Assembly: GCA_025465155.1 (NCBI GenBank)
Contig: JAODNJ010000394.1
Location: forward strand, 1 to 37,967
DNA: 37,967 nt
Source of the DNA: Frankiales bacterium
Lineage (GTDB): Bacteria; Actinomycetota; Actinomycetes; Mycobacteriales; Geodermatophilaceae
Direction: 5' to 3'
This document shows, in pieces, positions 1-37,967 of the stretch. Numbering within the stretch: the first letter of the stretch is position 1; each line of letters starts with the position of its first letter. Position numbers and translations under genes: made by a program. The notes below the pieces were generated by a model. It made no database searches and was not told where the DNA came from. It was given only the letters and a program-made list of their open reading frames with translations.

Positions 1-24
1 GCCGCGGCCTGGAGAGGTGGAGCG

Positions 25-1587
25 ATGTACCCGCGTACGTGGGCGGACACCGACCGGCCGGCGATCATCATGGGGTCGACCGGCGAGACGGTCTCCTACC
101 GAGAACTCGACGAGCGGTCCAACCGCCTCGTTCATCTGCTGCGCTCCCGCGGACTGGGCAAGGGTGACGTCGTCGGCGTGCTGCTGGAGAACAATGCGCA
201 CCTGCACGAGGTGACCTGGGCCGCGCGGCGGTCCGGCATGTACTTCACCCCGATCAACCGCCATCTCACCGGGCCCGAGGTGGAGTACATCGTCGCCAAC
301 TCCGGCGCGAAGGCCATCGTCTCCTCGCACGTGCTCGCCGACGCGGCCGCCGCGCTGACCCCGCAGGTCGCACCGGCGCTGCAGGTCCGGCTGATGATGG
401 GCGGGACGATCCCGAGCTGGGAGTCCTACGAGGACGCGACCGCGGGCCAGTCCTCCGAGCCGGTCGACGACGAGGAGGAGGGCGACCTCCTGCAGTACTC
501 CTCGGGGACGACGGGGCGGCCCAAGGGCATCAAGCGGCCGCTGTCCGGCCGGCCGATCAACCTCGAGGGCGACCTGACCGTGCTGTTCCTCCGCGCGATC
601 GGCTTTCCCGAGGGCGGGATCTACCTCAACCCGGCGCCGCTGTACCACACCGCGCCGATCCTGTGGACCATGGGCGTGCACCGGCTCGGCGGCACGGTGG
701 TGATCATGGAGCGGTTCGAGCCGGAGCAGGCTCTCGCGCTGATCGGGCAGCACCAGGTCACCCACGCGCAGTTCGTGCCGTCGATGTTCGTGCGCATGCT
801 CAAGCTCGACGAGGCGACCCGGCAGAAGTACGACGTCTCCAGCCTGCAGACCGTGGTGCACGCCGCCGCGCCGTGCCCTGTGGAGGTCAAGGAGCGGATG
901 ATCGAGTGGTGGGGCCCGATCATCTCGGAGTACTACGGCGCCACCGAGGGCATGGGGGCCACCTTCATCACCGCACCGGAGTGGCTCGGCCACAAGGGGT
1001 CGGTCGGCAAGCCCCTGCAGGGCCTCCCGCACGTGCTCGACGAGGCCGGCCAGGAACTGTCCCCGGGCGAACCCGGCCAGCTGTGGTTCGAGGGCGGCGT
1101 CCCGTTCGAGTACCTCGACGACCCGTCCAAGACCGCGGCCACCCGCAACGACCAGGGCTGGGTGAGCGTCGGTGACGTCGGCTACCGCGACGCCGACGGT
1201 TACCTCTACCTGACCGACCGCGTGTCCAACATGATCATCTCCGGCGGAGTGAACATCTACCCGCAGGAGACCGAGGACCTGCTGCTCACCCATCCCGCGG
1301 TCATGGACGCCGCGGTGATCGGCGTCCCGGACGACGACCTCGGCGAGGTGGTCAAGGCCGTCGTCCAGCCGGTCGACTGGGCGCAGGCGGGACCGGCCCT
1401 GGAGCAGGAGCTGATCGAGTTCTGCCGGACCCGACTGGCGAAGTACAAGTGCCCGCGCAGCGTGGACTTCGACCAGCAGCTGCCCCGGCTGGAGAACGGC
1501 AAGCTGCTCAAGCGGCTGCTGCGCGACCGGTATCGCGCCGTTGCCGCGACCGCTGCCGCTCCCTCTGCGGCCCCCGCGGCGGGCTGA
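25..1587 (+). CDS. Acyl-CoA synthetase (AMP-forming), FadD-like
   Basis: A 520-residue member of the ANL superfamily, predicted to activate a carboxylic acid with ATP and CoA in the cytoplasm. The P-loop YSSGTTGRPKG lies at residues 158-168. It is followed by a YYGATEG adenylate-binding motif, a GDVGYRDADGYLYLTDR hinge region, and an ENGK motif near the C-terminus with the probable catalytic Lys at 493. The MYP start is typical of this subgroup and follows a purine-rich GGAGAGGTGG ribosome site, so I keep it although the frame stays open to the left edge. A TesB-type thioesterase follows 6 bp downstream, so the two are probably co-transcribed. Synthetase function is secure; the substrate is unknown. 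Any upstream operon member lies outside the window. Confidence 0.93.
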   Translation: MYPRTWADTDRPAIIMGSTGETVSYRELDERSNRLVHLLRSRGLGKGDVVGVLLENNAHLHEVTWAARRSGMYFTPINRHLTGPEVEYIVANSGAKAIVSSHVLADAAAALTPQVAPALQVRLMMGGTIPSWESYEDATAGQSSEPVDDEEEGDLLQYSSGTTGRPKGIKRPLSGRPINLEGDLTVLFLRAIGFPEGGIYLNPAPLYHTAPILWTMGVHRLGGTVVIMERFEPEQALALIGQHQVTHAQFVPSMFVRMLKLDEATRQKYDVSSLQTVVHAAAPCPVEVKERMIEWWGPIISEYYGATEGMGATFITAPEWLGHKGSVGKPLQGLPHVLDEAGQELSPGEPGQLWFEGGVPFEYLDDPSKTAATRNDQGWVSVGDVGYRDADGYLYLTDRVSNMIISGGVNIYPQETEDLLLTHPAVMDAAVIGVPDDDLGEVVKAVVQPVDWAQAGPALEQELIEFCRTRLAKYKCPRSVDFDQQLPRLENGKLLKRLLRDRYRAVAATAAAPSAAPAAG

Positions 1588-1593
1588 GCCCGC

Positions 1594-2499
1594 GTGGCGT
1601 CCGCGGAGGTGCGCACCGGCGGGGGAGCGGCCGGGCTGCAGGAACTGCTCGACCTCGAACAGCTCGGCGAGCACGTGTTCCGCGGCCGCTCCCGACAGCC
1701 GGCGACCACCCGCGTGTTCGGCGGCCAGGTCGCCGCCCAGGCGCTCGTGGCGGCCGGGCGCACGGTTCGCGACGCCCACCCGGTGCACTCGCTGCACGGC
1801 TACTTCCTCCGCCCGGGGAACCCCGCCGAGCCCATCGACTACCTCGTCGAGGAGGTCCGCGACGGCCGGAGCCTGGCGACCCGGCGGGTCACTGCGGTGC
1901 AGGGGGACGAGGAGGTGTTCATGTCCGCGGCCTCCTTCCACCGCCTGGAGGAGGGGGTCGCGCACCAACTCCCGGTTGCCGAGCCGTTCGCGGCGGAGGA
2001 CGTGCCGCCGGCCGAGCGGGTGATGGAGCTCGCCGACGACGCGACGCGGACCTGGCTCACCGCCATCCAGGACCTGTTCCCGCTCGACGTCCGCTTCCTG
2101 GACGAGCCGATCCGGGCCGCCGTCGTCCGGGGGGAGCGGCCGGCCCCCCGGCAGCGCTTCCTGGTCCGGTCGTCGTCCTCCCTGCCCGACGACCCGCTGG
2201 TCCACGTCTGTGCGGCCGCGTACGTCTCGGACCTGTTCCTGCTGTCGACGGCGCTGGCACCGCACGGGCTGCTGATGGGCCACCCGGCCGTCTCGGCGGC
2301 GAGCCTCGACCACGCGCTGTGGTTCCACACCCCGTTCCGCGCCGACGAGTGGCTGCTCTACGAGATGGAGGGCATCTGGGCCGGCCACGGCCGGGCGCTG
2401 TGCCGGGGCCACCTCTTCGACGCGCGGGGCAACCTGCTGGCCTCGGTGGTGCAGGAGGGCAGGGTCCGCCCGAGGGCCCCGGAGGGCTCCCGGGACTGA
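1594..2499 (+). CDS. Acyl-CoA thioesterase II (TesB-like)
   Basis: A 301-residue double-hotdog thioesterase, predicted to hydrolyse acyl-CoA to free acid and CoA. The N-terminal hotdog carries TTRVFGGQVAAQAL. The C-terminal hotdog carries SLDHALWFHTPFRADEWLLY and ends in VVQEGRVR, matching the TesB Asp and Gln catalytic positions. Length is slightly above the usual 285-290 residues. The GTG start at 1594 lies 6 bp after the synthetase stop, so translation is probably coupled. A synthetase next to a thioesterase suggests control of the free CoA pool during catabolism of a poorly processed acid; that role is inferred. Confidence 0.9.
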   Translation: MASAEVRTGGGAAGLQELLDLEQLGEHVFRGRSRQPATTRVFGGQVAAQALVAAGRTVRDAHPVHSLHGYFLRPGNPAEPIDYLVEEVRDGRSLATRRVTAVQGDEEVFMSAASFHRLEEGVAHQLPVAEPFAAEDVPPAERVMELADDATRTWLTAIQDLFPLDVRFLDEPIRAAVVRGERPAPRQRFLVRSSSSLPDDPLVHVCAAAYVSDLFLLSTALAPHGLLMGHPAVSAASLDHALWFHTPFRADEWLLYEMEGIWAGHGRALCRGHLFDARGNLLASVVQEGRVRPRAPEGSRD

Positions 2500-2513
2500 C
2501 CCGGCCGGTGGCC

Positions 2514-3104
2514 CTACGTCGGGTTGCGCTCGCCGAAGTCGATGTCGCGGACGGTGCGCAGCGGTACGACGTCGGTACGGCCGAGCCAGGACGGCTTCGC
2601 CTGGTGGCCCGCGGGGGGTCGGGCCCAGTCGACCCTGTCGCCCCAGTTCTCCCGGGTCATCTTCTGCGGGTGGTCCGGGTCGTGCCGGGCGCACGCGGCC
2701 GCGTAGTCCCGGGCGAAGCGCTGGGACTCGTAGGCGATCCACCAGTCCTCCTCGCGCGACCACTGTCCGCCGCCGGCGTAGGTGAGGATCTGCAGTGACT
2801 CGAATCCGAACGGCTCTGCGCCGGGCTCCGGGTTGTCCGCCCGGTTCACGCCCTTCCACACCACGCGGGACCCGTCGATGACATACCAGATCATCGGCGT
2901 GTAGACGGCGGGCGCTTCCGACATCGTGCCGTCGAGGAACAGCTCGATCTCCCGGGGGCCGCGGAACCTGCCCCAGTAGTGGTCCCAGTAGAGGGCGTCG
3001 TCGGTGAAGAGCTCCGACCAGGCCTTCCAGTCCTCGAAGACAGGCCCGGTCAGGTAGTAGTGCCGGAAGGCATCCTCGACCTCGTCCCGGCTGAACTCGC
3101 TCAT
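2514..3104 (-). CDS. NTF2-like / SnoaL-like domain protein
   Basis: About 196 residues starting MSEFSRDEVEDAFRHYY. An upstream in-frame start exists at 3167, but the ATG at 3104 is preceded by a strong AGGAGGAA site (3109-3117), so I prefer it. The N-terminal half (FEDWKAWSELFTDDALYWD, then a FRGPREIELFL segment) has the alternating helix and sheet pattern of NTF2-like alpha+beta cone folds. Such folds are used by ketosteroid isomerases, SnoaL cyclases, dehydratases and small subunits of ring-hydroxylating dioxygenases. No catalytic assignment is possible. It is divergent from the dehydrogenase at 3185 and convergent with the thioesterase. Its C-terminal 60 residues are Trp/Pro-rich and beyond the usual domain length. 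Confidence 0.8.
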   Translation of the reverse strand: MSEFSRDEVEDAFRHYYLTGPVFEDWKAWSELFTDDALYWDHYWGRFRGPREIELFLDGTMSEAPAVYTPMIWYVIDGSRVVWKGVNRADNPEPGAEPFGFESLQILTYAGGGQWSREEDWWIAYESQRFARDYAAACARHDPDHPQKMTRENWGDRVDWARPPAGHQAKPSWLGRTDVVPLRTVRDIDFGERNPT

Positions 3105-3132
3105 CCGATTCCTCCTCATCCCCGCCCGCGTG

Positions 3133-3160
3133 CCGCTATCGTCCAACTGATTGCACTCAA
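3133..3160 (-). promoter_or_regulatory. Possible promoter of the NTF2-like gene
   Basis: On the minus strand a TTGAGT (3155-3160) and a TAGCGG (3133-3138) are separated by 16 bp. This would start transcription about 20 nt before the ATG at 3104. It is visual matching only; the -10 is weak but resembles other TAGNGT boxes in this window. Confidence 0.3.
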
Positions 3161-3184
3161 ACCACAAGGCCGGGAGGACAGCCC

Positions 3185-4030
3185 GTGACCGACACCGGTC
3201 CCCACGGAACCGTGGGCTTCATCGGTGCCGGCTCCATGGGCGGTCCGATGGTCGAGCGGCTCCTGGCGTCCGGCCACGAGGTGCACCTCTATGCCCGCCG
3301 CGCCGAGGTGGCCGAGCGCTACGCCGCCCTCGGTGCGGTGGCCGAGCCCTCCCCGGCGGTGGTCGCCGGGGCGGCCGGGGTGCTGGTGCTCTGCCCGTTC
3401 TCCGAGCAGCAGCTCGCCGAGCTCACCGAGGGTCCGGACGGCGTGCTGGCCCACCTGCGGCCGGGCACGGTCGTCGTCCAGCACGCCACGGTGTCGATCG
3501 ACGCGGTGCGGCGGCTGGCGGCCGGGGCGGCCGAGCGGGGCGCTGCCGTGCTGGACGCCCCCATCAGCGGTCGGGCGGAGGACGTCCGCGCCGGGCGGCT
3601 GACCGTGCTCGTCGGTGGTGACCCCGCAGTCCTCGCCGCGGCAGCCGCGCCGTTGCGCGCCTACGCGGGCACGGTCCTGCCGACAGGACCGGTGGGCAGC
3701 GCCACGGCGGCCAAGCTGGTGAACAACCTCGTCTTCGCCGCGCACGTCCAGGTCGCCGCGGCGGCGCTGCGCCTGGGTCGCGATCTCGGGATCGCCGAGA
3801 GCGACCTGCTGGCGGTGCTGACCGCCAGCAGCGGGGCCAGCACGGCGCTCGCGATCCTCCGGGAGGTCGGTGATCTCGGCGCGTTCGTGGCGTCCGCCGG
3901 CCCGTACCTGGTCAAGGACGTCGCCGCGGCCGAGGCCGCCGCGACCGCGCTCGGCGTCGACACCGGCGCGCTCGGTTCCGCCGCCCGCACCGGTCCGGTG
4001 GACCTCACGCCCTCGTCCGAAACGTCCTGA
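3185..4030 (+). CDS. NAD(P)-dependent 3-hydroxyisobutyrate/6-phosphogluconate dehydrogenase-like
   Basis: 281 residues of the beta-hydroxyacid dehydrogenase family, which oxidise 3-hydroxy acids or reduce the matching semialdehydes. The N-terminal Rossmann motif GFIGAGSMGGPM is at residues 11-22. The substrate-binding DAPISGR segment is at 124-130. The conserved catalytic Lys is K177 in AAKLVNN. The start is GTG after GGGAGGACA. The C-terminus is somewhat short for the family (often 290-300). An enoyl-CoA hydratase follows 9 bp downstream, so a hydration-then-oxidation pair on a branched or hydroxylated acid is plausible, though inferred. The family is clear and the substrate is not. Confidence 0.88.
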   Translation: MTDTGPHGTVGFIGAGSMGGPMVERLLASGHEVHLYARRAEVAERYAALGAVAEPSPAVVAGAAGVLVLCPFSEQQLAELTEGPDGVLAHLRPGTVVVQHATVSIDAVRRLAAGAAERGAAVLDAPISGRAEDVRAGRLTVLVGGDPAVLAAAAAPLRAYAGTVLPTGPVGSATAAKLVNNLVFAAHVQVAAAALRLGRDLGIAESDLLAVLTASSGASTALAILREVGDLGAFVASAGPYLVKDVAAAEAAATALGVDTGALGSAARTGPVDLTPSSETS

Positions 4031-4039
4031 GGAGGACTC

Positions 4040-4855
4040 ATGGCAATCGATGGACCCCGCCCGCCGGAGGGTGACTGGCTGGGCACGCCGTACCTGCGCT
4101 TCGATCGGCTCGGCCCGTTCGCGCGGGTGACCGTGGACCGGCCGGAGGCGCGCAACGCGTTGAGCCCCGCCATGTACTGGGGGATCCGCTACGCGATCCA
4201 GCGGGTCGAGCGGGATCCCGACCTGGCGGGCCTGCTGCTGACCGGGACCGGCGACGTGTTCGTGCCCGGCGGCGACCTGGGCCGGGAGGGCCCGGACGGG
4301 TGGACCGACTTCTCGCAGTTCCTCATGGACGCCACGCCGTTCGACACGCTGCGTCAGGCGGTCAAGCCGGTGGTGTGCGCCGTGAACGGCATCTGCCAGG
4401 GCGGCGGGCTGCAGATCGCACTCTGCTCGGACCTGGCCGTCGTCAGCGAGCGGGCGACCTTCCGGGTGCCCGAGCTGTTCCGGGGGATCGCCGACACCTA
4501 CTACAGCCAGATGCTCGTGCGCACGGTCGGTCCGGTGCGCACCCGGGACCTGATGTTCACCGGCCGGGTGCTCACGGCGGCGGAGGCCCTGGACTGGGGC
4601 CTGGTCTCGCGGGTGGTCGCGCACGAGGACCTGCTGGACGCCGCGACCGCCGAGCTCACCACCATCTGCCGCACCGCCCCCGGTGCCCGCAACGACATCA
4701 AGCGCAGCCTGGATGCGCAGATCGGTCTCTACGACCGCATCGCCATGCGCACGAGCATGGCGGGGGAGGAGTCCCGGGAGGGATGGCGCGCGTTCAGCGA
4801 GCGGCGCTCGCCCGAGTGGGTGCCCGCCGAGCTGCGGACCAACGGCCGCCTGTAG
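4040..4855 (+). CDS. Enoyl-CoA hydratase/isomerase family protein
   Basis: 271 residues of the crotonase superfamily. The first oxyanion-hole segment is GDVFVPGGDLG, and the second is AVNGICQGGGLQIAL. The FRVPELFRGIAD segment supplies a Glu near a usual catalytic position. A GAGGAGG site sits just before the ATG. It probably hydrates or isomerises an unsaturated acyl-CoA in the same transcript as the upstream dehydrogenase. The C-terminal 50 residues (RSLDAQIGLYDR to the end) form the trimerisation helices usual in this family. It is convergent with, and only 4 bp from, the synthetase stop on the other strand. Confidence 0.9.
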   Translation: MAIDGPRPPEGDWLGTPYLRFDRLGPFARVTVDRPEARNALSPAMYWGIRYAIQRVERDPDLAGLLLTGTGDVFVPGGDLGREGPDGWTDFSQFLMDATPFDTLRQAVKPVVCAVNGICQGGGLQIALCSDLAVVSERATFRVPELFRGIADTYYSQMLVRTVGPVRTRDLMFTGRVLTAAEALDWGLVSRVVAHEDLLDAATAELTTICRTAPGARNDIKRSLDAQIGLYDRIAMRTSMAGEESREGWRAFSERRSPEWVPAELRTNGRL

Positions 4856-4859
4856 CCGC

Positions 4860-6422
4860 TCAGACCACCGCGGCCGCGCGGTCGGCCAGCCGGGACCGCA
4901 GGAGCTTCTTGTCGATCTTGCCGGTGGGCAGCTTGGGCAACTCGTCGACGACGACCACCTCGCGCGGCGCCTTGTAGCGGGCGATGCGCGCGCTGACGTG
5001 GTCGCGGAGCTGCTCCGTGGTCGGGGCCTCGGGTCCCGCGGGGACGACGACGGCGCAGACGGCCTCGCCCCAGCGGGGGTCCGGGACGCCGACCACCGCG
5101 CACTCGGCCACCGCCGGGTGGCCGGCGACCGCCTCCTCCACCTCGAGGGAGTAGACGTTCTCGCCGCCGGAGATGATCACGTCCTTCTTCCGGTCGACCA
5201 GGTGCAGCAGCCCCTCGCCGTCCAGCAGCCCGATGTCGCCGGTGGCGCACCAGCCGTCGCGCAGCGTCGCCGCGGTGGCCACGGAGTCGTTCCAGTAGCC
5301 GCGGAACATCGCCGGCGAGCGGACGACGATCTCGCCCGGTTCGCCGGGCGGCACGTCGCGGCCGTCGTCGTCGAGGATGCGCACCTCGGTGTCGGGGAAG
5401 GGGTGGCCCACCGAGCCGAGCCGGGCACGGTCCCGCTCGCTGTCCCCCCGGTGCAGCTCCCGGGGGAGGCCCGAGGTCATCACCTCGGTCTGGCCGTAGA
5501 GGTTGAGGAACCCCGCGCCGGGCATCGCGGTCAGGGCGGACCGCAGCGTGGCACTCGTGATCGGGGCGGCGGAGTAGACGACGGTCCGCACACCGGCGAG
5601 TGCGCCGGGGTGGGCCGGGGCCTCCTGCAGCAGGGCCTGCAGCATCGTCGGGGCCAGGTGCAGCACCGTCACGTCGTCGGCGGGGATCGAAGCCAGGGCG
5701 GCGGCCGGGTCGAAGGCGCGGTGCAGCACCGCGGTGCCGCCCCGGGCGTGCAGACCTTGGCCGATCGCCATGGCGCCGATGTGGAACAGCGGCATCACCA
5801 GCAGGACGCGGTCGGAGCTGCCCGTGCGCATCTCGACGTTCATGACGAACGCGCCGCGGCGCATCTCCCGCTGGCCGAGCACGCAGCCCTTGGGGCGTCC
5901 GGTCGTCCCGCTGGTGAAGATCAGGCAGGCGACGTCGTCCGGTCGGGCGGCAAAGGGCAGATCGCGTCCGGAACCGGACGCCAGGACGTCCTCGTAGCCG
6001 GTCGCACCGTCGGTGGTGGGGCCGTCCAGGCACACGACGGTCTCCAGGCCCGGCAGCCCGGCCCGCAGGGCCGCCATCATCGGTAGGTACTCCGCGTCGG
6101 CGAACAGCACCCGCGGGGCGGCGTCGGCCAGGATCGCGGCGATCTCCGGCGCGGCGAGACGGAAGTTCACCGTCGCGACGATCAGCCCGGACAGTTGCCC
6201 GGCGGCCAGCACCTCGCCGAAGGGGATGCTGTTGCGGCCGAGGACGGCGATCCGGTCCTGCCGGCGCAGGCCCAGGTCCGCGAGCGCCGCGGCCAGCGCG
6301 GTCGCCCGCTCGCGGAGCCCGGCGTGGCTGCGCACGTCGTCGCCGGACACGTACGCCGGCACGTCCGGGAAGCGCAGGGCGTTGTCGAGCACGATGTCGC
6401 CCAGGGTGAGGTCGAACGGCAT
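4860..6422 (-). CDS. Acyl-CoA synthetase (AMP-forming), FadD-like
   Basis: A 520-residue ANL-family ligase. The P-loop FTSGTTGRPKG is at residues 169-179. LYGQTEV, a GDIGLLDGEGLLHLVDRKKD hinge, ISGGENVYSLEVEE and the terminal LPTGKIDKK Lys motif follow in order. It is the last gene of a minus-strand run but has its own control region: an 18-bp inverted repeat lies at 6453-6470, only 31 bp before the ATG, and contains a perfect TTGACA. It may therefore be transcribed alone as well as with the SDR genes upstream. A CGGAG ribosome site precedes the start. The substrate is unknown. Confidence 0.93.
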   Translation of the reverse strand: MPFDLTLGDIVLDNALRFPDVPAYVSGDDVRSHAGLRERATALAAALADLGLRRQDRIAVLGRNSIPFGEVLAAGQLSGLIVATVNFRLAAPEIAAILADAAPRVLFADAEYLPMMAALRAGLPGLETVVCLDGPTTDGATGYEDVLASGSGRDLPFAARPDDVACLIFTSGTTGRPKGCVLGQREMRRGAFVMNVEMRTGSSDRVLLVMPLFHIGAMAIGQGLHARGGTAVLHRAFDPAAALASIPADDVTVLHLAPTMLQALLQEAPAHPGALAGVRTVVYSAAPITSATLRSALTAMPGAGFLNLYGQTEVMTSGLPRELHRGDSERDRARLGSVGHPFPDTEVRILDDDGRDVPPGEPGEIVVRSPAMFRGYWNDSVATAATLRDGWCATGDIGLLDGEGLLHLVDRKKDVIISGGENVYSLEVEEAVAGHPAVAECAVVGVPDPRWGEAVCAVVVPAGPEAPTTEQLRDHVSARIARYKAPREVVVVDELPKLPTGKIDKKLLRSRLADRAAAVV

Positions 6423-6453
6423 GAGCGGCTCCGGGGCATCGGCATCGACGGAC

Positions 6454-6469
6454 TTGACGATCCTGTCAA
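6454..6469. promoter_or_regulatory. Operator A, TTGACR-N4-YGTCAA inverted repeat
   Basis: TTGACGATCCTGTCAA, extended by an outer C/G pair to an 18-bp repeat (6453-6470). It lies between the SDR stop (6514) and the start of the minus-strand synthetase (6422). Read on the minus strand it contains TTGACA, a perfect -35 box. It matches the repeat seen at five other intergenic places, so it is probably a TetR-type operator. The regulator is inferred, not shown. Confidence 0.7.
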
Positions 6470-6513
6470 GCGAGCGGCCGGCGGGGCAAGGAGCGCGGCT
6501 GCGGAAGGTCTGC

Positions 6514-7281
6514 TCAGAGCGGCCTGCGGACGTATCCGCCGTCGACGAGCAGGGTCTGCCCGGTGATGAACGAGGCCTCGGGCGAGCAGAGGAACAGGCC
6601 GGCGTCGACGAGGTCCGCCATGCGGCCCGGCCGCTTGATCATCTGCTGGGCGACGATCGCATCCTGGACGCCGGTCCGCGCCGGGTCGTTCGCCCAGACG
6701 ACGGCCGACTCGGAGTCCACCAGCCCGGGCGCGATGCCGTTGACCCGGATCCCGTCGGCGGCGAAGGCCTCCGCCAGGCTGACGGTCAACGAGTTGACGC
6801 CGATCTTGGACACGCCGTAGGCCCCGGCGCCGAGCCAGGCTGCCATCGACGACATGTTCACGACCGCCGCACCCTCCCGCCCCGCCATCGCCGGCCGACA
6901 GGCCGCCGAGCAGGCCAGCACCCCCAGCACGTTCACCTCGAGCACGTGCCGCCAGGCCGGCAGCGCCTCGAGGCTGAAGGGCAGCTGGGCGTGCTCGAGG
7001 TGGATGCCGGCGTTGTTGACCAGGACGTCGATGCCGCCGAACCTGTCGACCGCCGCGGCCACGGCGCTCTCCACCGCGGAGGCGTCGGCGACGTCCATCG
7101 CGAGGCCGATCGCCGTCGCCCCGTGCGCTCGCACGACCTCCACCACCCGGTCGGCGGGTTCGGCGTCCACGTCGGTCACGACGACGGCGGCCCCCTCGTC
7201 GGCGAAGCGGAGGGCGAACCGCCGCCCGATGCCTGCGCCGCTCCCCGTGATCAGCACGACCTTGTTCTCGAACCTGCGCAC
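6514..7281 (-). CDS. SDR family oxidoreductase (canonical)
   Basis: 255 residues of the classical short-chain dehydrogenase family. The cofactor motif TGSGAGIG is at 12-19 and NNAG at 89-92. The catalytic Ser is in NMSSMA (about 144-145), and Tyr155 and Lys159 form YGVSK. LLVDGG is near the C-terminus. TDVD at the end of beta-2 suggests NAD(H) rather than NADP(H). The GTG start follows GGAAGG. It is the only canonical SDR of the three in this run; the next two upstream lack the YxxxK pair. It likely oxidises a hydroxyl or reduces a ketone on a CoA-linked or cyclic intermediate. Confidence 0.92.
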   Translation of the reverse strand: MRRFENKVVLITGSGAGIGRRFALRFADEGAAVVVTDVDAEPADRVVEVVRAHGATAIGLAMDVADASAVESAVAAAVDRFGGIDVLVNNAGIHLEHAQLPFSLEALPAWRHVLEVNVLGVLACSAACRPAMAGREGAAVVNMSSMAAWLGAGAYGVSKIGVNSLTVSLAEAFAADGIRVNGIAPGLVDSESAVVWANDPARTGVQDAIVAQQMIKRPGRMADLVDAGLFLCSPEASFITGQTLLVDGGYVRRPL

Positions 7282-7309
7282 GGGGGGCCTTCCGGAGGGA
7301 GGGGGCGGG

Positions 7310-8137
7310 TCAGAGGTGGGCGCTGCCGCCGCCGACGACGGGGATGGACTGACCGGTGATCCGCCCGGCCTGCCGCGAGCAGAGGAAGGCGACGACTGCG
7401 GCCATCTCCTCCGGTTCGCCGAACCGGCGCAGGGGGATGCCCGCGGTGAACCCCGCGGTGACCTCCTCCACCGTGGAGCCGCGGTCCTCGGCCAGCCACC
7501 GCCAGTAGGCGCGGTTGCGCTCGGTGAGGATCGAGCCGGTGAGGAGGTTGTTGACGGTGATGCCGTCGTCCCGCAGCCGGGCGGCGAGCATCCGGTACAT
7601 GCCTGCGACCGCCGGGCGGACCGCGTTGGGCAGCACGTGCGGCAGGTGCGTGGCCGGCTCGCGGGCCACGCCGGAACCGATGTTGCAGATCCGGCCCCAC
7701 CGCTGGTCCCGCATGTCCGGGATCACCGCATCGGCCAGCGCCCAGGCGGCGACGAGCAGGTGGTCGAACTCGCGCCGGTACTCACCGGCGGGCATCGACG
7801 CGAAGGTCCCCGCGCCCGGGCCGCTGCCCTCCTTCCCGGCGTCGATCACGTGGCCGATCACGTTGCTGACGGCGATCCCGACCGGTCCGAACCACTCCCG
7901 TGCGACGTCGACGACGCGGCGCACCTGCTCCGGGTCGGTCATGTCGGCCGGCACCGCCTCCACCCGCCCGGGGGCGAGCGCCCCGAGCGCCGCGGCGGTC
8001 TCGTCCAGCGACGCCGGCGTCCGGGCGGTGACGACCACGGACGCGCCTTCCCGGACGAGTGCCGCCGCGATCGCCCGGCCGATGCCCCGGCTGCCGCCGG
8101 AGACGACCGCGACGCGGCCGGCCAGCCCGTAGTCCAT
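7310..8137 (-). CDS. SDR-like protein lacking the catalytic Tyr/Lys
   Basis: 275 residues with an SDR fold. The nucleotide motif SGGSRGIG is intact at 13-20 and Ser155 is present in NIGSGVAREP. By alignment to GITVN, however, the YxxxK site reads PNAVR (residues 170-174), so both catalytic Tyr and Lys are absent. As I recall, an SDR subgroup related to beta-ketoacyl reductases (often carrying KEP and NVARAG segments) naturally lacks the perfect tetrad, and this protein resembles it. It could bind nucleotide but use other chemistry, or act as a partner subunit. It sits 13 bp from the truncated SDR upstream and 28 bp before the canonical SDR downstream in one operon. Confidence 0.87.
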   Translation of the reverse strand: MDYGLAGRVAVVSGGSRGIGRAIAAALVREGASVVVTARTPASLDETAAALGALAPGRVEAVPADMTDPEQVRRVVDVAREWFGPVGIAVSNVIGHVIDAGKEGSGPGAGTFASMPAGEYRREFDHLLVAAWALADAVIPDMRDQRWGRICNIGSGVAREPATHLPHVLPNAVRPAVAGMYRMLAARLRDDGITVNNLLTGSILTERNRAYWRWLAEDRGSTVEEVTAGFTAGIPLRRFGEPEEMAAVVAFLCSRQAGRITGQSIPVVGGGSAHL

Positions 8138-8150
8138 CAGCGGCCGCTCA

Positions 8151-8702
8151 TCAGAACATCGCCGAACCGGCGCCGCCGTCGACCGTCAGCGTGACGCCGC
8201 TGAGGTAGCCGGCGCCGGTCGAGCACAGGAAGGCGACCGTGTGCGCGACGTCCTCGTCCGTGGCGCTCCCGCCGCGCAGCACGGCATTGGCGGTGACGGC
8301 GTGGGCGCCCTCCTCCGCGGTGACCACCTTGTGCAGGCCCATCATCGCCAGGGAGACGACGGCGCCGATCTCGTCGTCGTCGGCGTCCATGGCGCGGGCG
8401 CGGGCCGATCCGATCCACACCAGCCGGCCCCACCGCCGCGACACCATCCCGGGCAGCCCGGTCCGGTAGTCCTCGACGGTCCGGACGACCGCATCCCAGG
8501 CGGCGGTGAGGTCGCCGAGGGCGTCCGGACCGAGCAGTGCGCCGGGGGAGCGGCGGTCGCCGTGCGAGACGACGATGTCGCAGCCCACCGGCGAGTCGGC
8601 CAGGGTCACGCCCTCGGCGGCCAGTACACCGGCGCAGGCGCGACCCAGGCCGCTGTCGCGGCCGACCACATAGGCCGACCGGCCGGTGATCCCGAGGTCC
8701 AC
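8151..8702 (-). CDS. Short, divergent SDR-like protein (probably non-catalytic)
   Basis: Only 183 residues against about 250 for the family. The start (MDLGITGRSAYVVG) and end (LCSTGAGYLSGVTLTVDGG) match the flanking SDRs, but the middle of the Rossmann fold (helices C to E) is shortened. The glycine motif reads GRDSGLG instead of TGxxxGxG. Ser99 remains in WIGSARA, but the position aligned with YxxxK reads GAVVS. The frame is intact and the gene is tightly packed (6 bp after the CMD gene, 13 bp before the next SDR), so it looks maintained rather than decaying. It may be a structural partner of the adjacent SDR. The GTG start has no clear ribosome site. Confidence 0.78.
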   Translation of the reverse strand: MDLGITGRSAYVVGRDSGLGRACAGVLAAEGVTLADSPVGCDIVVSHGDRRSPGALLGPDALGDLTAAWDAVVRTVEDYRTGLPGMVSRRWGRLVWIGSARARAMDADDDEIGAVVSLAMMGLHKVVTAEEGAHAVTANAVLRGGSATDEDVAHTVAFLCSTGAGYLSGVTLTVDGGAGSAMF

Positions 8703-8708
8703 GGCGGC

Positions 8709-9251
8709 TCAGGCGGGTACGGCGCCGACGACCGGCGCCCCGGTCCCGAGCGCGTCGAGGACGTGCAGGAACCGGTGGCCGCCGACGAGGTTGCCGGCGT
8801 ACCAGGTGATCTCGACGATCTCCTCGACGGTGAAGATCTCGGCCAGCCGGCGGAGGAACTCCGCATCGACGGCGTGGTGGTCGGTGGCCATGAGGTCGAC
8901 CAGCCGGACGGCCATCTGCTCGCGGCGGTCGGCGCCGGTGCGCTCGGGGTCGACCAGGCAGGCGACGTCGTCGTCGGTGATCGACCCGTCCTTGCGCGAG
9001 GCCGAGCAGGGAGCGCACTCGCCGAGCTGCGCGCTGCGCAGCCGCATGAGCTCGATGATCCGGGAGCCGACGGCGGCGCGGCCGAACACGGCCTTGTAGG
9101 CCTCGTCCATGCCCTGCAGGGCGACCGGGCTGTGCGCGACGATCTGCAGCGGCAGGGACGTGGTGTACATGCCGGTGGCCATGCCCTCGGCCATGCGGCG
9201 GCGGGCGGCCTCGTCGAGGTCCTCCCACGCGATCGGCGCGATCCTGGGCAC
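8709..9251 (-). CDS. Carboxymuconolactone decarboxylase / AhpD-like family protein
   Basis: About 180 residues. The frame is open to 9287, but a GAGGAGG site (9256-9262) sits 4 bp before a GTG at 9251, so I start there (MPRIAPIAWEDL). The core is all-helical, with SRIIELMRLRSAQLGECAPC matching the CMD/AhpD active-site helix; the CxxC pair is C79 and C82 with Glu78 before it. The usual downstream His is replaced (SASRK). Family members decarboxylate lactones or reduce peroxides. It is the first gene of the minus-strand SDR run. Function in this pathway cannot be assigned. Confidence 0.85.
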   Translation of the reverse strand: MPRIAPIAWEDLDEAARRRMAEGMATGMYTTSLPLQIVAHSPVALQGMDEAYKAVFGRAAVGSRIIELMRLRSAQLGECAPCSASRKDGSITDDDVACLVDPERTGADRREQMAVRLVDLMATDHHAVDAEFLRRLAEIFTVEEIVEITWYAGNLVGGHRFLHVLDALGTGAPVVGAVPA

Positions 9252-9334
9252 GCAGCCTCCTCGGCAGCCGACGGTGACGGTGGACACACTGTCAGATTCC
9301 GGTGCGGGCGGACAAGGGGCGGGCGGGGCTGCGG

Positions 9335-9964
9335 TCAGCCGGCGGCGCCGTCCTCGGGTGCATCGGCGACAGGAGCCCCGAGGCCGGCGAGCAGCGCCTG
9401 GAACCCCCGGAGGAGGACCCGTTCACGGTCCAGCCCGTCCGCGTCGCGCAGCACCTGCGCCAGGACCGGGAACCCCGCGGCGTCCGCGGCGTCGGCGTCC
9501 TGCCGGAGTGCGCAGATCCACCCCACCAGATAGGCGTTGGCGATGACGAAGGCCTCGGCCGGCGAGGTGCCGAGTTCCTGGCTCATCAGGAGCCGCACGA
9601 GCCGGTCGGACTCCTCGAGGGGACGTCGTTCGTTGCGTCCCTGCGTGGCCAGGTAGGGGATGACCTCCGGGAACCCGCTCATCAGCCCGGCCATCCTGTG
9701 CAGGGCCCGCTCCTCCCAGGCGAGGAGGGTGGCCGCCCCCGAGGCCGTGGCTTCGCCGGTGGGCGGCTCGACCGTCGAGATGGCCTCGATGACAGCGGTG
9801 CGGAGCTCCTCGAAGCCGCCTGGCAGATGGTGGTACAGGGACGGTCGCTGCACGCCCAACCGGTCGGCGACGGCGTTGAGCGTGAGCCCGGAAAGCCCCC
9901 GCTCCGCGGTGATCGCGACACCTGCGGCCACGACGTCGGCGCGCGAGAAGCCCTGTCTGGCCAC
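9335..9964 (-). CDS. TetR-family transcriptional regulator
   Basis: About 209 residues. The N-terminal helix-turn-helix spans GFSRADVVAAGVAI through LTLNAVADRLGVQRPSLYHH, typical of TetR. The rest is a helical ligand-binding domain with no recognisable ligand signature. An in-frame start at 9997 exists, but GGAGGTGG followed by GTG at 9964 is better placed and gives the usual short arm before the HTH. It is divergent from the mycofactocin-type SDR and aldehyde dehydrogenase. The intervening 295 bp hold a perfect 19-bp inverted repeat at 10030-10048, the likely operator for both directions. Confidence 0.9.
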   Translation of the reverse strand: MARQGFSRADVVAAGVAITAERGLSGLTLNAVADRLGVQRPSLYHHLPGGFEELRTAVIEAISTVEPPTGEATASGAATLLAWEERALHRMAGLMSGFPEVIPYLATQGRNERRPLEESDRLVRLLMSQELGTSPAEAFVIANAYLVGWICALRQDADAADAAGFPVLAQVLRDADGLDRERVLLRGFQALLAGLGAPVADAPEDGAAG

Positions 9965-10029
9965 GGCGGCCACCTCCAGCCCTCGGGTGCCACCCACCTC
10001 TCGCGGGGCGTCAGGCTACAGCGGCAGGA

Positions 10030-10048
10030 AACCTACGCCCCGTAGGTT
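10030..10048. promoter_or_regulatory. Probable operator of the TetR gene at 9335
   Basis: AACCTACG-CCC-CGTAGGTT is a perfect inverted repeat with 8-bp arms and a 3-bp centre. It lies 66 bp from the TetR start and just upstream of the likely -35 box (10054) of the SDR gene. Its sequence is unlike the TTGACR-N4-YGTCAA repeats, so it should belong to a different regulator, most simply the adjacent TetR. Confidence 0.65.
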
Positions 10049-10053
10049 CGGCG

Positions 10054-10083
10054 TTGACGTGACTGGGGTCACGGCCATAGCGT
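10054..10083 (+). promoter_or_regulatory. Likely promoter of the SDR/aldehyde dehydrogenase operon
   Basis: TTGACG (10054-10059) and TAGCGT (10078-10083) are 18 bp apart. The spacer holds a GTGAC-TGGG-GTCAC inverted repeat (10059-10072), a possible second protein-binding site. Transcription would begin near 10090 and leave a leader of about 170 nt. Confidence 0.45.
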
Positions 10084-10171
10084 CCGGACTCGTTACCCGG
10101 ATTCCTTGCAATAGGTGATCTGAATGGGTGCCCGCGAGAAGCCGATAGTCGGTCGGTAGCCAGGTCGCCGG

Positions 10172-10189
10172 GGTCGGCCGAGTCCGACC
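10172..10189 (+). other. Hairpin in the 5' leader
   Basis: GGTCGG-CCGAGT-CCGACC forms a 6-bp stem with a 6-nt loop inside the leader of the SDR gene. It is followed by tandem repeats (10198-10245) and the ribosome site. No known riboswitch is recognised, and it could be chance in GC-rich DNA. Confidence 0.3.
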
Positions 10190-10197
10190 GGCCGAGC

Positions 10198-10245
10198 ACC
10201 ACCCAGACCGAGAACCACCCAGACCGGGAACCACCCGGACGAGAA
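10198..10245 (+). repeat. Three 16-bp tandem repeats in the leader
   Basis: ACCACCCAGACCGAGA (10198-10213), ACCACCCAGACCGGGA (10214-10229) and a decayed third copy (10230-10245) run head to tail directly into the AAGGAAGGAG ribosome site at 10244-10253. The first two copies differ at one base. The repeat is outside coding sequence and could arise by slippage; a role in translation control is only a possibility. Confidence 0.7.
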
Positions 10246-10259
10246 GGAAGGAGCGTTCC

Positions 10260-11126
10260 GTGGCAGGACGCATGGAGGGCAAGGTCGCACTCATCACCGG
10301 GGCGGCCCGGGGGCAGGGGCGCTCGCACGCGGTGCGGCTGGCGGAGGAGGGCGCCGACATCATCGCCGTCGACATCTGCCGGCAGATCGAGTCCAACCCG
10401 TACCCGCTCGCGACCGAGGAGGACCTCGCCGAGACCGTCGCCCTGGTCGAGAAGACCGGCCGGCGGATCGTCTCCCGGGTCGCCGACGTCCGTGAGCGCA
10501 GCGAGCTGGCCGCCGCCGTCGAGGCGGGCGTCGCCGAGCTCGGCCATCTCGACGTCGTCGTCGCCAACGCCGGGATCCTCCCGATGGCGATGGGCGACCC
10601 CGACCCGATGGACTTCGTCGACGCCGTCGACGTCGACCTGATCGGCGTGATGAACACGGTGGCCGTCGGGCTGCCCCACCTCCCCGACCACGGCGCGATC
10701 GTGATCACCGGGTCGACGGCGGCGATGATGCCCAACACCACCGACAACCCGATGATGGGCCCGGGCAGCGCCGGCTACGGCTGGGCCAAGCGGATCCTCA
10801 TCGACTACACCGAGCAGCTGGCGCTGCAGCTGGCGCCCAGGTTCATCCGGGTCAACGCCGTGCACCCGACGAACGTCAACACGCATCTGCTGCACAACGA
10901 CGGCCTGTACGCCATGTTCCGGCCCGACCTGGAGAATCCCACCCGCGAGGACGTCGAACCGGCGTTCACGATGTTCCAGGCGATGCCCATCCCGTATGTC
11001 GAGCCCCTGGACATCTCCCACACCGTGCTCTTCCTCGCCTCCGAGGAAGCCCGCTACGTGACCGGCCAGCAGGTCCGCGTCGACGCCGGCTCGTTGCTCA
11101 AGTTCCCAGCGGGGCCGCCGAGCTGA
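10260..11126 (+). CDS. Mycofactocin-coupled type SDR
   Basis: 288 residues of the SDR subfamily that carries a tightly held nicotinamide cofactor and passes electrons to mycofactocin. The signature start GKVALITGAARGQGRSHAVR is followed by VDIC at 37-40 and a YPLAT insert near 48. The catalytic residues Ser152, Tyr173 and Lys177 (YGWAK) are all present. The GTG start follows AAGGAAGGAG. It is followed by an aldehyde dehydrogenase 33 bp downstream, so together they could take an alcohol to an acid. Mycofactocin biosynthesis genes are not in the window; they would have to lie elsewhere in the genome. Confidence 0.93.
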   Translation: MAGRMEGKVALITGAARGQGRSHAVRLAEEGADIIAVDICRQIESNPYPLATEEDLAETVALVEKTGRRIVSRVADVRERSELAAAVEAGVAELGHLDVVVANAGILPMAMGDPDPMDFVDAVDVDLIGVMNTVAVGLPHLPDHGAIVITGSTAAMMPNTTDNPMMGPGSAGYGWAKRILIDYTEQLALQLAPRFIRVNAVHPTNVNTHLLHNDGLYAMFRPDLENPTREDVEPAFTMFQAMPIPYVEPLDISHTVLFLASEEARYVTGQQVRVDAGSLLKFPAGPPS

Positions 11127-11159
11127 GCCGGCGTTCGACCAGAGCGGAGGAGACCAGGT

Positions 11160-12614
11160 ATGGACATTCCCGAGCAGAAGATGCTCATCGCGGGCGAGCT
11201 CGTCGTGGCCGGCAGCGGCGCGCGGTACGACAACGTCAACCCGGCCACCGAAGAGGTGATCGGCACCGCGCCGGACGCCGGGCCGGAGGACGTCGAGCGG
11301 GCGGTCACCGCGGCGCGCGCCGCCTTCGACGAGGGCCGGTGGGCCACCGACGTCGCGTTCCGCCAGCGCTGCCTGCGCCAGCTGCAGGAGCAGTTGCGCA
11401 AGGACGTCGAGCGGATCCGTTCGGCGCACACCGCGGAGACCGGCATGCCGGTGTCGCTGGCGATGGGGATCGGCGTCGACGGGCCCATCGAGACGCTGTC
11501 GTACTACACCGACATGATCGGCGACTTCGAGTGGGAGCGGCCGCTGCCGACGAAGGAGATCATGGGCGGCCCTGCACAGCGGGTGGTGCGCAAGGAGCCG
11601 GCCGGCGTGGTCTCGGCGATCACGCCGTGGAACTACCCGTTCCAGCTCAACATCACCAAGCTCGCGGCCTCGCTGGCGGCGGGCTGCACGGTGGTCCTCA
11701 AGCCCGCACCGGACACCCCGTGGTCGGGCACGCTGCTGGCCGCCGCCGCGGCGGAGACCGAGTTGCCGCCGGGCGTGCTCAACGTGGTCACCACGTCGGA
11801 CAACGCGGTCGCCGAGCGGCTCACCACGCACCCTGGGGTCGACCAGATCACCTTCACCGGCTCGACGGCCACCGGCCGCCGGATCATGCGGAACGGGGCC
11901 GAGACCATCAAGCGGGTCTCGCTCGAGCTGGGCGGGAAGTCGGCCTCGATCGTGCTGGACGACGCGCTGTTGCCACTCGCCGTCGCCATGACGGCGGGCG
12001 GCGTGTGCATGCACGCCGGTCAGGGGTGCGCGCTGCAGACCCGGTTGCTCGTGCCGCACGGGCTGATGGACCAGGCGGCCGAGATCGCGGCCGGGTTCCT
12101 CGGCCAGCTCCCGTACGGCGACCCCACCGACGCGACGAACATGATGGGCCCGGTGATCAACCGGTCGCAGTACGACAAGATCCTGGGCTATCTGGAGATC
12201 GGCAAGGCCGACGGGCGCCTGGTGGCCGGCGGCGGGCCGGCGACCCAGTTCGAGCGGGGGTACTGGATCCAGCCGACGGTCTTCGCCGACATCCCGGTGA
12301 CCAGCCGGCTGGCACGGGAGGAGATCTTCGGGCCGGTGCTGGTGATCGTCGGATTCGACGACGACGACGACGCCGTACGGATCGCGAACGACTCGGCCTA
12401 CGGCCTCTCCGGCGGCGTCTACGCCGGCGACGTCGACCGGGCGAAGGCGGTGGCGAACCGCCTGCGCACCGGCACGATCGCCGTCAACGGCGCCCAGTGG
12501 TTCGACGTCGAGTCGCCGTTCGGCGGATACAAGCAGAGCGGGCTCGGCCGCGAATGGGGGCGGGAGGGTCTCGAGGACTTCCTGGAGACCAAGACGGTCA
12601 GCTTTCCGGTCTGA
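11160..12614 (+). CDS. NAD(P)-dependent aldehyde dehydrogenase
   Basis: 484 residues, the full length for the ALDH superfamily. Asn158 in TPWNYPFQ, Glu256 in LELGGK and the catalytic Cys290 in GQGCALQTR are all present, and the C-terminus has SPFGGYKQSGLGRE. It oxidises an aldehyde to the acid, probably the product of the mycofactocin-type SDR just upstream, which would then feed the synthetases. A GGAGGAGACC site precedes the ATG. The gene ends 16 bp before a 28-bp perfect palindrome that probably terminates it. Confidence 0.95.
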   Translation: MDIPEQKMLIAGELVVAGSGARYDNVNPATEEVIGTAPDAGPEDVERAVTAARAAFDEGRWATDVAFRQRCLRQLQEQLRKDVERIRSAHTAETGMPVSLAMGIGVDGPIETLSYYTDMIGDFEWERPLPTKEIMGGPAQRVVRKEPAGVVSAITPWNYPFQLNITKLAASLAAGCTVVLKPAPDTPWSGTLLAAAAAETELPPGVLNVVTTSDNAVAERLTTHPGVDQITFTGSTATGRRIMRNGAETIKRVSLELGGKSASIVLDDALLPLAVAMTAGGVCMHAGQGCALQTRLLVPHGLMDQAAEIAAGFLGQLPYGDPTDATNMMGPVINRSQYDKILGYLEIGKADGRLVAGGGPATQFERGYWIQPTVFADIPVTSRLAREEIFGPVLVIVGFDDDDDAVRIANDSAYGLSGGVYAGDVDRAKAVANRLRTGTIAVNGAQWFDVESPFGGYKQSGLGREWGREGLEDFLETKTVSFPV

Positions 12615-12629
12615 TCCGCCCACGACCGT

Positions 12630-12657
12630 CGTGCCCGGCCCGGCCGGGCCGGGCACG
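12630..12657. terminator. Bidirectional terminator-like 28-bp perfect palindrome
   Basis: A perfect 28-bp GC palindrome (half-site CGTGCCCGGCCCGG) lies in the 57-bp gap between two converging genes that stop at 12614 and 12672. It would form a very stable hairpin on either transcript. There is no T-tract, which is common for actinobacterial terminators. Confidence 0.7.
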
Positions 12658-12671
12658 CCGGCCGTGCGCCG

Positions 12672-14195
12672 TCACCTGAGCGGCGGACCCCAGTCCGAAC
12701 GGCTGCGCAGGGCGGCCTTGTCGACCTTGCCGCCCGGGTTGCGCGGCAGCGGCTCGGCCTGCACGTGTACGTACTGCGGCACCTTGAAGTCGGCGAGCAC
12801 GTCGCGGGCGAAGGCCACCAGCGTCCCGGGATCGAACTCCTCGCCCGGCCGCGGGACGACGACCGCGCCGACCTTCTGGCCCATCATCGGGTCGGGGACG
12901 CCCACGACGGCTATCTCGGCGACGGAGGGATACGCCGACAGTGCGGCCTCGACCTCGACGCTGTAGACCTTCTCGCCGCCACGGTTGATCAGGTCGGTGC
13001 GCCGGTCGAGCAGGTGCACCCGGCCCGCCTCGTCGGCCCGCACGAGGTCGCCGGTGTGCAGCCAGCCGCCGGCCAGGGCCGCCGCCGTCGCTTCGGGCCG
13101 CTGCCAGTACCCGCTCATGAGCTGGGGCCCGCGGACCAGCAGCTGGCCCACCCCGTCGTCGGCCCCGGGGCCGAGCACGGCCAGCTCGGTGGCGGCGACT
13201 GCGCTGCCGACCGAGTCGGCGTGGGGAAGGGCGTCGGCGTGCTCGAGACCGGTCACGCACGGCGCCTCGGTCAGCCCGTACCCGGGCCGCAGCTGCGCCG
13301 CCGGGAAGGCCCGCATCAGCGCCTCGACCTGGGCCGGCGGGGTCGGTGCGGCGCCGTAGACCAGGAGCCGGACCCCGGAGACGTCGAGGCCGGCGAACTC
13401 CGGATGCCGGAGGGCCTGCCAGTACATGGCGGGGACGCCGTTGAGGACGTCGATCCGTTCCTCGGCGATCGCCCGCACCCAGACACCCACCTCGAAGGCC
13501 GGCAGGATCGCCACCGAGCCGCCCGCGGCGAGAGCCGGGAGCCACTGCATGCCCGACGCCAGGATGTGGAACAGCGGGGCGGCGACGAGCGTCCGGGTGG
13601 CCTCGGCCGGCCCGAGGTGCAGCGCGCGCCGGCACTGCTCGGCCGCCGACAGCAACGCGCGGTGGGAGAGCATCGCGCCCTTGGGGCGGCCGGTCGTGCC
13701 GCTGGTGTAGAACATCGCGGCCAGGGACTCCGGGTCGGCGCCCTCGGCCCCGGCGGCGGTCGGCGGCCCGTCCGGCAGCCGCGCGCCGCTGTCGATGACG
13801 ACGGCGGCCCCACAGTCCTCGACCAGCGCGGCCACCTCGGCGTCGGTCAGCCGGGTGTTCAGCGGCACCGGCACCGCACCGGCGAGCACCGCGCCCAGGA
13901 AGGCCAGGCACCAGTCGGCGCCGTTGGGCAGCCGGAGCGCGACCCGGTCACCCGGGCGCGCGCCTGCGCCGCGCAGACCGCCGGCGACGCGGGCGGCACC
14001 GGCCCACAGGGCGGCGTGGTCCAGCCGGCGGCCGGTCCCGAGGTCGACGACGGCCTCGGCGCCGGGGCAGCGCTCGACGGTGGCCCGCACGAGGGTGGCC
14101 AGGTTGGGCGACAGGTTCCGGAAGCGGCGTCCGGCCGGGGTGGTGAGCTCGTCGGCGGTGGCGGCGGGACCGGCGACGGTGACGGGTGCGCTCAC
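12672..14195 (-). CDS. Acyl-CoA synthetase (AMP-forming)
   Basis: 507 residues. The P-loop YTSGTTGRPKG is at 163-173. GYGLTEAP, GDLVRADEAGRVHLLDRRTD, INRGGEKVYSVEVE and a terminal NPGGKVDKAAL Lys motif follow. The GTG start at 14195 overlaps the stop of the acyl-CoA dehydrogenase upstream by 4 bp (GTGA), which fixes the start; the same frame runs open much further upstream but that part is antisense shadow. It is the last gene of a four-gene operon with three dehydrogenases, so it probably activates the acid that they desaturate. Confidence 0.92.
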   Translation of the reverse strand: MSAPVTVAGPAATADELTTPAGRRFRNLSPNLATLVRATVERCPGAEAVVDLGTGRRLDHAALWAGAARVAGGLRGAGARPGDRVALRLPNGADWCLAFLGAVLAGAVPVPLNTRLTDAEVAALVEDCGAAVVIDSGARLPDGPPTAAGAEGADPESLAAMFYTSGTTGRPKGAMLSHRALLSAAEQCRRALHLGPAEATRTLVAAPLFHILASGMQWLPALAAGGSVAILPAFEVGVWVRAIAEERIDVLNGVPAMYWQALRHPEFAGLDVSGVRLLVYGAAPTPPAQVEALMRAFPAAQLRPGYGLTEAPCVTGLEHADALPHADSVGSAVAATELAVLGPGADDGVGQLLVRGPQLMSGYWQRPEATAAALAGGWLHTGDLVRADEAGRVHLLDRRTDLINRGGEKVYSVEVEAALSAYPSVAEIAVVGVPDPMMGQKVGAVVVPRPGEEFDPGTLVAFARDVLADFKVPQYVHVQAEPLPRNPGGKVDKAALRSRSDWGPPLR

Positions 14196-15316
14196 ACGCC
14201 CAGCCGGGCGAGCAACCGCTCGTGGTAGGCGGCCGGCCCGCCGAAGAGCAGCTGCGAGGACTTCGCGCGGCGGAAGTAGAGGTGCGCCGGGTGCTCCCAG
14301 GTGAAGCCGATGCCGCCGTGGACCTGGATGTTCTCCGCCGCCACGAACATGAACGCCTCGGAGCACACGACGTGCGCGACGGCGGCGGCGACGCCAGGGT
14401 CGGGCAACCCCTCGCCCCCGGCCAGCGCCGCGGCGGCCTCGGTGGCGGCGGCGTCGGCCAGCTGGACCCGCACGAACATGTCGGCGCACTTGTGCTTGAC
14501 GGCCTGGAACGACCCGATGGCGCGGCCGAACTGGACCCGCTCGCGGGCGTAGCCCACGGCGGCCTCGAGGCAGGCGCGCGCGGCGCCGACCTGCTCGGCG
14601 GCCAGCGCCGCGGTCGCGACGTCGAGCACCCGGTCGACGACCGCCCCGGCGGCTCCCGGGGCGCCGACGGGCACGGCGGCCGCGTCGGCGAACTCGAGCC
14701 TGGCGATCCGGCGGGTCGGGTCGAGGGTGCGCAGCGGGGTCCGGGTGAGCCCCGGGTCGTCGCCGGCGACGGCGAAGAGCCCCGGGCCGGCATCGGTGCC
14801 GGCGACGACGAGGACGACGTCTGCGGTCGCCCCGTCGACCACGAGTTGCTTCGTTCCGCTGAGGGTCCATCCCGAGCCGGCGCGGACGGCCGTGGTCGCC
14901 GGCCGGTCGGTCCGCCACGAGCCGTCGGCCTCGGCGACGGCAAGGGTGGCGGTGGTCGTGCCGGCCCCGATCGCCGGGAGATGGGTGGCCTGGGCGGCCT
15001 CGTCGCCGGACGCGGCGAGGGCGGTGGCCGCGAGGACGACGGTCGAGAAGTAGGGGCTCGGCAGCAGCGCGCGGCCCTGCTCCTCGAGGACGACCTGTAG
15101 TTCGGGGGCGCCGAAGCCGTCGCCGCCGTGGTCGGGCGGGAGCGTCAGCGACAGCAGCCCCAGCTCGTCGGCCATTCGCCGCCACACGGACTCGTCCCAA
15201 CCGCGCTCGTCGCCGATGAGGCGGCGCACCTGGTCCTCGCCGGAGGTGGTGGCCAGGAAGCTGCGGACCGAGGCGCGCAGGTCCTCCCGCTCGGCCTGGC
15301 TGGTGGTCTGGCTCAT
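14192..15316 (-). CDS. Acyl-CoA dehydrogenase (FadE-like), 374 aa
   Basis: Flavin-dependent acyl-CoA dehydrogenase family. The N-terminal helical domain has WRRMADELGLLSLTLPPDHGG; the middle sheet domain is degenerate (GTKQLVVDGATADVVLVV). The C-terminal domain has RVQFGRAIGSFQAVKHKCAD and QVHGGIGFTWEHPAHLYFRR. This pattern is typical of the actinobacterial steroid/side-chain FadE subunits that work as heteromers. The ATG overlaps the stop of the next dehydrogenase by 4 bp (ATGA). A non-identical partner at once upstream supports a heteromeric enzyme; this is inferred. Confidence 0.92.
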   Translation of the reverse strand: MSQTTSQAEREDLRASVRSFLATTSGEDQVRRLIGDERGWDESVWRRMADELGLLSLTLPPDHGGDGFGAPELQVVLEEQGRALLPSPYFSTVVLAATALAASGDEAAQATHLPAIGAGTTTATLAVAEADGSWRTDRPATTAVRAGSGWTLSGTKQLVVDGATADVVLVVAGTDAGPGLFAVAGDDPGLTRTPLRTLDPTRRIARLEFADAAAVPVGAPGAAGAVVDRVLDVATAALAAEQVGAARACLEAAVGYARERVQFGRAIGSFQAVKHKCADMFVRVQLADAAATEAAAALAGGEGLPDPGVAAAVAHVVCSEAFMFVAAENIQVHGGIGFTWEHPAHLYFRRAKSSQLLFGGPAAYHERLLARLGV

Positions 15317-16584
15317 GCCGTGCCTCCGGACCGTCGCAGCTCCCGGAACGGCGTGGTCGCGTCCGTGCCCGACTCCTTGGGCAGGCCGAGCACCCGCTCG
15401 GCGAGGATGTTCTTCATGATCTCCTCGGTGCCGCCGAGGATCCGCAGTGCCGGTGTGGACAGGAGCAGCTCGGTCCAGCTGAAGGTGCCCCACTCGCCGG
15501 TGTCGGCGAGCAGCCGCGGGCCGACCACCTCGGCGGCGAAATGGGCTCCGCGGGTGAGGTTCTGGCCGTACATCAGCTTGGACACCGAGGCCTCCGGGCC
15601 GGGCTGGCCACCCTCCCGCAGCCGCCGGACGGCCTGGTGGTTGAGGTATTCGGTCGCGGCCTGGTCGGCGTAGAGCTCGGCGAGCCGGCGGCGCGCGGCC
15701 GCGTCGCCGAGCCGGTCGTTGGCCTTCAGGAGCGCGGTCAGGAACGGCAGCGACACCGCCCGGCCGGCCGGACCGGCGCCCTCCCCGCCGACGCTGGCGC
15801 GCTCGTTCATCAGGGTGGTCAGCGCCACCCGCCAGCCGTCGTTCACCGCACCGATCCGGTGCTCGTCGGGCACGCGGACGTCGGTGAGGAAGACCTCGTT
15901 GAACTCCGCGCCGCCGCTCATCTGGCGCAGCGGGCGGACGTCCACGCCGGGAGCCGACATGTCGACCAGGAAGGCGGTGATGCCCTTGTGCTTGGGCCGG
16001 TCGGGGTCGGTCCGGCACAGCGCCAGGCCGATCTGGGCGTGGTGGGCGATCGACGTCCACACCTTCTGACCGTCGATCACCCACGCGTCGCCGTCGCGGA
16101 CCGCCCGGGTCGAGACGGCGGCCAGGTCGGAGCCGGCGGCGGGCTCGCTGAACAGCTGGCAGGCAATGACGTCGCCCGCGTACATGGCCGGCAGATAGCG
16201 CTCCCGGATCTGCTGCTGGGCGTGGGCGAGGATGGTCGGCCCGATCATGCCGAGCCCGATCAGCGAGAGCACCCCGGTGTCCGGGACCTCGTACTCGGCC
16301 TCGACCGAGTCGTAGACCATGTCGTGCACGGCGGTCAGGCCCCGGCCGCCGTACTCCGGCGGCCCCACGATCCAGCCGAGCCCGGCGTCGTAGCGGCGGC
16401 GCTGCCAGGCGCGGGCGGCGGCCACGTTCTCGGCCTCGACGTCGGGTGGGTCGGTGCTGAAGTAGGAGATCCGGTCGATCCCCGTTCCCCAGTCGACCTC
16501 GGCGTCGCCGTGCGGCCGGCGGGGCGCGTGGGCGTCGAGGAAGGAGCGCACCTCGGCCACGAAGTCATCCATCTCGATGGGCAC
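15313..16584 (-). CDS. Acyl-CoA dehydrogenase (FadE-like), 423 aa
   Basis: Full-length acyl-CoA dehydrogenase. CQLFSEPAAGSDLAAVSTRA is the flavin/substrate segment, QKVWTS the sheet-domain motif, and ILGGTEEIMKNILAERVLGLP the C-terminal FAD-contact motif. GTG at 16584 is chosen because GAGGAGAGG lies 6 bp before it; the ATG at 16572 is too far from any ribosome site. The stop overlaps the start of the 374-aa partner. An N-terminal insertion of about 30 residues (ISYFSTDPPDVEAENV) precedes the usual helical domain. It is probably the catalytic half of a heteromeric desaturase. Confidence 0.92.
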   Translation of the reverse strand: MPIEMDDFVAEVRSFLDAHAPRRPHGDAEVDWGTGIDRISYFSTDPPDVEAENVAAARAWQRRRYDAGLGWIVGPPEYGGRGLTAVHDMVYDSVEAEYEVPDTGVLSLIGLGMIGPTILAHAQQQIRERYLPAMYAGDVIACQLFSEPAAGSDLAAVSTRAVRDGDAWVIDGQKVWTSIAHHAQIGLALCRTDPDRPKHKGITAFLVDMSAPGVDVRPLRQMSGGAEFNEVFLTDVRVPDEHRIGAVNDGWRVALTTLMNERASVGGEGAGPAGRAVSLPFLTALLKANDRLGDAAARRRLAELYADQAATEYLNHQAVRRLREGGQPGPEASVSKLMYGQNLTRGAHFAAEVVGPRLLADTGEWGTFSWTELLLSTPALRILGGTEEIMKNILAERVLGLPKESGTDATTPFRELRRSGGTA

Positions 16585-16597
16585 GGGGACCCTCTCC

Positions 16598-17596
16598 TCA
16601 GATGCCGGCGACCGGCGCCATCGCGGCTCCGGCCAGCAGGTCGGTCCCGATCCGCTCGGTGAGCTGCTGCCGGCTGCCCAGGAGGGCGTCGAGCGCGGCG
16701 GCGCGGGTGACGAAGCGGTGCATCTCGCTCTCCTGCGTGAGGCCCGTCGCGCCGAGAACCTGGACGGCGGCGCGCATGCACTCGGCCTGCGCCCGGCCGG
16801 CCCGGACCTTGGCCAGCGTGGCGGCCCACCCGGCGTCGGAGCGTTCCGCCACCTGCCAGGCGGCGTCGAGCACGGCCCGTGCCCCGGTGACGGCGACGTG
16901 GGCCTCCGACAGCCGGTGACGGACGGCCTGGAACGAGGCGATCGGCCGGCCGTACTGGACGCGCGCCGAGGTGTGCCGGACGGCCATGGCGAGGGCGGCC
17001 GCGCAGACCCCGAGGATCTCGGCGGACAGCGCCCGCCGGCCGGCCGAGAGCGCGTCCTGCCAGGCCGCGCCGGCGGGGAGTGCACGGGCGTCGGACGGCG
17101 CGTGGACCCCCTCGACGAGCAGCCATCCGGACGCCGGGTCGAACCCGCCGGCCGGGGTCGCCCGCGACGCGACCGGAGCCGACGGCAGGGTCAGCAGCGC
17201 CGCGCCGTCGCCGGTCGCCACCGGCACGACCACCTCGGTGTCCCCGTCGACCGGCGCCAGCAGCAGACCGCGGAGCGGCCCCTCCGCCGCGGACAGCTCC
17301 GCGCCGCCGGAGGGATGCGGGTGGAGGACGGCCCGGGCATGGGCCGCGGGCGGCAACACGGGGGAGAGTGCCGCGAGGACGACGTCGTCGAGCGCGCGGG
17401 ATCCGGCCAGCGCGCGGCCCTGCTCGGTGAACAGCAGGGTCGTCGCCCACGCGGGGTCCGCCGCCAGCACCTCGTCCCAGCCGAGGTCGGCCAGCCGGGC
17501 ACCGAGGTCGTCCGCCGAGGCGGGCGCCGCGAAGAGCCCGCGCAACGAGGCGGTCAGGAGCTCGCCGGTCGCGGTGTCCATCGACCCGGGGCTCAT
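16598..17596 (-). CDS. Acyl-CoA dehydrogenase-like protein, short (332 aa)
   Basis: First gene of the dehydrogenase operon. The frame extends to 17743, but the ATG at 17596 has GAGGAG 6 bp upstream, and the longer form would run through the operator at 17728. The C-terminal half carries the FadE pattern ARVQYGRPIASFQAVRHRLSE and VLGATGLTQESEMHRF, but the N-terminal helical and sheet domains are shortened and Ala-rich, with no clear substrate-pocket motif. It may be a non-catalytic or regulatory subunit of the pair downstream, or a small FadE with its own partner. It ends 13 bp before the next start. Confidence 0.85.
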   Translation of the reverse strand: MSPGSMDTATGELLTASLRGLFAAPASADDLGARLADLGWDEVLAADPAWATTLLFTEQGRALAGSRALDDVVLAALSPVLPPAAHARAVLHPHPSGGAELSAAEGPLRGLLLAPVDGDTEVVVPVATGDGAALLTLPSAPVASRATPAGGFDPASGWLLVEGVHAPSDARALPAGAAWQDALSAGRRALSAEILGVCAAALAMAVRHTSARVQYGRPIASFQAVRHRLSEAHVAVTGARAVLDAAWQVAERSDAGWAATLAKVRAGRAQAECMRAAVQVLGATGLTQESEMHRFVTRAAALDALLGSRQQLTERIGTDLLAGAAMAPVAGI

Positions 17597-17727
17597 GGCG
17601 GACTCCTCGTCGCTGACCGGGCGTCGTCGCCCGGTCGTGGGGTGCGGTCGTGGGGTGCGGTCGTCCGGTGCGGTCGTGGGGGGATCGGCCGCCGGTCGGG
17701 CGAAGCGAAGCTCCATGTCACCGTTGT

Positions 17728-17743
17728 TTGACGGACCTGTCAA
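17728..17743. promoter_or_regulatory. Operator B, TTGACR-N4-YGTCAA inverted repeat
   Basis: TTGACGGACCTGTCAA lies in the 258-bp gap between the divergent dehydrogenase operon (start 17596) and the thiolase operon (start 17855). Its left arm serves as the -35 box of the plus-strand promoter, and its right arm reads TTGACA on the minus strand, so one protein could silence both operons. Confidence 0.75.
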
Positions 17744-17756
17744 GTTCTCCTAGGGT
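17728..17756 (+). promoter_or_regulatory. Promoter of the pseudo-thiolase/thiolase operon
   Basis: TTGACG (17728-17733) and TAGGGT (17751-17756) are exactly 17 bp apart. The -35 box lies inside operator B, so bound repressor would block polymerase. Confidence 0.6.
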
Positions 17757-17854
17757 CGCGCTCACCGCCGGGTGAGCGCCCGGGCGGTGAGCGAGCGACG
17801 GGGCTCGGGCCGGCGTTGCCGGCGGGTCCCGAGCCCTGCCGGTGTGGAGGACCG

Positions 17855-19066
17855 ATGACCACGATCGCCGCGATGGGCACCTATCTGCCGGCCTGGGGAA
17901 CCGACCGGGTCCGCGTGGCGGGGCCCGACGAGGACGCCGTCACCCTCGCGGTCTCCGCCGGCCGGGCGGCGCTGCGTGCGGCCGATCCCGCACTGGTCCG
18001 CCGCGTGGTGCTGGTGACCCGCGACCTCCCGCTGCTCGAGGGCGGCAACGGCGCTGCGGTGCTGGCCGGCCTGGGGCTCGCCCTCGACGTCGCCGTGACC
18101 GAGCAGGTCGGCGGAGCGCCGGCGGTGCTGGACGCCCTGGTGGACGCCGTTCCCGGCACGCTCGTGCTGGCGGCGGACCTGGTACCGGCCGGAGCCGCTG
18201 CCGCACTGGTCGCGGTCGAGGGCGACGCCGGAGTGACGCTGGCCGGACGCGTCGTCCGCAGCCTCCCGGTCCGGGCCCGTGCGCAGGACGGCGTCCTGCA
18301 CGACTACGACGACCCCCGGCTGGTCCGCGACCGCGGCGTCGGCGTCGCGGTCGACGCCCTCGACCTGCCCGCCAAGCCCGACGTCGTCGCCGGGGTGCCG
18401 GCCAGGCAGGCCGCTGCCCTGTGCGCCGGCCGGCCGCCGGCGCTCCCGACGACCGGTGCCGGCTCGGCACTGTTCGCCCTCGCCGCCGTCGCCGGCCTCG
18501 CCCCCCGCAGCCTGGTGTTGGCAGTGGAGCAGGGGTCGGCCACGGCGGTGACCCTGGACGGGGAGCCGGCGGTGGTCCGCGACGAGCCGGACCCGCGGCC
18601 GGAGCCGGCGGCGACCCGCACCCCTGGGCCGGAGATCAGCATCTCGCTGCCGGCCTACGAGCGGGCCTTCGAGCCGAAGCTGCGCTGGGAGGCCGGGCGC
18701 TGCCGCGCGTGCGGCACGCCGGCCTTCCCGCCGCGGCTGCGCTGCCTCGGCTGCGGCTCCGAGGACGGCTGGGACGCCGCGGCGCTGCCGCGCACCGGCG
18801 AGGTCTATTCGGCCGTCACGGTCCACGTCCCTGTCCCCGGACTGCCGACGCCGTACTCCCTGGCGATCGTCGCGCTCGACGGCGTCGGCGTGCGCGCCCT
18901 CGTCAAGGTCACCGGCGCGCCGGCCGGGACCGCCGGCATCGGCGACCGCGGGCGGCTCGTGCTGCGCCGCGTGGCGGTGCGCTCCGGCGTCCCCGACTAC
19001 GGATATGCGTTCCTTCCGGACGCCGCGTGCGTCCCGGAGACCGAGCAGAGGGAGGCCGGCCGGTGA
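17855..19066 (+). CDS. Thiolase-fold / DUF35 zinc-ribbon OB-fold fusion protein
   Basis: 403 residues. Residues 1 to about 250 have a thiolase/HMG-CoA-synthase-like repeat pattern (MGTYLPAWG, RRVVLVTRDLP, TEQVGGAPAVLDAL), but the nucleophile Cys site reads GGAPA (about 86-90), so this domain should be inactive. Residues 270-400 are a DUF35 domain with a zinc ribbon (Cys283, 286, 297, 300) followed by an OB fold. In steroid catabolism a DUF35 domain binds and activates an Ltp2-type thiolase-fold aldolase. The next gene is a thiolase overlapping by 4 bp, so this is probably its obligate partner. The ATG follows GTGGAGG. A related free-standing DUF35 is at 32048. Confidence 0.87.
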   Translation: MTTIAAMGTYLPAWGTDRVRVAGPDEDAVTLAVSAGRAALRAADPALVRRVVLVTRDLPLLEGGNGAAVLAGLGLALDVAVTEQVGGAPAVLDALVDAVPGTLVLAADLVPAGAAAALVAVEGDAGVTLAGRVVRSLPVRARAQDGVLHDYDDPRLVRDRGVGVAVDALDLPAKPDVVAGVPARQAAALCAGRPPALPTTGAGSALFALAAVAGLAPRSLVLAVEQGSATAVTLDGEPAVVRDEPDPRPEPAATRTPGPEISISLPAYERAFEPKLRWEAGRCRACGTPAFPPRLRCLGCGSEDGWDAAALPRTGEVYSAVTVHVPVPGLPTPYSLAIVALDGVGVRALVKVTGAPAGTAGIGDRGRLVLRRVAVRSGVPDYGYAFLPDAACVPETEQREAGR

Positions 19067-20223
19067 GGCGGGTGGCGGTGGTCGGAGCGGGCATGACGGC
19101 GTTCGGCGAGCACTTCGGGCTGGGCATCAAGGAGCTGCTCCCGATGGCGGTCTCGGAGATGGCTGCCTCGGTCGACAAGGGCATGGACCGGGCCGACATC
19201 CAGGCCGCCTGGTTCGGCGAGCTGACCACGACCGACGGCTTCCCGTCCGGGATCCTCGCCGACTCCTGCGGCCTGCTCGACATCCCTGTCACCCGGGTCG
19301 AGAACGCCTGCGCCACGGGCAATGACGCCGTTCGCAATGCCACTTACGCGGTGGGCTCCGGCATGGTCGACGTCGCGCTGGTGGTCGGTGCCGACAAGGT
19401 CCGCGAGTCCTCCGCGCGCGGCACCTTCTGGGAGTGGGCCGGGCTCACCCGCGACATGGCCTGGGACTACCCCCTCGGCCTGGTCGCGCCGGCCAACTTC
19501 GCCCTGCACGTGGCGCGCTACCTGCACGAATCCCCGGCGACCCGGGAGCACATGGCGATGGTCGCGGTGAAGAACCACCGCCACGCCGTCCCCAACCCCA
19601 AGGCGCAGCTGCGGTTCGAGATCACCGTCCAGCAGGTGCTGGACGCGCCGCGGGTCGTGGAGCCCTTCGGGCTCTACGACTGCACCCCCCAGAGCGACGG
19701 CGCGGCGGCCCTGCTGCTCGTGGCCGAGGACGTCGCCGACCGCTACACCGACCGGCCGGTCTGGGTGCGCGGCGTCGGGCTCGGGCTGGACCGCGTGATG
19801 CACCAGCACAAGCAGGACATGACCACGTTCCCGCCCACGGTGAAGGCGTCTCGCGCGGCGTACGCGATGGCGGGCATCGGCCCGGAGGACGTCGACGTCG
19901 CCGAGGTGCACGACTGCTTCACCGGGGTCGAGTTGATCAGCTACGAGGACCTCGGGTTCGCCGAGCGGTTCGGCGCCTACAAGCTCATCGAGGACGGCGT
20001 GACGGCCGTCGGCGGCGCCAGGCCGGTCAACCCCAGCGGAGGGCTGAAGGCCAAGGGCCACCCCCCGGGCGCGACCGGCGTGGCCCAGTGTGTCGAGCTG
20101 TTCGAGCAGCTGCGCGGCGAGGCGGCCAACCAGGTCGACGGCGCCCGCGTGGCCCTGGCGCACAACATCGGCGGCCCCACGGCCGTCTCCGCCGTCACCG
20201 TGCTCTCCTCCGACCGGGGCTGA
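19063..20223 (+). CDS. Thiolase, SCP-x/lipid-transfer type
   Basis: 386 residues. The nucleophile Cys83 sits in ENACATG, HDCF is at 283-286 (the SCP-x-type replacement of NEAF), and GHPPGATG is at 332-339, so the thiolase catalytic set is complete. It should cleave a 3-ketoacyl-CoA or a related substrate. The GTG start overlaps the stop of the DUF35 fusion (GTGA), and GGGAGG lies 7 bp upstream, which implies 1:1 translation of the two. A synthetase starts 2 bp after its stop. It differs from the Ltp2-like protein at 32499, which lacks the His of the last motif. Confidence 0.93.
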   Translation: MRRVAVVGAGMTAFGEHFGLGIKELLPMAVSEMAASVDKGMDRADIQAAWFGELTTTDGFPSGILADSCGLLDIPVTRVENACATGNDAVRNATYAVGSGMVDVALVVGADKVRESSARGTFWEWAGLTRDMAWDYPLGLVAPANFALHVARYLHESPATREHMAMVAVKNHRHAVPNPKAQLRFEITVQQVLDAPRVVEPFGLYDCTPQSDGAAALLLVAEDVADRYTDRPVWVRGVGLGLDRVMHQHKQDMTTFPPTVKASRAAYAMAGIGPEDVDVAEVHDCFTGVELISYEDLGFAERFGAYKLIEDGVTAVGGARPVNPSGGLKAKGHPPGATGVAQCVELFEQLRGEAANQVDGARVALAHNIGGPTAVSAVTVLSSDRG

Positions 20224-20225
20224 TC

Positions 20226-21830
20226 ATGACCACCACCGACCGGCGGGCGGCGGCCCGCTGGCCGTGGCTACTGCGCGCGGCCACGTTCACCGAGTTGGTG
20301 CAGCGGCGGGCCCGCGCGACCCCCGGCGCCCTGTTCCTGGTCGACGAGCAGGGAGTCGAGGTCACCTTCGCCGGTTTCGTGGACCGCGTGGACCGGGTCG
20401 CGACGGCGCTGGCTTCCGAAGGCATCGGCCCCGGCAGCCGGGTGGCCTGGCAGCTGCCCACCCGGATCGGCACCGTGCTGGTGATCGCGGCACTGCGCCG
20501 GCTGGGGGCCGTGCAGGCGCCGATCATCCCGCTGTACCGGGAGCGGGAGGTGCGGGCGGCGCTGGCCACCAGTGGCGCCGAGTTCTTCCTCGTCCCGGGG
20601 ACGTGGCGAGGCTTCGACTTCGCCGAGATGGCCGCGGCCGTCGCGGCGGGCGGCGGCCCCCAGCCGCGCGTGCTGGTCATCGGCCACGAACCCCCCGAGG
20701 CCGCGGAGCCACCCGCGGACGGCGCGCTGCCCCCCGAGCCGGCCGATCCCGACGAGGTCGCCTGGATCTACTTCACCTCCGGTTCGACCGGGGCACCGAA
20801 GGGCGCCCGGCACACCGACAGCACTCTCCTCGCGACCGGCACCGGCTTCGCCGGCAACGGCCGGCTGGGCGCGCGCGGCCCGGAGATGGGCGCCATGGGC
20901 TTCCCCGTGGCCCACGTCGGTGGCATCCAGTACCTGGTGTCGGCGCTGGCCGGAGGCTACGGACTCCTCCTGCTGGAGGCTTTCGTCCCCGATCAGGCGG
21001 TCGCCCTCTTCCGGCAGCACCGGGTGACCACCACCGGTGGAGCGCCGCCGTTCTACAGCGCGCTGGTCGCGGTGGCCCGGGCCACGCCCGGCGAGGAGCC
21101 GCTCCTCCCGGCGCTGCGCACGCTCAAGGGCGGCGGGGCGCCATGCCCGCCGGCGCTCTACCGGCAGGTCCGTGAGGTGCTCGGCGTGCAGCTCGCGCAC
21201 GACTACGGGATGACCGAGGTCCCGATGATCGCCGTCGCCGATCCGCTGGATCCCGACGACGTGCTCGCCGAGACCGACGGCCGGGTGCTGCCGGTCAACC
21301 GGGTCCGCATCGCCGGGCCGGACGGCGCGCCGGTGCCCGACGGTGAGACGGGCGAGATCCAGGTGAGCGGCGGCGGCGTGTGCCACGGCTACACCGACCC
21401 GGCCGAGACGGTCGCGGGCTTCACCGACGACGGGTGGTTCCGGACGGGCGATCTGGGCCGGCTGCGGCCGTCGGGCCACCTCGAGGTCGTCGGCCGGCTG
21501 AAGGACCTGATCATCCGCAAGGGCGAGAACATCGCCCCGCAGGAGATCGAGGAGCTGCTCGCCCAGCACCCGGCGGTCGCCGACGTCGCCGTCCTGGGTC
21601 TCCCGGACGCCGACCGCGGCGAGCGGGTGTGTGCCGTCGTCGTCCCCGCACCCGGGCGTGAGGTGCCGACGCTGGCCGAACTCACCGCCTGGCTGACCGA
21701 TGCCGGCCTCATGGTCCAGAAGCTGCCGGAACAGCTCGAGCTCGTCGACGAGCTGCCGCGGACCGGGCTAGCCAAGGTGGCCAAGAGCGAGCTCCGGCGC
21801 CGCCTCGACGCCGCTCCCCACCGAAGTTGA
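20226..21830 (+). CDS. Acyl-CoA synthetase (AMP-forming)
   Basis: 534 residues. The P-loop FTSGSTGAPKG is at 183-193, followed by HDYGMTEVP, GDLGRLRPSGHLEVVGRLKD, IIRKGENIAPQEIEE and a terminal RTGLAKVAKSEL. The final motif has LAK in place of the usual sGK, so Lys is kept. The ATG is only 2 bp after the thiolase stop, with a weak ribosome site, suggesting translational coupling. The stop codon overlaps operator C, so the synthetase reaches right up to the next promoter. The substrate is unknown. Confidence 0.93.
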   Translation: MTTTDRRAAARWPWLLRAATFTELVQRRARATPGALFLVDEQGVEVTFAGFVDRVDRVATALASEGIGPGSRVAWQLPTRIGTVLVIAALRRLGAVQAPIIPLYREREVRAALATSGAEFFLVPGTWRGFDFAEMAAAVAAGGGPQPRVLVIGHEPPEAAEPPADGALPPEPADPDEVAWIYFTSGSTGAPKGARHTDSTLLATGTGFAGNGRLGARGPEMGAMGFPVAHVGGIQYLVSALAGGYGLLLLEAFVPDQAVALFRQHRVTTTGGAPPFYSALVAVARATPGEEPLLPALRTLKGGGAPCPPALYRQVREVLGVQLAHDYGMTEVPMIAVADPLDPDDVLAETDGRVLPVNRVRIAGPDGAPVPDGETGEIQVSGGGVCHGYTDPAETVAGFTDDGWFRTGDLGRLRPSGHLEVVGRLKDLIIRKGENIAPQEIEELLAQHPAVADVAVLGLPDADRGERVCAVVVPAPGREVPTLAELTAWLTDAGLMVQKLPEQLELVDELPRTGLAKVAKSELRRRLDAAPHRS

Positions 21831-21842
21831 CGCTTTCGTCAG
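21827..21842. promoter_or_regulatory. Operator C, TTGACR-N4-YGTCAA inverted repeat
   Basis: TTGACGCTTTCGTCAG has one mismatch at the last base. It overlaps the synthetase stop codon and lies 60 bp before the amidohydrolase start. Confidence 0.6.
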
Positions 21843-21856
21843 AAGCGGCGTAGCTT
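21827..21856 (+). promoter_or_regulatory. Promoter of the amidohydrolase gene
   Basis: TTGACG (21827-21832) and TAGCTT (21851-21856) are 18 bp apart, with the -35 inside operator C. This gives the gene its own promoter despite sitting behind the thiolase operon. Confidence 0.5.
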
Positions 21857-21901
21857 TCGCCCAGGGCAGCACCCAGGACATCCCCGGAGGGACCGATCCC
21901 C

Positions 21902-23122
21902 GTGACCCAGCAGTTCACCGACGCGCCGATCTTCGACGCCGACCAGCACATGTACGAGACGCCGGACGCGCTCCTGCGCCACCTGCCGGAGCAGTACCGG
22001 CGGGCGGTGCAGTACGTGCAGGTCGGCCGGGCCACCCGGATCGCCATCCTGAGCAAGATCACCGAATACATCCCCAACCCCACGTTCGAGCGAGTCGCCG
22101 CTCCGGGGGCCTACGAGAAGTTCTTCTCCGGCCAGAACTCCGAAGGTCTGACGCTCCGGGAGATGGGCGGCAAGGGGATCGACGCGCTCCCCGCGTTCCG
22201 CAACCCCGAGGACCGCATCGCGGTCATGGACGAGCAGGGGACCGAGGAAGCGCTGGTCTACCCGACCCTGGCCAACCTCGTGGAGCACTCCGCGGCGGAG
22301 GACCCCGAGCTGGTCGTCGCGATGATCCACGCCCTCAACCAGTGGATGCTCGAGACCTGGGGCTACACCCACGCCGACCGCCTCTTCATGACGCCGGTCA
22401 TCACCTGCGCGCTGGTCGACGAGGCGCGCCGCGAACTCGACTACGTGGTGCAGAACGGCGCCCGGGCCGTGCTGATCAAGCCGGCGCCGGTCAAGGGCTG
22501 GAAGGGGTGGCGCTCCCCGGCGCTGCCGGAGTTCGACCCGTTCTGGGCCGACGTGGAGCGGGCCGGCATCCCGGTCGTCCTGCACGCGAGTCAGCCGCCG
22601 CTGGACGAGTACATCAACAAGTGGGAACCGCCGTCGACCAACAACTTCACGGCGATGAGCTCGTTCCGGTGGGTGGCGCTCGGCCACCGAGAGATCGCCG
22701 ACATGATCACCAGCCTGATCTGCCACGGCACCCTGACCCGCTTCCCGAAGCTGCGGATCGCCAGCGTCGAGAACGGCAGCGCGTGGATCCACCCGCTGTT
22801 CCACGACCTCGAGGACACCCACAAGAAGATGCCGCAGGCCTTCGAGGAGCACCCGCTCGACGTGTTCCGCCGGAACATCTGGGTGAGCCCGTTCTGGGAG
22901 GGATCGGTCGCCGACGTCGTCGAGACCGTGGGCTGGGACCGCGTCCTCTTCGGCTCCGACTACCCCCATCCGGAGGGCCTGCCCGAGCCCAAGGGCTTCT
23001 ACAAGTACGCCGAGGGCATGGACGAGAAGCGCACCCGCGACTTCATGGGGGACAACGCCCGCAGGCTGCTGGGCCTGCCGATGCGCAACCCCACCGAGGC
23101 CACGGAGCCCGTGCCGGCCTGA
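21902..23122 (+). CDS. Amidohydrolase family protein (ACMSD-like, amidohydrolase_2)
   Basis: 406 residues with a TIM-barrel metal-dependent hydrolase/decarboxylase pattern. The first metal motif is FDADQH (Asp14, His16), followed by VVLHAS with a barrel His and FGSDYPHPEG with the conserved Asp near the C-terminus. Family members hydrolyse or decarboxylate cyclic acids and often act in aromatic or ring-cleavage pathways. The GTG follows GGAGGG at a somewhat long spacing. It is transcribed from its own operator-controlled promoter and converges with the TetR gene. It could open or decarboxylate a ring product of this pathway; that is inference. Confidence 0.9.
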   Translation: MTQQFTDAPIFDADQHMYETPDALLRHLPEQYRRAVQYVQVGRATRIAILSKITEYIPNPTFERVAAPGAYEKFFSGQNSEGLTLREMGGKGIDALPAFRNPEDRIAVMDEQGTEEALVYPTLANLVEHSAAEDPELVVAMIHALNQWMLETWGYTHADRLFMTPVITCALVDEARRELDYVVQNGARAVLIKPAPVKGWKGWRSPALPEFDPFWADVERAGIPVVLHASQPPLDEYINKWEPPSTNNFTAMSSFRWVALGHREIADMITSLICHGTLTRFPKLRIASVENGSAWIHPLFHDLEDTHKKMPQAFEEHPLDVFRRNIWVSPFWEGSVADVVETVGWDRVLFGSDYPHPEGLPEPKGFYKYAEGMDEKRTRDFMGDNARRLLGLPMRNPTEATEPVPA

Positions 23123-23154
23123 GCGGGAACGCGGTGGGCGCCGGGCGCCGGGCC

Positions 23155-23976
23155 TCAGGTGGTCTCGAGGATGGCCGCGAGGTAGGCGGTCACGGTGTCG
23201 ATCATGTCGTCGTCGTCCACCGGCAGCCGCTGCCCGCGGGACTGGTACCAGGAGCGGTCCAGCAGCGCCTGCGTCGCCAGGCCGAGCGCCTCGGGCGCGT
23301 CGGTGGGGACCTGCTGCCGGCTGCGCAGCGCGACGCCGAGCAGCCAGGCGACGCGCATCTGCAGCCGCCGGCTGGACGCCCGGAACTCTTCATCGGTCGG
23401 CGCGGACTGCGCCGAAGCGAGGATGAAGGCGCCGTGCTGGTCCAGGTGCTGGTAGTACTCGCGCACCCAGCCCTCGACGTCCTCGGTGCTGCAGGGCCGC
23501 GGGAGGTCGTCCCAGTGGCCGACGACCTGCAGCGTGTCGTGGTAGGCGGTCTCGCCCAGCACGGTGAAGACCTCGCGCTTGTCCTTGAAGTACGTGTAGA
23601 AGCCGGCCCGGGAGATCCCGCACGCGTCGGTGATGTTGTTGATCCGCGTTCCGGCGTAGCCGAGGTCGAGGAAGAGCCGCTGGGCCGCGTCCAGGATCGC
23701 CCGGCGGGTACGGGCCGCACGCCGGCCGAGCGCCCCCGCGGAGTCGTCGCCGTCGGGGGTCTCGCGGCCGGGCAGGCCGGCGGGCTCGATCGTCCCGGTG
23801 GCGAGCCCCGGTGTCTCGTCGATGGGGTTCCCCCGCTGCGGTCTGGATCCGGATCGGTGCTGTCGCGCCCACTGTACCGAGCGGCAGGCATTTCTGACGG
23901 ATACGTCAGCCCGACGGGTGAGCACCCACCGCGTGCCCCCACGCCTGTCCTGGTCGCGGCGGAACGTGGAGATCAC
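23155..23976 (-). CDS. TetR-family regulator, candidate master regulator of the cluster
   Basis: The TetR helix-turn-helix (RAILDAAQRLF to ITDACGISRAGFYTYFKDK) begins about 85 residues into the longest frame, an unusually long N-terminal arm. Start choice is uncertain: in-frame GTGs are at 23976 and 23925, and no ATG, GTG or TTG occurs between operator D (23894-23909) and the HTH. The true protein may therefore begin at a rare codon, or the operator may lie within the coding region. The C-terminal domain is helical, as in acyl-CoA-responsive TetR repressors. Its own operator copy and central position make it the best candidate to bind all the TTGACR-N4-YGTCAA sites. Confidence 0.88.
   Translation of the reverse strand: MISTFRRDQDRRGGTRWVLTRRADVSVRNACRSVQWARQHRSGSRPQRGNPIDETPGLATGTIEPAGLPGRETPDGDDSAGALGRRAARTRRAILDAAQRLFLDLGYAGTRINNITDACGISRAGFYTYFKDKREVFTVLGETAYHDTLQVVGHWDDLPRPCSTEDVEGWVREYYQHLDQHGAFILASAQSAPTDEEFRASSRRLQMRVAWLLGVALRSRQQVPTDAPEALGLATQALLDRSWYQSRGQRLPVDDDDMIDTVTAYLAAILETT
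23894..23909. promoter_or_regulatory. Operator D, inverted repeat beside the TetR gene
   Basis: CTGACGGATACGTCAG has perfect 5-bp arms and one change per arm from the consensus (C for T, G for A), so symmetry is kept. It lies about 97 bp before the divergent synthetase start (24006) and inside the longest frame of the TetR gene. It is consistent with autoregulation. Confidence 0.6.
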
Positions 23977-24005
23977 GTTCTCGTCGATCAGGGGAGGAGG
24001 GCGGT

Positions 24006-25454
24006 ATGACGGAGGCGGCCGGCACGTGGTCCGACCGCGTCACGGCCGTGCACGACGGCAGCCGGCGCACCGCGGTGGACGACGTCCGGGGTCCGGTCTC
24101 CGGCCGGGAGCTGCTCGGCCGGGCGAGCGCCGCCGCGGACCTGCTCGCGGGGATCGAGCTCCCCGAGGGAGGCGCCGTCCCGGCCCTGCTGACGACGAAC
24201 GCCGACGCCCTCGCCCTTCTGCTGGGTGGAGCGAGCGCCGGCCGGCCGCTGGCTCCTCTGGGGCCGCGGCTGACCGCCGCGGAGCTCGCCGGGCCGGTCC
24301 GCGCCTCGCGGTCGCCGGTGCTGGTCACCGAGCCGGCCTGGCGGGCGGTCGCGGAGCACGTCGCCGCGCTGACGGGGGTCCGGGTCCTACCGGTGCCTCC
24401 GCTGCCCGCGGCAGCGGCGCCGCCTCCGCCGCCGGCCGGCCCGGTCGCCCTGCTGCTGCACACCGCCGGCACCACGGGCGCCCCGCGGCCGGTCCCGATC
24501 ACGCAGCAGGTCCTCGCGGCCCGCACCGACGTGCTCGCACCGCTGACCGGGATGGGGCCCGACAGCCGGTTCGCCACCGGCTCGCCCGTGCACCACATCG
24601 GTGGCCTGGGCAACGCGCTCGTGGCACTCTCCCTCGGCGCCGCCCTCGTGCCGACCACCCGGTTCTCGGTGGAGTGGTGGCGGGGCCTGGCCACGTCGGG
24701 GGCGACGCACTGCCTGCTCGTCCCGTCGATGATCGAGATGCTGCTCGACGCGGGCGTCCTGGACGCGGTCGGCCTCCGCACGCTGATCTACGGCGCCGCG
24801 CCCATCACGCCGACGACGCTGCGGCGGGTGCTGGACAGGCTTCCCGGCGTCGGTCTCGTCAACCTGTTCGGCCAGACCGAGGGGAGCCCGATCACCTGTC
24901 TGACGCCGGAGGACCACGTGCAGGCCGCGGCCGGCGCGGCGCACCTGCTCGGCTCGGTGGGGCGGCCCGTGCCGGGGCTGACGCTGCGCCTCGCCGATCC
25001 CGACGACGGCGGAGTCGGGGAGGTCCTGGCCTCGGCCGCCCACCTCTCCGGCGCCGGGCCCGACGGCTGGCTGCACACCGGCGACCTGGGCGCGGTCGAC
25101 GGCGAGGGCTACCTGTTCCTGTCCGGCCGCCGGCACGACCTGGTGGTCCGCGGGGGCGAGAACGTGTACCCGGTCGAGATCGAGGACGTCCTGGCGCGGC
25201 ACCCGGGTGTGGCGGCCAGCGGTGTGGTCGGCGTCCCGGACCGGCGGCTGGGGGAGACGCTGGCCGCCTTCGTCGTCCCGGCCGACCCGGCCCGGCCGCC
25301 GGCAGAGGAGGAGCTGCGCGTCCACCTGCGCCGGCAGCTGTCCGGCTTCAAGGTGCCGGCCTACTGGTACTCCGTCGACCAGCTGCCACTCACCGGCGCG
25401 GGCAAGCTCTCCCGGCCGGAGTTGCGGCGCCGGCACGAGGCCGCGGGAGGCTGA
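24006..25454 (+). CDS. Acyl-CoA synthetase-like protein (short, unusual P-loop)
   Basis: 482 residues, the shortest of the five synthetases. The phosphate-binding loop reads HTAGTTGAPRPV (152-163), with Arg where the family has Lys. The adenylate region FGQTEG, the hinge GDLGAVDGEGYLFLSGRRHD, RGGENVYPVEIED and the terminal TGAGKLSR Lys motif are intact. The N-terminal domain is about 40 residues shorter than in the gene at 20226. It should still form an acyl-adenylate. It is divergent from the TetR gene with an AGGGGAGGAGGG ribosome site before the ATG. Confidence 0.9.
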   Translation: MTEAAGTWSDRVTAVHDGSRRTAVDDVRGPVSGRELLGRASAAADLLAGIELPEGGAVPALLTTNADALALLLGGASAGRPLAPLGPRLTAAELAGPVRASRSPVLVTEPAWRAVAEHVAALTGVRVLPVPPLPAAAAPPPPPAGPVALLLHTAGTTGAPRPVPITQQVLAARTDVLAPLTGMGPDSRFATGSPVHHIGGLGNALVALSLGAALVPTTRFSVEWWRGLATSGATHCLLVPSMIEMLLDAGVLDAVGLRTLIYGAAPITPTTLRRVLDRLPGVGLVNLFGQTEGSPITCLTPEDHVQAAAGAAHLLGSVGRPVPGLTLRLADPDDGGVGEVLASAAHLSGAGPDGWLHTGDLGAVDGEGYLFLSGRRHDLVVRGGENVYPVEIEDVLARHPGVAASGVVGVPDRRLGETLAAFVVPADPARPPAEEELRVHLRRQLSGFKVPAYWYSVDQLPLTGAGKLSRPELRRRHEAAGG

Positions 25455-25457
25455 CCC

Positions 25458-25535
25458 TCAGGACCGGCTCGCCGCCGCGTCGGGGCCGGCGGAGACGGCG
25501 GTGCTCTCCGCCCAGCGGTCGGGTGCGGCGTCCAT
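25458..25535 (-). CDS. Possible 25-residue small ORF
   Basis: In the 117-bp gap after the thioesterase gene there is an ATG at 25535 preceded by GAGGAG at good spacing. The frame encodes MDAAPDRWAESTAVSAGPD and six more residues, then TGA. It is on the same strand and 36 bp downstream of the thioesterase, so it could be translated from that transcript. It has no known motif, and chance is a real alternative because short open frames are common in GC-rich DNA. I report it mainly for its ribosome site. Confidence 0.3.
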   Translation of the reverse strand: MDAAPDRWAESTAVSAGPDAAASRS

Positions 25536-25571
25536 GGAACTCCTCGTCGTGTCGGAGGGAGGACCGCGGCC

Positions 25572-26189
25572 CTACGGCTGTCCCGGCTTCAGCGCGACGA
25601 ACAGGCCTTCCGCCTCGGCGCACAGGGTGTCGCCGTCGTGCAGCGTGCCGCGCAGGAAGCACTTGCGGCCCTCCTGCCGGTCGAGCCGGACGCGTACCTG
25701 GAGCTCGGTCTCGACGGGGGTGACGGAACGGAAGTCCACGTGCAGGAACGCCGTCCGGGCCGGGCTGCGGCCGTTGGTGTTGGCCAGCCAGCCCATCGCC
25801 TCGTCGAAGATCAGGGGGATCGCGCCGCCGTGGACGGCGCCCCGGCCACCGAGGTGGAACCGGCCGAACCTGACGCGGCCGCCGGCCGAATCCTCGGTGA
25901 CCTCGTCGATCAGCAGCGCAGGGCTGAGCGCGCCGCCGCGCCCGAAACCCATGAGGTGTCGGGTGACCAGTGCCACGTCGGGGGCGGCGAACGGCGCCAT
26001 CCGATCGGCCAGCTCGCGGACGGTGGCAGCCACCTCGGCGAGGACGTCGGCCGGTGCCGCCGTGCCGGTGATCTGGTCCTGGAGGTCGCGCAGCGCCGCG
26101 ACGAGGGCCGGATAGTCGGTGTCCTCGTCGGCCTCCGGATGCTCCCACGCGGTCCGGGCGACCCGGTCGTCGTGCTGCGGTGCGCTCAC
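25572..26189 (-). CDS. PaaI-type hotdog thioesterase
   Basis: 205 residues. The single hotdog domain (about 80-205) carries GGRGAVHGGAIPLIFDEAMGW, where the HGG helix start and the Asp/Glu-bearing helix form the PaaI-family active site. The N-terminal 80 residues are helical and not part of the hotdog; they may pack against it. The GTG at 26189 follows GAGGG and lies 10 bp after the acyl-CoA dehydrogenase stop. It is the last full gene of the hydratase/dehydrogenase/thioesterase operon. It probably releases CoA from dead-end acyl- or aryl-CoA. Confidence 0.9.
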   Translation of the reverse strand: MSAPQHDDRVARTAWEHPEADEDTDYPALVAALRDLQDQITGTAAPADVLAEVAATVRELADRMAPFAAPDVALVTRHLMGFGRGGALSPALLIDEVTEDSAGGRVRFGRFHLGGRGAVHGGAIPLIFDEAMGWLANTNGRSPARTAFLHVDFRSVTPVETELQVRVRLDRQEGRKCFLRGTLHDGDTLCAEAEGLFVALKPGQP

Positions 26190-26199
26190 GCGGGAACCC

Positions 26200-27387
26200 T
26201 CATGCCTTCGACTCCTTGGGCAGCCCCAGGACGTGGTCGGCCAGGATCGTGCGCTGCACCTCGGCCGAGCCGCCGAGCATCGTCGCCGACCGGCTGTACC
26301 ACCAGTCGGCCCGCCACCGGACGTCGTCCGCTGCGCCCCCGAAGAGGAACTCGGCGCCGAGCAGGTCGCGGGCGAGGTCGTGCAGCCCGATCTCCAGGGT
26401 TGCCAGCAGCACCTTGTCGACACTGGCCTCCGGGCCCACCGTCTGGCCCGCGGCCAGCCGGCGGACGGTGTCGCCACTGCGGGCGCGCAACGCCACCAGG
26501 TCGGTGTAGACCTCGCCCAGCCGGGCCGCGGCGCCGTCCGGCAGCGCCCGGCCGTCCGACATCCGCGAGCGCAGCCGGTTCCTCAGCTCGCGGAGCCCGC
26601 GCAGCGCGTCGGCGGCGCTCAGCCAGGCGTACATGGCCCGCTCGAACTGGAGCAGGTACATCGCCACCGCCCAACCCTGGCCCTCCTCGCCGACCAGCCG
26701 GGTGGCGGGGACGACGGCGTCGTCGAAGAAGACCTCCGCGAGCTCGTCATCGCCGCTGGCCAGGGCGATGGGCCGCACGGAGACCCCGGGCGTGGCCACG
26801 TCGACCATGATCATCGACAGCCCGCGGTGCCGGGACTCGGCGGTGCCGGTGCGGACCAGGCAGACCAGGCGCGTCGCGGTGGCACCGTGGCTGGTCCAGA
26901 GCTTCTGTCCCGAGATGACGTAGGCGTCGCCCTCGCGGCGGGCGCGGCAGCGCAGGCCGGCGAGATCGCTGCCCGCCTCGGGCTCGGAGAAGCCCTGGCC
27001 CCACCACTCCTCGCCGCGCAGACAGGCCGGCAGGTGAGCCGCGGCCAGTGCCGGGGCGAACCGGACCATCGGGGGTCCCAGCGTTTCCAGCAGCAGGTGC
27101 GGCCCGGGAATCGGGAGATCGGCGGCGGCCAGCTCGTCGTAGAGGACGGCGCGGAAGCGCTCGTCGCCGCCGAGCCCGCCGGCCTCCTCGGGCCACCCGT
27201 GGCGGCTCCAGCCGTGCCGGTACAGCTCGCCCATCAGCCGGGCGTGGTCGGCCATGCGGTCCTCGGTGCCCGCGTGCGAAGCCGACCGCCATCGGTCCAG
27301 TTCCGGATCCGTGGCCAGGTAGGTCTGCAGCGCCTCGCGGTATGCGGAGAGGCCGCCGGCGTAGGAGGTGACCACCGGCGCCGTCAT
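26200..27387 (-). CDS. Acyl-CoA dehydrogenase (FadE-like), 395 aa
   Basis: Full-length acyl-CoA dehydrogenase. The N-terminus has YRHGWSRHGWPEEAGG, the flavin segment is GFSEPEAGSDLAGLRCRA, the sheet motif is GQKLWTSHGA, and the C-terminus has MLGGSAEVQRTILADHVLGLPKE. This full-domain pattern suggests a working desaturase. The ATG overlaps the stop of the enoyl-CoA hydratase by one base (TGATG). It is paired with a hydratase, so the two could carry out successive beta-oxidation steps. No heteromeric partner is adjacent, unlike the dehydrogenases at 14192-17596. Confidence 0.93.
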   Translation of the reverse strand: MTAPVVTSYAGGLSAYREALQTYLATDPELDRWRSASHAGTEDRMADHARLMGELYRHGWSRHGWPEEAGGLGGDERFRAVLYDELAAADLPIPGPHLLLETLGPPMVRFAPALAAAHLPACLRGEEWWGQGFSEPEAGSDLAGLRCRARREGDAYVISGQKLWTSHGATATRLVCLVRTGTAESRHRGLSMIMVDVATPGVSVRPIALASGDDELAEVFFDDAVVPATRLVGEEGQGWAVAMYLLQFERAMYAWLSAADALRGLRELRNRLRSRMSDGRALPDGAAARLGEVYTDLVALRARSGDTVRRLAAGQTVGPEASVDKVLLATLEIGLHDLARDLLGAEFLFGGAADDVRWRADWWYSRSATMLGGSAEVQRTILADHVLGLPKESKA

Positions 27388-28178
27388 CAGCGGGCTCCGG
27401 CCGCCCGCGCGCGGGACCGCTCCAGGAAGGTGCGCACGAGCTCCTGGTGCTCCGGGGTGTCGAAGGATGCGAACTCCTCGCCGAGCGCGTACTCCAGCAC
27501 GCCCGCGACCGCCCGCTTCATGTGCATGTTCAGTGCCCGCTTCGTGCTCTGCACCGCCTGCGGCGGCTGCGCGGCGAGCTTCTCGGCGAGCGCGAGGGCC
27601 TCGTCGAGCAGCTCGCCGTCGGGGACCACGCGGTTGGCCAGCCCCAGGGCGACGGCCTGGGTGGCCGGGATCCGCGCGCTGGTCAGCAGATACTCCTTGG
27701 CCTTGAGCATGCCCATGAGCAGCGGCCAGGTCGGGGCTCCGCCGTCGGCCGCCGTCAGACCGACCCCGACGTGCGGGTCGGCCATGAAGGCGCTCTCGGC
27801 GATCAGCACGATGTCGCTGCAGACGGCGAGGTTGCAGCCGAGCCCGACGGCGGCCCCGTTGACGGCGGCGACGACGGGGAGCGGGAAGTCGACCATCTCG
27901 TTGAGGAGCCGGCGGGCGCCGTCGATCTCCTTGCGGCGCAGTTCCCGGTCCTCCCACAGCTCGACGAAGTGCTCGAAGTCGCCCCCGGCGCTGAAGGCGC
28001 GCCCCGCACCGGTCAGGACGACGGCGCGGGCGCCGGGGTCCTCGGCGAGGTGCCGCCAGACCCGGACGAGGGCGTCGTGCAGCGCCTCGTTCGTGGCGTT
28101 GAGGACATCGGGCCGGTTGAGCGTCACGAGGCGGACCGCACCACGCGCCTCGACGAGCAGCTCGGGTGCGAAGGTCAC
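27387..28178 (-). CDS. Enoyl-CoA hydratase/isomerase family protein
   Basis: 263 residues of the crotonase fold. Oxyanion-hole segments are AFSAGGDF and AAVNGAAVGLGCNLAV. The active-site region FMADPHVGVGLTAADGG has Asp/His where classic hydratases carry Glu, so isomerase or another crotonase reaction is possible. The GTG follows AGGAGGAACC. It is the first gene of an operon with the dehydrogenase and thioesterase. Operator E lies 62 bp upstream and includes a -35-like TTGACG. Confidence 0.9.
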   Translation of the reverse strand: MTFAPELLVEARGAVRLVTLNRPDVLNATNEALHDALVRVWRHLAEDPGARAVVLTGAGRAFSAGGDFEHFVELWEDRELRRKEIDGARRLLNEMVDFPLPVVAAVNGAAVGLGCNLAVCSDIVLIAESAFMADPHVGVGLTAADGGAPTWPLLMGMLKAKEYLLTSARIPATQAVALGLANRVVPDGELLDEALALAEKLAAQPPQAVQSTKRALNMHMKRAVAGVLEYALGEEFASFDTPEHQELVRTFLERSRARAAGAR

Positions 28179-28239
28179 GGTTCCTCCTGACGGTGCGTCC
28201 CGGGACGCGGAGAGCGGGCCGCCCGATCATCGCCTGCAG

Positions 28240-28255
28240 TTGACGCGAACGTCAA
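28240..28255. promoter_or_regulatory. Operator E, near-perfect TTGACR-N4-YGTCAA inverted repeat
   Basis: TTGACGCGAACGTCAA. With the flanking G/C it forms 7-bp arms GTTGACG and CGTCAAC around a 4-bp centre (28239-28256), the strongest palindrome of the set. On the minus strand TTGACG is followed after 18 bp by GATGAT, a plausible promoter for the hydratase operon. Confidence 0.75.
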
Positions 28256-28286
28256 CAAGCGGACGGGCGGCGTCCCGGACCCCGTG

Positions 28287-29084
28287 TCAGAACGCCGAGC
28301 GGTGGTGGCCGCCGTCGACCTCGATCCAATTCCCGGTGACATAGCCGGCCTGCGCCGAGCAGAGGTAGACGATCAGTGACGCGATCTCCTCCGACCGGCC
28401 CATCCGCGCGGCCGGGACGTGCGCGCTGGCCCGCATCCAGTCCCGCCGTTCCTCCTCCGTCGTGAGGCCCACCTGGTCGCGGAGGTAGGCGGTGGCGTTC
28501 GCCGTCTCGATCCACCCGGGAGCCACGGTGTTCACCGTGATCCCGTACTGCGCGTACTCGTCGGACACCGTCTTCAGCAGGCCCGTCGTCGACGGGCGGG
28601 TGGCGTTGGCGACGGCGTGGTGGATGTTGCCGACCGGCTCCTTCGCGGTGGCCGACCCGATGTGCACGAACCGGCCCCAGCCGGCCTCCTGCATCCCCGG
28701 GAGGACGGCGTGCAGAAGGTAGATCTGGCTCATCGTGTAGCTGGCGAACGAGGCCTCGTAGTGCGAGAGGTCGGTGATGTCGGCGAAGTCGCCGGGGGCG
28801 TTGTACTTGGTCTGGCCGATCACGATGAGCGGAGGCCCGAACGCGTCGCGCACCGCCTCGACGGCCGCCCGGGCTTCGCCCGCATCGCTGATATCAGCGC
28901 GGATGCCCATCGCCGTGCCGCCGCTCTCCTGGATGGCCGCGACCGTCTTGTCGATGTCCGGCTGGGTCCTGGCGACGATCGCCACCGCGCAGGCCTCGGC
29001 GGCGAGCTGCTCGGCCACGTCGCGCCCCATGCCGCGGCTGCCGCCGGTGACGAACGCGACCCTGCCGGAGATGCCGAGGTCCAT
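28287..29084 (-). CDS. SDR-like protein lacking the catalytic Tyr/Lys
   Basis: 265 residues. The cofactor motif TGGSRGMG is at 13-20 and Ser144 is present in HIGSATAKEP, but the site aligned with YxxxK reads ANATR (159-163). It is clearly related to the proteins at 7310 and 8151 (shared MDLGI start, GSATAKEP block, LCSAQAGYVTG end). The gene lies 16 bp after the Rieske oxygenase in the same direction, so it may act on, or dock with, the product of that oxygenase. The ATG follows GGGAG. Confidence 0.88.
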   Translation of the reverse strand: MDLGISGRVAFVTGGSRGMGRDVAEQLAAEACAVAIVARTQPDIDKTVAAIQESGGTAMGIRADISDAGEARAAVEAVRDAFGPPLIVIGQTKYNAPGDFADITDLSHYEASFASYTMSQIYLLHAVLPGMQEAGWGRFVHIGSATAKEPVGNIHHAVANATRPSTTGLLKTVSDEYAQYGITVNTVAPGWIETANATAYLRDQVGLTTEEERRDWMRASAHVPAARMGRSEEIASLIVYLCSAQAGYVTGNWIEVDGGHHRSAF

Positions 29085-29100
29085 CTCCCGCCCCCGTCGC

Positions 29101-30141
29101 TCAGACCCCGCCGGCCGCGGTCCGGCGCATGGCCGGCGCGGGGGAGGAGTCGGGGTAGAAGGTGTCCGACCACCGCCGGATCCTGCGGAACCCCGCGCCC
29201 TCCGACGTCGCCAGTGCCGGCGGATCGAGGTAGGTCTGGTGGTTCCAGATCTCGAGGTCCTGGGGGAGGGCCACCGCGATCTCGTTCAGCCGCCGGGAGC
29301 GGTCCTCCGCCGTGCCGGCCGGGAGGTCCTCCAGCCAGTACGTGCCGAAGACCTCGGTCCGGTCGTCGTCGACCGGCGTGGTCGAGATGAGCACCACCCG
29401 CCAGCCTTCCGGCGTCTGCTCGGCGTTGTAGGCGAAGCCGATGCCCACCCAGTGGATGGTGATCGTGTTGCGGCGGTCGTCGGGGCGGTCGACCCCGTCG
29501 GCCCAGCGGCGGCCGAACCCGGCGACGGTGTGCCAGGTGGAGTCGGTGACCTCTTCCTGGAGGATCACCGGGCTCATCGCCGTGCCGTGGACGAACTGGA
29601 AGTGCTCGCGGTCGACGGCGTTCTCGATCACGAACTGCGGGTGTACCTGCATGTCGCGGTAGTGCTGGACCCCGTCCGGCAGTGCCGGCTGGAAGGTCAG
29701 TCCGGTGATGTGGGGAGTGATCCCGGTGGCGAGGTCGGGCACCTCGAAGAAGGGTTCACGGCCGTGCACGTCATGCCAGAGGAAGAGCACCTCGTCGCGC
29801 TCGACCACCTGCCACGACCGGATCCGCCGGGCCCGGTTGGGGCGGTCCTGGTAGGGGATCGAGACGTTGCGCCCGTCCCCGTCCCAGGTCCATCCGTGGA
29901 ACGGGCACCGGATCCCGGTGTCGGTCACGCAGCCGCCGTGGGCCAGGTTGGCGCCGAGGTGCTGGCAGTACGCGTCCAGCACGTGCACCACGCCGGCCCG
30001 GTCACGCCACGCCACCAGATCCTGGCCGAAATAGCGCAGCGGCACCACGCCCTCGGGCGGAACGGTCGAGGACCAGCCGATCTGGAACCAGCCGGTCGGC
30101 TTCATGCTCAACGTCGTCCGCATCGGGGCCGCCTTCGTCAT
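29101..30141 (-). CDS. Rieske non-heme iron oxygenase, KshA-like
   Basis: 346 residues. The Rieske cluster ligands are Cys59/His61 (CQH) and Cys79/His82 (CPFH), 17 residues apart. The catalytic domain has NAVDREHFQFVHGT, giving the mononuclear iron His180 and His185. The N-terminus (PTGWFQIGW, VVPLRYFGQDLVAW, IPYQDRPNRARRIRSW) is strongly reminiscent of 3-ketosteroid 9-alpha-hydroxylase oxygenase. The ATG at 30141 is preceded by AGGAA; the longer frame to 30240 crosses the operator. No reductase or ferredoxin is in the window. A steroid or steroid-like substrate is suggested, not proved. Confidence 0.92.
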   Translation of the reverse strand: MTKAAPMRTTLSMKPTGWFQIGWSSTVPPEGVVPLRYFGQDLVAWRDRAGVVHVLDAYCQHLGANLAHGGCVTDTGIRCPFHGWTWDGDGRNVSIPYQDRPNRARRIRSWQVVERDEVLFLWHDVHGREPFFEVPDLATGITPHITGLTFQPALPDGVQHYRDMQVHPQFVIENAVDREHFQFVHGTAMSPVILQEEVTDSTWHTVAGFGRRWADGVDRPDDRRNTITIHWVGIGFAYNAEQTPEGWRVVLISTTPVDDDRTEVFGTYWLEDLPAGTAEDRSRRLNEIAVALPQDLEIWNHQTYLDPPALATSEGAGFRRIRRWSDTFYPDSSPAPAMRRTAAGGV

Positions 30142-30147
30142 GTGGTT

Positions 30148-30165
30148 GATTCCTACAGCGGAATC
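30148..30165. promoter_or_regulatory. Inverted repeat before the Rieske gene
   Basis: GATTCC-TACAGC-GGAATC has perfect 6-bp arms and lies 7 to 24 bp upstream of the ATG, overlapping the AGGAA ribosome site. It could be a second operator or a leader hairpin that hides the ribosome site. It is distinct in sequence from the TTGACR set. Confidence 0.4.
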
Positions 30166-30224
30166 TAGGAGCGCGTCGCGGGTGCGGGCAAGGCATGTTG
30201 CGGACCGACCCGTTGAGCTACGGT

Positions 30225-30240
30225 TTGACGATGCTGTCAA
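30225..30240. promoter_or_regulatory. Operator F, TTGACR-N4-YGTCAA inverted repeat
   Basis: TTGACGATGCTGTCAA lies between the divergent Rieske gene and the isochorismatase-like gene, and includes the ATG at 30231. On the minus strand it reads TTGACA, a good -35 for the Rieske gene. On the plus strand TACGGT (30219-30224) sits 6 bp before the ATG, consistent with leaderless transcription. Confidence 0.65.
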
Positions 30241-30896
30241 CCAGCACGGGGACCGGCCGCGCCCGGTCGTTGGCGCTGGATCCGGCCACGACGGCAGTGC
30301 TCGCCATCGAGTGCCAGCAGGGCGTGCTGGGGGAGGGCGCCTTCCTCGGCGACCTCGCGCGCGACGCGCGCGACGTGATCCCGTCGATCGCCCGGCTGCT
30401 CGACGCCGCGCGCGCGGCGGGCGTGCTCGTCGCGCATGCGACCTTCGACGGTCCGCTCGGCGCCCGGTACCGCGGTACCGCCCCGCTGTGGCGGGTCGCC
30501 GCGCCCCCGACCGACGACTGGCGACCCGGCGACCCGGGCACCCAGGTGCTGCCGGAGCTGCTCGGCGACGGGGACCTGGTGCTCGCCCGGCACCACGGGC
30601 TGTCGCCGACGGGGAAGACCGAGCTGCTCCCGGTGCTGCGGGGGCACGGCGTCCGCACGGTCGTCCTGGCGGGCGTCTCGCTCAACGTGGCGGTCCCCCT
30701 GACCGCGGCGGACGCCGAGGCCGAGGGCTTCCGGGTCGTGGTGGCCAGGGACGCGGTCGCCGGTACGCCCCGCGAGTACGGCGAGCTGGTGCTGACGCAC
30801 ACCATCGCGATGCTGGCGAAACTGGCCACCGTCGCGGAACTCGAGCAGGCCTGGCGGGGAGGGGCCGTGGCGGGTGCTGCGGGACCGGGGCGATGA
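30231..30896 (+). CDS. Isochorismatase-fold protein without the catalytic triad
   Basis: 221 residues from the ATG at 30231 (an ATG at 30195 is also possible). The fold pattern is clear: TAVLAIECQQGVL at the first strand, VVLAGVSLNVAV at the active-site strand, and VVVARDAVAG after it. The usual Asp-Lys-Cys triad is replaced by about Glu27, Arg120 and Ala154. I recall similar Cys-less members in actinobacterial catabolic clusters, so this may be a subfamily trait. It overlaps the VOC gene by 4 bp (ATGA). Function is unknown; a binding role or different chemistry is possible. Confidence 0.82.
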   Translation: MLSTSTGTGRARSLALDPATTAVLAIECQQGVLGEGAFLGDLARDARDVIPSIARLLDAARAAGVLVAHATFDGPLGARYRGTAPLWRVAAPPTDDWRPGDPGTQVLPELLGDGDLVLARHHGLSPTGKTELLPVLRGHGVRTVVLAGVSLNVAVPLTAADAEAEGFRVVVARDAVAGTPREYGELVLTHTIAMLAKLATVAELEQAWRGGAVAGAAGPGR

Positions 30897-31843
30897 GCGC
30901 CGACGTCCACCCGGCGGGGGAGGAGGCGCCGGCCGCCCCGCATCACGCGCACGCCGTGATGCACTGCAACCTCAACACCGTCGACGTCGAGCGGGCCGCG
31001 GCGTTCTACATGGCGGTCCTCGACGTCGAGCCCCGGATGCGCTCGGTGAGCACCGACGGCGACTCGACCTTCATGGGGCTGGGCACCTCGACCGCGAGCG
31101 TCACGACCTTCCTCTACGACCGGCGCGGCCCGCGCGCGGCGCCGGCGCTCGAGCTGGTCGGCTGGTCGAGGCCCGCCACCGAACCGGCGGGTCCGGACAC
31201 GCTGCCGCCCACCTTCACCGCCGTGGGGTTCCGGGTCGCCGACCTGCGCCCGGTGGTCGCCCGGCTCGCCGCGATCGGCGCGCCGGTGGAACGGGTCGAG
31301 CACGGCGCGACCGTTCGCGGGTCGGTGTGGCCGGCGGTCCGGACCGTCGACCCCGACGGTGTTCCGGTCGAGGTGATCGAGGTGCCGCCGGCGGCGGACG
31401 ACCCGCCGGCGGCCGCCTTCTCGCACGAGCGCGTGCGCAGCACCGACCTGGACCGGACGGCGGACTGGTTCGGCGCGCTCGGCTGGACCGTGCGCGCCCG
31501 CGGGACGGCGGAAGGAGGGGGCGGGCTCTCGCTGGTCCTGCCCGAGGACCCGACCTTCTCCCTCGAGTTGCGCCGCCTGCCGCCCCCGTCGGGGGTGCCG
31601 CGCCGGGCGAACACCCAGGGCCTGTACCGCATGGCGCTGGCCGTCGAGGACGTGGCCGCGGCGCACCGCTCGCTCGTCGCCGGATCGGCCGTCGGCGACG
31701 TGCCCGAACCGGAGTTCGTCCCGATGCCGGACACACCCACCGGTGGGTTCACCGTGATGTTCCTGGACGGTCCGGACGGCGCGGTCGTGGAGCTCGTCAG
31801 CCGGCCGCGCTCCGCGGTCCGCCGCCCCCGCGAGCCCCGCTGA
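30893..31843 (+). CDS. Two-domain VOC (glyoxalase/extradiol dioxygenase-like) protein
   Basis: 316 residues with two vicinal-oxygen-chelate modules. The first (about 20-165) starts with HAVMHCNLNTVDVERAAAFY and ends VDPDGVPVEVIEVP; the second (about 175-310) starts FSHERVRSTDLDRTADWF and ends FLDGPDGAVVELVSRP. Each has the beta-alpha-beta-beta-beta pattern and a terminal Glu in the ExxE-like strand. VOC enzymes bind a metal and act as isomerases, lyases or ring-cleaving dioxygenases. The ATG overlaps the preceding stop (ATGA). A role in ring opening or isomerisation fits the context but is not demonstrated. Confidence 0.87.
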   Translation: MSADVHPAGEEAPAAPHHAHAVMHCNLNTVDVERAAAFYMAVLDVEPRMRSVSTDGDSTFMGLGTSTASVTTFLYDRRGPRAAPALELVGWSRPATEPAGPDTLPPTFTAVGFRVADLRPVVARLAAIGAPVERVEHGATVRGSVWPAVRTVDPDGVPVEVIEVPPAADDPPAAAFSHERVRSTDLDRTADWFGALGWTVRARGTAEGGGGLSLVLPEDPTFSLELRRLPPPSGVPRRANTQGLYRMALAVEDVAAAHRSLVAGSAVGDVPEPEFVPMPDTPTGGFTVMFLDGPDGAVVELVSRPRSAVRRPREPR

Positions 31844-31852
31844 TGACGTCGC

Positions 31853-31868
31853 CTGACACATTCATCAA
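31853..31868. promoter_or_regulatory. Weak candidate operator H
   Basis: CTGACACATTCATCAA fits TTGACR-N4-YGTCAA at 10 of 12 fixed positions. It starts 9 bp after the VOC stop and lies 66 bp before the stronger site G. Two mismatches make this a low-confidence site. Confidence 0.3.
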
Positions 31869-31934
31869 GGTCGCCTGCCGCTCATCACGTGGGACCCGGG
31901 ACCGGGCCGGTTGCCGGCGCTTCCTCCGGGCCAC

Positions 31935-31950
31935 TTGACGGTTTCGTTGA
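31935..31950. promoter_or_regulatory. Candidate operator G
   Basis: TTGACGGTTTCGTTGA has an intact left arm and a right arm with two changes. It starts just before, and overlaps, a perfect TTGACA -35 box (31947-31952) upstream of the DUF35/Ltp2 operon, which matches the placement of the stronger sites over promoters. Confidence 0.45.
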
Positions 31951-31975
31951 CAGCTCCGGACGCCGCCCCTAGCGT
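31947..31975 (+). promoter_or_regulatory. Promoter of the DUF35/Ltp2-like operon
   Basis: TTGACA (31947-31952) and TAGCGT (31970-31975) are 17 bp apart. The predicted start site is about 65 nt before the GTG at 32048. Confidence 0.6.
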
Positions 31976-32047
31976 GGCTGGGGATCGGCCGGCACCGGCT
32001 CGTGCGGTGCGGACCGCGGGGCTCCCGCCCCGCCAGGAAGGAACGTC

Positions 32048-32512
32048 GTGACCGCACAGGTGCCCATCGCCGATGACCTGTTCACCTGGCCTGCTGACCG
32101 GCCCGCGCTCGTCGCGGGCCGGTCCTCCGACGGGCGCCTGGTCTTCCCGTACCGCACGCACCGCATCGTCGGCGGCGTCCGCGAGGCGCTGGAGCGGGTC
32201 GAGCTGCCCCGACGAGGGACGCTGTGGGCGTTCACGACCCAGGTCTTCCGGCCGCCGGCTCCGCCGTACGCGGGGGAGGACGACGCGAGCACCTTCGAGC
32301 CCTTCGCCGTCGGCTACGTCGAGTTGCCCGGTGCCCTGCGTGTCGAGGCGCGCCTGACCGAGGCAGACCCCGCCAAGCTGCGGATCGGGCAGGAGCTGGA
32401 ACTGCGGATCGTGCCGTTCGGCCACGACGCCGAGGGCAACCAGACGATGACCTACGCCTTCTCACCGGTCGACGAGCAGCCCACCGAGGGAGCCGACCGT
32501 GGCCAGCAGTGA
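32048..32512 (+). CDS. DUF35-type OB-fold protein without zinc ribbon
   Basis: 154 residues. The pattern RPALVAGRSSDGRLVFPYRTH matches the start of DUF35 proteins, but the four Cys of the zinc ribbon are all absent; the protein has no Cys at all. The C-terminal OB fold (LWAFTTQVFRPP, GYVELPGALRVEARL, LRIGQELELRIVPF) is intact. DUF35 partners dock on Ltp2-type thiolase-fold aldolases, and the Ltp2-like gene starts 14 bp inside this one, so a stable complex is likely. The GTG follows AGGAAGGAA. Losing zinc while keeping the partner gene suggests the OB fold alone is enough for docking. Confidence 0.85.
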   Translation: MTAQVPIADDLFTWPADRPALVAGRSSDGRLVFPYRTHRIVGGVREALERVELPRRGTLWAFTTQVFRPPAPPYAGEDDASTFEPFAVGYVELPGALRVEARLTEADPAKLRIGQELELRIVPFGHDAEGNQTMTYAFSPVDEQPTEGADRGQQ

Positions 32513-33647
32513 CGTCGCGATCATCGGGGTGGGGCTGCACCCCTTCGGCCGCTACCCCGGCAAGTCGGCTCTGGAGATGGGCGAGGACGCCGTCTACGAG
32601 GCGATGACCGACGCCGGCATCGAGTGGTCGCAGGTCCAGGCGCTGTACGCCGGCAGCATGGAGGTCAAGAACCCGGAGGCGATCGTCGGCCTCCTCGGAC
32701 TGACCGGCGTCCCCGGCCGGGCCGTGTTCACCGGGTGCGCCACGGGTGCCACCTCGCTGTACAGCGCCGCTACCGCCGTCCGGCTCGGCGACGCCGACAT
32801 CGCGATCGCGGTCGGTCTCGACAAGCATCCCCGGGGCGCGTTCTCCGACCACCCCTCGGTCTCCGGGCTGCCCGGCTGGTACGGCGAGCTCGGACTGTTC
32901 CTCACCACCCACTTCTTCGGCATGAAGATCCAGCGCTACATGCACGACCACGACATCTCGCCGATGACGCTGGCGAGGGTGGCCGCGAAGTCCTTCCGCA
33001 ACGGCGCGGCGACTCCCTACGCGTGGCGGCGCACGCCGATCGGCGAGGACGAGGTGCTCGCCTCGCCGGTGCTCAACCATCCGCTGACCCAGTACATGTA
33101 CTGCGGCCCGAACGAGGGCGCGGCCGCGGCCATCGTCTGCCGGGCCGACCTCGCGCACCGGTTCACCGACACCCCGGTCTACCTGCGGGCGAGCACCCTG
33201 CGCTCCCGCCGGGAGGGTGCCTTCGAACTGCTGTCGCCGTCCTTTCCGCTCGAGAGCGCCCCGAGCCCGACCGTCGACGCGTCCCGCGAGGCGTTCGAGG
33301 TGGCCGGCCTCGGGCCCGGGGACGTCGACGTCATCCAGCTGCAGGACACCGACGCCGGGTCGGAGATCATCCACATGGCTGAGAACGGCTTCTGCGCCGA
33401 CGGCGAGCAGGAGGAGCTGCTCGCGGCGGGGGACACCGAGATCACGGGACGGCTCCCGATCAACACCGACGGCGGGCTGATCGCCAACGGGGAGCCGGTC
33501 GGGGCCTCGGGCCTGCGTCAGGTGTACGAGCTGGTCAACCAGCTGCGCGGCCGGGCGGGTGACCGGCAGATCGACGGTGCCCGTGTCGGCTACGCACACC
33601 TCTACGGCGCCCCGGGCACCGCGGCGATCACCATCCTGTCGACGTGA
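32499..33647 (+). CDS. Ltp2-like thiolase-fold protein (probable retro-aldolase)
   Basis: 382 residues. Cys80 is present in FTGCATGATS, but HDCF is replaced by QLQDTDAGSEI and the final motif is GEPVGASG (331-338), with Glu332 in place of the thiolase His. This matches the mycobacterial lipid-transfer-protein group (NTDGG-x-x-ANGEP, LYGAPG ending) whose member Ltp2 cleaves the steroid side chain by a retro-aldol reaction together with a DUF35 domain. Tyr365 and Tyr369 near the C-terminus (GYAHLYGAPG) are in the region where Ltp2 has a catalytic Tyr. The GTG overlaps the DUF35 gene by 14 bp. Beta-ketothiolase activity is unlikely. Confidence 0.9.
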   Translation: MASSDVAIIGVGLHPFGRYPGKSALEMGEDAVYEAMTDAGIEWSQVQALYAGSMEVKNPEAIVGLLGLTGVPGRAVFTGCATGATSLYSAATAVRLGDADIAIAVGLDKHPRGAFSDHPSVSGLPGWYGELGLFLTTHFFGMKIQRYMHDHDISPMTLARVAAKSFRNGAATPYAWRRTPIGEDEVLASPVLNHPLTQYMYCGPNEGAAAAIVCRADLAHRFTDTPVYLRASTLRSRREGAFELLSPSFPLESAPSPTVDASREAFEVAGLGPGDVDVIQLQDTDAGSEIIHMAENGFCADGEQEELLAAGDTEITGRLPINTDGGLIANGEPVGASGLRQVYELVNQLRGRAGDRQIDGARVGYAHLYGAPGTAAITILST

Positions 33648-34846
33648 GCCCGCCGCGTGCCCGGCTCGCCGATCTGGTGCGGCCGGGAATGCGGATCGCG
33701 CTCAGCGACGGCCTGGGCAGCCCCCGCTGCGTGTCCGCGGAGCTGTCCGCTGCCGCCGCCGCGGCCGGGGAGGTCCGTCTGCTCCTCGGCTGGACGCCGG
33801 CTCTCGATCCGGCGCTGGATCTCCTCGCGTTCGCCGACGTGCGCACGCTCATGTCCGGCTGGGGGCTGCGCTCAGCAGTCGATGCCGGGCTGGTGCACGC
33901 CCTCCCCGTCCGCCTCGGCGCCATCCCGGCGCTGCTGCACGGTCCGCTGCGGCCTGACCTCCTGGTGGCCGGCGTCGTGGCGCGGTCCGGCGGCGGTTTC
34001 GGCTTCGGGACCGAGGTCGCCTGGATGCGCGCCGCGGTCGACGCGGGTGCCCGGGTCGCCGCCGTGGTCGGCTCCCGCACACCGAGCAGCGACGCCGGCC
34101 CCGCCCTGCCCGACGACCGGGTGGTCGTCGTCGGCGAGTCCGACGACCCGCCGGCCACGCTGGCCTTCACCCCACCTGCCGCGGTCCACCGCGCGATCGC
34201 CGAACACATCGCCGCCCTGATCCCGTCCGGAGCACGGCTGCAGGTGGGGCCCGGCGCACTCGGCACCGCGGTCGTCGACGAGCTGCGCACACCGGTGCGC
34301 GTCGACTCCGGGCTGTTGCCCGACGGCATCCCGTTGCTCGAGCGGCGTGGGTTGCTGCTCGGGGAGCCGGTGGGCACCTACCTGGCGGGCGGCCCGGAGC
34401 TGCTGGAGTGGGCCGACGGCCGTCCCCTCCTGCACCGGCTCGAGCACACCCACGACCTCACCCGGCTGTCGACCGGACTGCCCTTCTTCGCGGTCAACAC
34501 CGCGCTCGAGGTCGACGAGCAGGGCCAGGTGAACGTGGAGGGGCTGCACGAGAAGGGCAGGGCCGCTTCGGCCGTCGGCGGCATCGGCGGCCACCCGGAC
34601 TACGCGGTGGCCGCGGCCCGATCCGCCGGGGGGCTGAGCATCGTGGCGCTGCCGGCACGGCACGCCGGTTCGGCTACCCTCGTGTCCCGCCTGTCCTGGC
34701 CGGTGACGACGCCGTCGCACGACGTCGACGTGCTCGTGACCGAGGCCGGCGCCGTCGACCTGCGCGGACTGGACCGGAGCGAGCGAGCCCGTGCCGTCGC
34801 CGGATTGTGGGAGGCCGAGCCGGTGACGGCGGGCTCAGAAGGCTAG
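33644..34846 (+). CDS. Acetyl-CoA hydrolase/CoA-transferase family protein lacking catalytic Glu
   Basis: 400 residues of the two-domain family that includes 4-hydroxybutyrate CoA-transferase. GFGTEVAWM lies in the N-terminal domain and VVDELRTPVRV near 211-220. The C-terminal domain has FFAVNTALEVDEQGQVNVE, AVGGIGGHPDYA, and VTTPSHDVDVLVTEAGAVDLRG. The motif that normally reads H(T/S)E-x-x-x-DG reads DSGLLPDG (221-228), so the Glu that forms the acyl-enzyme is Gly223. True transferase activity is therefore doubtful. By analogy with IpdAB, a CoA-transferase-fold enzyme that hydrolyses a C-C bond in steroid degradation, it could do different CoA-ester chemistry. It overlaps the Ltp2-like gene by 4 bp. 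Confidence 0.87.
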   Translation: MSPPRARLADLVRPGMRIALSDGLGSPRCVSAELSAAAAAAGEVRLLLGWTPALDPALDLLAFADVRTLMSGWGLRSAVDAGLVHALPVRLGAIPALLHGPLRPDLLVAGVVARSGGGFGFGTEVAWMRAAVDAGARVAAVVGSRTPSSDAGPALPDDRVVVVGESDDPPATLAFTPPAAVHRAIAEHIAALIPSGARLQVGPGALGTAVVDELRTPVRVDSGLLPDGIPLLERRGLLLGEPVGTYLAGGPELLEWADGRPLLHRLEHTHDLTRLSTGLPFFAVNTALEVDEQGQVNVEGLHEKGRAASAVGGIGGHPDYAVAAARSAGGLSIVALPARHAGSATLVSRLSWPVTTPSHDVDVLVTEAGAVDLRGLDRSERARAVAGLWEAEPVTAGSEG

Positions 34847-34854
34847 GAGGCGCC

Positions 34855-35904
34855 GTGGACGTCGATTCCGCCCTCAACCCGGATGTCACGCTGGACATCC
34901 GGGCCCAGGCAGCGGCCGTGGAGGCCGAGGGATTCGACGGGCTGTGGCTCAGCGAGGTGAAGCACGATCCCTTCATCGGGGTCGCCCTCGCCGCCACGGT
35001 CACCGAGCGGGCCACGCTCGGCACGGCCATCGCGCTGGCCTTCGCCCGCAACCCGATGTCGACCGCCGCGGCGGCGAACGATCTGCAGGCGTTGTCGGGA
35101 GGCCGGCTGATCCTCGGTCTGGGCACCCAGGTCAAGGCGCACATCACCCGCCGTTTCAGCATGCCGTGGTCGCATCCCGCGGCGCGGATGCGCGAGTACG
35201 TCCTCGCGCTGCGGGCGATCTGGGACACCTGGCACACCGGAGCCGCCCTGGACTTCCGCGGCGAGTTCTACAGCCACACGTTGATGAGCCCGATGTTCGT
35301 GCCGGAGCGGCACGCGTTCGGAGCTCCGCGGGTCGTCGTCGCCGGGGTGGGCGAGGCGATGACCGAGGTGGCCGGCGAGGTGGCCGACGGCTTCCTGCCG
35401 CACGGCTTCACCACCGAGCGCTACCTGCGCGAGGTGACGGTGCCTGCGCTGCTGCGCGGGCGCTCCCGGCGCGGCGCCGGGCTCGAGGGCTTCGCGATCT
35501 GCGGCGGCCCGTTCGTCGTCACAGGAGCCACCGACGAGGAGACGGCCGCCGCCGCGGAACAGGTGCGCGGCCAGATCGCCTTCTACGGATCGACGCCGGC
35601 CTACCGGCCCGTGCTCGAGCTGCACGGGTGGGGTGCGCTCGGGGAGGAGCTGCACGGGCTGTCCCGGGCCGGTCGGTGGACGGAGATGAGCGGGCTGGTC
35701 TCCGACGAGGTGCTGCGGACGTTCGCCGTCGTCGGTGCGCCCGACGAGATCGGCCCGGAGATCCTCCGCCGCTACGGCGACCTCTTCACCCGGGTCACGC
35801 TCTACGCGTCGTCCCGGGCGCATCCCCGGATCGGTGCGGCGCTCCGCGCCGCTCCGGTGGCGACGCCGGTCGGGGCGCCCGCCGCGCCGGGCGGTGCGGC
35901 GTGA
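34855..35904 (+). CDS. LLM-class flavin-dependent oxidoreductase, F420-type
   Basis: 349 residues of the luciferase-like fold. AEGFDGLWLSEV, HDPFIGVALAA, GTAIALAFARNPM, LSGGRLILGLGTQVKAHI and the RFSMPW segment match the actinobacterial subfamily expected to use coenzyme F420. The GTG at 34855 lies 4 bp after GGAGG, and that ribosome site overlaps the TAG stop of the CoA-transferase-like gene. The C-terminal 20 residues are Ala/Pro-rich and probably disordered. It may carry out hydride transfer on a ketone or enone of the pathway. F420 use is inferred from family resemblance. Confidence 0.9.
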   Translation: MDVDSALNPDVTLDIRAQAAAVEAEGFDGLWLSEVKHDPFIGVALAATVTERATLGTAIALAFARNPMSTAAAANDLQALSGGRLILGLGTQVKAHITRRFSMPWSHPAARMREYVLALRAIWDTWHTGAALDFRGEFYSHTLMSPMFVPERHAFGAPRVVVAGVGEAMTEVAGEVADGFLPHGFTTERYLREVTVPALLRGRSRRGAGLEGFAICGGPFVVTGATDEETAAAAEQVRGQIAFYGSTPAYRPVLELHGWGALGEELHGLSRAGRWTEMSGLVSDEVLRTFAVVGAPDEIGPEILRRYGDLFTRVTLYASSRAHPRIGAALRAAPVATPVGAPAAPGGAA

Positions 35905-36689
35905 GCCGGCGCCTGGACGTCGAGGACGCCGGTGCGGTGCGGGTGCTCACCCTCTCCCGGCCCGAGGCCCGCAACGCGCTGGACGGCGAGCTGATCAGCG
36001 CCCTGTACACCGCGCTCGACGACGCGGACGACGACGAGGCGGTGCGGGTCGTGGTGCTCACGGGCGCCGACCCGGCGTTCTGCGCCGGGGTGGACCTCAA
36101 GCAGGCCGCCGCCGAGGGGCCGGAGTACTTCGCCCGGTTCGACCGCGAGAACTGCGTGGCGCGGGTGGCCGCGATGCGCACGCCGGTGGTCGGCGCCGTC
36201 AACGGTGCGGCGTTCACCGGGGGGCTGGAGCTCGCCCTGGGCTGCGACTTCCTGGTCGCCTCCGAGCGCGCCGTCTTCGCCGACACGCACGCCCGGGTGG
36301 GCGTCCTTCCGGGCGGCGGGCTGACCGCCCGCCTGCCGCGGCTGGTCGGGCCGGCGTGGGCGCGGCGGATGTCGATGACCGGGGTCGTCGTCGACGCGGA
36401 GACGGCCGTCCGGATCGGGCTGGTGACCGAGGTCGTCCCGCACGAGCGGCTCCGCGACCGCGCCCTGGAGCTGGCGGTCGCCGTCGCCGAGGTCCCGCCG
36501 GCCACGATGGCGGGGCTCAAGCAGATCTACGTGCGGGGCGGCGCGCCGCTGCTGGCCCCTGCGCTGGAGGCGGAACACGAGATCTCGGGCGCGCTGATGC
36601 CCGACGCTGCCGAGATCGGCCGCAACCGGACGGCGGTGACCGAGCGCAACCGCCGGCAGCTCGGCCTCGGCGGACCCGCGGGGAACTGA
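35901..36689 (+). CDS. Enoyl-CoA hydratase/isomerase family protein
   Basis: 262 residues, crotonase fold. AFCAGVDLKQAA and AVNGAAFTGGLELALGCDF form the oxyanion hole, and VFADTHARVGVLPGGG is the active-site region with Asp/His in place of the usual Glu, as in the protein at 27387. The GTG overlaps the LLM stop by 4 bp (GTGA), which fixes the start. It is the last gene of the DUF35/Ltp2 operon and converges with the GntR gene 22 bp away. A hydration step that makes the tertiary-hydroxy CoA ester for the Ltp2-like aldolase would fit, but this is inferred. Confidence 0.9.
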   Translation: MSRRLDVEDAGAVRVLTLSRPEARNALDGELISALYTALDDADDDEAVRVVVLTGADPAFCAGVDLKQAAAEGPEYFARFDRENCVARVAAMRTPVVGAVNGAAFTGGLELALGCDFLVASERAVFADTHARVGVLPGGGLTARLPRLVGPAWARRMSMTGVVVDAETAVRIGLVTEVVPHERLRDRALELAVAVAEVPPATMAGLKQIYVRGGAPLLAPALEAEHEISGALMPDAAEIGRNRTAVTERNRRQLGLGGPAGN

Positions 36690-36711
36690 CCCGGACGCCG
36701 CCGGCGTCGGC

Positions 36712-37500
36712 TCAGTCGAAGAGATTCAGCGGCGCGGTCGGGTCGCCCTGCAGTAGGTAGTCGCGCGCCTCGGCCAGGTGCTTGCGCCAGAGCTTCTCGG
36801 CCGCGGCGTCGTCGCGCGCCTCGATGAGGTCCACCACCTTGTGGTGCACCCGGATCCCCTTGCGGCTGGCGGTCGCCCGGGTGGCGGACTGGGTGTCGGC
36901 CTCGACGCGGGGCCAGACGGCCGAACTGATGATCTCCTCGACGATCCCCATGAGGACGCGCAGTGTCTGGTTGCCGGTCAGCTCGATGAGCAACGAGTGG
37001 AAGGCGGTGTGCGCCCGCATCGACGCGTGCGGGTCCTCGGCGAGGGCGTCGTGCTCCTCGACCGCCGCCCGCAGCGTCTTGAGGCCGGCCGCGGTGCGCC
37101 GCCGCGCCACCAGGCCGACGGCCTGCGGCTCGATGACGATCCGGGCCTCGTAGACGTCGGCGACCGTCGTGCCCCGGTGCTCGAGGATGAGCCCCGCGTA
37201 GCGCGCCGCCACGTCGGAATTGGGCAGCTGCACGCGAGCCCCGCCCCGCGCCCCGCGCCGGACGGTGATCAAGGACTCCGACTCGAGCACCCGGAAGGCC
37301 TCGCGCAGGGTCGGGCGCGAGACCTGGAACTGCTGCATCAGCGCGGCTTCGGTGGGCAGCGCGGCCCCCTCGGCCAGCTCGCCGCGGACGATCTGCCGAC
37401 GGAGATGCGTGGCCACGAGTTCGGCCATCTTGGGTACCCGTACCTGCTGGCCCACGGGGGCTACCGGCCGGCCGTTGCTCAGTTCGAGGTCCGCAGTCAT
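36712..37500 (-). CDS. GntR-family regulator, FadR/FCD type
   Basis: 262 residues. The winged helix-turn-helix (about 22-90) has LRRQIVRGELAEGAALPTEAALMQQFQVSRPTLREA split by no gaps. The FCD ligand domain has the metal-binding pattern with Arg/Asp near VYEARIVIEP and His residues in FHSLLIEL, RVHHKVVDL and WRKHLAEA. FCD regulators sense carboxylic acids. AAGGGGC precedes the ATG. It faces away from a partial dioxygenase-like gene. It may regulate that gene or the operon it converges with; no operator of the TTGACR type lies at its promoter. Confidence 0.92.
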   Translation of the reverse strand: MTADLELSNGRPVAPVGQQVRVPKMAELVATHLRRQIVRGELAEGAALPTEAALMQQFQVSRPTLREAFRVLESESLITVRRGARGGARVQLPNSDVAARYAGLILEHRGTTVADVYEARIVIEPQAVGLVARRRTAAGLKTLRAAVEEHDALAEDPHASMRAHTAFHSLLIELTGNQTLRVLMGIVEEIISSAVWPRVEADTQSATRATASRKGIRVHHKVVDLIEARDDAAAEKLWRKHLAEARDYLLQGDPTAPLNLFD

Positions 37501-37815
37501 CCCAGCCCCTTAGATGTCGTGTGAGCCGCCCGCGCTGCCGACCCGAACAAATATCTGCCCATTCTAGCTATGTGCACCGGCCGGTCCGCTCGTTCGGACC
37601 ACCCGAGTGGGGGAGATCAGGGCCGGACTGTCGCGGGGGTCACGCGCACGACTGCGCGGCTCGCCAGGTCACGCGCGGTGTCCTGCTCTTGGACGGGACG
37701 GGCGGCTCACGGGCATGAGCCGGGAACGCGCAGGTGTACGCCGCTGCCCGCCGGGCACGGGCGGCAGCCGCCCGCCGGCCCCCGCCACCCCGCAGGGGTC
37801 GAGCCGGACGGTGGC
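37501..37815. other. Intergenic stretch upstream of the GntR gene
   Basis: 315 bp with no supported gene. Near the GntR start it holds an AT-richer patch (AACAAATATCTGCCCATTCTAGC, in two parts around 37547-37570) that contains TAGAAT (37561-37566, minus strand), a possible -10 box without a clear -35. The remainder is GC-rich with weak codon pattern in all frames and the hairpin at 37743-37768. Short open frames here have atypical composition and I do not call them. Confidence 0.5.
37743..37768 (-). terminator. Possible terminator of the partial right-edge gene
   Basis: GCTGCC and GCC on the left pair with GGC and GGCAGC on the right, giving a 9-bp stem with one bulged C and a 7-nt loop. It lies 48 bp after the stop of the minus-strand gene ending at 37816. 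There is no T-tract. Confidence 0.4.
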
Positions 37816-37967
37816 CTACGCCGAGACGGCGACCGCCATGCCGGTGATCCATTCCGCCACCGGCTGGTAGACGACGCGGTGCAGCGGCCGCCCGCCGCCC
37901 GCGGCCGTGGCGGCCAGCCAGGTGCGGACCTCGTTGGCGCCGGCACCGGCGCTCGCGTGAGCGCCGT
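37816..37967 (-). CDS. 3' end of a gene, possibly LigB-type extradiol dioxygenase (partial)
   Basis: The last 50 codons of a minus-strand frame that enters from the right edge, with stop TAG at 37816-37818. The peptide contains GAGANEVRTWLAAT, then HRVVYQPVAEWITGMAVAVSA at the terminus. The pattern of an E-(V/I)-R-x-W helix followed by a Y-x-P-V-x-E-W-I-T-G strand resembles the C-terminus of class III extradiol ring-cleavage dioxygenases (LigB family). Codon use and the clean ending support a real gene; the family call is tentative because only a fragment is visible. It is divergent in order from no neighbour: it reads toward the GntR gene. Confidence 0.6.
   Translation of the reverse strand, partial: GAHASAGAGANEVRTWLAATAAGGGRPLHRVVYQPVAEWITGMAVAVSA

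Follow-up and report, generated by a model that had tools for sequence, protein, structure and literature searches.

The 37,967-nucleotide window, i.e., the whole stretch of Frankiales bacterium DNA analysed here, carries a series of catabolic genes distributed over both strands. On the minus strand lie the acyl-CoA synthetase gene fadD_A (4860-6422), and fadD_B, also coding for an acyl-CoA synthetase, together with the genes of three acyl-CoA dehydrogenases (ACAD1-3; 12672-17650, inner limits approximate). The plus strand then codes for an OB-fold protein, a thiolase-like protein and the acyl-CoA synthetase fadD_C (17858-21830), and for an amidohydrolase (PF04909; 21902-23122). A gene for a TetR-family regulator, which we propose to be a repressor, occupies 23155-23823 of the minus strand (start uncertain) and diverges from the acyl-CoA synthetase gene fadD_D (24006-25454, plus strand). 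Further along, the minus strand encodes an enoyl-CoA hydratase (27387-28178) and the acyl-CoA dehydrogenase ACAD4 (26200 to about 27300), both within 26200-28178, as well as a Rieske oxygenase with a KshA-type C-terminal domain (29101-30141). An isochorismatase-like hydrolase (30231-30896), whose start codon falls within a predicted operator, a protein of the VOC/glyoxalase superfamily (30896-31843, start approximate), and an OB-fold, a thiolase-like and a CoA-transferase-like protein (32048-34846) are encoded on the plus strand. Ligases, the thiolase and the Rieske protein were scanned, fadD_B and thiolase1 excluded, and none of the best 25 NCBIfam models per protein scored above its cut-off. 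The gene content suggests that the substrate may be a cyclic acid of terpenoid- or steroid-like type.

Copies of the dyad and adjoining promoters

The original prediction held that an inverted repeat, TTGACR-N4-YGTCAA, ties these scattered operons into one regulon, and the seven coordinates it gave are correct. Exact copies, all predicted operators, are found at 6454-6469 (TTGACGATCCTGTCAA), 31 bp before fadD_A; at 17728-17743, between the minus-strand ACAD/ligase operon and the plus-strand OB-fold/thiolase/ligase operon; at 28240-28255, 61 bp before the enoyl-CoA hydratase gene; and at 30225-30240, between the Rieske oxygenase and isochorismatase-like genes. Two further predicted operators depart from this sequence: the copy at 21827-21842, 59 bp before the amidohydrolase gene, has one mismatch (its final base is G), and the copy at 23894-23909 (CTGACGGATACGTCAG), between the TetR gene and fadD_D, has two mismatches yet forms a perfect CTGACG-N4-CGTCAG dyad. 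The purine at position 6 and the pyrimidine at position 11, said to be constant, are kept in all seven listed copies. What had been called a weaker copy, before the OB2/thiolase2 genes, does lie at 31935-31950 (TTGACGGTTTCGTTGA) and has two mismatches, but its second arm is broken and its status as a weak operator is doubtful. Another possible weak operator, an intergenic copy with two mismatches at 31853-31868, was absent from the earlier list.

At up to two mismatches the window contains 13 matches vs. 1.51 ± 1.28 in 100 dinucleotide shuffles (maximum 5), and the five that fall entirely within coding sequence (7016, 19277, 22602, 27859 and 36187) are probably background. When spacers of 0 to 20 bases between TTGAC and GTCAA were tried, exact matches in the window occurred with six bases only. 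With gene limits as drawn here, each of the six clear copies is either intergenic or barely overlaps the end of a gene. Whether every site precedes a gene hinges on the choice of start codons: with a TetR start at GTG 23925 or 23976, the 23894 site would be intragenic. This gene has no ATG start; ATC 23823 and CTG 23775 are the other options, and ATC 23823 aligns with the ATG codons of orthologs.

At least three sites had been thought to overlap a -35 box, and a -10-like hexamer is indeed present 17 or 18 bases past TTGACG at 17728 (+), 21827 (+) and 28240 (-). The promoter-like pair TTGACG-N17-TAGGGT points towards the OB-fold/thiolase/ligase operon, TTGACG-N18-TAGCTT precedes the amidohydrolase gene, and TTGACG-N18-GATGAT precedes the enoyl-CoA hydratase gene. 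Near 31935, the better -35 box is the next TTGACA (31947-31952), 17 bases before TAGCGT. The centre of the 30225 site contains the ATG (30231, dyad positions 7-9) of the isochorismatase-like gene, which is apparently leaderless, and a -10-like box of the TANNNT type, TACGGT, abuts the site immediately before the dyad. Overall, 19 of the 80 strand-sites have TANNNT 17 or 18 bases past TTGACR; apart from six cases at 11 bases, no other spacing between 10 and 26 bases yields more than one. In these counts, as in the locus counts below, relatives were treated as independent.

Genomic distribution and conservation with a TetR gene

A genome-wide scan, as suggested with the original prediction, reveals that the exact motif is confined to the cluster: all four matches in the 5.23-Mb draft genome lie inside the window, which represents 0.7% of it, and the reversed control pattern has none. 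The pattern TGACRNNNNYGTCA has 27 genome matches, six of them inside the window, vs. five for its control. With up to one mismatch, the 21 genome matches (five in the window) equal the control count of 21; single-mismatch matches elsewhere are therefore mostly noise, and were rejected as general members of the regulon. Among the contigs of the same genome inspected for members, only C585 has a site placed upstream of a catabolic operon (position 15611, before an SDR gene whose orthologs lie inside such clusters elsewhere). Sites on C608, C535, C592, C425, C147, C22, C304, C99 and C161 were judged by position, with a single protein from C608 and another from C592 also scanned against Pfam, and are not claimed as members. 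In 111 family relatives lacking a close TetR relative, matches to the exact dyad are at background level (30 vs. 26 for the reversed control).

Orthologs of the 23155 TetR, 47-71% identical, were found in Frankia, Nocardia, Pseudonocardia, Williamsia, Gordonia, Janibacter, Knoellia, Tomitella and Mycobacterium, 80 of 99 matches being retained to give 76 loci. A site with up to one mismatch lies within 350 bp upstream of the TetR match in 59 of the 76 loci and was not found there in the other 17. Once near-duplicates were removed by 12-mer overlap, leaving 44 of the 76 upstream regions, 33 carried the site under the same limits, vs. 0.4% of Markov resamples. De novo counting of dyads in these 44 regions placed TGAC-N6-GTCA at the top (32/44, 0.5 expected), with a score of 101.6 vs. 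at most 12.0 in three resampled sets. The copy upstream of the window's own TetR gene is the two-mismatch one at 23894.

Exact sites outnumber the reversed control 78 to 4 over the 76 loci (1.36 Mb) and 46 to 3 over ten TetR-bearing genomes, two of which (G371 and G411) have zero exact sites genome-wide. Two genomes of the genus Frankia (G149 and G344) have five of five exact sites each within about 61 kb, alongside two of three TetR paralogs; in P. parietis three of three lie inside 22 kb around the TetR gene, in Janibacter HTCC2649 three of three inside 34 kb, and in a Nocardioides MAG five of five on the single contig around it. In six of 18 genomes, exact matches genome-wide are no more numerous than control matches (exact/control: G508 8/8, G509 3/6, G515 3/4, G517 2/2, G518 1/3 and G519 3/3).

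The operons themselves are conserved along with the site. The amidohydrolase gene is the most frequent window-gene companion of the TetR gene (51 of 76 loci, excluding matches below 42% identity or half coverage), and in 44 of the 76 the two diverge around one gap carrying the site; in the window they stand apart, each with its own site. Counting sites with up to one mismatch within 300 bp, in the window and 16 other regions selected around TetR orthologs and known sites (matches above E 1e-20, below 43% identity or below half coverage excluded), a site precedes the amidohydrolase gene in all 11 regions that have it, the enoyl-CoA hydratase ortholog in 10 of 11 and the Rieske gene in five of six. 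The search upstream of orthologous operons that was suggested with the original prediction likewise favours it: in other genera, sites precede the same operons and the TetR gene.

Candidate regulators and proposed mechanism

The 23155 protein contains a single TetR domain, with a PF00440 (TetR_N) helix-turn-helix (HTH) scoring 45.3 bits against a cut-off of 24. Its AlphaFold model is an all-helical, two-domain TetR fold (mean pLDDT 82.3, residues 1-43 below 50) that matches chains of EthR, DesT and FasR at Z about 16. Fifteen named NCBIfam TetR equivalogs match at E 0.001 and none reaches its cut-off (best 42.6 vs. 150). In an alignment of 32 sequences, comprising the window protein and those of 31 of the 76 named loci, the HTH residues S88-R-A-G-F-Y93, Y95 and F96 are invariant. 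Contig C177 of the same genome encodes two distant TetR paralogs. The dyad is very probably (we would say about 90%) the operator of this protein, encoded on the minus strand from 23155 to about 23823. A single regulon joining the scattered operons is supported by the confinement of the site to the cluster and its co-conservation with the TetR gene and the same operons.

Other binders were considered. An FCD-type GntR regulator (36712-37500) has homologs in seven of the 16 other cluster regions and in 12 of the 76 TetR loci, but it is a most improbable binder of the dyad, and was rejected, because among the 59 loci where a site lies upstream of TetR, 51 showed no GntR homolog at 42% identity and half coverage, the locus searched extending at most about ±10 kb; moreover, the window has no site upstream of the GntR gene, and known FCD-GntR operators are of the TNGT-N3-ACNA type. 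Slimmer still is the chance that the dyad belongs to a second TetR of the window (TetR2, 9335-9997) or to an ortholog of Rv0767c. A TetR gene of the window does adjoin genes for a mycofactocin SDR and an Rv0768-like aldehyde dehydrogenase, and the part of PMC6593523 consulted links a palindrome, motif X, to a TetR protein and steroid genes. However, TetR2 was rejected, having a homolog in none of the 76 loci, and the gap between its gene and the SDR gene carries no site. The TetR encoded next to the Rv0768-type dehydrogenase, which gene order identifies with Rv0767c, was compared in three Mycobacterium genomes: it differs in HTH sequence, gives no match to either window TetR at E 1e-3, and its upstream gap contains no site at up to two mismatches (3/3). 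The Rv0767c identity was rejected on these HTH and upstream-gap grounds, the letters of motif X forming no part of the comparison. Finally, the dyads are hardly likely to be just strong promoters, with TTGAC supplying the consensus -35 box and the inverted arm due to chance or to a promoter facing the other way. Many copies do have a -10-like box at the spacing expected if TTGACR were a -35 box. A single arm would suffice for a promoter, yet both arms, the six-base gap, R6 and Y11 are conserved; de novo counting also ranks the dyad first upstream of TetR orthologs, and its exact form was not found in the rest of the genome.

From the sequence we infer the following course of regulation by the 23155 protein. 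A TetR dimer would bind the 16-bp palindrome, or about 20 bp with preferred flanks, before operons of a pathway that breaks down CoA thioesters, as well as before its own gene, the 23894 site being the proposed basis of autoregulation. Bound repressor would block RNA polymerase in three promoter arrangements: the TTGACR arm may double as the -35 box, the dyad may abut the -10 box, or it may cover the point at which an apparently leaderless gene begins. Release would follow when an intermediate of the pathway, probably an acyl-CoA or the free acid, occupies the C-terminal domain.

We give even odds that the cluster represents an actinobacterial pathway for a cyclic compound, hitherto undescribed and spread by horizontal transfer, run by its own TetR and a portable operator set in three promoter positions, including a leaderless start codon; in that case the repressor would occupy the first codons of the isochorismatase-like gene. 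For a degradation pathway partly common to Frankia, Nocardia, Pseudonocardia, Janibacter and mycobacteria, the analysis supplies a predicted operator, its probable regulator and a list of genes. The site could serve to gather scattered parts of the pathway, as with contig C585, and the TetR protein would be a ready sensor for inducer discovery.

Comparison with known regulators

KstR and KstR2, like the protein proposed here, are TetR repressors of large catabolic regulons, devoted to steroid catabolism, and their operator sequences probably differ from TTGACR-N4-YGTCAA. KstR2 matches the 23155 protein in fold (Z 14.7, 14% identity), and no close sequence relationship was seen. The original prediction did not recognise the motif as that of KstR, KstR2 or FadR, which is probably right for the first two; the Rv0767c ortholog is excluded, and the published palindromes of BkaR and EdcR differ. 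In our literature search, no paper had TTGACR-N4-YGTCAA written out and none dealt with this TetR regulator; neither Rv0767c nor either dyad arm occurs in the M. tuberculosis DNA-binding network paper, and the available portion of the Rhodococcus ruber genome paper holds nothing on the motif.

The effector of KstR2 is HIP-CoA, according to excerpts of PMC6593523, which also propose motif X for Rv0767c/G155_05115 in phytosterol-grown Mycobacterium. The resemblance is that of a TetR protein whose palindrome occurs close both to the gene encoding it and to operons for dehydrogenases and P450s (PMC6593523, in part); the HTH and sequence of Rv0767c nonetheless mark it as distinct, and the dyad is missing from its upstream gap in three genomes. 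EdcR, an estradiol-responsive TetR repressor of a ring-compound catabolic cluster in Caenibius, is comparable in role, and its authors suggest autoregulation, but its operator, TnnCnnTACnAnTnGTAnnGnnA, overlaps the -10 box (PMC8700777, in excerpt). Mce3R, as far as its accessible description goes, is a double-TetR polypeptide acting on a 25-bp asymmetric site, unlike the single TetR domain and palindrome found here.

The mycobacterial repressor BkaR (Rv2506/MSMEG_4718), with the operator GTTA-N-T-N4-A-N-TAAC, is likewise a TetR protein that binds as a dimer to a 16-bp core palindrome with an N4 centre, and combines autoregulation with a divergent catabolic operon and remote targets (PMC3920632, in excerpt). 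Set side by side by eye, the six window sites do not fit the BkaR core, and the two proteins match at fold level only (6yj2, Z 15.4, 18% identity). BkaR also differs in what it controls, namely genes for branched-chain keto acids (same excerpt).

Distribution of the dyad in the genome

The inverted repeat TTGACR-N4-YGTCAA had been noted at seven positions of the window, a complete contig (C431; 37,967 bp, 73.7% GC) from a draft assembly of 5.23 Mb in 612 contigs. The repeat is real, and a pattern scan recovers all seven: TTGACRNNNNYGTCAA has exact matches at 6454, 17728, 28240 and 30225. The copy at 21827 differs at one position and those at 23894 and 31935 at two, as does a further copy at 31853. 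All four exact matches of the genome lie in the window and the reversed pattern has none, which answers the question of density raised originally. TGACRNNNNYGTCA has 27 matches genome-wide, six of them in the window, against 5 for the reversed control. At up to one mismatch, dyad and control both reach 21 matches in the whole genome, so that the evidence lies only in the strong copies and where they stand.

The placement of the copies upstream of genes depends on the start codons chosen. With approximate gene limits and an intergenic share of ~9% in the window, four of the six clear copies are wholly intergenic, one runs 4 bases into the tail of the ligase gene before it, and one shares 10 bases with the start of the isochorismatase-like gene. 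Copy 23894 becomes coding if the adjacent TetR gene (23155 to about 23823, minus strand), which encodes the proposed repressor, starts at GTG 23925 or 23976. No ATG was found between this operator and the helix-turn-helix of the TetR. At 23823 (-), an ATC preceded by GGGGGA aligns with the ATG of some Frankia orthologs, there followed by Asp-Asp or Asp-Glu; the gene may use a non-canonical start codon or a GTG farther upstream, or the sequence may contain an error.

A near-match on another contig of the same genome (G000:C585:15611; L196:7612) stands 43 bp before an SDR gene; a hydratase and a DUF2889 gene come next, and the whole group comes after a thiolase. In the cluster regions of other genera, the SDR has orthologs in 7 (56-61%), the hydratase in 4 (72-78%) and the thiolase in 12 (52-61%), and the regulon is therefore probably spread over at least two contigs.

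Co-occurrence of the TetR and the dyad in other genomes

In 111 other genomes of the family, the 23155 TetR has matches in 9, all of them distant (identity up to 35%, lowest E 3.3e-13), which suggests horizontal acquisition; these relatives, lacking a close TetR, hold 30 exact dyads (28 genomes) against 26 for the reversed control. At E 1e-18, 10 out of 393 other genomes sampled from the class contain a close relative. Such relatives are also encoded at 76 named loci of the GTDB collection, where 78 exact dyads stand against 4 reversed-control matches in 1.36 Mb. At 59 of the 76 loci, the 350 bp upstream of the TetR match contain a dyad with no more than one mismatch; the other 17 have none in that interval. 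After removal of near-duplicates, 33 of 44 have one, versus 0.4% of order-1 Markov resamples. A de novo tally of every 4+4 dyad (gap 0-12), blind to the motif, ranks TGAC-N6-GTCA first (32 of 44 regions, 0.5 expected).

In one family relative, an exact dyad (G011:C7:985727-985742) stands ~90 bp before a distant TetR match (153 residues aligned at 30% identity), and a wider TetR group may hence share the operator. Another family genome carries an exact dyad (G084:C82:31200) identical in all 16 bases to site 6454.

Ten TetR-bearing genomes total 46 exact sites versus 3 control matches; in two of them (G371 and G411) no exact site was found genome-wide. Eighteen further genomes sum to 73 versus 38, six of them not exceeding the control. 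Sites cluster around the TetR in P. parietis (3/3 inside 22 kb) and Janibacter HTCC2649 (3/3 inside 34 kb), and on the TetR contig in a Marmoricola MAG (3/3) and a Nocardioides MAG (5/5). Two genomes of the genus Frankia (G149 and G344) each keep 5/5 exact sites inside ~61 kb, together with two of three TetR paralogs, the third being 25 to 50 kb off. Frankia genomes have up to three such paralogs in ~85 to 110 kb (G149:C1 3779221, 3788764, 3863729); those that were aligned have the ACGISRAGFYTYF helix in common and possibly use one operator.

We mapped the window proteins on 16 other regions, picked around TetR orthologs and known sites, and asked whether a dyad (no more than one mismatch) lies 300 bp or less from the 5' end of each gene match. 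Counting the window, orthologous operons bear it as anticipated: the amidohydrolase in 11/11 regions having the gene, the enoyl-CoA hydratase in 10/11 (the exception being the M. branderi plasmid hydratase) and the Rieske gene in 5/6 (all but Marmoricola). TetR and amidohydrolase are divergent around a single site-bearing gap at 44 of the 76 loci; the M. branderi annotation is cited for this arrangement as well. In the window they are not divergent and each has its own copy (23894 and 21827), as expected if the site serves both genes. Confinement of the exact dyad to the cluster, and its conservation with the TetR and the operons elsewhere, support the idea of one motif tying scattered operons together, with the dyad as the predicted operator of one regulon.

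Promoter geometry

The strand-site sets include related genomes. In the first, 80 strand-sites from 40 exact sites, TANNNT falls 17 or 18 bases past the TTGACR arm 19 times; no other spacing from 10 to 26 has more than one, save for 11, with six. Both peaks were seen again in a wider set of 180 strand-sites (35 at 17/18, 16 at 11), along with others 15 bases (13) and 4 to 6 bases (9, 7 and 9) before the dyad and one within it (offset 7, 14 cases). The fixed T's of the dyad account in part for those at offsets -5, -4 and 7, and the -15 peak is unplaced. These spacings suggest that an arm would double as the -35 box in many copies and that the dyad would abut the -10 box in others.

The ATG of the isochorismatase-like gene (30231) sits at the centre of operator 30225-30240, directly preceded by a TACGGT box. 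It occupies dyad positions 7-9 in four of seven sites examined (window, Frankia, N. miyunensis and N. nova), and not in Williamsia, P. parietis and Marmoricola; the layout with its preceding box recurs in Frankia and Nocardia. Where TANNNT ends directly before the dyad (9 strand-sites), the ATG is at positions 7-9 in eight. This arrangement suggests a leaderless mRNA, whose first codons the operator would cover. Outside the window, 94 distinct exact sites, already chosen by pattern, show a preference for A and C ahead of TTGAC, and A or T predominates at the two central bases.

Gene content and relation to known regulators

According to Pfam and NCBIfam, the window encodes acyl-CoA synthetases, acyl-CoA dehydrogenases, enoyl-CoA hydratases, two OB-fold/thiolase pairs of the ChsH2/lipid-transfer type, a CoA-transferase-like protein, a Rieske oxygenase bearing a KshA-type C-terminal domain, an isochorismatase-like hydrolase, a VOC protein and an amidohydrolase. 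Several SDRs are present, one of mycofactocin type above the cut-off, and an Rv0768-like aldehyde dehydrogenase scores below that model's cut-off. Such a set suggests that a bulky, probably cyclic acid is processed through CoA thioesters; none of the models run names the substrate. The regulators are two TetRs and one GntR/FCD protein (36712-37500); the latter is found again in several related clusters and could be an additional regulator of the pathway.

The 23155 TetR is modelled with a normal TetR fold, and its nearest VIA matches are EthR, DesT, FasR and others (Z ~16); the DesT entry has acyl-CoA bound, which fits a putative acyl-type effector. Distant relatives in the same genome (G000:C177:43555-51931; L205) are frames of 458-459 aa, and the frame scanned holds two TetR_N stretches, as in Mce3R-like double TetRs.

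No paper on this TetR or the dyad was found in open-licence PMC. EdcR is ruled out (PMC8700777), as is Mce3R, the 23155 TetR being single-domain with a palindromic site (PMC11667970). The closest published idea is 'motif X' of phytosterol-grown Mycobacterium, for which the Rv0767c ortholog was proposed as regulator (PMC6593523). Compared by protein and locus in three genomes, the TetR adjoining the Rv0768-type dehydrogenase is a different protein without the dyad. BkaR is excluded by its differing operator (PMC3920632). It is described as dimeric and autoregulated, with a 16-bp palindrome, a divergent catabolic operon and a few remote targets, all features that the system proposed here would share. 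Our analysis thus supports a TetR-controlled catabolic regulon of a familiar type, of which the present one, with its predicted binding, is new and well bounded.
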